Source of the DNA: Branchiostoma floridae
Lineage: Eukaryota; Chordata; Leptocardii; Amphioxiformes; Branchiostomatidae
DNA: 64,000 bases
Assembly (NCBI RefSeq): GCF_000003815.2
Contig: NC_049994.1
Location: 6,780,666 to 6,844,665 of the forward strand
Direction of reading: 5' to 3'
The notes under the pieces: generated by a model
Told to the model about the DNA's origin: nothing
The model's database searches: none
What the model saw: only the letters and a program-made list of their open reading frames with translations
Part shown: piece by piece, positions 1-64,000 of the stretch
How the letters are laid out: every line of letters begins with the position of its first letter
How positions within the stretch are numbered: position 1 is the stretch's first letter
Position numbers and translations under genes: made by a program

Positions 1-223
1 ATGGAATTCAACGGGTCTTAAGTCAAGCCTATTGAATCTTTTACGGAAACATTAAGTAAAGTAAAACATTTTCTAAACAACCAAGTACATAATATCGTAA
101 TAGGATGTTAAAAAGCTTAAGGCTGCCCTTAAAATGGTCTATAACGCACGCAAACATATAGGATCTCCATATATAGGACCTGCAGTGGAACATAAAAAAA
201 CGGAGGAAAAGAAATAATATAGC
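1..223. other. Left-edge non-coding sequence
   Basis: No exon, splice-flanked open frame or recognisable repeat is visible. By position it should be intron of the minus-strand gene copy whose exon ends at 1291, because that gene's transmembrane exon has not yet appeared. Confidence 0.4.
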
Positions 224-1145
224 TTAACTCTATTCAGACCGGGCTTTTCTGGTCATCCCTGGACGGTGGTGGTGGGGGGGGGGTATGAGGTCCTCCACTT
301 CTAAGTCCTCTAACTCTTGAACGACGTGCCGTAGGGCCACCAAATTTTCAGGACATAATATCGACATAATATCTGACGAGTATTTGATGTTTGACGTTAC
401 GTTGACGTAAGATTATATTTGACTATATTGATTATATTGGCCGGACCCATGAAAAAAGGGTATTCTCAGAAAACTTCAAGTTATACTACAAAAATATAAC
501 AACAAGTGCAGATGACAGATTAATAATGTTTATTACGACTTGTATTGCCAAAATGACGTCATGCACATCTAAGATACGAGTTACGTTCCGCTATATTATA
601 TCCACCACCTTGAATTTTTAAAACTACCTTTTTTGCAACAAATTATCACAAAGGGCAATGGAAATGGACTAAATTCATTCATTTAGATGGTTTTTGATGA
701 AAAAATACCAGGTAGTTACAAATTCTAAGGGATGATTAGCTTGTTATTCTTGATCTGGCCATACGGTCCGCCATCTTGGATTTTGGGCTGATGACGTCAT
801 CAAATTAGCATAATGTACGCATGTATAATTATGAAAGATATTCTAAATAATATAAGATTTTATTTATGTAACAAAATAGCAGTAATATAGCAAATAAATG
901 TGAAAAATACGTTGTTGGAACCAAAAATAGTGATTTTTGGCAAAACTGCCTGTCAGCAAACGGTTGCCATGGCAACACGAAAAAAAGGAAAATTTGTCAA
1001 ACTTCATAAAATTGTTGCCAACAATTTTTAGGAAAACTCACCAAATTTGGTGGCTTTAGCGTAAGGCGTTCTGGCGTTATAGGACATCGAAGTTGGCGCA
1101 GGCCTCAAAAGCCCCCCCCCCCCCCCCCGGTCTGTATAGGGTTAA
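224..1145 (+). mobile_element. piggyBac-like MITE, copy a
   Basis: The element starts TTAA-CTCTATTCAGACC and ends GTCTGTATAGGG-TTAA. The ends are inverted copies of each other inside TTAA target duplications, the signature of piggyBac-type elements. The same body recurs at 10.0, 32.5, 39.7, 54.6, 58.2 and 59.7 kb. The interior has a G-run near the 5' end, a C-run near the 3' end, a TGACGTCA palindrome and the perfect palindrome GTTGCCATGGCAAC at 963-976. No transposase frame is visible, so it is non-autonomous. Confidence 0.85.
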
Positions 1146-1290
1146 AGGAAATGAAAGAATTAGAATAATCAAAATATATAAATTTATCATTTCAAATTGC
1201 TGTTGTAGGTAGGTACTGATGAACAACCAAAACAAATTATTTCAATTACATTTCATGAAACTATATCTGTACCTAAGGAAAACAACTTAC

Positions 1291-1975
1291 GGCAACGTGC
1301 TTGTTGCGGAATGTTTGGAACATACATCGGATTCCTGTTCAGGGCGTCTGTTAAGGTATTCGGATCTGCATTTGGGATATGCATGTTTGTAGGTATGTCG
1401 GTGTTACCATCTACAGGATCCATTTGGTCAGCAACCTGTTCAGTGGAGTTGCATCCTGATATGTGCGATGAGTCTTGGACTTCATATGCGACGGCATAAG
1501 GTTCAGCATTATCAGGTGTGGTGTAGACTGGTTCCGGAATTGCAGCCGCAATGTCGTTTTGGCAAATTATGCCTTTGCCATAATCATCGTTGTACGTTGT
1601 TGTAACAACTGTTGTTTCATATGGGTTGGTGCAGGAATGACAACCACTTGTCTTTGATGTGTATCCAGAATCTGGTTGATTCACGGCTTTTGTGAGACAC
1701 TTCTGTTTTCTGATAGTGTACAAGGGATTCGGGTATTTGCGACTTTGTCGGGAGGTTGCATTGATGCTTAATGTTGGAGTCACCATGTCATTCTGACACA
1801 TGTTTTCATCAGTACCTGCATTAAAAGCGACATCATCTGAGGCAATTTTCATTCTATCGATTGCATCTGCTGTTGTGTCAGGCGTATGTTTGTCATCATC
1901 GTGTTCTTTGCACCCGTTCAGTATGGAGGGATGTTTGTCCTTGTCTAATTTCCCGGAGACTTCGTGTGCGTGCAT
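1291..1975 (-). CDS. Partial type II receptor-like gene, copy 1: cytoplasmic-tail exon
   Basis: An open minus-strand frame ends at a clean donor (GCC|GTAAGTT, donor GT at 1290-1289). It is strongly similar along its length to the plus-strand exon 11617-12549: shared blocks include DKDKHPSI-NGC-EHDDD, NPLYTI, SGCHSCT-PY, EPVYTTPDNA, SSHISGCNSTEQVADQ and NPMYVPNIPQQARCRKLF. It is rich in Asn, Thr and Tyr and has the NPxY-type motifs NPLY and NPMY, expected of a cytoplasmic tail engaging PTB or endocytic adaptors (inference). The open frame continues upstream of the ATG at 1975 to an AG near 2022, but that acceptor does not join the upstream exon in frame, so the 5' boundary is uncertain. The first ~90 residues of copy 2 are missing. 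TM and extracellular exons would lie beyond the left edge. It could be a live truncated paralogue or a decaying duplicate. Confidence 0.7.
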
Positions 1976-2035
1976 CTTTTGTACAGCGTCAGTTAGATCA
2001 TTTCCCGGCCTGTAGATACAAGTTTTAGAAAAGTA

Positions 2036-2038
<3 letters not shown>

Positions 2039-2089
<51 letters not shown>

Positions 2090-2092
2090 CTA

Positions 2093-2140
<48 letters not shown>

Positions 2141-2148
2141 ACTCCCCC

Positions 2149-2190
<42 letters not shown>
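2039..2190. repeat. (TA)n and (TC)n microsatellite
   Basis: A long TA run is followed by TC/CTCT runs and a further short TA run. It lies in the presumed intron between the two copy-1 exons. Confidence 0.95.
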
Positions 2191-2192
<2 letters not shown>

Positions 2193-2935
2193 CACCCCCA
2201 AGAGTGTTATTGACTTCGCCCAGCTCTAAATCTCCTAGATCTGTTATCCCCTTTAGGGGACCAAACAGCTAGCGAGTTTTTGGAGTAGCCTTCCAAACCT
2301 CCTTACCTGTGTGGATGGGCGATAGAATCTCACCACCACTCCCCACACCTACCTATTTGAGATCTATTTCTTTGTACAAACGCGTCTTCAAACTGCCGCC
2401 ATTTTGTGCATCCGCGGTATGTGGTGGATTTCGTTCCCAGAGTTTTAAAATCTTCTACTCACAAATCATAAAATAACTGGAAAACGGCACCTATGTTCGT
2501 ATTTTTGGACCAATTGGAACCCTGAAAAAAGCGAGTAGTATATGGGATATTAATGACCTGGGTTTTGTAAAAATTGGAGCCTTCTGATCGGTCCACGTCT
2601 CCTTGCCATATGATGATAATGTATATTTCCCGGTAACATAACTAGAGAGAATTATTAGGTGTAGAATAAGAGATTTCTCAGAAAGGCTCCTGATGGGATC
2701 GTTAAGAGGTGTTGACATAATTGGTAGACATCTGCTTTGTATCTGCCCTTACCCAGCTGAAAGTCAAGATATATAATCAGAGATGTATTAGAACAAGCGG
2801 GCGGTAGGAGTAGACAAGAAATGTTCCAGTCTGAATAAAGAACTTTACATCTGCTACAACAACTCTGCGCGTGTTTTCACGTCAAGACGTACCTCTCCAC
2901 ACATATACAGCAGCCATAAAGATATAAGTACTTAC

Positions 2936-2998
2936 GACAAGGCGTCTGTGTGGGAGGATCGTGGTAGGAGTCTTCTTCGCCTTCAGAATTAGTCTCGG
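2936..2998 (-). CDS. Copy 1: upstream small exon
   Basis: The minus strand reads AETNSEGEEDSYHDPPTQT-PC and ends at a donor (TTGTC|GTAAGTAC). This is the counterpart of the plus-strand exon 11405-11467. In copy 2 this exon has a TTTTGCAG acceptor, whereas here the homologous bases read TTTTGTGGCGG with no AG at that point. Either a different acceptor is used upstream (an AAG near 3021 would keep frame) or splicing is broken. Start boundary is approximate. Confidence 0.55.
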
Positions 2999-3062
2999 CC
3001 GCCACAAAATACAGTTCTTGGTCCAGGAGTCGACCACTGCAGCCATGTAAAGATTTTAGCAA

Positions 3063-3793
3063 ATGAAGTGGTCAACAAAATTATCATTAACTCAAATAAA
3101 AGTTGTCATGTGAAGATATTTCACAATGCCTTCTTTTCAGTGAACTACACACTTTTTATCAACAGACTGATAACATTTCAGGTTTGCTAATATTTATGCA
3201 TATTAACGCCATACGTTTTCCCAGACATCTAAGCACTGAGAAATATATGTCTACAGTTCTTAAATTGTTTTGACACAAAATTATAACCTTTGATATCATC
3301 TAAATGCGTAAAAAATAAAATAGATAAGATAGTTTTGATTAACTGACATCAAGTCTAGCTCCTTTTCAACGTTAATCTTCCAAGGACCATGTGACAACAA
3401 GTTACATGTATGTACAAAATAGCAGGTCAGAGGTCAAAAGTCGAAATCGTCAAGTTGCTTCAAGAATCGATGACTTAACATATTGTACATCAATAAACAT
3501 TGCTATTAGGCTACAATATCTACAACATCTTGAAGGTAATACTAAGTCCATTTGAAGTATTAGAACAACAGAAAGAGATTGAATACACCGACCAAGAGGT
3601 CCCACCCATTATTCTATCATGGTTCTATTTTGAGCATCTCCATAAAGACAATAGAGTCCATTAAAATTAAGGGTTGCCATTTCTATAATTTCAGAATGGT
3701 TTTTAATTCTTTTCAATTAGCTGTGTAGGAGATTTGATATTTTGGAAATATTTTGAAATGCTATTTAAAGTTTCTAAACATTTTCCTGTTTTT
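3063..3793. other. Arm of the inverted duplication, non-coding
   Basis: No exon is seen. The stretch around 3330-3440 (TAGCTCCTTTTCAACG and flanks) matches the reverse complement of 10900-11010, which places it inside the large inverted duplication. Confidence 0.65.
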
Positions 3794-4773
3794 TTAACCC
3801 TCAAACCACCGTATGGGGTCAAAACTGACCCCAGGCGTATATCGATGTGTGCCATCATGGCATTTCTGGTCGGAAACAAATTTCCTCCAAAGAGTTTGTT
3901 TGTATATATGTCCTATAACTTTTCATACGTTTTTAACGAGATTGGCTCATTATTGATTAAGTTATCTTAGAAAGTTTATGTATGGTCCAGTGGGGTCAAA
4001 ACTGACCCCAGCATTTTTTTAAACAAACTTTTGCGACCCACACCTGAACTACTTATCGTAGGATCACGAAATTTTTAGAGAATGATGTGCATGTGAGCCA
4101 AAATTATTGTAACAGCTTTTGTACCAATATCATGTTATATGACGACATTATGACGTCATTTAGGTAATCTCGGTCGCCATCTTGGATTTTGCCTGATGAC
4201 GTCATTGAATTAGCATAAATTATGAATATTGGGTTATGAAATTTACGTTGAATTTCATAAGATGTGATAAACAACTGATATCTGCTAAGAAAACCTTAAA
4301 ACTTAAATGTTTAATGCAAAATTAGAAAACTTAATAATAATAATAATTAGCAATAAATATGTCTGTCAGAATTTCGTTGCCATGGCAACATGAAAAATGA
4401 TGAACTTACTTTTTTCACTGAAATTTTTTGCTTTTACTATTTTCTCAAAAGTTACCAAGTTTGGTGGCTTTAGCATGAGCCATTCATGCGCTATACGGGT
4501 TCGAATTGGCATTCAAAACTTCTTTTCCAGTTTGATTAGCCATTGGTGCAAAATGTGGTCCTTATGACTTTTGCAGAAATTATGATAATGACCCAGAACA
4601 TTTCTCACCTAATCATATCAGACTGTTCCACATAGATTAATGAACCTAAACATATAAACAAATCGCAAATAGAGTCACACAAAAAAATGTATTTGTACAA
4701 AATGTTTTGGGATCAGTTTTGACTCCATAAGGTAATCTACGTCACAAAAAAGCAACGGTGGTTTGAGGGTTAA
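3794..4773 (+). mobile_element. TIR element, divergent piggyBac-like MITE (b)
   Basis: Ends are TTAA-CCCTCAAACCACCGT and ACGGTGGTTTGAGGG-TTAA, a near-perfect terminal inverted repeat within TTAA. The interior shares blocks with the main MITE family (TGACGTCA sites, GTTGCCATGGCAAC at 4376-4389, and the CACCAAGTTTGGTGGC-like segment), but the termini are a different subfamily. A GGGGTCAAAACTGACCCC motif occurs near the left end. No coding capacity. Confidence 0.8.
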
Positions 4774-5834
4774 AGCCTTTGAAATAATCACGATGTGAAA
4801 CATAATATTTCTTTTAGTTTGTAAATAATGTTAACAGCATTTTACCACGTTCTACCATTTTTTTGTAACATTTTGTATGTCTGTCGATCAGTACGATGGC
4901 CTGGAGGAAGCAATTCACACATATTTGCTGGATGTGTGCAAGGTTCAAGGTGCATGTATCAATGGCCCACCACAAAGGACCCACTAGTGCCCCACAAAGA
5001 AATCTAGAAACCGAAGCAGACAAAAGGGGCTTACTTTTATTGGGGCAATCATTATATTTGTAACTTTTCTCGAAGTGAATGAATCCCGCAGATGTTTGAA
5101 AATTATCATAGATAAAGAGATTTCGTGCAATATATTTCAAAAAGCTTCCAAAGCATTCAAAGTGAATGTAATAGATTCAAATTTCTACTGGGTTTCTACT
5201 GCGTTGCTTGTATGCATAACAGCTCCATGCATTTCGGGGAAAAAAGGTGGAAAAGAAAAGGGGCTTTAGCGGGAAATGATCTTGAAGCACAAACAAACTG
5301 CCCCCACCCCAAGTACACAGTCCCCAATCCGTGTGTGATATTAATACATAGACACACATACAAGGAGAATAATGCAACAAATAAGGAATAGTCCTTTCCT
5401 TTGCCCGTTTTGAAAGGGTTTTCGGGCCAAAGAAAAAAAGGGCTGAAAGGGTTTTCGGACAAAAAAGAATTGCAAAATATATCGCTCGATACAACTAAAA
5501 CAACATAGTTGTGGCGGTTATTTCAGTTCGCTTTGTAACGGGGATTTGAGCAACAGTACAGGAGGGTAGATATGATTCCATATGGTGTTTGACAGGATAA
5601 ATCAATTTCAAATCACCTTTTATAGACCTTTATGAAATTATCTTCGTAATTTTGGCTTCTATAGAGTTGACTTATACATTCATATATACTCTATGGCATA
5701 TATACTCTATGGTATTTCACGGATTATGACTATCACAAGTTTTGTCATGGATGTATTATCTATATTCTAATAATAATCTTAAATTAGCAAATGTGATGAT
5801 GAAGATTATCGTTGATTATCGAATATTGTCCTTG
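4774..5834. other. Non-coding, no recognised feature
   Basis: Only overlapping short frames on both strands are present, without splice context, domain similarity or biased codon use. Confidence 0.4.
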
Positions 5835-6469
5835 CCGGACACCGTAAGACTGTTTATTCGATTTTGCAGCATTGCAACCTTCCGCATTCTCCCAATGACG
5901 GTTCAGTTAGTTTGGAATTCATAAAATGATGATTGTACCTTTAGGTCTCATTGATGTATTACTCCGAGTGATACTGCATGAAAGAGATCCAAGCCAAGAA
6001 AAATAAGAGGCTGCACGGATGCGTGTCTTTAGCGGTGATTCCCTTCTAACTAGCCGAACTGATCTCAAACGTTAGATTGGTGAAAGCTTGTTTGTAATTG
6101 ACGAACTTATCAGGTAAAATTTTGCAGCCACGCGCTAGGTCAGAGGTACACAGTACTGGGCTCTGAGTGGTGCAGTTGTACACGAATAAAGTGATTTTTA
6201 TGGGGATTGACTAATCGTTGTTTGTAATTGTAAAAAAAAGGACCAGTGTCTATTTGACGTTGGAATTTTTTCCCCACGATATAGGGTCGACATAGAATGA
6301 AAAATCTGCTAAAATTTCACGTAGCTTCATTATGAACCCTGTAAACTACGAGTTATAACATTACAGTCTATGAGAAGAAGAAACTCATCTATGAGACCTT
6401 TAGTAATGACAGAGTCATGCAGATTTTAGATGTTCATTACAAAGTTGTGTTGTCATTTGAAAGTCTTAG

Positions 6470-6534
<65 letters not shown>

Positions 6535-7610
6535 TAATTCAGGGTTCCCTTACAATCATTAGTGTTAGCGTTGTTCTAAAATTGGCCAATCTATATCAGA
6601 TAATCCAAAACACTTGTTCATGTAATAATCAACATTAAGATTTCACTACGTAGTTAATCAGTATGATAAGATTAAGATTTAGATAAACAAAATATACTTA
6701 CTGATTTTTGGTGTCTCACAGCCACTGTCGCTCTATCAGGACTCAAACATCAACGACACGACTGCGATATTTGTTTCTGGGTAGATGATGATCTTCGTTC
6801 GCGAAGCAAAGCCGAGAGAGACTGAGATCAAACCTGGCGTTAGTTGACTGAAATGAATCATTCAAGACAAACCATCTCGCGGGTGCCTAAATTCGTATGT
6901 AGATGCAAAATATTGTTATCGCTTGTTGTACGGAGTTTGTTAAATAAAATGCTTGTAAACGTAATCAATATTATTACCCACTTGTCATTTTCGTTATAAA
7001 CAATCTATGTATGGTGTATACATGCCCTCTCTATTTTAAAAAAAGTTACAAATATTTGAACTTGCCCAAGCGTTTTTTTATTAACAACAGACAGATGAAG
7101 ACCTGAATAGTTAATAGAACACATCGTTGCGTAAGGTAAAGTCTACATTTGTTTCTTGCGATTGTGATTTTTAAAAATTTGTCAAATTTTTGACTTTTTT
7201 TCAAATGTTTTCACCTGAATGTATATTGGTTTGCTAGCCATTATCTTAACTCGTCAGTTGGCCTTAGGTAAATACAGATTCGTGCAATACCTTTCCGAAG
7301 CCCAATCATAGTCTGCTTGAACAAAAAAAGAGCAATTGTAAAACGTCATCGACTTCTTGCATAGAACAAAGACAGCCTTACGTCAAGTTTAGACTTATCA
7401 CAGGATTTCTTTTGATATTCATGTGTGTTTGGCTAGCAGAAGAAGATGGGGGGGGGGGGGGGTCTTTACCTGTACAGTAGAAAATGATATTGAAACAAAA
7501 TGCCATGGCAGCATGAGAACGTAGAAAAATGACTTACTGACTAATGAGTAGTGAGTTCAGTAGTGATTACGTAAGTTCACTGTTTGTTCGGTGACATTGG
7601 CTTGGTCAAA
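5835..7610 (+). repeat. Left inner arm of long inverted repeat
   Basis: Blocks match the reverse complement of 7900-9480 throughout. The segment around 5870-5930 (CCAATGACGGTTCAG) pairs with 9395-9450, 6385-6440 with 9320-9390, 6600-6660 with 8830-8880, 6715-6815 with 8665-8770, and 7040-7170 with 8320-8460. The left arm has extra material (5930-6370 and a TA run at 6472-6535). Arms are diverged by substitutions and small indels, so this is an old duplication. Confidence 0.85.
6472..6536. repeat. (TA)n microsatellite
   Basis: A run of about 30 TA units that is absent from the matching position of the opposite inverted-repeat arm. Confidence 0.95.
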
Positions 7611-7899
7611 TGTTTAGAGAAATGCCACACCCACACCCACGCTGTGCAAGAACAAAGTCTTCTAGTGCACCCAATGTAAAATAGTAACATTGTCCAGTCC
7701 AAAAACACTTCGACTCAAAATACGGGCTTTAGTATAACCAAACCTGTGCAAAATTGAATTTTTATATAACCAACTTTGTCCAAAATTGGGAAGATTACAC
7801 ATTTTGGATAGAAAATGACCCACGACGTCCATAACATGTTTTACTTGTGCTACAACCAGGCGGACGGTACACTTGAAGACATTATTACTCAACTAGCCT
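7611..7899. other. Spacer at the centre of the inverted duplication
   Basis: Single-copy sequence between the inverted arms. A minus-strand 76-codon frame here (7662-7892) has no domain or splice support and is not called as a gene. Confidence 0.5.
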
Positions 7900-9480
7900 C
7901 TGTCACCGTTCAACCCGTGAACTTACGTTATCACTACTGAACTCGCCTATATCAAAGAGCAATCTGTACTCATTATTGGAATGAGACACTTTTCTACTTT
8001 CTCATGCTGCCATGTTTTTTAATATCATTTTCTACTATACAGATAAAGACCCGCCCATCTTCTTCTGCTAGCCAAACACATATGAATATAAGATGCACTC
8101 TTGTGATATGCCTGAACTTAACGTAAGGCTGCCTTTGTTTTATGCAAGAGTTTGATGACGTTTTGCAATTTCTTTTACGAGCACTTTAAGGTTAGGCTTG
8201 GAAAAGGTATTGCACAAATCTGTATCTATTCAAGGCCAAATAACAAGATAAGATAATGGCCATTAAACCAATATACATTTAGGTGGAAACAGTTAAAAAG
8301 ACGATTTAAAGCGAGGTATACAATCACAATGGCAAGAAAGAAACTTACTACTAGACTTTACGTCACGTAACGCAGTGTTCTATGAACTATTCAGGTCTTC
8401 ATATGTCTGTTGTTGATTAAAAAAAACGCTTGGGCAAGTTCAAATATTTCAAACATTTTGAAATAAAAGAGAACATACATAGATTGTTTATAGTGAAGAT
8501 GAAATGTGTGATAATTACGTTTACAAGCATTCTATTCAGTAAACTCCGGATAACATTCGATAACAATTTTTACATCTACACACTATATTAGGCACCCACA
8601 AGATGGTTCGTCTTGAGTCTTGAATATTTAATTTCAGTCAACTGACTCCAAGTTCAGTCTCAGTCGGCTTTGCTTCGCGAACGAAGATCATCATCTACCC
8701 AGAAACAAATATCGCAGTCGTGTTGTTGATTTTTGGATCCTGATAGAGCGACAGGGGCTGTGAGACAACACAGATAGTCCAGTAAGTATATCGAATGGCT
8801 TTTTGCTTATCAAAATTTACATTATATTCTACTGGTAAACTATGTAGTAGAATCCTAATGTTGTTTTTGGATTATCTTATTGGAGGGAACCAATAGCTAT
8901 GACTGTTAAATGCAGGGTTGTAGCAAGCAGCTGTCCTTCAGTCCTTGGGAGGAATTTTGCAGCTGGGGACTGAAAAAGTTTTCCCCATTCCGTCCCCTAG
9001 GACAGACAAAAATTGATATGTAAAGATATGAAAAAACTGAAACCCATGTGTTCTCCACCCAAACAGATGCGATTGTCTACAAGCACAATTTTCACCTCAA
9101 AGTGCATGAAATAGTGTTTCAGAGGGTCTTGATTTAAACGTTTCCTGGGACCCAGACCCCTAGAAATGACGCGCAACGTCACGCCATGCCTTTGGTGCTC
9201 GATATGATTCCCAATCAAAATCAAGGGGACTGAAAATGATTTCAGGCTGGCAGAGAGTCTTGATTCAAAAAAATTCTGGGACCCAGACCTACTAGAAATG
9301 AGTCGAATGACAACACAAATTTGTAATAAACATCTAAAATCCGTAAAATCCGCATGACTCTATGATTACTAAAGATGCAATCATCATTGTGCGAAATCCA
9401 AACTAACTGAACCGTCATTGGGGAAAATGAGGAAGGTTGCCATGCTGCAATATTTGAATCCCCAGTCTTAGGCTACCCGG
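7900..9480 (-). repeat. Right inner arm of long inverted repeat
   Basis: Inverted counterpart of 5835-7610. Conserved blocks include the TTCGCGAACGAAG segment near 8675 (reverse complement near 6795) and the GACTCTATGATTACTAAAG segment near 9352 (reverse complement near 6395). Confidence 0.85.
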
Positions 9481-10046
9481 TAAAGTTACAATCTATCTGC
9501 CAAACTAATACTAGAAAGGCCGACATTTGGTTAGGAGCAAATACAGCATATTTCAGCTATACCTTTTCCCATGTAACATTTAACCGTCTCAAATAACCCC
9601 TGCTCGAAAATGGAACATTTAGGGGCACACCCCAGTTTTTCGCCCCAGCTGAAACGTATAGTTAAGATATTTTCAACGACGCCGTATTTCCAAACAAAAT
9701 TTCCCCCGGGAACTACACCTATACAGTATACATGAAGTAAAAATGTACCATATGGTCTAACATTTTTTCTAAATTTTTCTACATTTTCTACATTAAGTCC
9801 CAAGAAAAGCTAAACCAAAGTCAGTCTGTAACATGAACGACCTAGAGCCTGTAGTCAATCCATTCTGTCTAAGTGTTGTTTTTATGGCGGTGTTCCAAAA
9901 AGAACCATCATCATGAGAATGAAATAATGGGAAGGACTTCTGGATAGGCGTATTCAGTCTCTTTCTGGCTTTATGGAATAAGTATATACTTTCGAAATGT
10001 TGTATATGTTTTAACCTAATAATAATGTTTATTGACGTACAATCTG
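9481..10046. other. Non-coding, no recognised feature
   Basis: No splice-flanked frame or repeat family recognised; a minus-strand 90-codon frame here lacks any supporting feature. Confidence 0.4.
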
Positions 10047-10878
10047 TTAACCCTATTCAAACCGTACCGGGCTTTCTTGGTCATCCATGGACCGGGGGTG
10101 CTTTTGAGGCCCTCTAATTTTAAGTCATATAAATCTTACACGATGTGTTGTATGGCTATCAAATTTTTAGAAAATGATATATTAATAAAACATTTGACAA
10201 TTAAAGGAAGTTTGACGCTACGTTAACGTAATATGACGTAATTATGACGTCATCAATTCGATAATATTGGTTGGACACATGAAAAAGGGTATTCTCAGAA
10301 AACTTGAAGTAATTCTACAAAAATATAATAGCAAGTGCAGATAACAGAATGATAATGTTTGTTGCGACTTGTGTTTCCAATAGCAACATCAATGACGTCA
10401 AAATGACGTCATACACATCTGAGATACCAGTAGGGCTCCGCCATATCATATCCACCACCTTGAATTTTCAAAATTGCTTCTTTCAACAAATAATCACAAA
10501 AGGCAATGGAAATAGACCAAAAAAATTCATTTAGATGGCTTTAGAAAGAAATACCGGGTAGTTACAAATTCTAAGGTACAATGAGCTAGTTATTCTTGAT
10601 CTGTCCATACGGTCTGCCATCTTGTTTTTTGGGCTGATGACGTCATCAAATTAGCATTATTCATGCATATCTACTTATGAAAGAAAATAGCAGTATTATA
10701 GCAAATAAAAGTGTTAGAACCGAAATTAGCGATTTTTGCCAAAAAAATGGAAAATTTGCCAAACTTCGTGAAAATGTTGTCAACAATATTTTAGGAAAAC
10801 TCACTAAATTTGGTGTCTCTAGCATAAGCCGTTCTGGCATTATACGACATCAAAGTTGTCAGGTTTGAATAGGATTAA
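10047..10878 (+). mobile_element. piggyBac-like MITE, copy c
   Basis: Starts TTAA-CCCTATTCAAACC and ends GGTTTGAATAGGA-TTAA. It shares the family body, including several TGACGTCA palindromes, but has lost the RFX-type palindrome through an internal deletion near 10735-10750. It interrupts the right arm of the large inverted duplication. Confidence 0.85.
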
Positions 10879-11404
10879 ATGATTGATTTTCAAAGTAATT
10901 TGACGATATTTACATTACAGTTGAGCTCTGACCTGCGACTTTGTACATATATAATTTTTTGCCATATGAGCCCTGGAGATTAGCGTTGAAAAGGAGCTAA
11001 ACTTTATGTCAATGAATCAATACTTTTTTTTATTTATATCGTGTTTTACACTTTTTGATTATCTCAAATGTTGTGATTTTGTGAGGAAACAAACTAAAAC
11101 CTTAGATGCAGTTCTCTCAGTGCGTACTTGTCATGGACACTCGTATGACGCTAACACGGCATAAATATTCTCAAACCTGAAATGTTATCTGTCTGCGCTG
11201 CATATACAAAAAATAATTGTGTAGCACTAGTTCTATGAAATCAAAGTGTTGGGAAATCTATCTTGTACAAAACAACTTTAATTTTATCTGGTTAAAATTG
11301 TTAATGATATTTTTTTTTGTCAGATAGGCACTTCATTTTCTGAAATCTCTAAGTGAGCGATTGACTCCTATATATCCAGAACCAAGTATTGTATTGTTTT
11401 GCAG

Positions 11405-14400
11405 CTGAGACTAATTCTGAAGGCAAAGAAGAGTCCTGCCACGATCCTCCCACGCACACGTCGTGTCGTAAGTACTTCTTCTGTCTTCACGGCTGTTGTA
11501 TATGTGTGGGACAGAAAATAGAGGTATGTCAGCAAAAAAAGTGAGAACACATATACATATATAAATACAGAACATTTGTTGATGGTGAGGATAAATCTTA
11601 CTTACTCCAACCACAGGGCGAGGAATAAGCATGGCTGAAGACACCCCCAACGGTGTTCTAAGGGTCCACATACAGTATGTCTGGGAAGACTGTTTGACGC
11701 CAATACGTTCAGATGCCCAAATAAAGACAGATTTGAAGCAATATGCTGTTTCAAACCCGCTACCGAATCCGATGTCCGAAATAGGTAATAGCCCAAGTGC
11801 AAATGAACCTGTCCAAGATAGCACTACCAAAGCTGGAATCCGATTTCCCCCAAATACATATAAGAACATCACTAACTCCTGGAACTTAGACAAGGACAAA
11901 CATCCCTCCATACCTAACGGGTGCAATGAACACGATGATGACAACCATACGCCTGAAATAACCGGAGATGCAATTGATAAGATCAAAATTGCCTCAGCTG
12001 ATGTCAATTTCAATGCAGTTACTGATGAAAACATGTCCCAGAATGACATGGTGACTCCAAAATTAAGCACCAATGCAACCTCACAACAAGGTCTCAAGTA
12101 CCCGAATCCCCTGTACACTATCACAAATCAGAAGTGTCCGACAAAAGCCGTGCATCAGCCAAATTCTGCATACATAGCAAACATAAGTGGCTGTCATTCC
12201 TGTACCGACCCATATACAGCAAGAGTTGTAACTACAACGTACAACGATGATTATGGCAAAGACATACATTCCCAAAACAACATTGTGGCTGAATTTCCAG
12301 AACCAGTCTACACCACACCTGATAATGCCGATTTGGAACCTTATCCCGTCGCATATGAAGTCCAAGACTCATCGCACATATCAGGATGTAACTCCACTGA
12401 GCAGGTTGCTGACCAAGTGGATCTTGTAGATGAAAACACCGACATACCTACAATCAGACATATCCCAAATACAGATCCGAATACCTTAACAGACACCCTG
12501 AACAGGAATCCGATGTATGTGCCAAACATACCACAACAAGCACGTTGCCGTAAGTTGTTTTCCTTAGGTTCATATTTAGTTTCATGAAATGTTATCAAAA
12601 TAATTTCATATGTATTGATAACATTTGTTTTGGTGGTTGACCAAGACCTACCCACAGCAGTAATTAAAACTAATAAACGCTATGTATTTCGTCAATTAGA
12701 TTTTTTCCTTTCCTTTTAGCAGCATTTTACCGTTTTACTGGAAGTACTATCGATATTCCGTATGTATGTAAACATATTATGTAATTTCATTGCATTATAA
12801 ACCATTTGAATGTCAGCATTTTTAACACCTTAATACGATATCATGCATTCCTTACTTGGTTGTCAATAAACTTTTTACTTTATGTTTCGGTAAGAGATTT
12901 TGACCTAAGTTGAAGTCCATTATACAACTGTTCTTCGGAATAGCTGCTGGTCTCAAAGTCGTACCCATAAACACAAAGAATCGACAAAGGTGCTCCATGG
13001 AAGATGGGTTCGGAATTCTCTGTCTCCTAATGATTCGTTTTACCACATGTGACCTGATATGAGTGCTTGGTTCATTTTCACCAAAACCTTAACGTTGCTT
13101 TCTTATTACATGTCCATTCAGGGTGCACTGTAGCCAGGGTAGGCATTGCTGTGATGATAACTGCCTTGATGACATCGGCCTTTTTCGGAACCTGGCTCTA
13201 CTTCAACGGAAATTGGACCGTTCATAAGGTAAAGTTCGTTCCCAGCTGTAACCTTAACGTAACTATGTCTTTGTCACATACAAAATATGTTGCTGGGCCT
13301 TGCTGGGCTGGGATAGGGAAGGATTGAGGAGGAGAGTCATGTCCATCCGTTCAACCAGCACCCGGGATGATGATGATGGGCCTTCAGGGATGCATCGTTC
13401 ATTGTATACCATTTAACATGATAGACAACATCGTCTGTATTCAAAGTAGTCACCAGTTTTTTTTACCTGTATGTACTAAAACAAACTTTCCTATCTGCAG
13501 ATGATGCAGGCTGATGCTGCTGTAACTACCCCTGGGCAGTCTGCTTTGGACACTGCACACATCCATAGTCAGCCTGCCTTGGACACTGCCTACATTGCCG
13601 GCCACCCTGATGTGCACACAACATACACTCCTGGTCAGCAAGATGTGGACGTTACCTATATCGATGGTCACCCCGCAGTGGGCACTGCCTACACCGATGG
13701 TCCACCTGCAGTGGACACTACCTACACTGATGGTCACGCTGCAGTGGACACTACCTACATCCCTGGCCACCCTGCAGTGGACACTACCTACACTGATGGT
13801 CACCCTACTCCTGACACCACCTACATTGCCGGTCACCCAGCTGTGGACAATACCTACCTCCACGGTAAAAGTTTATGATTGATTAATACTACTTGTCCAT
13901 TTTTGCACAAAGTGGGTAATTTTCTTAAATTTGATTTTGGACTTCAAAATTTCATTTTTTGAGCATTGATAATTTTGAACGTGTTCATTTTACATGCGCA
14001 AGGGTCTATTGTCGTGCAAAGGTGAATTTCCACAAAGCTCAATTTTGGACCTGATCTGTTTCAACAGGAAGTACTAACAGAGTACATTTTTGTTCGGGGC
14101 CCGGGGTTGGCATTTTGTCTAAAATTCACATTTGGAACCGTCTATTTTTGGGTTGGGTGAAATTTCATGTATTCAATCGCAAATATTGCCTGTCTAATGC
14201 TACAAATGTTTCTCTTTAAGTGACAGCATCGTACGTGAACCTCTTCACCAAGGAAAATGGTCGTTTCTTCGGTGATCATCCTGACCACATAGTGTCATAC
14301 AGCGACATAGACGCAGACGAGTGTGCCCGCCGCTGTCTGCAAGGCTTCGGCAGTTATGACGGCGTTAGCCGGGTATGTTCGTCCTTCAACCATCGCCCCG

Positions 14401-15611
14401 CGGGATCGCCAGAGGGTGGTAGTGCACGGTGTTGGCTCCGCAGTAGTGCCAAAGACATAGCGGGATCTCCTGGTCCTGAGTGGGACAGTTGGCCACATCG
14501 AAATTACTACCAGAGGAAAGGTAAATACGTATTATTTTTATCTATCTGTGTCGCCAAGACAATTATCATTTTTTTGGCATTTCGCGACTTGCAGCCACAA
14601 AATGCCTTGTGGTCAGAAGATTTGCTGTTGTGATGTTGGAATTTTGAAATGAACGGAACTATTCAATACATGTCATACATGTGTACATTTAAGCAATTCT
14701 TGGCAAAACGTCAGCTTTTTAAAGCACTTGTTTGACCACCTGCTAATTGTTAATCTTTATATTTCACCCGTACTTGCTGTTAAAAATTTATTCACGGGCA
14801 TAGGGTAACCTTAAATCTAAGGGAAAAGGATTTTAAAAGTGTTTTTGTTACAAAAAAAAACTTTTTCGTAACCTCTGGCGCATTTCGCATGAAAATCTGT
14901 GTGTTTGGGGTAGGCATTACAAGTAAAAACAACACGGAGTATTTCATCACTCTCTAGGTCCTGGCCCTCCTGCGGGTTCACACGTGCGTACATGTATATA
15001 CTCAAGTCCGTATGAGGTTCGAAGTAAAGTCGTAGCCATTACTAGGCGCCAGAGGTCGCTGGACATATAATCAATTTAGAAATTGGACAAACATAGCCAG
15101 ATATCACACCGCAGGAGCAAGCTGGCAATTTCTGCTATTTTCCTTAGCCATCCATGGAGCCAGGTAGAGGCTAAGAATTTTATACGGAAATCATACGGAC
15201 TTGAATGTATACGCACATGTGAACCTGGCTTTAAGCTTAGACCTTTGTACGATCATGTCCGCTTCTCCTCAGGTGGTACCTCGGGTGATACAGAATCTGA
15301 CGTTTATATTCAAAATCTACCAAACATCGCATTTCAGGCATCATGTTGGCGTGCGAAGCTCTTCGTAAATATTGATTAAACAAACCTTAACACCAACAGG
15401 TCTTAAGAAGAAGTATCGAGACGACTTGCGATGCGGCTGGGGATACCCTGCAGAAGACGGTAACACTGCTGAATGTGACCCTGACGGGAAAGCTCCATGC
15501 TGCTCCCTTGCAAAGTGGTGCGGTGGCTCTATCAACCACTGTAACTGCCCCGGCTGTATCGACTTCAAGAAGTATAAAGGACGAACCGTGAATATATGGA
15601 GAATTCGTTAA
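11405..15611 (+). CDS. Type II membrane receptor-like protein: NPxY tail, TM, repeat stalk, PAN/apple, hevein-like
   Basis: Exons: 11405-11467 (probable), 11617-12549, 13122-13228, 13501-13864, 14221-14520, 15400-15611 (TAA). Every junction has GT/AG and matching phases. From the ATG at 11631 the product is 633 residues, but the frame runs through the 11617 acceptor into exon 11405-11467, so the true start may be further upstream. Residues 1-306 form an Asn/Thr/Tyr-rich tail with NPLY and NPMY; there is a single TM segment at about 311-331 and no signal peptide, hence a predicted type II topology. A stalk of 11-residue repeats (about 343-464), a PAN/apple-like domain (about 464-564) and a C-terminal 8-Cys hevein-like domain follow. 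A cell-surface recognition receptor with cytosolic endocytic or signalling motifs is the inference. A minus-strand paralogue lies at 1.3-3.0 kb. Confidence 0.85.
13122..13228 (+). CDS. Exon: transmembrane segment of the type II receptor
   Basis: The acceptor is CATTCAG|GG and the donor CATAAG|GTAAAG. The exon encodes a hydrophobic stretch, VGIAVMITALMTSAFFGTWL, preceded by Arg/Cys residues and followed by an Asn-rich segment with an N-glycosylation sequon (NWT). A basic N-terminal side (CRCTVAR) supports an N-in orientation. Confidence 0.85.
13501..13864 (+). CDS. Exon: extracellular stalk of 33-bp/11-residue tandem repeats
   Basis: A phase 0 to phase 1 exon encoding about ten units of the type GHPAVDTTYTD. 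The DNA repeat is 33 bp, so copy-number changes preserve frame. A repetitive Thr/Pro/Asp stalk would hold the PAN and hevein-like head away from the membrane (inference). The opposite strand is also open across the repeat, a by-product of the repetition. Confidence 0.85.
14221..14520 (+). CDS. Exon: PAN/apple-like domain
   Basis: A phase 1-1 exon. Key residues are DADECARRCLQG, VCSSFNHRP and ARCWL, the Cys spacing expected around the helix and core strands of PAN/apple domains, which bind protein or carbohydrate ligands in other proteins. Confidence 0.75.
15400..15611 (+). CDS. Terminal exon: hevein-like Cys-rich domain
   Basis: Encodes a compact 8-Cys module (RCGWGYPAEDG, ECDPDG, PCCS, WCGG, HCNCPGC) ending at TAA. 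The PCCS...WCG pattern resembles hevein-type chitin-binding domains; chitin or GlcNAc binding is inference only. Confidence 0.75.
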
Positions 15612-17037
15612 GCTGTTTCTTCAAACGACTAACAAGGCATCCATGTCCATAGTTTATTACAGCGCCCCTAATTGGCCATTTTTCCTGTAAGTCCTTTTTG
15701 TTTTGATTATGTTTTTGATCATATAATTCACCCCTCTGGATCCCTAAAACTTGAGAGGGTGCCTCAAAATGTCCTTATGTTGAAAGGGCTTTCGTATTGA
15801 CTTTGGTAGCATTCTGCAACATTATTAACCATTTTGTTACAGTTTATGGCATCTATTTTCTATTTCAGCTTTTTAACTGATTTTGAGTTTGAAAAACTCA
15901 TACCTCTGATTCCTATCAATGAAGTTTATCTTTTTGTCTCTTAAAATGGATCTCTTGCCACTAGTTCGTTTTCTGACATTGTTACACAACATCATTTTAT
16001 CAGTGGGCTCTATTTACGTTCTTCTACTGCAGATTATAAGGCAATGTGCTTAACTCAAAATTTTATTATCCAGACCGGATGTCTTGCAGCATCGTAAAGC
16101 AAGTCGATCGATTTTATCCACGTCCTTCTTACAACAATACGGAGAAGGGTTAGACTTAGCCCTTAAGAAGAAAACTAGGATCCTTAATTTGATGTTTCAA
16201 TTGTATTTGTTTTTCTATTTATGTTGATTAATCTTCGTTAGTCGTATTCTTTTCTTGTTTGACGACATTGATGATATAAACTTGCATCATTAACATAGTA
16301 TGTAAATCAATGAAACTTGTATAATTCATAATGTAAGAAAGTTCATCAAAATAGGTTGGTCAAAAATGGTGGATCCAAGCGGGTAGCTTTATTGTGAATA
16401 AATTTCTGTGACGTAACGTTAATGTCGTTTTAAAATGATGATAATTATCTTCAACTATAAGAAAATATGTCAACCCAGACATAAATCTAGCAAAGATCTA
16501 CGGAGTTGGAGAAGTTATTATTATACAGTAGAAAGAGCAGAGGGTCTAACAATCTACCCTGCGGAACTCCAGGGGTGATGATCATGACGGCTGCTTACAG
16601 AAAACAAATTTTATGTTTAAAAACACGTGGAGTAATGAGATCTATCCGTTCTACTTTAATACTTCTGTTAGAGGTAAGGAATTAACACAAAATTTGTATT
16701 TTTAATTTTCTTCACAACTTTGAAGTTAATTGTAGGAGTGTTCAAATAACAACAGTAAAACGCCAGAGTTTGCAAAGACACGTATTGTTAGACATATTTG
16801 TATCAATACATTTCAGTCTCTTTGTAGTGTCGTTTAAATTTAACATCACTATAGTAAGTACAGGGGAATGCATTCCCACCTCGTGATTATCTTTGTTCCG
16901 TACAGTTTTAATTAAATTCGTACAGTTGTAATTAATGTTAATTCGTACAGTTGTAATTAATGGGAATATTACATGTACAGACTGTTTTCGTATTTAATTT
17001 CATTCTTTATTGAAGAACACCAGTGCTACAATAGTGC
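15612..17037. other. Intergenic, no gene seen
   Basis: AT-rich sequence after the stop codon. No splice-flanked frame was recognised. Short direct repeats of a GTACAGTTGTAATTAA type occur near 16900-16965. Confidence 0.4.
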
Positions 17038-17218
17038 NNNNNNNNNNNNNNNNNNNNNNNNNNNNNNNNNNNNNNNNNNNNNNNNNNNNNNNNNNNNNNN
17101 NNNNNNNNNNNNNNNNNNNNNNNNNNNNNNNNNNNNNNNNNNNNNNNNNNNNNNNNNNNNNNNNNNNNNNNNNNNNNNNNNNNNNNNNNNNNNNNNNNNN
17201 NNNNNNNNNNNNNNNNNN
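17038..17218. other. Assembly gap (Ns)
   Basis: A run of 181 N. Flanking minisatellite suggests an unresolved tandem array. Confidence 1.
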
Positions 17219-17818
17219 GATAACATTTACACTGGACAGCAATCCTGCATGTACCTATGATAACATTTACACTGGGCAACTACAGCAGTACTGTATGGAA
17301 CTATGGTAACATTTACACTAAACAGCAGTCCTGTATGGAAATAAGATAACATTTACACTGGGCAGCAGTCCTGTATGGACCTATGATTACATTTACACCG
17401 GAGAGCAGTCCTGTATGGACCTATGATAACATTTACACTGGATAGCATTCCTGTATGGACCTATGATAACACTAACACTGGACAGAAGTCCTGCATGGAC
17501 CTATGATAACACTAACACTTGGCAGTAGTCATTTATGGACCTATGATAACATTTACACTGGACAGCTACAGCAGTCCGGTATGGACCTATGATAAGATTT
17601 ACACTAGACAGCAGTCCTGTATGGATCTATGATAACATTTACACTGGACAGCATTCCTGTATGGACCTATGATAACACTAACACTGGACAGAAGTCCTGC
17701 ATGGACCTATGATAACATTAATACTGGACAGCTACTGTAACAGCAGTCCTGTATGGACCTATGATAATATTTACACCGGACAGCAGTCATGTATGGACCT
17801 ATGATAATATTTATCATA
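17219..17818 (+). repeat. ~40-bp minisatellite
   Basis: About 15 tandem copies of a unit containing CCTGTATGGACCTATGATAA followed by CATTTACACTGGACAGCAGT, with copy-to-copy variation. It abuts the N gap, which probably represents more copies. Confidence 0.95.
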
Positions 17819-17946
17819 GGTGAGCACAAACTTAGGCAAGTTAACAAACGTAAGACTAACAGATGCCAAAGCTTCCCGACCTGTACAACAAAGAATATCA
17901 TAGTATCAAAATCGTTTACAATGATAAATAATTTTATCTTCCACAG

Positions 17947-20828
17947 GGCCTATCTGAAGCCATTACCATCGTCCTTCAGAACAGGCCAGAGATGTTCCGG
18001 GTCGGGCATCTCGTGAACTATAAACACTACGATAACGACACCATGGCGTTCCGAGACTTCCAGGCCCTGGAGAACGCCACGTACGCCCGGGGTTACACTG
18101 ACGGTACGGACCGACGGCTTCATAGAAGAGGCCAAGATTTACGGGAAGCTTGGTGGCGATACTAACGACATAGACCACGATTTCAGGTAGCTGCAAGTGG
18201 AAACTATATTTTAGTAAAATTTTCATGAGGAATGAAGCCTATCGCATTTGCCATGCAATAGGCTAAACAGAGTTAAGCCCAAGCTTACTCGCACCGGTTT
18301 TCATACATTATACATCCGTAAATAGTTTCATAAAATTGGTAGATAAATTGAACAAAGTATTCTTCGTTACACAATCTTCTGTCCATCTGTCGTCTTCGTC
18401 AGTACAAAATGCAAAATAATTTTGTACTGATGAAGATGACAGATGGTCGTCGAAACGTTTACTGAAGAAGTTAAGAACTTCAAGGCTGTGTAACGAAGAA
18501 GACTTTGGTCAATACCTTATACATGCTTACCACCGTTGTATGCATACTATCACCGATTCTATTTTATATACTTTATTATCTGTTATGTCTCATGTCGATG
18601 ATCGAAGGTTTATGTTACGATATGCAACTACCTTTAACCTGTTTGTATTTTGAACAGTTCTGAGATGTTAGCTTAGAAAAGAAAAAAATTGTTTTAAATG
18701 TTGCAATAAGAAATAAAAGGCTTACTAATTGTTTTAAAAAAAAGACTAACTAATCTTTTTCTGATATGTAGCAAATTTCTTTCGTGGGAGGACTTTGGCA
18801 TCACGGGGTATGAAGGGAATCAAACCTTCACAGCCTTCATTGTACTTCCCGTCCAGAAGGTCAACAATGGGAGAGGACAGTACACCATTGGCATTTTGAT
18901 TGACGGTATTGTTGTTTAACCATAACTTTAGTTAGAAAATCTTAGCTTATAATTATCTTAATTTGAAAAGAGAAATTACGTAGGGCCAAGGTTAAAAGGC
19001 ATTTGATCATTGGTACCAAAAATTACTTCCCATCTGGCGATGCGAGATGCTGTTGCGAAGTAATGAAGCGTATGTACTACTAAGATAGTACAAAAGTGCA
19101 AAACAGTATCCAGTAAGCCATACTTTGCCCCTATAGATCAGCTTGTAGAAACTGAGGTTCTTAGGATACGGCAAACTCATTTGGATTTCAAGTGAACATC
19201 ATCAATTTGAAGAGAGTTAGAGTCCATTCCAAGACACCATGAGGGTTTTTAGACGATATTTATAATTAGTCTGAATTATTTTGAATAAAAGAATATCTGA
19301 GCCACAATAATTAAATTATTTTCAAAAAATTGACTAAGAAAATACTCATTTATTTGAATTTCTTTGAGTATTTTAGAAACATTTTGAAAGTAACTGTACA
19401 AAAATATCTTTATTTAGAATAATTGTGAAACCTCTCTGTGATTATTTCACATTTACAAATATTTACAAAAAATGGTAAACCTGGCCAAATGGTAAAATTA
19501 GTTTATTGCCCCCATAAAAGTAAGCCCTATTGTTGCATCTGTATATTTTTAGATTTCACTGCTGGGCACTGGTGGATCCTTTGTGGTGGGCCATTGTTAC
19601 ATGTCACCCAACCATACTTTGCAAGGATGTGTGAATTGCTATCTTCCCAGCCCACCGAACCATTTACAAAAAATGGTAGAAAATGGTAAATAATGGTAGA
19701 ATGCTGTTATCATTATTTAGAAACCATTAGAAGTATCCAATTCCACACCATGAATATTTCCAAAGTTTTACAGGACCAGGGAAATATTTATAAAGTTAAA
19801 ACAGTGTTAGAAATATTTCTGAAGTATCAAATGTCCTAGACATATAATTACAAAACTTTAGAATCAATTCTAAACAATGGCAACAAACATCCGCATGGTG
19901 TCTTGGAATGGACTCTACATTGAACATAAGATGAAAATAGAAAATAGTTTGATGTGTCAATCTTTTTCATGAAATTATTTTCAACAAAACCTTTGCTAAA
20001 TCCTAATTTCAAAACCTCTTCATTTCTAGAGTGTCTGTCACAGCATTGCAAGTACTCAGCGGATATCGTCAGGATCAGCTGTCGGTACTGGGATTCAGAG
20101 GACAACGCTTGGAAGGGAGACGGCTGCCAGGTACAGTCATTCGAAACTTTTGTGTAGCTTGCACTGTTGTAACCATCACCTCTTGCTGTCTTTATCATCA
20201 TCATCAACATCATCGGTCGGCTGCTGTGCAAGTGACTGCAAGCTTTCTCCAGTTCCGTCTTTCTCCAGTTCCAGTTCTGTCTTTAAGGGAATCTTATAAT
20301 CTATCTGTCTGTCAAAGAGGATAGAGAGGGCCAAGAATGAAACCAAGCTGTCCAGTATGTTTCGGAGCGAACAAAGAATACAACACTTTGCTCGTTTGTT
20401 TATTTCAATCTCAGACATACTGGACAGGTTGGTTTCATTCTCCCCCCCCCCTCTCTTTTTCCCAGTGTCCCCTGTTGCTCTTTGAAAGTAACCCCTTCCT
20501 ACAGTACAAAGCTTGGACTGAATTATGGGGAAAGAGGTGCTGCCATTGGTTGTACACATTGATAATGCAATACACCTATCTACGTCATACTAATGACATT
20601 GATGCCTTCCCTGTGTCCGCAAAAAGATATTATAGATGAACATGCGACAAACTATTATTATTATATTCATAAAATACATGGGAGCATGTCGAGATTTCTC
20701 TTACGTATCAGCTGACTTTGGCTGTTTTCATCCAGGTCAGCCCAAAGACCAACCGGAAGGAAACAGTCTGCCTGTGCGACCACCTGACTGCCTTCGGAGC
20801 CGACATAGTTCGACAAAGTAAAAATTGA
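17947..20828 (+). CDS. GPS-motif protein, polycystin-1/adhesion-receptor-like (partial, one frameshift)
   Basis: Exons: 17947-18186, 18772-18905, 20030-20130 and 20736-20817 or on to the TGA at 20826-20828. The last two encode a canonical GPS: CRYWD...W, DGCQV, CLCDHLTAFGA, with the HL|T autoproteolysis tripeptide intact. GPS motifs occur at the membrane-proximal end of adhesion GPCRs, polycystin-1 and REJ-type proteins. Exon 17947-18186 starts in one frame (...LENATYARGYTDG) and is clearly coding in another after about 18111 (IEEAKIYGKLGGDTNDIDHD); one extra C in ACGGACCGACGG explains it. The corrected frame joins the next exon properly (AG|C). After the GPS either TGA ends the protein or a GTAAAA donor at 20818 leads to TM exons that I could not find. 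The 5' exons are also not visible. It could be a decaying gene or an assembly error. Confidence 0.7.
18350..18510. repeat. Fold-back repeat with GAAGATGACAG...CGAAACGT core
   Basis: Arms TTCTTCGTTACACA and TGTGTAACGAAGAA are inverted around a core with GATGAAGATGACAGATGG and CGAAACGT. Related hairpins occur at 36360, 37165-37305 and 43335-43490. It lies in an intron of the GPS gene. Confidence 0.7.
18906..20029. other. Intron of GPS gene
   Basis: AT-rich. No exon recognised, although domain sequence expected between the flanking exons could be hidden here. Confidence 0.4.
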
Positions 20829-21600
20829 CTTTCACAAGGATAAGGCCTGTCAATTATTATTAGTAATCCCAGTTAGACTTAATATCATATTTCAATATTA
20901 GATGATTTTATGATTATGACTAGAGAAACATGTAGACAACAAAAGTATTGATTTTATTTTATAATAATGCATGAATATGCTTGTAATCATCCAACAGTTG
21001 GATGAGTGTGTGCTTGGCAGATATATAATCACTAATAAAACATGAAAACGAACAAAGTGTCAAATATTTTACTGACAAGACTTCTCTCTATGCAACAGTT
21101 GTATATATGTGTGTGTGTATGTGTGTATGTGCTTGTTGCTATGTGACTGTGTATAAGCCAACAAAGGGTAAACATGTCATAAAGTGCTTCTAACAATAAA
21201 GAGAAGGACATTCGAAAAATACGTTCACCGGTCCAGAATAATCAAAACCCATTAAAAAGATGTGCCAAGCTTTTAGGTAGATTGGTTTGGCTCGGAAGGA
21301 CGCAAAACACAACATGTTCTTTTTTATGCGGCCTTGGTAACACATGTATAATGGATGAGGTTGTCCTAAGTTAACGTTGTGTTGAATTTAAGAGAATCAT
21401 CGATGGATAGTTAAAAAATGTCTTAAAAGGTTCCTTCATATTTATGTTCCGAAAACAAACAATTAACAGATCAAAAAGAATGAACGGATTATGCAAATTG
21501 TAAAATAAAAATGTGGGATTTCAAAGTATTCCTTTAGAACGTTACTTTCATGAAACCAATCAAGCATATGATGTGGAAGATTACACCCTATTCTGGCAAC
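20829..21600. other. Non-coding after GPS exon
   Basis: AT-rich with a short TG-rich run near 21105-21135. No TM-encoding exon was found, although one would be expected if the GPS gene continues. Confidence 0.4.
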
Positions 21601-21625
21601 CGTGTATATATAAGTGCGCATCACA
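21601..21625 (+). promoter_or_regulatory. Possible TATA box for the NHL fragment
   Basis: GTGTATATATAAGTGCGC contains TATATAAG about 120 bases upstream of the ATG at 21729. The spacing suits a start site near 21635, but no initiator was verified. Confidence 0.4.
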
Positions 21626-21728
21626 GCATTGTTGGTCAGTGAAAACAACATGTAGAGGGAACATGGACGACCCACCGTAGGGGGACGCTGACAATTGTGC
21701 TTAGGAGATTATCGTACTGAGCACAAAC

Positions 21729-22433
21729 ATGCTGCTCTACAAGGTTTTTCACCTTGGTGCAGTGTTCATCTTTCTGACGCTGATAAAAGAAGTGTTTCCT
21801 GTTTCCAACACCGGCGGTCAATATGGTAGGTTAGCCTTAATTATTTTTTCTTCAGTTAAGACTTCTTTTTTTCTATTAAGTCGCAAAGAGATCGTGAAGC
21901 TTTATTGTATTTTAATGTACATACATACTTGTGATAATGTTCAGAAATAAAGACAAACGCTTGCAACGGTCAAGTACTTAATTCATATCTATCTTTAATT
22001 TATGTACTAGTCAACGAAAAACTATACAGGACACAGGGTTGATGCAATATAGCAGAGAGACAATATCATACAGATGATAAAAATGATTTTTTGCAGTGCA
22101 TGAAGTCATATCGGACAACGAAGAAAATATCTTGCTCACAGGCCACCAAAGTGTTAAGTTCTACAGTCAATTGGGAAAGAAGATATTTGAATTTGGAAAC
22201 TAACCGATCTTGTGCCCTTGGATGGTAAAGGCTCTCTGCACGACTTTCCTCGCTTTACTCAGGTCACATTATCGTGGCGAACCGTGACAACAACAGGGTA
22301 GACAAGTTCACAAGCCGTGGGGAGTTTGTCCGTACTGTAGCGAACATTACATGCCCATGGGGTATCGCTATGGGACCGGTTGGACAGTTGGTGGTGACTA
22401 ACATATTGGACTCAACCGTAACCATCTTTTCAG
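21729..22433 (+). CDS. Secreted NHL-repeat protein fragment (probably broken)
   Basis: Exon 21729-21825 encodes a signal peptide (MLLYKVFHLGAVFIFLTLI...) and ends in phase 1. Exon 22097 joins in frame and reads ...NILLTGHQSVKFYSQLGKKIFEFGN, then TAA at 22201. Exon 22263-22433 is an NHL/beta-propeller blade (HIIVANRDNNRVDKF, TVANITCPWGIAMG, LVVTNILDSTVTIFS) and ends at a phase-1 donor. The usual PxGVAVD segment between FEFG and GHIIVAN is missing; the bases there (22203-22262) look SINE-derived. Only one or two blades are present against the six expected of a propeller. A secreted or membrane NHL protein that has been truncated, or a pseudogene, is most likely. Confidence 0.6.
22203..22262 (+). 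mobile_element. SINE fragment inside the NHL gene
   Basis: The stretch GTGCCCTTGG...AAAGGC, ACGACTTTCCTCGC, TACTCAG resembles the post-B-box segment of the tRNA-derived SINE at 43060-43110 (GTGCCCTTGGGAAAGGCAC, ACGACTTTCCTCAGGTG). It sits exactly between the two NHL half-blades and supplies the apparent AG acceptor. Confidence 0.55.
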
Positions 22434-22854
22434 GTCACATTTAAAGCTCTTCAGTATGCGAGACACACGCCTTTTTGCTACATGACACATTTACGTACTA
22501 GTTTTACCAGAGAGACGCTGTTTGGTCTATGTTCAGACTTATTGACAATTCACTATTTTCTCTTTGCCACTGACAATTGCCGTCTAAAGCCTCTGACTTA
22601 TCCATTTGACTAATTCATTTAGAGTAATTCATATTATTTAACCTGGATGTCGAAACTTGATCAACGCATTTCGTTGTGAAACATCCTTTTAATAAAGAGA
22701 CCAAGGTGAAATTCTAAGACCGTAGAAAATATCAACCAAGTATCAAAAGTCAGAAGTGATACAGACGTCAATTATGCACCCGAAAGGGTTTTCTTATAAA
22801 ACAGTGCTATGGAGCACTATTGTTTTGTTTTTTCATTTGTACACATTATATGAC
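22434..22854. other. Non-coding, no recognised gene
   Basis: No further NHL blade is seen. A CGAAACTTGATCAACGCATTT-type segment near 22650-22700 resembles the fold-back repeat family. Confidence 0.4.
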
Positions 22855-23369
22855 CAGGTTTTACTAATGTAGAGGAGGTAACTTATAGAAGTTTGACTTA
22901 TGTCAATGGCAAAGTGGTCCGTTGAATGCGTTTGACTGTGCAACAATGGCCAGGTGGTCGTCATACTGAGGTGATCACTAGTATAGGTTTGACTGTAAAT
23001 CAATAGCCAGGTGGTCCATGTGCAGAGGTGGTGACTAGTACAGGTTTGACTGTATATCAATGGCTAGGTGGTCCTTATGTAGAGGTGGTCTCTTTTACAA
23101 GCTTGGCCTATATCATTGGTCATGTCTTTTTATAGAGATGGTCACTTGTACAGATTTGTCTTCACATTAATAGCCAGGTAGTCCATATGTGAAGGCGGTT
23201 ACTTGTAAAAAATTACTGTATATCAATAGCCAGGTGCATGTACTACTATATAGTGTTGACTATATTTGTAAGGGCTTAGTATTCCCTATGTAGAGGTGCT
23301 CTAATTTATATGTTATGACTGTATGTCAATAGCATGATGGACAAGTAGTACCGGGGGTCTCTTGTAGAG
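22855..23369 (+). repeat. ~60-bp degenerate minisatellite
   Basis: Repeated units of the type GGTTTGACTGTATATCAATG, GCCAGGTGGTCC, TATGTAGAGGTGGTC. The array runs into the N gap 23370-23577. Confidence 0.9.
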
Positions 23370-23577
23370 NNNNNNNNNNNNNNNNNNNNNNNNNNNNNNN
23401 NNNNNNNNNNNNNNNNNNNNNNNNNNNNNNNNNNNNNNNNNNNNNNNNNNNNNNNNNNNNNNNNNNNNNNNNNNNNNNNNNNNNNNNNNNNNNNNNNNNN
23501 NNNNNNNNNNNNNNNNNNNNNNNNNNNNNNNNNNNNNNNNNNNNNNNNNNNNNNNNNNNNNNNNNNNNNNNNNNNNN
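23370..23577. other. Assembly gap (Ns)
   Basis: A run of 208 N at the end of a minisatellite. Confidence 1.
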
Positions 23578-24934
23578 TTATGGAGGCGTGAGAGAGATGT
23601 TTGGCTGCAGCTTGACTGTTTGACAGCCTCACAACGTCACCAAGCGGGCGCTAGCAGTGTAGCAACAAAGTGCAGGTGTAGACTGATCTCATTCCCGTGT
23701 CACTCCGAGTGTATACTTCCAAAGTGTCCGTGCCAAAAAAATGATTGGGTGTGAAAAGCGCGTGTTTAGGTGGATAAATCCCCTTTCATCGCCCCCACAT
23801 GATATCAAAAGGATTTGAGATGAAAGTTTGTGTATTATGCCTGAAAGTACAGTTCCGGTCACATCTGCGCACTCTGGTTTTGCCCCGTTTATACACACTT
23901 CATACACACATTTCGCTATGGGTTTTCGTAACTAAGCATTTATTGTGACGCCCGAGAGACGGAAAGCCAGACCTGTTGACTACATTCCAAGTTTTATTCA
24001 ACATGTTGTAACCACTTGTGCCCAGTGGCGACACCAATGGCTTTGAGCAAGCGAATATTATGTGCATTTTTGCCTTCGCCAGGATGGCTAAGATTATGTT
24101 TCGGGCGTGTGCCTCTGTCCGTGTGTCTGTGTGTCTGTGTGTAGGTCTGTCTGTCTGTCAACAGCATAACTCAAGAAGCCTTGGATATATGCTGATGATA
24201 TTTATTTCTGATTAAACTTGTATCTGAGTAAGCCCCATGCTACCGTGTAGGCCACAGCGCGGCCTTGCAAGGGAGTCGGCGAGGCCGGATGATTTGATCG
24301 TGGTGACACCTCTGTGACAGGCTTCGATGGGTCCATCTAACAATGGAATGTACAAAAATAAACTCTTTGGAAGCGGAGCCATAAAAAAAATGCCCCCTTC
24401 AGCTAATTGCATCAGCTGCTCATTTAATGAGCGCCGTTATTTCAAGATATAAGGAATCAACATTCCGGAAGTTAAGACCAATACAGAAGATGGCAGGGAT
24501 AGAATCAAGGTTTAAATTTTTTATGAAGCATTTTATGCGTACGTCACAAAAGTGTTACCATAGCAACATGGTAGTCTCAATCAGACTCCTCAATGGGAAG
24601 CTGAAAAATAGTTTTAACGTGTGTGTCTGTTTGTGAGTGTACATGTATATGTTTGCTTGTGTGTGTGTGTGTGTGCGTGTGTAATGAATGTGTGTGTTTC
24701 TGGGTGTGTGTGCTTGTGTTAATTTGTGTGTGTGTGCGCACGTGCGTTTGTGTGTGTTTGCGTTTTCCTTGCGCTATTTAGAACATTTACAAAACTACCT
24801 TGTCTCCCTTGTCCATCTTACTTAACTAGGATTGAATAACATCAATTAGCAAACTTTTCACCGAGGACTAAAACACATCTGTGCTGTTAGCACGAAAGGG
24901 TACGCAAAGTTACATAAAGCATCACTAAGCATGT
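23578..24934. repeat. Dispersed repeats, including GT-rich tracts
   Basis: 23600-23690 resembles 57660-57745 (GCAGCAACAAAGTG and flanks). 23937-24050 is a partial copy of the unit that begins near 24940 (GACCTGTTGA-TACATTCC). 24060-24200 belongs to the family at 44535 (TCTGTCTGTC followed by AACTCAAGAAGCCTTGGAT). 24610-24770 is GTGT-rich. No gene is seen. Confidence 0.7.
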
Positions 24935-25905
24935 ACTGTGACGCCAGAGAGACAAACAGCCAGACCTGTTGATTACATTCCAAGTTTTATTCAACATGTT
25001 GTAATTACTTCTGCCCAGTGGTGCCGATGATATAAGCCGCATGGTTTTTGATTAAGGAATAACTATGTGCATTTTTTCCTGAACGAGCACGGCCTTGAAA
25101 GGGAATATCAAATTGATCATGGTGACACCTCTGTGTACAGGACTTCGGTGGGTCCATCCAACAATAGCATCCAACTGCTGATTGCAATGATCGTGATGAC
25201 GTGTACGAACAACAGAGACTACCACTGAAACTCGCCATGGCTACATAGCGGCACAATGAATCTACACACGCCAACAATGAATATATAAAATCTTTAAGGT
25301 CTTTGAGAGGACGGGTAGATATAACGTCTACCAACATAATTTCATACATTTTCACACTGGCAAAATGCGACTAAAGAGATCCCAAATACAATACAATGCA
25401 CTCCTGTACATTTATCTGTAGACAGTACAGACTTAAGGCCATACCAAAATTATTTGTCCTTTCCCGGATTTTTTTCAGAAAAGAATTGGGCCGACAGATA
25501 AATAACTTTTTTCAAAAGGTCTGGGGTGGAGATAAACGGCTTAAATAAAAAAAGACAGCCTGAGGAGTTTAATTGAATTTTTATACAATGAATCCCCCTT
25601 TTTTTTATTTGCTACTATTGTTCTAAATAAAAGGCATTGTTTTTAGACTGAAATTATGTGTATGTGCCTCTGAATGGTAATATTTACAGGTTTTTGCCAG
25701 CATTTTTTCTCGGTGCCTTTTTTGAAAATGAAAAAAATGGACAGGCAAATCCGAGGAGAAACAGATAGCCCTGTCGTGCCAAGTATTACGTCAGCACTGT
25801 CCTTGTATCAGCTGTCATTAATATTTCAAATTTAATCATGTTTACCTGAGACTAATGTAAAAAAATGGTTGAATACTCTATTCGTCGATATTTCTGTTGA
25901 GTAAG
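24935..25905 (+). repeat. Tandem segmental duplication, unit A
   Basis: About 970 bp repeated as unit B at 25906-28460. Shared segments include CATTCCAAGTTTTATTCAAC, GGTCTTTGAG-GACGGGT, AAATAAAAGGCATTGTTTT and CCGTGCCAAGTATTACGTC. No convincing coding frame. Confidence 0.85.
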
Positions 25906-28460
25906 ACCAGTTGATTACATTCCAAGTTTTATTCAACATGTTGTAATTACTTCTGTCCAGTGGCATCGCTAATATAAGCCGCATCGATTTGAGTAGGGAA
26001 TAACTATGTGCATTTTTTTTTTCTAAATGAGAACGGCCTTGAAAAGGAGTAGTAATTTGATCATGGTGACACGTCTGTGTGCAGGGACTTTGGTGGGTCT
26101 GTATCTATTTAGCAGGTATAATCACCCTTCGGCGAAACACACCAGCTTCTGTATCTGTATCTATACAGCCGGTATAATCACCCTTCGACGTAACACATCA
26201 GCTTCTGTATCTGTATCTATACAGCCGGTATAATCACCTTTCGGCGTAACACACGAGCTTCGCAGGCACGCGGCGCGGCAGCAGCTGGTTACATTACACC
26301 GAACGACTCGTCACACCTAACTTCTAAACATCAATCTGCATGCATTCTTAAAAACTACCCAGAGAAGATGCCCCTACTGTTCTTGGTGATAACAAATTCC
26401 ACTCTACGATAGGGAAAATACGAATTTTTGAACACATCAATCTTGGTAGCTCTGGTACTTGAAGTCATGGCTGTTTCTTGTTCTTTTTTCAGCTGGTATT
26501 AGATGCTTATCAGTCGTTACGTCCACCAGTTTATTGGTCATTTTGTACATCATGCAAAGACTGGACATACAACAATGGCGGGGCCATCATAAAATGCCTC
26601 CCTTCAGCTAATTGTATTGATCTTGATGACTTGTACGAACAACAGAAAATACCACTAAAACTTGGTATGGTAGGGGAAAATATCTAGCGGCACATGTGTC
26701 AATCTACGCACGTCAACAGTGAATATATAAAAAAATGTAAGGTCTTTGAGACGACGGGTGGATATAACGTCAACTAACATTATTTTACCGGTACCGGTGT
26801 TACAGCGATCTCGCCCCCCCCCCCGTGATCTCGCCCTCCCCGGCTAGTGATCTCGCCCCCTTATCTCGCCCCCCTTTAGCGATTTCGCCCCTCACAAAAA
26901 AAAACGGGTTTACATAACATTTTAGAAGTTGATTGGTATAAATCACAAAAGGCATTTTCAGAATGATATAACTACACGAGTCTGATACATAACTCCATCC
27001 ATAGTATAAATATTAACGTAATTACATGATGATAAGACAGTTGAAGTTGNNNNNNNNNNNNNNNNNNNNNNNNNNNNNNNNNNNNNNNNNNNNNNNNNNN
27101 NNNNNNNNNNNNNNNNNNNNNNNNNNNNNNNNNNNNNNNNNNNNNNNNNTATACTTGAGTCTCGACATAAGATTTATTTCATTGTATTCACCTGTCCTCA
27201 AGCAACCTACATGTACAAATCTCCAATACGAAGCCTCTACCATGAAATGACCAGAAAAAAAGTATGAAACGTCTTTATCAGTTATGTAGATAAGGTATTC
27301 ATTAGAATATCGCACATTTTGTTATATGCACCTAGCCTATGGGTATCTTCACCTCCAATATGACTGTTTTTCTAGTATTTAGAAACTCTATCAGGTGTTT
27401 TACCCGTGTTTCTTAAGACTGGTACTTTACCAGTGTTTTTGTAGCATTTCGCAACAGGTATATGAACTTGCGTGTAGTTTGCGTTTATAATAAGAAACTA
27501 TTATTCACTTGTGTTTTTGTTAGTGCTTTGGAAATGTTTCCTGCACAAATAGAAAATACTGTGACAAATTAAAAACATCTAGGTGACTTATTCCGTACCG
27601 TAAATGGTGTTGATTTATACGTTCGCGACAGCTCTGTCTTTTTCTTCAAAAAAGTGTATTTTTCATTTCAACGGCTTGTTTGCATCGATCCATATAGTAT
27701 CGACTTTCGAGGTATAACATCTTCAGGTAAAGAGGTGCCATATAGGTGCCAGGTAACACACCATATACGTTACTCCCCAGGTGCAGCATAGTACCAGGTA
27801 GCGAGCCTAATATGTAGTGATCTTGAGAACCCTCCGAGAAGCAATGTCCCTAAGGGGGACGAAAACACTGCTGGAAGGTGTGTGTGTGTGTGGGGGGGGC
27901 GAAAACGCTAGAGGGGGGCGAAAACACTAGTGATCTCACCCCTGGGGGGGGGGGGATTACGGGTGATGGGGCGAGATCGCTGTCACACCGGGTCACATAC
28001 ATAGACAGTTAACTTAAAAAAAATGGCCCGACAGGTCCCAAAAAAAATAGTAAAAATATTTTTTTCAAAAGGCTTGGGGTGAAGACATACGACTTAAATA
28101 ACACAAAAAAAAAGCAGCTTAAGGAGTTTAATGGCACTTTTATACCCTGAATCCCTTTTTTTATTTCCTACTTTTCTTCTAAATAAAAGGCATTGTTTTA
28201 AGACTGAAATTATATGTATGTGCCTCTGACTGGTAATATTTACAGGTTTTTGATAGCAAAATCATTTTTTCTCTGGGACTTTTTTGGGAAAAAAGAAATG
28301 GACAGGCAAATCCGAGAAGCAACAGATAGCCCTGCCGTGCCAAGTATTACGTCAGCACTGTCCTTGTATAAGCTGTCATTAATATTTCAAACTTAATCAT
28401 GTTTTCCTGAGACTAATGTAAAAAAATAGTTGAATTCGTCGATATTTCTGTTGAGGGGTG
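25906..28460 (+). repeat. Tandem segmental duplication, unit B (interrupted)
   Basis: Second copy of unit A, split by the TIR element at 26792-27996. It also contains two to three copies of the CGGTATAATCACCCTTCGGC repeat at 26105-26260 followed by GCAGGCACGCGGCGCGGCAG, a combination seen again at 51000-51545. Confidence 0.8.
26792..27996 (+). mobile_element. TIR element with GATCTCGCCCC ends
   Basis: The left end CCGGTGTTACAGCGATCTCG and right end CGAGATCGCTGTCACACCGG are inverted repeats. Subterminal GATCTCGCCCCC and GGGGGCGAAAAC motifs are repeated near both ends. The interior includes a 100-N gap (27050-27149) and shows no transposase. It interrupts unit B relative to unit A. Confidence 0.8.
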
Positions 28461-29036
28461 TTGAAGACAAATGATTTCATATTGTTAGAGTTAGTATTGT
28501 TAGTTACGTAATTTTGAAGCAATATTTAGAATTTACGAACAGGTCACGTGTCTTGCTGAAGCATTGATGATGATGAAGTTTTCTCTGTCAGTTTCTGCTT
28601 GCTTACTTTGGATTTGTTCACCACCCGTCGCTGCAATGGTTTCGCCCTATCTTTCCTTGTCAAATATTTCATTTTTTATTTTCCTGTCTTCAATTGATAC
28701 AGTCCGTAGTGTGGTGGACACCACTTTTCTTAAATCAAAACGTTGCATTTTCGGACAGTCTAAGGCATAGTGGAGCACAGTCAGCTGTGGAGAATTTGTC
28801 TGGCTCTTTCGTCTGGACGGAAACTTTCTCAAAAAAGCAGTTTTAATTTTGTTAAGTACACTTTTAATTTCATTTATGAGAAATACGGGGCGGCTAAAAC
28901 TATAAGTGGTGGGAGAATCAGGAAGTGGAGTATCGTTAAATGCTACACGGTACCAGTGGAAGTGTGCACGGTAGGAGTGCCGCTATTCAACATTTCTGTA
29001 CCGGAGTTCTTCTGCTGGAAAACAGGCTGGAATAAC

Positions 29037-29112
29037 ATGGCTGGTTTACATGGCTGGTTTAAGGTGTTCATCCTTGTGGTATTCTTCGCCTACTTGACTA
29101 GTGCCCAACAAG
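29037..29112 (+). CDS. Exon 1: signal peptide
   Basis: [20 protein letters not shown] followed by TSAQQ, then donor CAAG|GTAAGG in phase 1. It has a hydrophobic core and small residues before a plausible cleavage site (TSA|QQ). The open frame extends upstream without a nearer in-frame ATG, so 29037 is the natural start. The 5.7-kb intron that follows contains an antisense LINE remnant and an N gap that could hide a further exon. Confidence 0.75.
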
Positions 29113-32100
29113 GTAAGGGACTTCACGATTTTTACCGAGGGGTGTGGGGTGGATTTTTCTCAGGACGTCCCTTGCGACGGCTTGCGCCTTAGTCTAGCTT
29201 TTGTTGGAATCCGCAGATCTTTGCGTCGCATGCGTACACAGTGATTTGAGTTTTGATGGACATTGATAATATATTTTCTATTGCAAGTTCATGCCCGAGT
29301 GCTAATTGTAGGTACAAAAAAACACGTATGATAAAGAAAGTACAAAGGTGCAGCTGCTAAGAACTACATTCAATGACTATGCCTATGTTGTGCTACTTAG
29401 GTGTACATTATACTAGTTTTGTTGGGATTGACTTCTTCTTTTTAGGCAGTGGAAGACGATTACCCACTTCGTCTATAATATGTGGGTTCTTTGTATTAAT
29501 AGGATTGATTTCTCATTGTCAGGGATAGTTGGAAAGTAAGCGTGTATATTGAATACACTCATAAATAGTTGGTTTCTTATATCACCATAAAGAGAATAAT
29601 TAGAGACAAAATGACTCACGTCTTCCACAGCATTTGAGGAACAACATTTACAAAATTCTCTCAGACACAGGTACCTTCATATATCTCCCCTTTTCTATTT
29701 CAAGGGGTGGGCACTAATTCTAATCTTACGGGGTAGCGGAACGCTACTCAAAATGACAAAGTTCGAGATATTTCTATATACTATGTTTGGTTTTACATTT
29801 TCTAAAAGATCTAAGCTTGTCAGTATAGGTAGACAGATTATGGAAGAAAGTTTGAATATACAAATCTGAAAATCTTGTCCTTAATAGTTTTCATATTTGT
29901 TGAGGATCATAGTTTGTGTTATCAGAATATGATAAGTATGAATATGAGTGATCGAAGATCTCCTTAACTCGCTGTAATAATGTCCGTCTACGACTACTTG
30001 TCAGAGATGTATGTTGTGATCGGAGAGAATCAACTTGCAGTGGGTGTGTATCGGTGTCTAGTTGTGTTAAGTGTGTCCAGAATTTTACAGTGCGCAAGGA
30101 TATATCTAAATGTAACGGGAACCTTCCTAGTTCTGCTCTAGCTGCTACATTGCTACTGTTTCTGTGCACACCAAGTACATTCTTGCAAAACCGGTTATGG
30201 GAACTTTCAATTGGTGAGGTGTCATTTATAGGGTCTTTACCCCAGATTTCACATCCATACAAAAGTATTGGTTTGATACAGATGTCCAATATTCTTAGTA
30301 GGCACTTCGGAGAGACAGACGAACGGAGCAGTGATTTGAGACTGAACATGGCCTTTCGTGTTCTGAGTGAGAGCTGTTTTTGTGCAAGAGAGAAACTGCC
30401 TGATGCAGTAATATTCAAGCCCAAGTAGCAGTAGGACTGTACTATGTCTAGTATGTCTTGCCCAAAAGAGAATGTTTGTTTTGGGAATGACCGACCAGAT
30501 TTGTTGAAGATAATGACTTTTGTTTTCTTTAAATTGACTTGTAATTTCCATTTCGTACAAAAGTCGCTCAATCTATTCAGGGCAGTTTGCAGTCCTTTAT
30601 CGGAAATATAACAACATTATCTGCATAAAAGGCATGATACAAACAAGTTATGTAGAGAGGGTGGTGAGCATTCAGTATCATCAAGAACATGTACATGGTC
30701 GTTTAGGAACAGGTTAAAGAGTGTAGGACTAAGGTTACAGCCTTGCCTGACACCCTTCTCGGTTGCAAATGATGGCGTTAAACCAGACGATGTTTTGACG
30801 CATGTCTGGGGTTTTAAGTACATACATTTGATAAGCTTATAGAAATTGCCGCCCACTCCTGACTCTAACAATTTACAACGGAGACTCTCTCCAAACGGAA
30901 TCGAAGGCTTTCTTAAAGTCAACGAAACACGAATAAAGACGTTTATTATCTGAAAGATATTTGCTTAAAAGTGTTTTTATAATGAACAGGTTATCGCTCG
31001 TTCTGAATTTGCTAAAGCCGGCTTGATTGGGAGATGTAAGTTTATTTTTATCTAGGAAATTGGTGAGACGAGCGTTGATAAGAAGATAAGAAGAAGAAGA
31101 ACTTTATTGCACGGCAATTGTACATGATACAATGTATGACAACGGCTATTACACAAAGCAGAAAATAGAGGGATAACAGGATAAAGCTTAACCCTATCTA
31201 GACCGGGCTTTTTTTTATTCCTGGGGCCGGGGGAGGGGGGGGGGGGCTCTTTTGACCCCCTTTAGTTTTTTTCAGTTAGTACCTTTTTGCATAAAGGTTA
31301 TTTATGCAGAAATTTTCTATCATTTATGAAATTTTCCCCGAATTCTAGTTACCCCTTACGCTACCAGCAATTGGGAGCACTAAATAGCACCCTTCCGGGG
31401 CGGCTGCGCGAGAGATTCTACCTTTAAGGGTATATTATTTCAAAATAAGATCAATTTTGCCAGCTTGGGGGGTATATCGCTCCGATAATCACATTGTGGT
31501 GGTAGTAGTGACGCAATACATTTCATAGGTCGGAAAAGATCAANNNNNNNNNNNNNNNNNNNNNNNNNNNNNNNNNNNNNNNNNNNNNNNNNNNNNNNNN
31601 NNNNNNNNNNNNNNNNNNNNNNNNNNNNNNNNNNNNNNNNNNNCAGGATTTATTTATCATTTTTGAACAAGATATGTAAGTTTCATGGCCATAGTTCAAT
31701 TCAGCATGTTACAAAACCCAAGTATACCAAGTTTTTTCCTTGTATTATCTATGATGGCGGAGATATTGTAATCTTTCATTTTTAATCAGCTTATCCGGAA
31801 AACTCACGGCGTACCTATCAGGCCTTTGATGATCATAACTCCCTAACGGCATGACCGACTTTTTCGCAATAAAAACCATTCTGTTTCTTTTACAATGACC
31901 TATCCAATGATGGCTGTGAAGAGTTTGAATTTTTTGTGTATTTTGAGACAGCTACATTGACCTTGAAAATTGACCAACAAATAGCAATATTTGAAGGCAA
32001 AGTATGTTATATTTCAAAAATAGTACATATCTACTAACATTGATGGTTATCTTTTGGAAAGAAATCTTGCTCAGACATACCTCCTGACTACCTTAACAAC

Positions 32101-35100
32101 GTAGTTAACATAACAATAAGGGCTAACATAATCCATTGATATAGTATTACAATGGAGTAGGCTAACCATGAGTTTCGGTATTTTTTCTAATAGCAGAGCA
32201 GTCTTCGATATCGATACATTTGCCTATTTTTGCATTATGGGAGTTCTGACATCTAAAATATATACAAATCAGGGACACCTCCATGGGTCCCACGTTTTCA
32301 AAAGCAACCCCTGCCAGACTCCGTTTTCATTTAAAACAGGATATATCAATTTTTCATGTCTCGTGGCCCGACCGGATATACTTTATATGCCACGAATGTG
32401 TGTGTGTCGTTTTGGTGGTGACTAATGTGTGTCAACGATATCGATTGCTCCATATTCAACCCTAATCAGGGGGGGGGGGGGTGGGTCTGGGGCTTTTGAG
32501 GCCTGCGCCAACTTCGATGTCCTATAACGCCAGAACGCCTTACCCTAAAGCCACCAAATTTAGTGAGTTTTCCTAAAATATTGTTGGCAACAGTTTTACG
32601 AAGTTTGACAAATTTTCCATTTTTTCGTGTTACCATGGCAACCGTTTGCTGACAGGCAGTTTTGCCGAAAATCACTATTTTTGGTTCTAACAATGTATTC
32701 TCACATTTATTTGCTATATTACTGCTATTTTGTTACATGAATAAAATCTTATATTATTTAGCATATCTTTCATAATTATATATGCATAGATTATGCTAAT
32801 TTGATGACGTCATCAGCCCAACATCCAAGATGGCGGACCGTATAGCCAGATCAAGAATAACAAGCTAATTATCCCTTACAATTTGTAATTACCTGGTATT
32901 TTTTAATCAAAAACCAGCTAAATGAATGAATTTAGTCTATTTCCGTTGCCCTTTGTGATTATTTGTTGCCAAAAAACTATTTTTTTAAATTCAAGAAAGT
33001 GGATATAATATGGCGGAAACTAACTCGTATCTTAGATGTGCATTACGTCATTTTATGACGCCATTATGACGTCATAGATGTTGCTATTGGCAATTCAAGT
33101 GCTAATAAACATTATCATTCTGTTATCTGCACTTGTTACATTTTTGTAGTATAACTTGAAGTTTTCTGAGAATACCCTTTTTTCATGGGTCCGGCCAATA
33201 TAATCAAATTGATGACGTCATAATTACGTCATCTTACGTCAAAATAACGTCAAACGTCAAAAACCTGTTAGATATTATGTCGATATCATGTCCTAAATAT
33301 TTGGTGGCCCTACGGCACGTCGTTCAAGAGTTAGTGGACTTAGAAGTGGAGGGCCTCAAAAGCTTAGTTTTGCTGCCGCCAAGTTTGGAATATGTGACAT
33401 GTAACAGTGCTGCTGGCGTTATTATTGGTGACCTTGAATATCACAACACTTGTTTACGGCGGTATCAATTACTCCATGTCCCTATCAGTGCGACTCGACA
33501 TAAGGCCAAACATGGTATTTAAATCGCTTACAAAACGCGTGCAAATCAACTCTTTAAGAATAAAATGGTCGACAACTAATATCTCCAGGTTTGTGTCTTA
33601 GGGATTTTTAGAATATGGAGGCAATTTTGACTTACGAGTTTTTGAGTGTGAAAAACATGATTTTTCGACCTTATCTTGGCTGTAAAAATAGTTCAAAACA
33701 AGTTCAAAAATCCCTAAGACAGAAAGTTTGATCTTACAATCATTACTCATATGATATAAAAGATTTTGATTTTCAGTCAGATTTAGGACCGATCTAAACA
33801 TGGTATTTGTTATTTGTGCACCAAACACCCTTTCTGAATCAACCAACTATGCATTTTTCAGAAAACTTTGAAACGAAACTGTGCAGCACACGTACACGGT
33901 AAGATTTGACGTGTACACACTGCCAATTCTCATTTAATCTCGACTAGATACGTGTGAGAGGTTGCTTTTCTAACTATCACGATCTTGTAGAAGATGTTTC
34001 AGTCACCGTCAGCCCTCCGCGGGGACCGCGCGGGAGCCCCGGTAACCCGATACTCCACGTTCGAATGAAAACTTTTGGGCCAAATTTTACCGTGGTTAAT
34101 ATAAGACATATTTACGTTTAGTTAAGATACCTTTTTTGCATTTTGCGACTTGCAGTCGCAAAATGCCTTCTGGCCAGTGTAGTCGCCGTTGTGATGTTGT
34201 GATGTTGAGATGAACGGACCTGTTCAATCCATGCCAAACATTTGTATACCTGTTAAAACTGGCATTTCTTCAACATGTTCGCACTAGCGCAGTGGTAAAG
34301 TTTACGCATTCTAAACCAATGCACCCGGTTCGAATCCGGGGAGGTAGTTTTTTTCAACTTTTTTTTTCTTTTTTACATCCATTCAAATACTAACTTTTAC
34401 ATCCATTTGGCCACACCAATTTATTTCTTTGGTTAACGGATTCGCCGCTTCGTTTTTTTTGCCGAATAGAAATAAAAATTAAAAAAAAAAAAAACTTAAA
34501 AATGCCCCGCAACAGAGCTCACTCAAAAACAGGCAATGTGTAGTGAAATTTGCAGCAGTTCACGCAAATTTTAACAGGTGGCGTCTAGATCTGCTGCAGT
34601 TCAGGCACATATGTGAATCTCTCCATGCGCCAATATCAGGTTTAGTTACTCTGTTCTATTTATATGACATTCTAATAACTAGAAAAAAAACGTTCACACA
34701 CGCAAACATTGGCAAAATGCCAGCTTTTTTTAAAAGCACTTGTTTGATACGAAATATTGACAGAGAAATGATGACATACGTTATACTTGTCCAGGTTGGC
34801 TGGTACGGGATCCGTCGTGGGTTGTGGACTCCGCCGGCACACCGCGGGTACACAACGGGGTGACGTATGATGCCGCAAAGGCCTTGGATGGAGACACTGG
34901 GACCTACTGGAACCCTGGGGGTATGGGTCAGAACTACAACAACTGGTACATTGTACTGAACCTCCCAGCGCCCCATACTATCACTCGCGTCGCTGTTAAC
35001 AACTACGGAGACACCACCCATGACACTGCAGCCTTCACGCTGCAAAAGTCGCAGGTTGGGAGTCCGTACAACTGGGAGGACGTCGTGACCGTTACTACCG

Positions 35101-38100
35101 TGCAGGGAGGGACGGACGAGCGGCAGGAGTTCGGCGGGTTCCAGGGAACAGCTCAGTATTGGAGGTTCCTAATTACCGAGACCCACTCGGGCTGGCAGCC
35201 ATGGCTCACAGAGCTGGACCTCTACGAAGGTAAAGGAAAAATCGTCTTGTTTTATAAGCTATAGAAATATGGATACAAGGAAGGTTCAAAGTAAATGGTT
35301 ACTAAAGGGTAACATTGATTTGAATTAAGTTAAATCATTAAGTAGTTCGCACAGCAGTAGCCAAACTTCACGTTTGCCTGTCGCTCAGCGCTTTTGCAGT
35401 CGGCGCTCAGTGGTCACCCAACGGTCGCTCAGTGATCGCTAAGTTGTCCACTTTAATTTTACACTGATCAACTATATCCAAGAGGTCTCACTTATTCAAT
35501 TATGCAATACGTGTCGGACGTGGCCACCCCAAAACATACGGACAAATTGCACGTGCGGCGGGATGTGCCCTTAGCTTAAAGTAGACCCTGTCCGCTCTAC
35601 CCAACTTGTGTGTTCGACATGACAAGCTAGGCGTATCATTACCCCACGTTTTCCTTTTTAAACATGTTGAAAATCAAGACAGCGTGTGTTCGTACTGTGT
35701 TGTTAAATTCCATCCACCAGGAGATTGCCAGGTTGGAGATGGAGCATCCTACCGAGGAATAGTCAATGTGACGGAAACAGGCAAGACGTGTCAGCGCTGG
35801 GACAGTCAGACACCTCATGAACACAGCATGACACCTACCGATTACCCGGGATTGGGACTGGATCAGAACTACTGCCGGAACCCGGAAGAGGAATCCGGAG
35901 TCTGGTGCTTCACCACGGACCCCGGCACCAGATGGGAGTATTGTGACGTACCAGTCTGCGGTAAGGTCTGATTATGTAACCTTAAAACCCTTAAACTGCC
36001 AAGCCCGGATATATCCGGCACACACATACATGCCCTGTGTGCCGCACCCGGATATATCCGGCATAGCGTATTCCCCCAAAGTAGCAGCTTTTCGCGCGTG
36101 TAGAGCACGAACCCCGGAAGTTAGGAACTTGTTCGGGGGTTTCTTTTTGGAGGTTAGCGGCCAACCCTGATACTGAAAATATGGCAGTTTAATGATTGAT
36201 TCTGTGTTATGATCTTCTTCAATCTGTAATAACTACATTGGCTCCTCAACTTTCAAATGCTTTCCTACACATCAGTCGATCAAGAACATTTGATGACTAG
36301 TTAACGATACCGTGGTATGGCATGATTGTGACAGAAGATCAATTAGTGTGAACCAGTCAGAATTGCCCTGAAGAAGGTGACAGACGAAACATCGGTAAGA
36401 ATAAAGCATTAGTTGTGTAAAAAGAGTCTCTATATTCGGTAGTTGTCAATGTCGCACTGAGGAAGCCGGCGTTCCAAACCAGTACCGGTTGGGATGGGGT
36501 CGCCAGCCGGGCCGTGGACGGGATCACCGCTACCGACTGGAAGTCTGGATCCTGCACACACACTGTAGGTGACGGGGAGGATCATGCAGCCTGGTGGGTG
36601 GATCTCGGACAAGCGTATGCGGTTGATAGGTAGGGATTTATGCATGTATGGTCATCTGTCGGTCATTAGAGTAAAGATGCAAAACTGATTAAGTCACACA
36701 AAAGTGCAGACCCGCACAAACAAACACAGAAAAACCTGTGCTACCTCTGTATACGGACCTCCTGGTCATTCTTGCCTCTTTTCAATGGTCCCCAGATTCT
36801 TTTTTTTCCTATTTGATTCAAGCATCAACAATTCTGTCTATAGCAGCCAATGGTTTTTTCTTAAAGTCCCTTGAGTGTTCGATATAGACAGGTTGGACTA
36901 AATATCACTGTGTTTGCGTTTGTGTACGTATGATTATTAGCATCAAGCATTTAGAACATATAGCTATATTTTGTTTTCCTGATTTCTAGGATGATTCGAG
37001 AGGATGAGTCAAGATTCAAGTCACAAAATCCCTAGCAATGATAGTGACTATGGATCTATCAATCTTTACACACATTATGTGATGTTTATACTTTTTATAC
37101 GAACGTTCATCCGAACATTTGTATAAAACCTATTGCTCTTCCGGAAATAATGCGATCAGATCATATGACATACAAGATTTCTTTTACACAACCAGTTTAT
37201 CTCACCTGCTGACGTTTCGATGTCTGTCAGACATCTTCCTCAGAGCTTATAACTGGAGTTATAGGTGCGTCAATAGGTGAGAAAGACTGGTTGTGTAAAA
37301 GAAAACTCCAACAGATTGTCTAAAATATCTACAGAGTGGTCATAGTCAACCGCCAGGATTGCTGTCGTGATCGGCTCAACCCCTTCAACATCCACATCGG
37401 GAACTCCGACCAGGTCAGCGCGAACCCCCAGTGTGGAGGCGACCATCACATCAACGTGACCCAGCCGTCAATTTCCGTCTCCTGTCCGGGGATGCGGGGG
37501 CGCTATGTGGCCGTCCGTCTGCCTGGACCATCAAGAATACTGGCCCTGTGCGAAGTCCGGATATTGTCGGGTAAGTCTGCACTACATTTACTTCACATGT
37601 ACCAAGTCCTGGCTTATATAGCTATACAAATGAATGCTGACGTTATTCTTATGACCAGCTAGTAGACCTCCAAAAAACTACATTCCTGTTAAAATCACAG
37701 AACCCACTAATCCTTAAAAACGTGTGAGTCATGTAGAATCACGATATAGCTGTATAATAGACATAGAATAGACACTTTTTTACTGTCTGTACCCTTTCAA
37801 TTAGCCTACTGGCATGAATTTGCAAATAAATAGATAAAAAAATAAATAGATTATTCGCTTATAAGTTATGTGCAAGCGACTCTGTTATCTATGACTCCTA
37901 ACCGCCAATATCACGTCCCTTCAGTCCCCCCAATTGTGGAGGGTGTGAATGTCGCACTGGAGAGGCCGGCGTTTCAGACCAGCAATTATGGCGGCGGCGA
38001 CGGGGCTGCCAGCAATGCCGTAGACGGCAACACCGATCCCAACTTTAACCACGGCTTCTGCACACACACCGCGGGGGGTCTGAGGGAGGATAACCCCGCA

Positions 38101-41100
38101 TGGTGGGTGGATCTCGGAGAAGCGTATGCGGTTCATACGTAAGTATACTTCAATGTCAGTTCATCTGTGACGGTAGTCAACATTATGTTACAATTTTTAA
38201 GACTCTATATCCGTACACAAAATAAAGCGCTTTATACCAACACGCTTTCGATCAGTCCTCTGACCCTTCTCAAGTTGAAATGACCCAAGTCACACATCCG
38301 GAACGGAAGTAAGACGTCAGCAAAGGGTCAAATGTGCTTGGCAGTCACTATCGGCCCCCGTCTCGGTCCCTCAACCGCTTAAGCACTATATTTTCAGTAC
38401 GGATATCAGGTCTTAAAATTGTAATGACAATGACAATGACAATGATCTCTATTGCATATTCCTGCCGGTCCTGGGTAGGATAACTTAAGTATACGTGAAA
38501 TAGGTTACATCTTATATCGTCTAAAATCTACATATTCTCTTCTCTCTTTTTGAAACTTGTGTGAACAAATTTACAGATCTTTTCAAGTGCGTTGTATGTA
38601 TTAGTGTGTATAGTGGGCATTCTAAAAGCAAATGTACTTCATTCTCTAGACATCTATCGTTGCAAAATGATGTACATATTCCGTCGTTTGGAGGAGTCTG
38701 GCTGTGTCTACCAACTTCAATTTGTAGCGAATTGTCACTAATTGTTAGTTTAGTCATGGCTCGGCGGTGATAAACATTTTGTATATCGAGATTGTAATAT
38801 GATACGTAAGTATCTATAGAATGTCATGTATGCTCATATGTCAGTCATTAGAGTAAATATGCTAAAGAATTAAGTCACACAAACGCGCACACAATCACGC
38901 ACACACACGAACGCGCGCACACAAACGTGCACATACACAAAAAAGGGCGCACAAACGAGCACACACGCAAACGCGCGCACACAATCACGCACACACACAA
39001 ACGCACACACACACAAACACGCACACACAAACGCGCACACACAAACGCTCGCACACACAAACGCGCACACACAAACGCGCACACACAAACGCGCGCACAC
39101 ACGAACGCGCACACACAAACGCGCGCACACACAAACACGCACACACAAAAACGCGCGCACACACAAACGCGCGCACACACAAACGCGCGAACACACACAA
39201 ACGCGCGCAAACACACAAATGCGCACACACACACAAACTCGCACACATACAAACGTGCCCGCACACAAACGTGCCCGCACACAAACAAGCGCACACAAAC
39301 AAGTGCACACAAACGCGCACACATACAAACAAGCGCAGAAGAACCTGTGCTACCTGTGCATAATGAGCACCTGGTCATTGTGGTCCCTCATGTTCTCTTT
39401 TTTTTTCAATTTGATTCCAGCATCAACAATCCTGTCTCTAGCAGCCAACATGTTTTTTGGCGACGCCTCACGGGCGGAGCCGTTAGTATAGTACTGCGAT
39501 TGAGTTGCCAGGAATTCTAAATATTCCACGTACCCATTCCCTAGGGAATTCGTTTCTGGTAGCATCTTGTGGAACTGGCGTTTGTATCTAACATTTGGGA
39601 ACTGTAATTTGAGTCTTTGGGCATAGCATAGGCCGTAGTTTTTATACACTGTTGCAACTTTTTGAAGATATTTCTAACGAGTTTTTTGGATGGTACCTAA
39701 TTCTTAATGTGTTTGCTACAGCAGAATACAACTATTCTTCATTAACCCTATTCAGACCGGGCTTTTTTGGTCATCCCTGGACCGGGGGGGGGGGGCTTTG
39801 AGGCCCTCCACTTCTAAGTCCTCTAACTCTTGAACGACGTGCCGTTAGGCCACCAAATTTTAGGACATGATATCAACATAATATCTGACGATTATTTGAC
39901 GTTTGACGTTACGTTGACGTAAGATGACGTCATGATGACGTCATCAATTTGATTACATTGGCCGGACCCATGAAAAAAGGGTATTCTCAGAAAACTTCAA
40001 GTTGTACTACAAAAATGTAACAACAAGTCCAGATAACAGAATAATGATGTTTATTACGACTTTTATTGCCAATAGCAACATCGATGACGTCATAATGACG
40101 TCATAAAAAGACGTCATGCACATCTAACATACGAGTTAGGCTCCGCCATATTATATCCAGCACCTTGAATTTTTAAAAGTACTTTTTTGCAACAAATAAT
40201 CACAAAGGGTAATGGAAATAGACTAAATTAATTCATTTAGATGGTTTTGATGAAAAAATACCAGGTAGTTACAAATTTTAAGGGATGATTAGCTTGTTAT
40301 TGTTGATCTGGCCATACGGTCCGCCATCTTGGATTTTGGCTGATGACGTCATCAAATTAGCACAATTTATGCATATATATAATTATGAAAGATATGCTAA
40401 ATAACATAAGATTTATTTATGTAATAAAATGGCAGTAATATAGCCAACTAGAGTTCATCGAACACATCCCTTCGCCAAATAATCATGCCTTTATTAATAC
40501 TTTAAGGTCTTTTTCATGTATTACTAAATAGTACCTACCCCAATAGCAAATGACTGCATGAACTTGTGTTCCTCACAAACCCACAGATGCTACCAAAGAT
40601 AACCTTCTTGGCCAACTGGTGACAATGGAATTATGTACACTGTTGTGATACTTTCTAGCGCAACTTTCATAGTGCTTTGTTAAAATCATGTAGTCTCTAC
40701 CAGACTCCAGCCTGGCCGAATAGTATTGATGATAGGGGGCATTGGACTGTGACCAAAGATGACCTCAGTGGTAGCATCCCTGGTCAATCAGAATTTCATG
40801 CTTGTCAAGAGGATTTTCACAGTGTTAGGGCGTCCAGGTCACAAGGCTTCTCAGGCAAAACATCTGGCAAACAGCTGTGTCCTTAAATATAGGTCAAAAT
40901 GAGATGCATCTGTAAATAGAAAACACTGTTTATTTCTGTTAATTGGATAACTTTCCCTAAGTAATTATATCAAATAGATGTTGATAATCAACCAAAGTAC
41001 CTAGCTACCAAAAACAAAAAATATCCATCAATGTCCTCTGCAGTTATCCTTCTTAAAAGCTACAAACTATAAGACCCACTGCAGTTCCAAACAAGCTGCT

Positions 41101-44100
41101 AGGGGGCCCAAAATTAGACCATTGACTCCTAGTACCAACAGCTATACACCATTAAAAAATCATGAACCTGGCACTTCTGGAAAATTTAGGCGCAAACTTT
41201 GATGCTCACTTGAAGTACCAAAACAAGTCGCCAGGAGGCCCATTATCGAACTTGACCTTCCTTTTTGTGTCCCCTACCTATCAACCAAATATCATTAGCA
41301 TCCATCAAGAACATCTCGAGTTATCTTGCATACAGACAAACGCACTTACATACAAAGCCAGCTACAGCACCATAGGTAAAAGGTAGCTAAACCATTCTTG
41401 CACATGACAATCCTTTCTACAACCGCTAAACACCTGCCAAATATCGTGGAAATCGCCCAGCTACATTTTGACTTATGCTTCCCGAAAAAACACCCAAAAA
41501 AATACCAAGCTCGCTAATGTACCGTAGGAAAACGCCAGGTAACCCATTTTCGAACTAGGCATGCCTTTCAACAACCGCTACACACCTGCAAAAAATAAAA
41601 AAGTTCCATCCACAATTTCTTGAGTTATATCCTGTTGACCTACATACAGACCCAAGTCAGGCAAAAACATAATCTTCTTGGCGAAGCTAAAAATGTGAAA
41701 AATACATTGTTAGAACCCAAAATAGTGATCTTTGGCAAAACTGCCTGTCAGCAAACGGTTGCCATGGCAACACGAAAAAATGAAAAAAAATTTCAAACTT
41801 CGTAAAATTGTTGCTAACAATATTTTAGGAAAACTCACCAAATTTGGTGGCTTTATCGTAAGGCGTTCTGGCTTTATAGGACATCGAAGTTGGCACAGGC
41901 CCCCCCCCCCCCCCCCCCCCGTCTGAATAGGGTTAATGTCGATGATAATAGTATCAATCGATGAACACAGACATTTACACTAAATATGTATAGGAACGTT
42001 CATCCGAACATGTGTATACATTTCAATGGTTTGTCTAAAATATCTACAGAGTAGTCATCGTCAACCGCCAGGATTGCTGCCGTGATCGGATAAACCCCTT
42101 CAACATCCACATCGGGGATTCCGACCAGGTCAGCACCAACCCCAGATGTGGAGGTGACCATCACATCGACGTGAACCAACCGTCCATTACCATCCAATGT
42201 CAGGGCATGAAGGGTCGCTATGTGGCCGTCCGTCTGCCTGGGCCCTCCCGAATACTAACTCTGTGCGAAGTCCAAATATTTGCTGGTAGGCCTGCACAAC
42301 ATTTACTCCCAATGGTTAAGGCATATAGCGCCAGATTTGATGATTTATTTAGCCCTGAACAGTTGTCTAGGGCAGAAAACGTGATGATTGGACTCGAAGG
42401 TTGTGATAAGTTGTTTTTAAACGGCTATTTCAATAACTGTCTATATACTAGTGAAGCTATTTGATAGAGGGGTGCTATCGCATTTTTTCTCTTACTGGGG
42501 AATTAATAGACACGAATTTAGACATGTCATGATCACAGCATTACTTAGAGAGTTAGCAGAGTTAACAGGCCGTTTCATGCTGCCTACGCAGATATCAGCT
42601 GCTCCCCCGGGAAACTGCCATGCGAGGGTTCCTGCAGCATCCTGGCGTTGCAGCGGTGTAACGGGTGGACGGACTGTTCGGACGGGAGTGACGAGGAAGG
42701 TTGCGGTAAGGCTTAGGTCACATTTCAAAACCGGGGCCCGGCCGAGCAGTTTTAATAAACAAACAAAAAAATACAATGTATACCTAGAAATATACACAAA
42801 TCATGCCAATGCGTCTTATTTCGACATTTTGTGTATTTTGATGCATTTTATATCATTCTTTTCGCTCCCGAAAACTGTCCGGCCGGGCCCCGGTTTGAAA
42901 ATGTGACCAAAGCCTAAGCAATGAGATCGCGTAGCGAAGTGCTGGCGCAGTAGTGGCGCAGCGGTGGCGCAGCGGTGACGTAGCGCTAGCACAGCGCTGG
43001 CGCAGCGGCAGCGTGTTGGCTCGGGACCGAGAGGTCTCGAGTTCGAACTCTGCCGTGCCACCGATATTGTGCCCTTGGGAAAGGCACTTTACACGACTTT
43101 CCTCAGGTGAAAATAAGTCCCTAGCTTCGGATCGGATAGAACATTAAATGGAGACCCCGTGTTTGTGGAGAGCCACACCCCATCCACGCACGTTAAAGAA
43201 CCCGCCGCAATTATCGCAAAGAGTAGGGGACTTTCCCGGTGTGTGTGGATCAAACCTTGCAGTCTGGTCTCTTGGTTGACATATTGAAAAGAGCTCCAAA
43301 GGTGGTTTATTCGAATTTTTCTTTAATTAATGACTGTTTTTGTAAGGTAAGGTACATACCTCCCAAATTTTCTCGTGTTCTCTCGTGAGAATTGAGACTA
43401 GATCATTCCCCGTGACGAAGATGTGCTGTTAGACATCGAAAATTTGGGGGTTATGTATCTTACCTTACAAAAACAGTCATTGATTGAAGAAAATTGGAAT
43501 TAACTGTATTCATATGTGACTGATGAACCTCTTCAACGATGATCAAATGGTGATAGTCACCTGTTATGTCAATCCTTCCACAACCGTGGTACATCTAGAT
43601 AAATAAATAAAGTGATCACAGATCCGTTCCTGCTTCCTCTCGGAAACAGGATTGATTGATAAAAGTTGATGTTATAAGTTATGTTCTTTGCGCTGATGAC
43701 AAAAGACGCGGGAAAATGTCATCTGCACGCACTCCAGGCGACTTCCGTCTCTTCGAGGAAATTTAATAAAAAAAGGGATGTAGAACATACCGAGTTTTGT
43801 TTTCTCTAATGTCATGCATGTCAAATTTCATATTGAAAAAATAAATACCCGATAACTAGTACTCAGAAATAGCTCAAGTCTTATTTCAATTCTTGCAGTA
43901 GAATTTTGCTTAGTATTTGTTGCTAAAGGAGCAGGATTTGTAAAGGCAAACTAGGCTTTTTTTCTCCCGTACGGTGTTTTTTTAAAACTATTTCAACTTT
44001 AGTTTCTGTATTTTGTATTCTCGTAAAAATAAATGAAATAATATTGTTATAATTGTAAGTGTGCCTGCCAACTCCTGTGGATCTGAACCTCGGCGGCAGA

Positions 44101-46677
44101 CTTACGATGCTGCCTAATCAGCTGGGCCAGACGACGTTTGAGGAGATACGGAATTCCCCTGTAATGGACCTGCTCGACAGTTCGACCAGCAACGCAGAGA
44201 ACCGACATCCTGAGTTCCGGGAATTTACATCTACGGTCATCTTCCCGCGATGTCTCCCGGTCTCCCAGCCCTCCAGGAGGTATTGAGAAACGCCAGTAGG
44301 CGATGCATTTTCCTGGATAAATAAATAAACTGAAACTGAAACTGAATGTCTTGTCTCCGAAGAGAACAGCCATTCCTGAAATTCGTCTCCACATGGAGAC
44401 AACACGGCCTCGTTCTTGTGAGTAAAGGTCACATTGGATTGATTATTATGGCAATTATTCGGGAATGAACATACATTCAACTTAATACCAGACATGTTCA
44501 TACTCACTATTACAAAAAGATGTTCGCGCTTAAAATGTCTTAATTACCTTTGCCAGAATGGCTAAAGTTATGTTTTGGGCGTGTTTGTGTGTTTGTGTGT
44601 GTGTCTGTGTGTGTGTCTGTGTGTATGTCAACAGTATAAATCGAGAAGCCTTGGATGGATCCTGATGATATTTGGTAGGTGGGTAGGAGTCGGGAAAACG
44701 AAGGTCAAGTTCGATAATGGCCCCCTAGCGGCTTGCTAAGGTACTGCAGCGGAAACTCAATTTTTTATATCTCGTGTTCTGGACATGCTGTGGTCATGAT
44801 TTTTGAGTGGCAGATAGCCCTCGAGGCAGAGAGTAAGTGCGGCTTTTTTGGAACTGCAGGCGCCGGTTTCCTTTCAAACTTTGGACGAGTATAACTCTAC
44901 AACGTGTTGACGGATCGTCATGATTTTTGGTCTGTAGATAGAAATATGAGTAATGACTTACATAATGGTATTTATATATTTAATGAGTAATGACTTACAT
45001 AATGGTATTTATATATTTATACTAATTATGTAAATCAACAGCTAATTTGCATAATTAATAAGGTAAATTTATAAATCCACTGCATTCCATGATAGGACTA
45101 TCAAACTTGTCACATATGTAGCTGGGAAGGAGAGAAATGTCGATAGATATCAATTATGCAAATGTAGACCTCATTTGCACAATCAATAAGAAAATATAAA
45201 CATGTTGACGGATCATCATGTTTTTTGGTATGTAGGTAGCGTAAGTGAAGACCTACATAATGAGACACCAATTATGCAAATCAACAGCTAATTTGCATGA
45301 TTAATGAGGATATTATATAACTTCACTACATTCCATGATAGGACTTTATAACTTGTCACATATGTAGCTGAGAATGAGAGAAATGTCAATACATTTTTAT
45401 CATGCAAATGATTATCTCATTTGCATAATTACTGAGAAAAAAATATGAACGTGTTGACGGATCGTCATGATTTTTGGCATGTAGATAGCCAAAGTGAAGA
45501 CTTATATAAATGTGATACTTATTATGCAAATTAACAGCTAATTTGCATATTTGATTAGGAAAAGTTCATAAATCCACTGCATTTTATTATAGTTCTTTCA
45601 TCAAAGTTGTCACATATGTAACTGTGAAAGAGGGAAGAGAGTAAGAGGTGTATTTAAAGACTTTGAAAGAGAATTAGTCAAGAATGGATCAAAGGATCAT
45701 AATGATTTTTGGTATGCTGATAGCTTAAGTAATGCTTGATACAATTTGATATCAATTAATTGTAACTTGGGATCTAATTTGCATAGTCAATGCCGAAATT
45801 TTATAAACCAACTCCAATCATATAATCATAAAGAAAATGAAATGAGTAACCCATTTGTCAAACATCACTCTACATAGCAAACCTGGTTTATTTGGCAAAG
45901 TTATGTGTTCGTGGAACTCTAGTTTTGATTTTACTTTGGAGGTCGGTAGAGCATAAAAAAAACTCACATGTGCACGTCTATCCTACCCGTTTCTATCCAG
46001 ATTGTGTATAGACCGGAGAAGAGAACGGCAAGTCTAACCTGCCTTTTATTGTACATTGTAGGGGCACACAGCTGCTGCCGTGCCGCTCGTGGTGTGAGGA
46101 AGTCCTCCGCATGGCTGATGACCGGACGAAGAACCGGTTCCCTACCTGTGACCTGTTTCCGTCACCACCTCACCCCTGTTGGAACCCGGAGCCACAGACG
46201 AACCACAACGAAGGTAAGGAGGAAGACTAGATTTATCACTTTCGACTGGTATTAGCACCTACAAAACGATTGATACCTTTTTCTAGACTGTTTCTGAATA
46301 TATGAATTTAGTATAGAAGAGAATTTAGTCTCTAACCCTTGTAAGAAGCAAACGTACAGTTCAATGGTCTGGTTGCTGTAAATGTACAGGCTCATTTCCA
46401 CACTTAAAAAGACAATAGACGCGACTACAAGTATATTCCCAAAGATTACACAACAGACTGCAGGACGAGTTTAATACATTGCTTACGCTTACCACTTTAA
46501 CACAGAGATAATAGACCAGTCCTACGTTTTTAGTCAAATGCTTTCTATGACATCATGATCTGGCAACTGACAAATACATCAAATCTCCTCAGGCATCTTT
46601 AAGATCAACTTCTCAATTCAAATTTCAATCATGGAAGTGTCTTTCTACAAATTTTAAACAATTTTACTTTAAGATGA

Positions 46678-46731
<54 letters not shown>

Positions 46732-49700
46732 GAAACTCACTACCGGTTACAATAAATGTCATAGTTCTGATGTAACTTTCGTCGCTCAGATTCGCCATGC
46801 ATCAATTAGTACATTTATACATTACTAGTGTTTGGCCATTTCTCTTTCCCAGTTTGCTACCATGGCAGTGGCATGAATTACCGCGGTACAGCATCCAGGG
46901 CAGATTGTGTGGAGTGGTCAAGGGTGTCGGTAGTCATTTTTGTTATGTTAGTGAACGCTTACCCCTGGGCTAATCTGGACAGCAACTATTGCCGGAACCC
47001 TTATGGGGTCGAGCAGCCATTTTGTATGGTGGATGGCGGAGACGGATACGGAGACTATTACACGGCGCCATGTGATGACATCATGCCTTGCAGTAAGTTG
47101 TATTTCCAAGATGGAATAACTTTCCTGGACCATATTTCCATGTCACTCGAACCATATTCCCAAGGTTACTCGGACCATATTCCCATGTCACTCGGACTAT
47201 GTTCCCAAGGTCACTCCGGACCATATTCCCAAGGTCACCCGGACTATATTCCCAAGATCACTCGGACCATATTCCCAAGGTCACTCGGACCATATTCCCA
47301 AGGTCACTAGGACCATATTCCCAAGGTTAATCGGTCCATCTTCCCATAAAGTCACTAGGACCATATTCCCAAGATCACTAGGACCGTATCGCCTAGGTCA
47401 CACGGACCATATTCCCAAGATCACTAGGACCATATTCCCAAGGTTACTCGGACCATATTCCCAAGGTCACTAGGACCATATTCCCAAAGTCACTAGGACC
47501 GTATCGCCGAAGTCACACGGACCATATTCCCAAGGTCCTTCGGACCATATTCCCAAGGTCATTCGGACCATATTCCCAAGGTCACTTGAACGCATTTCCC
47601 AGGTTTTCGGACATGTATGAATGAAAACTTGTCAAGAGTCTTGGTCTGTATCTTTATCTATATCTAAGCCTGTATAACCGCCCTTCGGCGTAACACACCA
47701 GCTTTTTTTATTACCTCCATGAAATGTCATGGAGGTTATATTGTACCCAGCGTTTGTCTGTCTGTCTGTGTGTGTGTGTGTGTGTGTGTAAACAAGATAA
47801 CTCAAGAACGGCTGGATGGATTGGTTTCATACTTGGTGTGTTGGTGTGATGAAAGCTGAAAATGATTATATTTTGGGCCACCTAGCGGCTCCCCTTGGTA
47901 CTGCAGCGCAACTTCCGGTTTTGCTATCTCGGTGTTCTGAACATGCTATGGTCACGCTTTTGAGTAATAGATAGCTCTTGTGTTCAGGAAAAAATGACAT
48001 AACTTTGGGCCCCCTAGCGTCTAGTTTTGGGATAGCAGGGGCATTTTTGTCAAAAACTTCTGAAGACGATAACTCAAGAAGGGAACAACAGATTTGCATG
48101 ATTTTTTATATGTAAGTACCTTAGACAATGTTGTACAAGATAAAATACTTATTATGCAAAATAGGAATACATTTGCATAATCAATGAGAACATTCTATCA
48201 TAGCAGTTTTTTCAATGTATCTCTTGTCCCGGACGTGATATGGTCGAGACATTTGGGTGGTAGATAGCTCTTAGCGTCATGACAAAGTGGAGCAAGTTTC
48301 ATACCCCTAACATTTAATTGTGAAACTGCAGGGGTGTTTTTGTCAAGACACTCCAAAGAGGATAACTGCAGAAAGGAACGACGGATTGCCTGCATTTTAG
48401 GTATGCTGTTACCTTGGGCAAAGATGTTCATAATGATATGCATCTTATGCAAATGAGGGCTTAATTTGCATAATTAATGAGGAAATTGTATAATTCTATT
48501 GTTTGCAATAACTGTACTTCAATAAATGTAACACTTGTTAATTATGATAGGTGGAATATAAGCAGATACCAAATATGGTAATGAGGAACTTATTTGCATA
48601 ATTTATGTAAAAATTGCAAAACCGCTTTATGATTAATAATGGGAATTTTATAATTGTGACATGTGTACGTTAGTCAATGATGAACAACACCATGCATAAA
48701 TTATGTTAATGTGTTAATCAATTGCATGAAATTTACGAAAGCTCTAAATTTTCATGGAGGTATGAGGTCGCCGAACTCTAGTTGCAACATATATTTACAA
48801 GACATGGTGACGGCACACTCAAGTCATGACTTATATTCATGCCGCCACCGCAAAAGAATACAAATACATGGATAAATAAATACAAGATAAGAAAACAACA
48901 TAACATTACAAAATAACAAGTAAGCAAAGCACTGAAGCAAAAACAACAAATGAAGATTGAAAGATATAAACTGAGGATATGATGATTAACTAAGTCCCTT
49001 AAGACTGGAAAATGATGTTTAGTCATTATTGAAGCCATTGGTATCTATTAAGAAAGTCTGCACAAACATTAATATTTTGGGGTTTTCTGCAGGGGACAGA
49101 AAAAAAATCATTTTAGGAGCAACTGTACTAAAATGTCGTCGGATAGATTGTCCAAATCAAAACCTACCAGTCTTTTCAAATTGCCGAAGAGGAAAGATCT
49201 CTGTTGAGTGTAGTTAGGACAGTGTAGCATAAAGTGACAAATGCTTTCGTATGGGTTACCACAAGAACAAGCTAGAATAACAACAAGATTACGGGTGAAC
49301 AAACTTTTATTTAAACTAGGGGTTCCAAGACGTGTGAGTAAAGCGCAGGGGTAACGGGGACCTAATGCGAAGTAAGAAACAAGGACGAGGCGCACAGATT
49401 TGGTCAATTTTTTTCTGAACAGAGGAAGGCTCAAGGATCGGCCAGAGTCAGTTTATTCCATTGATAAGTAGCGTAGGGAATAAAAGATCTTTTGAAACGA
49501 TCTGTAGCATATAGGTATCTGAATATTTTGTTTGATGCGTGGATCGTAATGAGTGGAGTCTAACACAAAAGATGGTATCAACTCTCTCAAATACGGACGG
49601 GTGAGACCTTGGATAATTTTGTAGAATAAAATAAGAGAGTGAACATGTCTACGGTCTGATAGTTTTCCCATCCAAGTTCTTTAAGAAAAAATAATTATGA

Positions 49701-52700
49701 AGACCCTCTGATAGCACCAGATACAACAAGTGAACATTCGTATTGAATGTGTTCTATCAGTTGTGAGTCGGGGATAGTGCAACCATGCCATATAACGTCT
49801 CCATATTCAAGTGTAGGGCGAATAAAAGATTTGTAGATAATTTCCAGAACATTATGAGATAACTTGAATTTAAGTTTATTTAAAATAGATAACTTTTCTG
49901 ATGCATTGACTAGCATCTGCACAATATGGGGGTTCCATGACAAGTTTGACGAAAGGTGGACTCCGATATGTTTGTTGCCTTTGACAGATTTAATTACTTC
50001 GGTTCCAAGAAAAAGAGGAGGATGAGAAGGGAGATTTGATTTTCTGGAATAACCAATCTCAACAGTTTTCGAGTGGTTGAGTTCCATTAGCCATAAATTC
50101 ATCCATGACAATTTTTTTAGAAAGATCAGAGTTAAGTCTGGCAGCTGATGAAGAGGGACTTTCAACAACGTCAAACAATGAGCTGTCATCGGCGAAAAGG
50201 AAAGGATGTGTTACAAGTCCGTCAACCATATCATTAATATAAACGAGAAATAAAAGGGGCCCTAACACAGATCCCTGGGTAACACCTGCGATTATTTCAC
50301 ACCAATTTGAGCATTGACCATCAATTATGACTCGTTGTATTCTACCGTGTAAATGACTCTGAAACCAGTTAAGAATTGGCCCTACCACCCCGTTTCGTTG
50401 AAGCTTGAATATCAATCCTTGATGCCAGACTTTATCAAAAGCTTTTAATTAAAAAAGTCGAAATATACAGCTCTGACTTCATTATTTGAGTCGAGTGATT
50501 GACAAATTTTGTTGGAGATATAGTCCAGTTGACTAAAGGTTGAATCCCCACGAATGAATCCTGACTGGAAAGAGTATAATAAGTTTTGAGACAACAAACG
50601 ATTATACAAATGTTTATATATTATCTTTTCAAGAATTTTGGATAAAGAGGGTAATAACAAAACAGGGCGGTAGTTGGACAATACACGTAGGTCACTTTTT
50701 TTAAAATTTGCACAACATTTGCCCGTTTCCAAGCTTCAGGAAAAATGCCGTGGCAAAGTGACAAATCAAACACATACGCAATTTTATCAGAAATAAATTT
50801 AAAAGGGGAAATAATTTTTTTTTAAATGATTATCAATATTATCCCACCCATATGCTTTGGAAATGTCAAGTTCAGAAATGTACCATTTGACCTCAGTAGC
50901 TGAGGTTACACAATCAAACAGACGAACATCAGTCAAATAATCAAAGTGCGGTAGGCAGACATTAGTGTCGTCAATTGTTGACTAGAGAGGAAAGTATTTG
51001 TTTTGTATTTGCTTCTGTATCAGTATCTATATAGCCGGTATAACCGCCCTTCGGCGAAACACACTAGCTTCTGTATCTGTATTTCTGTCTATATAGCCGG
51101 TATAACCGCCCTTCGGCGTAACACACCAGCTTCTGTATCTGTATCTTTATAGCCGGTATGACCGCCCTTCGGCGTAACACACCAGCTTCTGTATCTGTAT
51201 CTATATGGCCGGTATAACCGCCCTTCGGCGTAACACACAAGCTTCTGTATCTGTATCTTTATAGCCGGTATGACCGCCCTTCGGCGTAACACACCAGCTT
51301 CTGTATCTGTATCTATATAGCCGGTATAACCGCCCTTCGGCGTAACACACCACCTTCTGTATCTGTATCTATATAACCGCCCTTCGGTGTAACACACCAG
51401 CTTCTGTATCTATGTCTATATAGCCAGTATAACCGCCCTTTGGCGTAACGCACGAGCTTCTATATCTGTATCCGTAAAGCCGGTATAACCACCCTTCGAT
51501 GTAACACACCAACTTTGCAGGCACGCGGCGCGGCAGCAGCTGGTCGTATTACACTGAACAACCCGTCACACCCAACATCTGCTCATCGTCTCTCATCTAT
51601 GCTGAAAATAAAGCATGATGATTTCTATTTCATTTAGAAGGCGTTTGCTTGGACATGGGTTCTCCAAGATTCGGCAGTAGAAGCCCTGTCAAGAGGTTCT
51701 ACCGCGTGGGAGAAAAGGTCACGTACACCTGCGACGAAGGGTACACTCTGGACTCCAGACATACCAGCAGAGTCAGGTGCCTCCAGGGGGGCATCTGGCA
51801 ATATGACAAGCCCAGCTGTTCAGGTGAATGTGAAAGATTTGTCGGCCTGAACAATTCTGCATGTTCTACAAAGATGTGCACAGTAAAGTTAGCGCTTAGA
51901 GGAAGTTTGAACGTGTCGCATGAACATTTGGTATGTTTTCTTCAAGGCAGTTGTATCACTTTCTACATGATCAATGTATTTGTCCGAGCCGAGATGAGAG
52001 CAAAAATACGATATCATTATTATGTGAAGAAGAATCTCTATTTGTCAGCTATAAAAGAAACGTTTGCCACAGTTATTAAACAGAAACATTTTCTGTTTCT
52101 TTCTGGATATAATAACTAATCAGTTCTGTCTACATGCACAACACATTTAAATACCTCTAAATCATATTACGCATAAAACACTTTTGTTTTACATCGTATT
52201 TACGTGTGCCCAAAGGTCCACTCTTTTAAAGTCAGATATGTCTTTCAGCTACCTTAGTTTGCTAAATTATAAAATCTGCTTAGATGTCTCTTCTCGTTTT
52301 ACAAATGTAGAAGTATTTCGACAACTTTGCCTACATAACTGTTTTGTGCTGTGACTTACCTCATCTAATATTCCAAACATCTTGGCACTAAATTCGATCT
52401 TCATTTTATGCGTCTTAATAATACCCCTGTCACATTATCCACGATCTTTGGGCGTATCGATGGAAGATCGGCCATATTTAGATCGACAGAGGTTTGCGCG
52501 TATTTTTCACCTGAAAACCGTCAATGTCACATATAAGCCATACTTTGTACCTTGTACAATTGTTGTGCAAGAAGTTATTATTATAGGCGAGGCTCGAGCG
52601 ATTGCCGCAGAATCGTCGTCCGGTCGATTTTCGCCAAATGTGACAGGGGTATAACCATGTGTATGCACTATCCCCCTCCTTAGTGGACATCAAAGGTACG

Positions 52701-55700
52701 CTGCAAGATGACCTGCTCTACGGGTACAGTCCCAACCAGGCGCCTGATGCTGACACAGCAATCACCTTCAGTGGCACTGTGGAACAGATCACCGACCTGG
52801 TAAGCTTTAGTATCTGTTATATATGTGAGATTCTTCTAGATCTATTTATAGACAGTACACAGAGATAACAGAATTTAAGTAATTGATGTTGTAACTTTTA
52901 CTTTTCAGGACGAAAAGAAGGAGCTTCTTGTAGCCACTTTAGTCATCGAATTCGTAAGTAGACGCAGTTATAGCACATTCAGGCTCTTTGAAAAAAAATA
53001 TTCCATTTTGTCGATTTGCATTTCGCGACTTTTCCACAAAGTGACACAATATTCAGAAAATTAAATTGTTTGCCAGACCTGGCAGGACAGCCGGCTGACG
53101 TGGTGGCCAGAGTACTACGGGAACATCCAGACCCTCATCGTGCGGGATAACAGCATCTGGACACCTACATTTACTCTGAAGAGGAAGTATGTGATGGTCT
53201 TTTAGTAAACTATCATCATATCATCAACATCACATCATGTTAAATATGTTTTTGATATGATAAATGGTATGTGTGCGTGTGTTTGTGTTTATGTGTCTGT
53301 GTACATGCGTGTGTGGAGAAGTCTGTTGACCGTCTTCCAGAACGAAATCAGCCATGTTATTAGAAATAGTATGATGTTTTGTTTGTTACCCCACAGTGCC
53401 GATGGTAAGTACCAAGGCTTGCAAAAGGGCGTACCGATCCTGATCAGACCCGATGGTACTGTAACATGGAGGGTGGAGACTCTCACAAGCACCATCTGCG
53501 ATGCAAAGCCTTTCTTCTTCCCTGCTGACACCATGGAATGCCACATCTGTTTCTCTGTGTCCTCTGCAATTGAACAAACCATAGGTAAGGTGCTGTGAAT
53601 ATGCCACGAATTGATTTTATTTCATTTGTGTTTATTTGAGTGGAATAAAGATTTCCATTAATTTATTTCAGGTTAGGCCGCTTCCAGTAAACTTGGGAAA
53701 CATGTATTGTTGTATCCTAAAGATTGTACTTGTAGAAATGACACTAGGGAGGAACCATATCTGTAGTTCTGGAAGTGAAACTAGTTTGATAGTTGTAAAA
53801 GTGGCACCAATATGGAAGCCATGAAGGTAGTTGGCAACTTTGCACGTGATAGTCTACCGCACTAGTGCCAATTTTACTACACTAGTTCACTTCTTGAACA
53901 CTGGAATAAAAACGTCATTCATTCCAATTTTTTCGACCTAACTCATTATTTTGCAGAGGATGTCAATGATGCAATTTGCTTACTGCGGCCAAAGATTAGA
54001 ATATCCGAGACAAAGAAAACTAATCATGCCAGGACACATCTCTCATTGACAATCATTTTTGTAATGATTTGTGAAACACAGAATGCGGAGGGGGCAGTAC
54101 CTGTGACGTCTGGTCTCCCCCACAACAGGAGGGCGAATGGAATCGGAAGGACAAGATCTTCGCAGAAGGCAACAAGAAGGCGTGCTTCGCTGTTCATCTA
54201 GAGAGGATCCCGCTGTTCCACATCGCCACGACCGTTGGGCCCTGCGTCATCCTGGTGGTGCTGATGACCATCACCTTTATCATGCCCATAGACAGGGGAG
54301 ACCGGATCTCCTTCGGAGTGACCATCCTGCTCTCCATGGTCGTGTCTCTCGTGTTTGTCACGGAGGTACTTCCTGTGAAAGGGGCGCTGCCGTTTTTCGG
54401 TGAGGACAGAAAATTGTCATATTCTTATTTTTGCCCATATCTACACGACGAAGGGGTCACCCACACGTCTTAAGATAGAATAAACAAATAGATACATAGA
54501 CCGATTTTCTTTAGCTCCTTAGTTACCTGAATGGACTTCGGGAAGGTGGGGAATGTAATGAACCCTATCCAGACCGGGCTTTTGGGGGATACCTGGGACG
54601 GGGGGGGGGGGGCTCTTTTGACCCCCCCCTTCGTAATTTCAAAACGGCTTAGGTTACGATCACCAAATTTGGAAGGGATGATGTACTAGTTTTATATATT
54701 CGGTAAGTTTGGTATCGTTATGACGTAATATGACGTAATTATGACGTCATAATGTCATTTTAGGCTAAAATCGTCTACATATGAAATTTCCGCTATACTT
54801 AAAGGAATTCAAGAAAACGCTGACTATTAAGGTTATCGTATTGGTGTCTAAGTCTGCCAAAACTTTTGTTGCCAATAACGACGACACTGACGCCAATATG
54901 ACGTCAGAAAATGACGTCATTTGTCCGTCATCTTGGATGGACAAGCTTGAATTTTCTAAAATACGATTTTTTCCACATATAACCCCTAAACCCAATGGAA
55001 GTGGACTAAAAAGGTTCAAATGATTGTGTTTTGTAAGAAAATGAAATATCTTGACGGAATTTGAGTAAAAATAAGATGTATTAATCGTTAAAAATGGCAT
55101 TGTCCGCCATCTTGGATTTTGACCCATGACGTCACCAAATTAGCATAAATTATGAATAATTAATTAGAAATGTAACTTAAAATTACACAGGATCTTAATG
55201 ATATAGATAAACAAGTTTGGTTTAGCAATAAAGCTATGAAATCCCATAATTCAAACTGAAATTAGTAAATTTTGTAAAATATGCCTGTCAGTAACCCGTT
55301 GCCATGGCAACACGAAAAATAATACACTAAAATCTTTTCCGTAGAATTGTTGCAAACAATATTTTAGGAAAGGTCACCAAGTTTCGTAGTCCTAGCACAC
55401 GTCGTCCGGCACTTATCCGACGTCAAAGTTGGCGCAGGCACTTTTAGTCCCCCCCCCCGACGGGAATTTATGGTTAACGTAATAACGTTTTTTTTTAAAT
55501 TCAAGAACCTTTAAGTTATTTTTCAATGACCAATCAGATAAAGCCATTCAGAGAACATTCGGGTATCTGTTAATTGAAAAGTGTAGGAGTCCTATCCGGT
55601 GTAAGTGGATTTGTAGCTTATGCTCTTCAGTGCAAACCTGGCAAAGACGTAAGATGTTTTACCTGTTATGTACTGAAACAAAACAAATGCCATGATTCAT

Positions 55701-56844
55701 ATTACAGCCACGCTTATCGTCGTCTGCATGGGGCTGATGGGACTTTTCCTGTTCTTCACCATGTACATCATCAGCCTCCACGACAAGGAGGGGAGTCTGT
55801 CACCAATGGCCAAAACTTTCTTTCTCCACTACATGGCAAAGTATGTTCTACTCGTTACAACACAAAGGTTTTAGACTGCAAAGACCAAATGAAATAATGC
55901 GAATTGCGTACATTGAGGCATTCTTGTTTCTATAAAAGCACAGGTATCATCAGAAAAATTGCAAATCTCTTATCCTCGAAAACATTCAAAATATCTCACT
56001 TTAGTTTAATGTAGCAGGTTGAAGCAGCCCAAACCAGCACCTAAGTGAATTTCCGTGGAAGATTTCATAGCGGATTTAGAAAGTGTTTTGTTGAATAACA
56101 GTGGTCACATTTTGTAATGATCTGAACGCTAGATCATAGAAATTGAGATAAACATTGCTTAGAAGCTTCCACATCGTCATCTTTCCTTCTTGCTGATGTT
56201 TGATAAGGTTCCTGCTGCTCGGAGACCTCACAGAGAAGGAGGCTGGCCCGACCGGCGGGAAGCTGGCCTGGCCTGAGCGGGCCAACCGCGTGGTCCGTGC
56301 AGATGACGTGGCCAAGGTCGACGGAGAGGAGACCACAGACAATGTCTACGAAGACGTGGCGGAGACCGACGGGAAGAACCCGACCGATGTCTTCGATGGT
56401 ATGATAAAGGTCGAGGTCGAGAGCCAAGCTCAAATCTCCGATGCCGTAGAGAAGGTCGACGGAGAGACCCCAGCTGATGTCTCCGGTACAACAGGCGACA
56501 TCCCTGCCGAAGCCGTGGCGGAGACCGACGTAGAGACCCCCGCCGCTGTCTCCGGGACACCCCGCCAGCCGTCCGGCCCGCCCACCCGCCTGGAGGCCGC
56601 CGTGGAAGAGCAGACCTCTTGCCTGCGTGACCTGATTACCATCTTTCAGGAGCAGGCGGTGAAGTCTGAGGAGAAGGCGGAGGAGGTGATCCACAGCCTG
56701 GAGGAGCTGGCCAAGGCGGTGAAGGGCGATCAGGAAGTGTCCGATTACACCCTGCTGACCAAGGTCCTGGACAGGCTGTGCCTTGTCCTGTACGTCATCA
56801 GCGTTGCTGTGGCCGTGCCCATTTCCATGTATCTGGGCAAGTAA
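29037..56844 (+). CDS. Chimeric Cys-loop ligand-gated ion channel with lectin/kringle/LDLa/Frizzled/sushi ectodomain
   Basis: Nineteen exons: 29037-29112, 34795-35229, 35721-35960, 36443-36629, 37335-37570, 37925-38138, 42050-42285, 42592-42705, 44060-44279, 46062-46213, 46853-47092, 51638-51823, 52684-52799, 52909-52953, 53077-53186, 53397-53584, 54082-54399, 55708-55840, 56208-56844. All junctions are GT/AG with matching phases; total 4083 nt, 1360 residues plus TAA. Order: signal peptide 1-25, F5/8C-like 26-170, kringle 171-250, F-type lectins 251-391 and 392-541, LDLa 542-579, Frizzled CRD 580-703, kringle 704-783, sushi 784-845, Cys-loop receptor LBD 846-1042, M1-M4 1043-1357. The C-terminal ~515 residues are a full pentameric-channel subunit; the pore-lining M2 suggests cation conduction. 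The N-terminal modules would project from the membrane surface and may bind glycans, Wnt-like or matrix ligands (inference). The phase agreement argues for one transcript, but this is unconfirmed; internal promoters or two genes remain possible. Confidence 0.82.
29890..31080 (-). mobile_element. Non-LTR retrotransposon (LINE) reverse-transcriptase remnant
   Basis: Minus-strand frames, separated by frameshifts, give RT landmarks: [43 protein letters not shown], then the C-terminal [17 protein letters not shown] and [12 protein letters not shown]. The catalytic YADD is YADN and the frame is broken at least twice. A dead, 5'-truncated copy antisense in intron 1 of the channel gene. Confidence 0.85.
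31198..31543 (+). mobile_element. piggyBac-like MITE, 5' part (copy d1)
   Basis: TTAA-CCCTATCTAGACCGGGC, G-run and CTCTTTTGACCCCC, then the N gap. The subfamily resembles the copy at 54.6 kb; the right end is not recognised. Confidence 0.6.
31544..31643. other. Assembly gap (Ns)
   Basis: Exactly 100 N, a conventional unknown-size scaffold gap. Confidence 1.
31644..32457. other. Intron 1, no exon seen
   Basis: Frames present lack acceptor/donor context. Confidence 0.4.
32458..33364 (-). mobile_element. piggyBac-like MITE, reverse orientation, truncated (copy d2)
   Basis: Begins with the family 3' end (AACCCTAATCAG plus G-run) and runs back through GTTACCATGGCAAC near 32630 and multiple TGACGTCA or near-CRE sites to the 5' GAGGGCCTCAAAAGC segment, where the 5' terminal repeat is missing. 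Confidence 0.8.
33365..34794. other. End of intron 1
   Basis: No exon recognised. 34135-34240 resembles 14575-14640 (a TTGCGACTTGCAG-CACAAAATGCC segment), a low-copy dispersed repeat. A tRNA-like segment lies at about 34283-34350. Confidence 0.45.
34283..34350 (+). repeat. tRNA-like segment, probably tRNA pseudogene or SINE head
   Basis: TAGCGCAGTGGTAAAG resembles a pol III A box and CCGGTTCGAATCCGG a B box/T-arm with a good stem. The middle GCATT-CTAAACC-AATGC could be an anticodon arm. The acceptor ends do not pair, and a T-run follows. Confidence 0.5.
34795..35229 (+). CDS. Exon 2: F5/8 type C-like (galactose-binding-fold) domain
   Basis: A 1-1 phase exon, 145 residues, with hallmarks [71 protein letters not shown]. 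This is the discoidin/F5/8C jelly-roll family, usually carbohydrate or phospholipid binding. It lacks the long-range Cys pair common in discoidins. Confidence 0.8.
35721..35960 (+). CDS. Exon 3: kringle domain 1
   Basis: A 1-1 phase exon with all six kringle cysteines and the landmarks [47 protein letters not shown]. The fold is intact. Kringles mediate protein-protein contacts in proteases and in ROR/Kremen-type receptors. Confidence 0.92.
35985..36192 (+). mobile_element. ~200-bp TIR MITE in intron 3
   Basis: Ends TTAAACTGCCA and TGGCAGTTTAA are inverted. The interior has two GGATATATCCGG palindromes. Confidence 0.7.
36443..37570 (+). CDS. Exons 4-5: F-type (fucose-binding) lectin domain 1
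   Basis: Exon 36443-36629 ([33 protein letters not shown]) joins exon 37335-37570 across a phase-2 intron. The second exon carries RQDCCRDR, matching the R-x-D-x4-R part of the F-type lectin fucose-binding motif, then [16 protein letters not shown] and LCEVRI. A His lies 28 residues before the motif, a little further than the canonical spacing. Fucosylated glycan binding is a family expectation, not shown. Confidence 0.85.
37165..37310. repeat. Fold-back repeat in intron 4
   Basis: Arms TTTTACACAACCAGT and ACTGGTTGTGTAAAA flank a GTTTCGATGTCTGTCAGACA core. It ends about 25 bases before exon 5. Confidence 0.8.
37925..42285 (+). CDS. Exons 6-7: F-type (fucose-binding) lectin domain 2
   Basis: Exon 37925-38138 ([37 protein letters not shown]) joins exon 42050-42285 at the same phase-2 position as domain 1. 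The latter again has RQDCCRDR, then [16 protein letters not shown]. The two domains are near-duplicates, pointing to an exon-pair duplication inside the gene. The 3.9-kb intron holds a LINE fragment, a CA repeat and a MITE. Confidence 0.85.
38430..38765 (-). mobile_element. LINE 3'-end fragment
   Basis: A minus-strand frame contains [20 protein letters not shown] followed by CP-Y, the C-x2-3-C...H...C pattern at the C-terminus of several LINE ORF2 proteins. It ends at GACAATGACAATG simple repeats. Confidence 0.65.
38877..39340 (+). repeat. CA/CACGCA-rich microsatellite
   Basis: Long runs of ACACACAAACGCGCG type. Open frames across it on both strands (Cys/Val/Arg- or Thr/His-rich) are low-complexity artefacts. 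Confidence 0.97.
39742..41936 (+). mobile_element. piggyBac-like MITE split by a nested insertion (copy e)
   Basis: Left part 39742-40446 starts TTAA-CCCTATTCAGACC. The right part resumes at about 41693 (AAATGTGAAAAATACATTG) and ends GTCTGAATAGGG-TTAA. The RFX-type palindrome is at 41758-41771. The intervening 1.25 kb is another repeat. Confidence 0.85.
40447..41692 (+). mobile_element. Element nested in MITE copy e
   Basis: It interrupts the uninterrupted family sequence between AATATAGC and AAATGTGAAA. Its ends, CTAGAGTTCATCGAACACAT with TTCGCCAA and CTTGGCGAAGCTA, are partly inverted and match the termini of the element at 44.5-45.9 kb. No coding frame. Confidence 0.65.
42592..42705 (+). 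CDS. Exon 8: LDL-receptor class A repeat
   Basis: A 1-1 phase exon with six cysteines and the signature [17 protein letters not shown], including the acidic Ca2+-binding cluster. Confidence 0.92.
42940..43275 (+). mobile_element. tRNA-derived SINE with reiterated A-box
   Basis: B box GAGTTCGAACTC and TGCCGTGCCACC, then the SINE body (GTGCCCTTGGGAAAGGCAC, CACGACTTTCCTCAGGTG). Upstream, the A-box-like TGGCGCAGCGG is repeated about five times in tandem. In intron 8. Confidence 0.75.
43335..43495. repeat. Fold-back repeat in intron 8
   Basis: Arms ATGACTGTTTTTGTAAGG and CCTTACAAAAACAGTCAT flank a GACGAAGATGTGCTGTTAGA core. Confidence 0.85.
44060..46213 (+). CDS. Exons 9-10: Frizzled-type cysteine-rich domain (Cys-poor)
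   Basis: Exon 44060-44279 gives [32 protein letters not shown]. Exon 46062-46213 gives [26 protein letters not shown]. The phase-2 junction is exact (AG|G). The PN-LG, FP-C and PCRSxCEEV landmarks are Frizzled CRD features, but only about six of the usual ten cysteines are present, so the fold or its Wnt/lipid binding may be altered. The exon 9 acceptor (TTGTAAG) has a weak pyrimidine tract. Confidence 0.7.
44535..45940 (+). repeat. Dispersed element with internal ~250-300-bp tandem units
   Basis: It begins with a CTTTGCCAGAATGGC and GTGTCTGTGTG tract, then repeated units around TGTTGACGGATCGTCATGAT (44903, 45200, 45450; degenerate at 45685) and AATTTGCAT motifs. It ends GCAAAGTTATGTGTTCGTGG then AACTCTAG. 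Lies in intron 9. Confidence 0.75.
46677..46728. repeat. (TA)n microsatellite
   Basis: About 25 TA units in intron 10. Confidence 0.95.
46853..47092 (+). CDS. Exon 11: kringle domain 2, ROR-like
   Basis: A 1-1 phase exon with six cysteines: [36 protein letters not shown]. The opening CY-GSGM-YRGTAS closely recalls the kringle of ROR receptor kinases, where a kringle also directly follows a Frizzled CRD. The segment [14 protein letters not shown] replaces the usual polar loop after the second Cys. Confidence 0.85.
47125..47605 (+). repeat. ~23-bp minisatellite in intron 11
   Basis: About 20 copies of a unit like CCATATTCCCAAGGTCACTC-GGA, starting about 30 bases after the kringle 2 exon. Confidence 0.95.
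47704..48785 (+). repeat. Dispersed element with CCTCCATGAAA / TTTCATGGAGG ends
   Basis: Starts ATTACCTCCATGAAATG and ends TTTTCATGGAGGTATGAGG then AACTCTAG. The interior has a GTCTGTCTGTGTGTGTG tract, AACTCAAGAACGGCTGGAT and several ATTTGCATAA motifs, related to the element at 44.5 kb. Confidence 0.75.
49050..50830 (-). mobile_element. Non-LTR retrotransposon (Jockey/CR1-like RT) remnant
   Basis: Minus-strand pieces in order: [70 protein letters not shown] (catalytic ADD kept), [16 protein letters not shown], a C-terminal region and [20 protein letters not shown]. At least four frame breaks make it non-functional. Antisense in intron 11. Confidence 0.9.
50995..51545 (+). repeat. ~56-bp minisatellite
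   Basis: About nine units of GCTTCTGTATCTGTATCT, ATAGCCGGTATAACCGCCC, TTCGGCGTAACACACCA. It ends in GCAGGCACGCGGCGCGGCAG and CAGCTGGT, the same flank as the smaller array at 26105-26290. A single-unit relic is at 47645-47702. Confidence 0.95.
51638..51823 (+). CDS. Exon 12: sushi/CCP domain
   Basis: A 1-1 phase exon with four cysteines and the sushi pattern: [35 protein letters not shown]. It is the last module before the channel. Confidence 0.92.
52425..52656 (+). mobile_element. ~230-bp TIR MITE just upstream of exon 13
   Basis: Ends ATACCCCTGTCACAT and ATGTGACAGGGGTAT are a perfect inverted repeat. The interior is rich in GATCG. It ends 27 bases before exon 13 begins, so it abuts or provides part of the branch-point region. 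Confidence 0.85.
52684..53584 (+). CDS. Exons 13-16: Cys-loop receptor ligand-binding domain
   Basis: Exons of 116, 45, 110 and 188 nt. The 45- and 110-nt exons have the sizes of nicotinic receptor exons 3 and 4, and encode [15 protein letters not shown] and [14 protein letters not shown]...WTP. Exon 16 has NADGKY and the Cys-loop itself, C970 and C984 separated by 13 residues with FFPAD. The aromatic-box positions look lost: loop A Tyr is Lys (WTPTFTLK) and the loop B Trp region reads FSVSSA. Acetylcholine is therefore an unlikely agonist (inference). Confidence 0.92.
54082..55840 (+). CDS. Exons 17-18: pre-M1, M1, M2 and M3 of the channel
   Basis: Loop C ([18 protein letters not shown]) is short and has no vicinal Cys pair. 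M1 is about 1043-1067 with a GPCVILVVL core. M2 follows as [20 protein letters not shown] then VTEVLP: Asp at -1', Ser 2', Thr 6', Leu 9', Val 13', Glu 20', matching cation-selective nicotinic-type pores rather than the PAR start of anion channels. M3 (1105-1129) is in exon 18, followed by a nicotinic-like FFLHYMAK. Intron 17 holds a MITE. Confidence 0.92.
54559..55477 (+). mobile_element. piggyBac-like MITE, copy f (intron 17)
   Basis: AACCCTATCCAGACCGGGC at the left; C-run and TTTATGGTTAA at the right, diverged. Several TGACGTCA or near-CRE motifs are present, and GTTGCCATGGCAAC lies at 55298-55311. Confidence 0.75.
56208..56844 (+). CDS. Exon 19: M3-M4 cytoplasmic loop and M4
   Basis: A large GC-rich terminal exon. 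The loop (about 1149-1330) is acidic and contains degenerate repeats built on [11 protein letters not shown] and [12 protein letters not shown], then a Glu/Lys-rich helical stretch ([20 protein letters not shown]) like the MA helix that precedes M4. M4 is [20 protein letters not shown], and the protein ends GK-TAA, so the C-terminus is extracellular and very short. Confidence 0.9.
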
Positions 56845-57002
56845 AGATAGTGTTCAGACCCAGTGGCTCCGTGAATACGCCCGAGCACAATCACAGCATA
56901 ACTGTTACTTATTTACTTCAGCTTTGAATGATCTATATATACAGCTAGAGCTGCCCAATTGTTACAACGGGTTAGTCCGTCAATCAGATATTTTGAAGGT
57001 AA

Positions 57003-57008
57003 AATAAA
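57003..57008 (+). terminator. Candidate polyadenylation signal of the channel gene
   Basis: AATAAA 159 bases after the stop codon. Cleavage site not determinable. Confidence 0.4.
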
Positions 57009-57299
57009 ATATGTTTCCCTTTTTAGATTAAAATTCTCTAAGCGGAGCAATAATCTAATGTCTGCCAAGCTTGTAGAGAATTTTATACAGACAAGATGTT
57101 GTATTCAATGTAAGATAAGGAAAATGCTTGAAGTTCATTTTATGATAATTTCTTTGCATGGTATGCTGTATCTACCCTATCGTATTAACCACAGTGTGGA
57201 TTGTTTTTGCAGTATTTGTAAATGTCATACATATAAAATAATGTGTTATAAATTTGCATCTCAACGTCAACAACAGTAAAATGCTGTTGTCCGGATTTT

Positions 57300-57821
57300 G
57301 GTCTTGCGACAATTCTACATTAAGTACCTTATTTATTGGTTCATTTATTTATCCATTCATATAAGTAGGAAAGGCATGCGACTTTAACCCTAGTCAGCTT
57401 TTTTGTCATTCTGCGAAGGGGATTGGTGGCCATAATGCCCATTTATGTGAATTTATTGGTGACTTCTCAAAATAACATCTTAGATTTTGGCCAATGGCGA
57501 CATCAAACCAGCATGAAGAATCACGAAAGTTACACTGAATTGTATAAGATGTAATTGAGTAAGAAATGTAAGAGATTCATCAATAAAACCTCGGAACTAA
57601 ATCGTCAAACAAAAAATCAGCAACTTTTGAAAAGGATGATTATACGCGGTCTACATTTTGTGCAAATTGACTGTTTTACAGCCTCACAACACCGCCTAGC
57701 GGGCAGTACCAGTGCAGCAACAAAGTGTAATTGTAGACGACCGGTAGTTTATCTAACTGTTTAATTTGTATCCGATAGAACATGATGGACTGGCTCCTGA
57801 CAGCCGCACCATGCACTGGGT
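57300..57821. other. Intergenic, dispersed repeat only
   Basis: 57660-57745 matches 23600-23690. No gene seen. Confidence 0.5.
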
Positions 57822-58036
57822 AACGCTTGTTCACCTTTATCCGCAGGGTAACATATATACGTTGTTTTAGAAAGACGCGTATTTAGGGATATCAAGTCGA
57901 CGGACGATAGTTTCAAACTACATAAGTTTACAACTTGAAACCAACGTCTGTCGACTTGATATCCCTTAATACCGTGTGGGTATTAAACACTACGAATATA
58001 GGTCACCCTGCGGATAAAGGTGAACTAGCGTTAACA
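57822..58036. repeat. ~215-bp fold-back element
   Basis: Outer arms AACGCTTGTTCACCTTTATC and GATAAAGGTGAACTAGCGTT, and inner arms GGGATATCAAGTCGACGGAC and TCTGTCGACTTGATATCCC, give a nearly continuous hairpin with a small loop near 57925. Confidence 0.85.
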
Positions 58037-58171
58037 TCTGCATCTCTGATCCTGTCCCAGTTCTACATACTCTGTTTCCTTCTCTACGGAAAATACCCAA
58101 TCAATCAATCTCATTGACTCGAACACCTTTCCGATGCCCATGTAACCTGCACCAACGGGGGTACCATTGTC

Positions 58172-59118
58172 TTAACCCTATTCAGACCGGGCTTTTTTGG
58201 TCATCCCTGGACCGGGGGGGGGGGGGGGGGCTTTTGAGGCCCTCCACTTTTAAGTCCTATGACTCTGAAACGACGTGCCGTAAGGCCACAAAATATTTAG
58301 GATATAATGTCGACATAATGACTGACATGTATTTGACGTTACGTTGACGTAATGTTACGTAATTATGACGTCATCAATTTGATTATATTGGCCGGACCCA
58401 TGAAAAAAGGGTATTCTCAGAAAACTTCAAGTTCTGCTACAAAAATGTAACAACAAGTGCAGATAACAGAATAATAATGTTTATTACGACTTGCGTTGCC
58501 AATAGCAACATCAATGACGTCAAAATGACGTCATAAAATGACGTCATGCACATCTAAGATACGAGTTGGGCTCCGCCATATTATATCGACCACCTTAAAT
58601 TTTTTAAAATACTTTTTTTTGCAACAAATAACCACAAAGGGCAATGGAAATAGACTAGATTCATTCATTTAGATGGTTTTTGATGAAAAAAATACCAGGT
58701 GGTTACAAATTTTAAGGGATAATTAGCTTGTTATTCTTGATCTGGCCATACGGTCCGCCATCTTGGATTTTGGGCTGATGACGTCATCAAATTAGCATAA
58801 TTTATGTATATATAATTATGAAAGATACGCTTAATAATATAAGATTTTATCTATGTAACAAAATAGCAGTAATATAGCAAATAAATGTGAAAAATACATT
58901 GTTAGAACCAAAAGTAGTGATTTTTGGCAAAACTGCCTGTCAACAAACGGTTGCCATGGCAACACGAAAAAATTAAAAATTTGTCAAACTTGTTGCCAAC
59001 AATAGTCCAGGAAAACTCACCAAATTTGGTGGCTCTAGCGTAAGCCGTTCTGGCGTTATAGGACATCAAAGTTAGCGCAGGCCTCAAAAGCGCCCCCCCC
59101 CCGTCTGAATAGGGTTAA
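58172..59118 (+). mobile_element. piggyBac-like MITE, copy g (most intact)
   Basis: TTAA-CCCTATTCAGACCGGGC to CCGTCTGAATAGGG-TTAA, about 947 bp. It has at least five TGACGTCA sites (58368, 58514, 58524, 58537 and 58778 regions) and GTTGCCATGGCAAC at 58950-58963. The best reference copy in the window. Confidence 0.93.
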
Positions 59119-59739
59119 TACTCAGTATAGTCCCATTGGGTTGGTGAATCATTGTATAGCAAAGTACATGTACTTTGTACATAACTATGTGTTCATTAGC
59201 CTCTACCAGGCTCCATAGGTCGATATAAAAGTAGTAGAAATTGACCAAATAAGGTCTAATAACTAATGGTCAACTAAGTATTGGAATGATAAGAATTTAA
59301 ATTAACATTTCTGCGACGGCTCAAAATTTCTTACAAAGACAAGATCTAAACTTTATATCTGTACAGAAGTTAATTCCTTGTTGACTTAACGCTGTAAATA
59401 AGTTACCTTCATTGCGTCTAAAAATAAACTTAGCCAACTGTAAGCTATTGTGTCAAGATTGCTATCGTAATATACGAGTCTTCATACTGTATACTGTATA
59501 GTGATTTAATAAAAACTAGTTAGATACCGTAGGGTACTAGTAGCGATCACCACGGGTCTGCCTACAGAAACAGACGAACCTTAAGTTAAGATGGTATTTC
59601 ACTGCACTTGGGGAAAAGGTGCGGCACTGAGTGGTTCGTTCACTGTGGCACTGTTGTGCTGTTTTAACGTTTTTTTTTCGATACTCCGTATTACGTTAAA
59701 GTATGACTTAAGAATAAACAAAACGTAAGACAATTTGCA

Positions 59740-60497
59740 AAAAAAGAGTTAGTTTATGATTTTTCGTGTTGCCATGGCAACGGGTTTCTGAAAGGCATAC
59801 TTTACGAAAAAACTAATTTTGGTATAAACAATGGGATTTTAAGATTTTCTTGTTAAAACTAAACTTTTTATCATATATCTGTATTATCTAACACATCTTA
59901 GTTGAACATTTATAATTAGATATTCATAAATTATGCTAATGAAATGACGTAATTGGTCAAAATCCAAGATGAAAAGTATAGCCAGCTTATTTTCACTCGG
60001 ATTTTATCACTTATTTGTATTTAATTACAGAAAACATTCATGTGAAGGTTTTAAATCCATTTTCATGGGGTTTTAACGTTATATGTTGAAAAAAATGTAT
60101 CTTAAGGCATTTAATGTTGTTAATCCAGGATGGCGGATAGCTAAACTACAGATGAGGTCATTTTATGACGTCATTTCGACGTCGTTGCGTTGGCTTTTGA
60201 CAACAGAAGTCTTATAACACTTCAATATTGATAAGAAACCTTTATTGGTAACTTTTTGTTTGAAATATTTAGGTATTATGGGAATTCCCAGTTTTAGCAA
60301 AAAAATCCTAATTACATCATATTACGTCATGATGATACAAATTTTCAGGAATTATAAAACTTGACAAGGATATCAACCCTGCAAATTTGGTGATCGCACA
60401 GTAAAGCCCTTTTGAAAATACGAAGGAGGTGGGGGTGGGGGTGAGCAAGGCGGCCAAGGCCATAGGGCCATAAAAGCCCAGTCTGGATAGGGTTTAA
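59740..60497 (-). mobile_element. piggyBac-like MITE, reverse, truncated (copy h)
   Basis: Runs from near the family 3' region (GTTGCCATGGCAAC at 59768-59781) to AGCCCAGTCTGGATAGGG-TTTAA. Its body is diverged and the left terminus is not recognisable. Confidence 0.75.
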
Positions 60498-60622
60498 CAT
60501 CTAAAAGCACATGCTACATTCATAAAATTCATAACAACAAGTCCTTTTGATTTAACCTGTCGTGCTTAGCCTTCTTTAGCAATATCTTCATCCACATTTT
60601 GTCCTAAACAATCATAAAACAA

Positions 60623-60919
60623 TCAGCACTTAAACTCTTCATAAAAAATCATCATTGTGCATATGCAGTATGTACTATTTGATGTCGTCATAGCTTGGCA
60701 CACTACATCGGTCTCAGACACGTACGAACTGTTCTCCTCAGCCTGAGGTACGTCATCCGTTTCCATGGTGATATACTTAGTGACGTCATTGCCCCTTGAC
60801 ACGTGCGGAGTGTTCTCCTCAGCTTGAGGTACGTCATCCGTTTCCATGGTGATATACTTAGTGACGTCAATGCCTGTAGCCTTCACTATGGTGGCAAACC
60901 GTGAGCTCTTATTGGCCAA
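60623..60919 (-). CDS. Possible tail exon with in-frame 27-residue duplication
   Basis: A minus-strand frame encodes DVTKYITMETDDVPQAEEN twice (81-bp period), then SSYVSETDVVCQ and a stop at 60623-60625. There is no ATG at its start; an AG at CCATAG|TGAAGG near 60887 could be an acceptor. The acidic, Thr/Tyr-rich content suggests a cytoplasmic tail. It lies downstream of the minus-strand PAN exon and could belong to the same gene, but nothing links them directly. Confidence 0.4.
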   Translation of the reverse strand: MANKSSRFATIVKATGIDVTKYITMETDDVPQAEENTPHVSRGNDVTKYITMETDDVPQAEENSSYVSETDVVCQAMTTSNSTYCICTMMIFYEEFKC

Positions 60920-60999
60920 AAGGGCACGAGGGGTGACGAATGTGGAAAGTTGACGTTAGCTTAAGCCAGAAACATCGTAAGTTTCCCGGTATTTTTCTT

Positions 61000-62541
61000 T
61001 CTGTGCTGGGAGTGTAACCCGCCCGCCCCATTCAATAGCGCACGCCGGATAATTTATCGGGGTTGGTTCTAATAACTAGCAGTAATAAAAAAAAGCCGGC
61101 TGGAAAGGTAGGCTGTCAGAGGAGGCCTACATGTATGCGCACTAGGAATGGTCTGGACGAGTACAGTATTTTGTACTGCGAGGGCAAATGTTACCCTCTG
61201 ATGTCCAAATTCCCCTGCAAACTATCATCAATTTAGCCAGCGGGCTTAGTCTGGTAGAGACTACTTTTGTAGAAATTTATAACTGGTATGCTTTAGCACA
61301 AGAAGGCAAGGGGGTTGCAGGGCCATTATAAAATCACAATTATAAGAGAATTGATATCGGGATATACATGCTTCTGCATGTATAAAGTGAAAAAAAATGT
61401 ACACTTTCTTCCTCTTGCAAACAACGTTATAGGTACAACACAGAAAGCCACATGAAAACAAGCTACTGCTTCAGACAAGATTTTATTCATAACATTGGCA
61501 GTTATGATGGTTAATGGTGTATTATTTGCCTAAGATAATATGGAGGTATGATTCAGGGCATGTGCTTGTTTTGAAAACATCAGAAAGCAGTGAGCTCTAT
61601 ACACAGGTAAGAAGTACTGAAACAGTATCTGATATGTGACGTTGAACTTTTTCTCTGCTTTGTTCCTAGCGAAGCCAAAGAGACTGTACCCTCATACATA
61701 AGGGTATCCACCCTATCAAATCAAGCAGGGAAAGCAAACGTCCCTTTGGACATTATTACTTAGAACAAAGTATCACAAATATTAGTTGAAGCAAAATTTG
61801 TTTACGGGGGAACAAGTGCAAAAATAACGCAAAACATATATTGTGATAAGTGAAAACCGAATATCATGAAAACCAACAAACTATCATGTAAACTTGTTTG
61901 TTATCTTAACTTTGTACCCATAAACAAGGTATCAAGGAAACGCGGGCGAACATAAAGTTCTTGTCAAAACTTGACACACAGATTCACAGCAACAGATGTG
62001 TTTCTCCATTGAGTTCCATTGTTGAAGACTCCGACCGGTTGCCACTAGTTTCATTTTAAACTGTAGTGGCTGTAGTCCTCCATCTGACTACCCTGAGAAA
62101 GGGGTAAAGACTGAATCATTATCTACGCGAAGAACGTAAAGTCATGCTGTACGTCACCTAAGGTCAGGGCAAACTGTCCTGTAGGATTTCAGGTGCGATA
62201 TGTACCAGGACAGAATGCACTGGAAAGTTAATCTCCAAACAGATTTTGTTTTGTCAAATGGGAAGGAAGATATGGGTTAAACACGGATCTCTGACACGGA
62301 AATGATGCCATAATATGTACCCTATAGCTAAATAAGCGGTCATACTTCGACGATGCCGCAAATAAGGCATAAAAGACCTTCTTTTGGTGGATATGAAGTC
62401 TGCAGTTCCGTGGTACAAGATCTCATAAGCATAACAAGTGGTTTTGTTAACAAATTGTATCAAAAACCAATACCCGCTTTTGCTGTTGAGTTCCCCAGTT
62501 TGATAAATGATGTACTTGATAGATAGACGAAATGCTCCAAC
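61000..62541. other. Non-coding or unresolved intron
   Basis: No recognised exon between the PAN exon and the tail frame; several short frames lack support. Confidence 0.4.
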
Positions 62542-62787
62542 CTGGTATAGGAATCCGATCGTACATGTTGCCAGCCGCTGAAAACACTTTCTCCCCATCT
62601 GAGCAGAGCTTGCTTTTCACATAGCATTGGTTGACTATGTTGTACTGGAACGACAGGCATGCCGAGTCGGCACAACACGCTTCCGCACAGCCCTGGAGGG
62701 TGACACCAGGAGGACTGGATATGTCCAAACCTGGACCTGAACAATCAGTCCGGGGGATGTGGCGAAACGCTGATAATCCGCATGTTT
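62542..62787 (-). CDS. PAN/apple-domain exon (partial gene)
   Basis: Minus-strand acceptor TTTTTCAG|AAACATGCGG and donor ATACCAG|GTTGG. It reads TCGLSAFRHIPRTDCSG, PGVTLQGCAEACCADSACLS, FQYNIVNQCYVKSKLCSDG, NMYDRI, a PAN/apple pattern including the paired cysteines around CAEACCADSAC. Phase 1 at both ends, so it is a shuffled module. The rest of the gene is not identified. Confidence 0.75.
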
Positions 62788-62819
62788 CTGAAAAAGAGGA
62801 ATGAAGCTTGAAACCATCG

Positions 62820-62965
62820 TGTGTTGCGTAACTGGTAGAACGTTCGGCTCAGAATCTATAGGTCCTGAGTTCGATCCCCGCCGTGCCCCCAACGTTGTGC
62901 CCTTCCTCACTTCACCCAGGTGTAAACATGGATACCTGACTTCGGTCAGGGAGGTAAAAGACTAC
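62820..62965 (+). mobile_element. tRNA-derived SINE
   Basis: An A-box-like GTAACTGGTAGAACG and B box GAGTTCGATCCC are followed by GCCGTGCCCCC, TTGTGCCCTT and CACCCAGGTGTAAA, the same family as the SINE at 43 kb. Confidence 0.75.
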
Positions 62966-62999
62966 CTTTAACATCTGCCTATACCTCGTATGTGGCACA

Positions 63000-63924
63000 T
63001 ATAAGTTACAAAACTTGAGTGCAGAGCAACATTGTCCTACTCTGTCAAAAAGCAAATAGAAAAAAAGCTTAAAAATCCGGCCACAAGCGCGCACGATTTA
63101 CTGCGATTTGCGCTGTACGTCATAAGTCGGGGAACATTCGAGCTCAATAGTTGAAATATGTAATTCCCTGGTCACAAAGGTCGTAGTTCATCGTGCGATA
63201 AGGTCATAAGAGCGTACCGGCGTCAATCGCTGGTAAATCAAAGTAAAACGAGGAACCTCCTATGACGAAAAATAGGGCTGAATTGGATTTTGAACATGTA
63301 TGAAGTTTCTCCATCGTCGTAAGTTTTTTAATTGTCCCATGTCAGACTTCATTACGGGCATAAATTTGTAATGATGATGTTAATTATTCATATATCTTTA
63401 GCATGTTGTGATAGTTTCAGTTTTCCCTGATATTTTTCTTCAGGCTTTATTCAAACAAAATATAACATCACATTACAAATCACAACAGTGCAATAGAAAC
63501 ATTAATTACAAGCATGCCAGGACAATTCTGTGCTGTTTCTTTACATCGCTAAGGTACAATAAGCGGTCAGCTTTAAAATATCTGTACATGTTACTGGTTT
63601 TTCCTGATATTATCAATGTTGACGAAAAGGGAAACTAGATCAGTCGCAACTGTCCGTAGAAATGCCTGCCTCCAAGGAAAGGTTTTCCACGTGAGAGATT
63701 AAGTATTTTCCATGTGCACGTGATGTTTGAAGGCTACATAAACGTGCGTTCATAATTAGATCAGATCTCAGCTCTCCCGGTCTCGGGTCACATTACCATA
63801 ACGCGCGTTCTGCAAACACTCAGCGTTCACTGAGCGACTATCTCCATCGGTAACCTCAGGTAAGTGTTTGGCTTGATCAATTGCAAAATTCCATGGAGAT
63901 CACGCCGACCCTAGTGGTCTCCTT
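63000..63924. other. Right-end non-coding sequence
   Basis: No gene recognised; the last 200 bases become GC-richer. Confidence 0.4.
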
Positions 63925-64000
63925 ATACCCCCCTCACATTAGGCGCGATTCGATCGGACGACGAGTCTGCGAGCTCTACTTTACGAGGAGGCATGACCCG
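63925..64000 (+). mobile_element. Left end of a TIR MITE cut by the window edge
   Basis: TATACCCCCCTCACATTAGG followed by CGATTCGATCGGACGACGAG resembles the start of the element at 52425-52656. Confidence 0.5.

Follow-up and report, generated by a model that had tools for sequence, protein, structure and literature searches.

A lancelet Cys-loop channel subunit gene with a multi-module adhesion/lectin ectodomain, and a family of related genes with differing heads

In a window of 64,000 nucleotides (the whole stretch of Branchiostoma floridae DNA analysed here), nineteen plus-strand exons appear to encode one channel subunit with a multi-module adhesion/lectin ectodomain. This single-subunit structure is strongly supported, because the same parts are linked at dozens of paralogous places. 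The gene appears to belong to a large family with exchanged heads, and this is a stronger point than the single gene. We consider it probable that this is one gene for a Cys-loop subunit of a stalked family, in which a glycan-binding variable head anchors or clusters a cation channel. The architecture, linkage, splice phases, differing heads, kept motifs and signs of purifying selection described below were all read from genomic sequence.

The first-pass annotation had proposed nineteen plus-strand exons with GT/AG borders, compatible phases, 4083 nt and one stop, and rebuilding the channel gene reproduced this model exactly. The 19 exons span 29037-56844 (+), all are GT-AG with compatible phases, and the coding sum of 4083 nt is a multiple of three with a single terminal stop, giving 1360 residues. 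The exons are listed below (LBD, ligand-binding domain; Fz, Frizzled module; M1-M4, transmembrane helices).

29037-29112 (+): exon 1, start codon and signal peptide (25 aa), ending in phase 1
34795-35229 (+): exon 2, F5/8 type C-like (discoidin/galactose-binding) domain, phase 1-1; PF22633 45.9 bits, PF00754 43.4 bits
35721-35960 (+): exon 3, kringle 1, six Cys, phase 1-1; PF00051, best stretch 173-250 of the protein
36443-36629 (+): exon 4, F-type lectin 1, first half; PF22633 68 bits with exon 5; FBP32, 1k12
37335-37570 (+): exon 5, F-type lectin 1, second half, RxDCCxxR motif; Pfam and PDB matches
37925-38138 (+): exon 6, F-type lectin 2, first half; PDB match
42050-42285 (+): exon 7, F-type lectin 2, second half, RxDCCxxR motif; PDB match
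42592-42705 (+): exon 8, LDLa module, six Cys; PF00057 at cut-off
44060-44279 (+): exon 9, Frizzled CRD, first half; PF01392 26.3 bits, cut-off 32.1
46062-46213 (+): exon 10, Frizzled CRD, second half
46853-47092 (+): exon 11, kringle 2, six Cys, phase 1-1; PF00051 49.5 bits
51638-51823 (+): exon 12, sushi/CCP module, four Cys, phase 1-1; PF00084 41.4 bits
52684-52799 (+): exon 13, LBD start (LBD1), entered in phase 1, no in-frame Met upstream
52909-52953 (+): exon 14, LBD, 45 nt
53077-53186 (+): exon 15, LBD, 110 nt
53397-53584 (+): exon 16, LBD with Cys-loop (C-13-C, FPAD); PF02931 98 bits over the LBD
54082-54399 (+): exon 17, LBD end, M1 and pore helix M2 (GDR at -2' to 0', E at 20')
55708-55840 (+): exon 18, M3
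56208-56844 (+): exon 19, M3-M4 cytoplasmic loop, M4 and stop codon; PF02932 65.5 bits over M1-M4

All eight ectodomain modules start and end in phase 1, and the 45- and 110-nt LBD exons are of sizes standard in nAChR genes. The first three introns are described as common to all vertebrate nAChR genes in a section of PMC6354393 that does not give sizes. Scored with a frequency table, the donors of the model had a median at the 98.9th percentile of the 3842 GT sites in the window, and the acceptors at the 91.4th percentile of the 3429 AG sites. Weak acceptors were those of the first Fz exon (42nd percentile), the M1-M2 exon (60th), LBD3 (72nd) and the M4 exon (75th); at the first of these, AG stands at the homologous position in 10 of 11 paralogues. 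The GC content of the exons was higher than that of their flanks in 18 of 19 cases and equal in the remaining one. Small additional exons may lie inside the two longest introns; a tblastn search of the gene against the window gave one weak match (E 0.08) outside its own exons.

A 100-N assembly gap at 31544-31643 lies within intron 1, across which exon 1 is joined. The doubt that this casts on exon 1 is removed by a gap-free paralogous stretch (L004), in which exon 1 and the F5/8C exon recur 3.3 kb apart with 96% and 95% identity; with this stretch included, two near paralogues have a counterpart of exon 1 upstream of the F5/8C exon (92% and 96% identical). Exons at 11.6-14.6 kb were considered as the true 5' end and rejected, as they offer only a PAN match below cut-off and the two near paralogues keep the same signal-peptide exon before F5/8C. 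The stretch at 11595-14633 (+), possibly a separate gene, contains a 330-aa ORF together with three exons, one hydrophobic, one made of repeats and one PAN-like (18.4 bits, cut-off 21.4); an ORF at 1253-2086 (-) is apparently related to it. Elsewhere in the window, a PAN domain exon above cut-off (25.3 bits) lies at 62447-62848 (-), and the introns of the channel gene hold reverse-transcriptase-like ORFs at 29891-30616 (-) (15.4 bits, below cut-off) and 50059-50448 (-) (39.7 bits, above cut-off).

The ectodomain had been annotated as eight modules, and those backed by Pfam or PDB stood, the Fz module being the one that fell below the Pfam cut-off. The F5/8C-type Pfam match appeared in three stretches (the first module and both F-type lectins), and the translation further gave Kringle twice, Ldl_recept_a exactly at cut-off and Sushi, with full Cys numbers (six in each kringle and in LDLa, four in sushi). 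For Fz, PF01392 scored 26.3 against 32.1 bits, with E 1.1e-5 when run alone. A Frizzled CRD has ten Cys in five pairs; six are present in the translation, and the divergent loci L013-L015 have one more. The six would make up three of the five pairs and the absent four the other two, a pattern that may reflect paired loss rather than chance. The lectin pair found its best PDB matches in FBP32 (E 8e-54) and the 1k12 lectin (E 1e-22), and RxDCCxxR, which we take to be the His/Arg fucose-contact motif of F-type lectins, is kept and aligned in both copies. From such motifs, the lectin heads are predicted to bind sugars. The two lectins differ from each other by dN 0.15 and dS 0.61, and an identical 17-nt stretch ahead of both second-exon acceptors (37318-37334 and 42033-42049; 0.01 expected in the window) is a trace of their tandem duplication. 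The earlier suggestion that carbohydrate- or morphogen-binding modules gate or anchor the channel is plausible. The sugar-site motifs fit carbohydrate, while the Fz module is divergent and at most a putative morphogen binder.

A complete channel subunit had been predicted after the ectodomain, and this was borne out. Run alone, Neur_chan_LBD (PF02931) scored 98 bits (cut-off 26) and Neur_chan_memb (PF02932) 65.5 bits (cut-off 28.1), and all four transmembrane helices are present, as indicated by an alpha-7 alignment through M3 and by the latter Pfam match (1050-1349), which extends to M4. The best PDB matches of the channel part were nAChR alpha-7, beta and alpha-4 (E about 1e-29). The window gene has a 13-residue Cys-loop with FPxD, and the same pattern occurs in the LBD4 exons of all 14 paralogues that we retrieved. 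M2 carries GDR, with the acid at -1', in 13/13 aligned M1-M2 rows, and position 20' is Glu or Asp in 10 rows and Gly in three, the Gly belonging to the divergent members L013-L015. A cation-selective pore has an acidic -1' residue and no Pro insertion before M2, and the window gene agrees with this rule. The subunit would be expected to assemble into pentamers and conduct ions.

The acetylcholine site is a different matter. In alpha-7 its aromatic residues are Y93, W149, Y188, Y195 and W55; the alignment places Lys at Y93, Ser at W149 and Val at W55 in the window gene, and loop C is about ten residues shorter. The vicinal Cys pair of loop C is absent from the window gene and from the other 12 of the 13 aligned rows, and two other Cys, one invariant and one nearly so, flank the loop C region in the 13 aligned M1-M2 exons. 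In the paralogue exons, placed by eye, the Y93 position was never Tyr and the W149 position never Trp in 14/14 (one Phe at W149). Because the aromatic residues are replaced, loop C is shortened and the Cys pair is missing, acetylcholine binding of the usual kind is unlikely for the window subunit. These are the defining features of the acetylcholine site, and we therefore class the protein as a Cys-loop receptor variant, not as an acetylcholine receptor.

Comparison with three near paralogues gave dN/dS values of 0.25-0.39 for the lectin heads, 0.31-0.44 for the stalk, 0.07-0.25 for the LBD, 0-0.12 for M1-M3 and 0.40-0.65 for the last exon, with identities of 81-87% in the lectin exons, 86-87% for the heads, 96-100% in M1-M3 and 76-94% in the last exon. 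Against two distant paralogues the values were 0.48 and 0.44 for the stalk, 0.31 twice for the LBD, 0.34 and 0.19 for M1-M3, and 1.14 and 1.51 for the last exon, which is thus either loosely constrained or misaligned. The heads and the cytoplasmic loop diverge most, and both ectodomain and channel appear to be under purifying selection. In two near paralogues, dS was 0.21-0.30 in the lectin exons against 0.04-0.09 in the channel exons, and some lectin copies may be mispaired, so that dating by dS is unsafe.

These values bear on two further readings. One is that the channel fold passes few ions or none and serves only to present lectins on a pentameric stand, in keeping with the lost agonist-contact residues and the loose evolution of the last exon; we regard it as improbable, since M1-M3 is the most conserved part against the three near paralogues and the -1' Asp is kept in every aligned row. 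The other is a pseudogene or decaying copy. The several weak splice acceptors and the repeats and reverse-transcriptase pieces in the introns would suit it, whereas the reading frame is open through 4083 nt, the kringles, LDLa and sushi have the expected Cys numbers, and dN/dS is well below 1, which makes this highly improbable.

A more direct challenge is that two neighbouring genes were wrongly joined, a secreted multi-module lectin gene and a channel gene with a missed first exon. Fused gene predictions are a known source of error, as a passage of PMC3927609 notes; kringle 2 and sushi lie 4.5 kb apart with tandem arrays between them, and the phases of a single junction would match by chance in about 1/3 of cases. 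The arrays occupy 47127-47601 (period 23, 20.6 copies) and 51011-51515 (period 112, 4.5 copies, also readable as period 56). Separate transcripts starting between 47 and 52.7 kb with a signal peptide of their own had been named as the outcome that would speak for two genes, and such a start was looked for. A strict scan for signal-peptide exons ending in phase 1 found none in the stretches between 31.6 and 52.7 kb, and exon 1 was the only strict candidate in those scanned between 28 kb and 52.7 kb; elsewhere, the same scan gave two candidates on the plus strand, where a further 33.7 kb were covered, and none on the minus strand over its 64 kb. Under loose settings, the single phase-1 candidate between kringle 2 and LBD1 was a TG-repeat peptide, another candidate fell inside a lectin 1 exon, and the kringle 2-sushi interval held two phase-0 candidates and one phase-2 candidate, whose phases make direct joining to LBD1 impossible. 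Upstream of the LBD1, sushi and kringle 2 exons, the reading frame back to the nearest stop likewise contained no Met. These start-codon and signal-peptide scans are only suggestive of one gene, and the paralogues are more telling.

Twenty fetched stretches represented 14 paralogous genes and one sushi-only stretch. Wherever matched, the order LDLa, Fz, kringle, sushi, LBD, M1-M2, M3, M4 was the same in 14/14 paralogues; in L014 the first Fz exon was unmatched and the stretch ends after M1-M2, and LBD1 was unmatched in several. Three of them (L013-L015) are divergent, with about 35-62% identity by exon; L013 gave separate Pfam hits above cut-off for LDLa, kringle and sushi, and L014 for kringle and sushi, the M1-M2 exon of L014 being a Pfam hit of its own as well. 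Core exon borders from LDLa to M4 carried AG or GT at the homologous position in 233 of 270 cases, against about 17 expected at 1 in 16, a sum that omits the signal-peptide, F5/8C, kringle 1 and lectin rows and includes a few foreign copies (L018 kringle, L020 sushi). The sushi donor is GT in 14/14 paralogues, and LBD1, found in eight of them, has AG in phase 1 each time, with sushi-LBD1 introns of 98-845 bp. None of these eight introns contained a signal-peptide candidate. In L009 the intron is 98 bp long and holds no ATG, and the joined reading continues through it, so that a channel start inside this intron is excluded; across the family such a start is unlikely.

The linkage was then counted across the genome (513 Mb, 431 contigs). 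The channel query gave 104 matches, of which the 56 covering M1-M2 were used and compared with the matches of an Fz-kringle-sushi query; 42 of these places were preceded, at no more than 30 kb on the same strand, by stalk exons in the same order, and 14 had none among the matches listed. A wider count, with a divergent query for each half and a sushi-LBD query, and with at least 60 bits required for a family place, raised the family to at least 63 related channel places. Among the matches listed, a kringle lay upstream at 60/63, a sushi at 59/63 and either at 62/63, and kringle, sushi and channel followed one another on one strand at 57/63; kringle or sushi was missing at six places, and both at C4:18898467. 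As controls we took the 150 listed Pfam channel matches less one that lies within 15 kb of a family place, and none of the resulting 149 had a family kringle or sushi match within 30 kb upstream among the matches listed; at 50 kb, one control had a kringle match, 35 kb away.

Places below the threshold varied. A kringle or sushi stood upstream of C2:17518486, C2:9613017 and C6:15632486, the first two of which were left out of the family with scores no better than those of other receptors, and five other low-scoring places that were checked had neither upstream. Seven family places in tandem arrays (C2, C11, C230) also had kringle and sushi downstream, which by distance are those of the next family member; the narrower lists gave no downstream kringle or sushi, while at four places matches on the opposite strand came from the family member next to them. 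The small contigs C221, C230 and C256 may be second alleles. In an M1-M2 tree (32 rows, 105 columns; L033 without a row, the identical L003 and the partial L017 left out), 12 canonical rows fell on one side (68/90; 70% of bootstrap trees) and 13 family and seven intermediate rows on the other, a weak grouping with long branches that is not used as proof. Five divergent M1-M2 exons (L036-L040, on C2, C4 and C16) lie outside the main family groups of the tree; upstream of them, one has kringle and sushi, three have a kringle only and one has neither.

The two-gene reading was thus rejected on the signal-peptide and start-codon scans, the genome linkage and the intron length. The loose candidates in the interval can be counted in its favour; against it stand linkage at 57 of the 63 listed family places and at none of the 149 controls, the common module order of all 14 paralogous genes, the 98-bp intron of L009 without any ATG, the missing in-frame Met upstream of LBD1, sushi and kringle 2, and the empty strict scan, with a TG-repeat peptide as the one loose phase-1 candidate. 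We give it next to no weight. A retrocopy was also considered as proof of a spliced message and dismissed: C2:14437292 (33% identity, one stop) is the sole long match across the sushi-LBD joint, and it lies in L020, which has five sushi matches and no channel.

One gene with a stalk and a channel is the reading that we carry forward, and its heads differ from member to member. F-type lectins like those of the window gene occurred in only three of the 14 fetched paralogues. By position, among the matches listed at the at least 63 family places, the head was a C-type lectin at 17, an F-type lectin at six, an F-type lectin with F5/8C at three and F5/8C alone at five, that is, a lectin or F5/8C-like head at 31/63 and no assigned head at 32/63. 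The lectin matches were chosen by eye near family places, with one from the Pfam ORF set, within a distance limit of 20 kb (40 kb at the C3 locus). No family place had both lectin types, and none had a head within 20 kb downstream, among the matches listed.

Upstream of LDLa, 11 stretches were inspected and ten ORFs run on Pfam. Lectin_C was above cut-off (61.6-82.7 bits) in six of the ten, belonging to six family members; a sushi is added in one of these and an EGF-like module in another. One further member showed an F5/8C-like domain. Four of the six C-type lectins carry the motif EPN, one has EPD and one QPD, with WND in 4/6 and WKD or WHD in the others; EPN goes with mannose and QPD with galactose. 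LDLR class B repeats upstream of LDLa, above cut-off in L044 (32.4 bits) and below in L043 (15.0 bits), are perhaps a further kind of head. By eye, Thr/Ser-rich repeats were seen upstream of LDLa in several members, and nothing was recognised as a head in 4 kb further upstream of L013 and L015. Two other loci are unusual in arrangement. At C8:9517020-9531542 (+), a single channel is preceded by two Fz-kringle-sushi blocks, which are separated by a C-type lectin match (9522385); either the stalk is doubled here, or one block belongs to an adjacent copy for which no channel was matched. At C5:4743573-4749101 (+), exons for C-type lectin, Fz, kringle and sushi have no listed family channel match within 30 kb downstream, possibly as a channel-free relative.

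By its sequence, the protein is organised as follows. A stalk of LDLa, Frizzled CRD, kringle and sushi stands directly ahead of the LBD and the four-helix channel domain, and in the window gene this stalk bears a head of F5/8C-like domain, kringle and two F-type lectins. The subunit would form part of a pentameric cation channel; its head, on top of the LBD at the outer face, would bind glycans (fucose-type here) on cells, matrix or microbes, and the main effect would be to keep the channel in place, or gathered in clusters, at sites that bear those glycans. Gating could come from an agonist other than acetylcholine at this subunit, or from a partner subunit. The architecture may have arisen by exon shuffling, with symmetric phase 1-1 modules inserted into the signal peptide-LBD intron; this intron is phase 1 here and the modules run from phase 1 to phase 1, as exon shuffling would lead one to expect. 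According to passages of PMC4284660, exon shuffling and the formation of new domain combinations reach rates in lancelets above any others known, and phase 1-1 is favoured; the main text of that paper contains none of the terms ion channel, Neur_chan, kringle and lectin.

The head might instead do the gating, a ligand on the lectin being signalled through the stalk to open the pore, in a family for chemosensory or innate immune recognition. The acetylcholine-site residues missing from the window gene and 14/14 paralogues, the Cys pair missing from 13/13 rows, the different lectin folds with EPN, EPD or QPD, and the greater divergence of heads than of pore (81-87% against 96-100%) would accord with this. 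However, four modules separate head and LBD, such multi-module stalks more often serve adhesion, and the last exon, at 76-94%, diverges as much as the lectin exons or more, so that divergence alone does not point to the head. Glycan gating is thus unlikely in our view, and anchoring or clustering remains the preferred role. More broadly, if some sixty cation channels keep pore and stalk and differ in their heads, it is conceivable, as a tentative idea, that binding of a glycan or matrix ligand directly changes membrane current; equally tentatively, such ion channels could act as innate or chemosensory glycan receptors, with heads that perhaps include LDLR class B repeats.

Cys-loop receptors belong to the most thoroughly studied channels, and outside the membrane they normally consist of the LBD alone. 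The family, if real, would show that large additional domains can be accommodated on top of the LBD, would combine glycan recognition and ion flux in a single chain, and would offer a natural experiment on the origin of new receptors by domain shuffling. We found no description of such a lectin-headed channel family in the open-licence PMC literature (preprints being outside this scope), which suggests a previously undescribed channel family tied to sugars or cell surroundings.

Compared with known systems, the window gene is like nAChR subunits in its LBD, Cys-loop, M1-M4 and cation-type M2 motif. To our knowledge, the LBD of known Cys-loop subunits begins soon after the signal peptide, whereas the window gene has eight extracellular modules ahead of it; it also differs in lacking the vicinal Cys pair, in a loop C about ten residues shorter and in the replaced aromatic-site residues. 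Known F-type lectins of the FBP32 and 1k12 kind share the tandem pair and RxDCCxxR and are secreted, whereas the lectin pair here heads a channel. The ROR and MuSK receptors have the same Fz-kringle order and are kinases, not channels; kringle 2 matches ROR kringles in the PDB, with plasminogen kringles scoring higher. In chick MUSK, according to a passage of PMC3927609, the Fz and kinase domains have a kringle between them. Part of PMC6896357 describes nAChR genes, predicted in molluscs and other animals, that include further functional domains, and names dynamin and GAIN; these genes too carry extra domains, the two named being of other kinds, and the word sushi is absent from the main text. 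A passage of PMC4795631 states that pentameric ligand-gated ion channels (pLGICs) joined to other domains are known only at the genome level so far. Worms and flies, as passages of PMC9083331 relate, cluster acetylcholine receptors with separate sushi and CUB proteins: LEV-9 (CCP/sushi), LEV-10 (CUB, LDLa, the LDLa being dispensable for clustering), Hig and Hasp (CCP). Sushi modules thus occur in receptor-clustering proteins as they do in the window gene, but LEV-9, LEV-10, Hig and Hasp are separate proteins, whereas here modules of these kinds lie within the channel chain itself.
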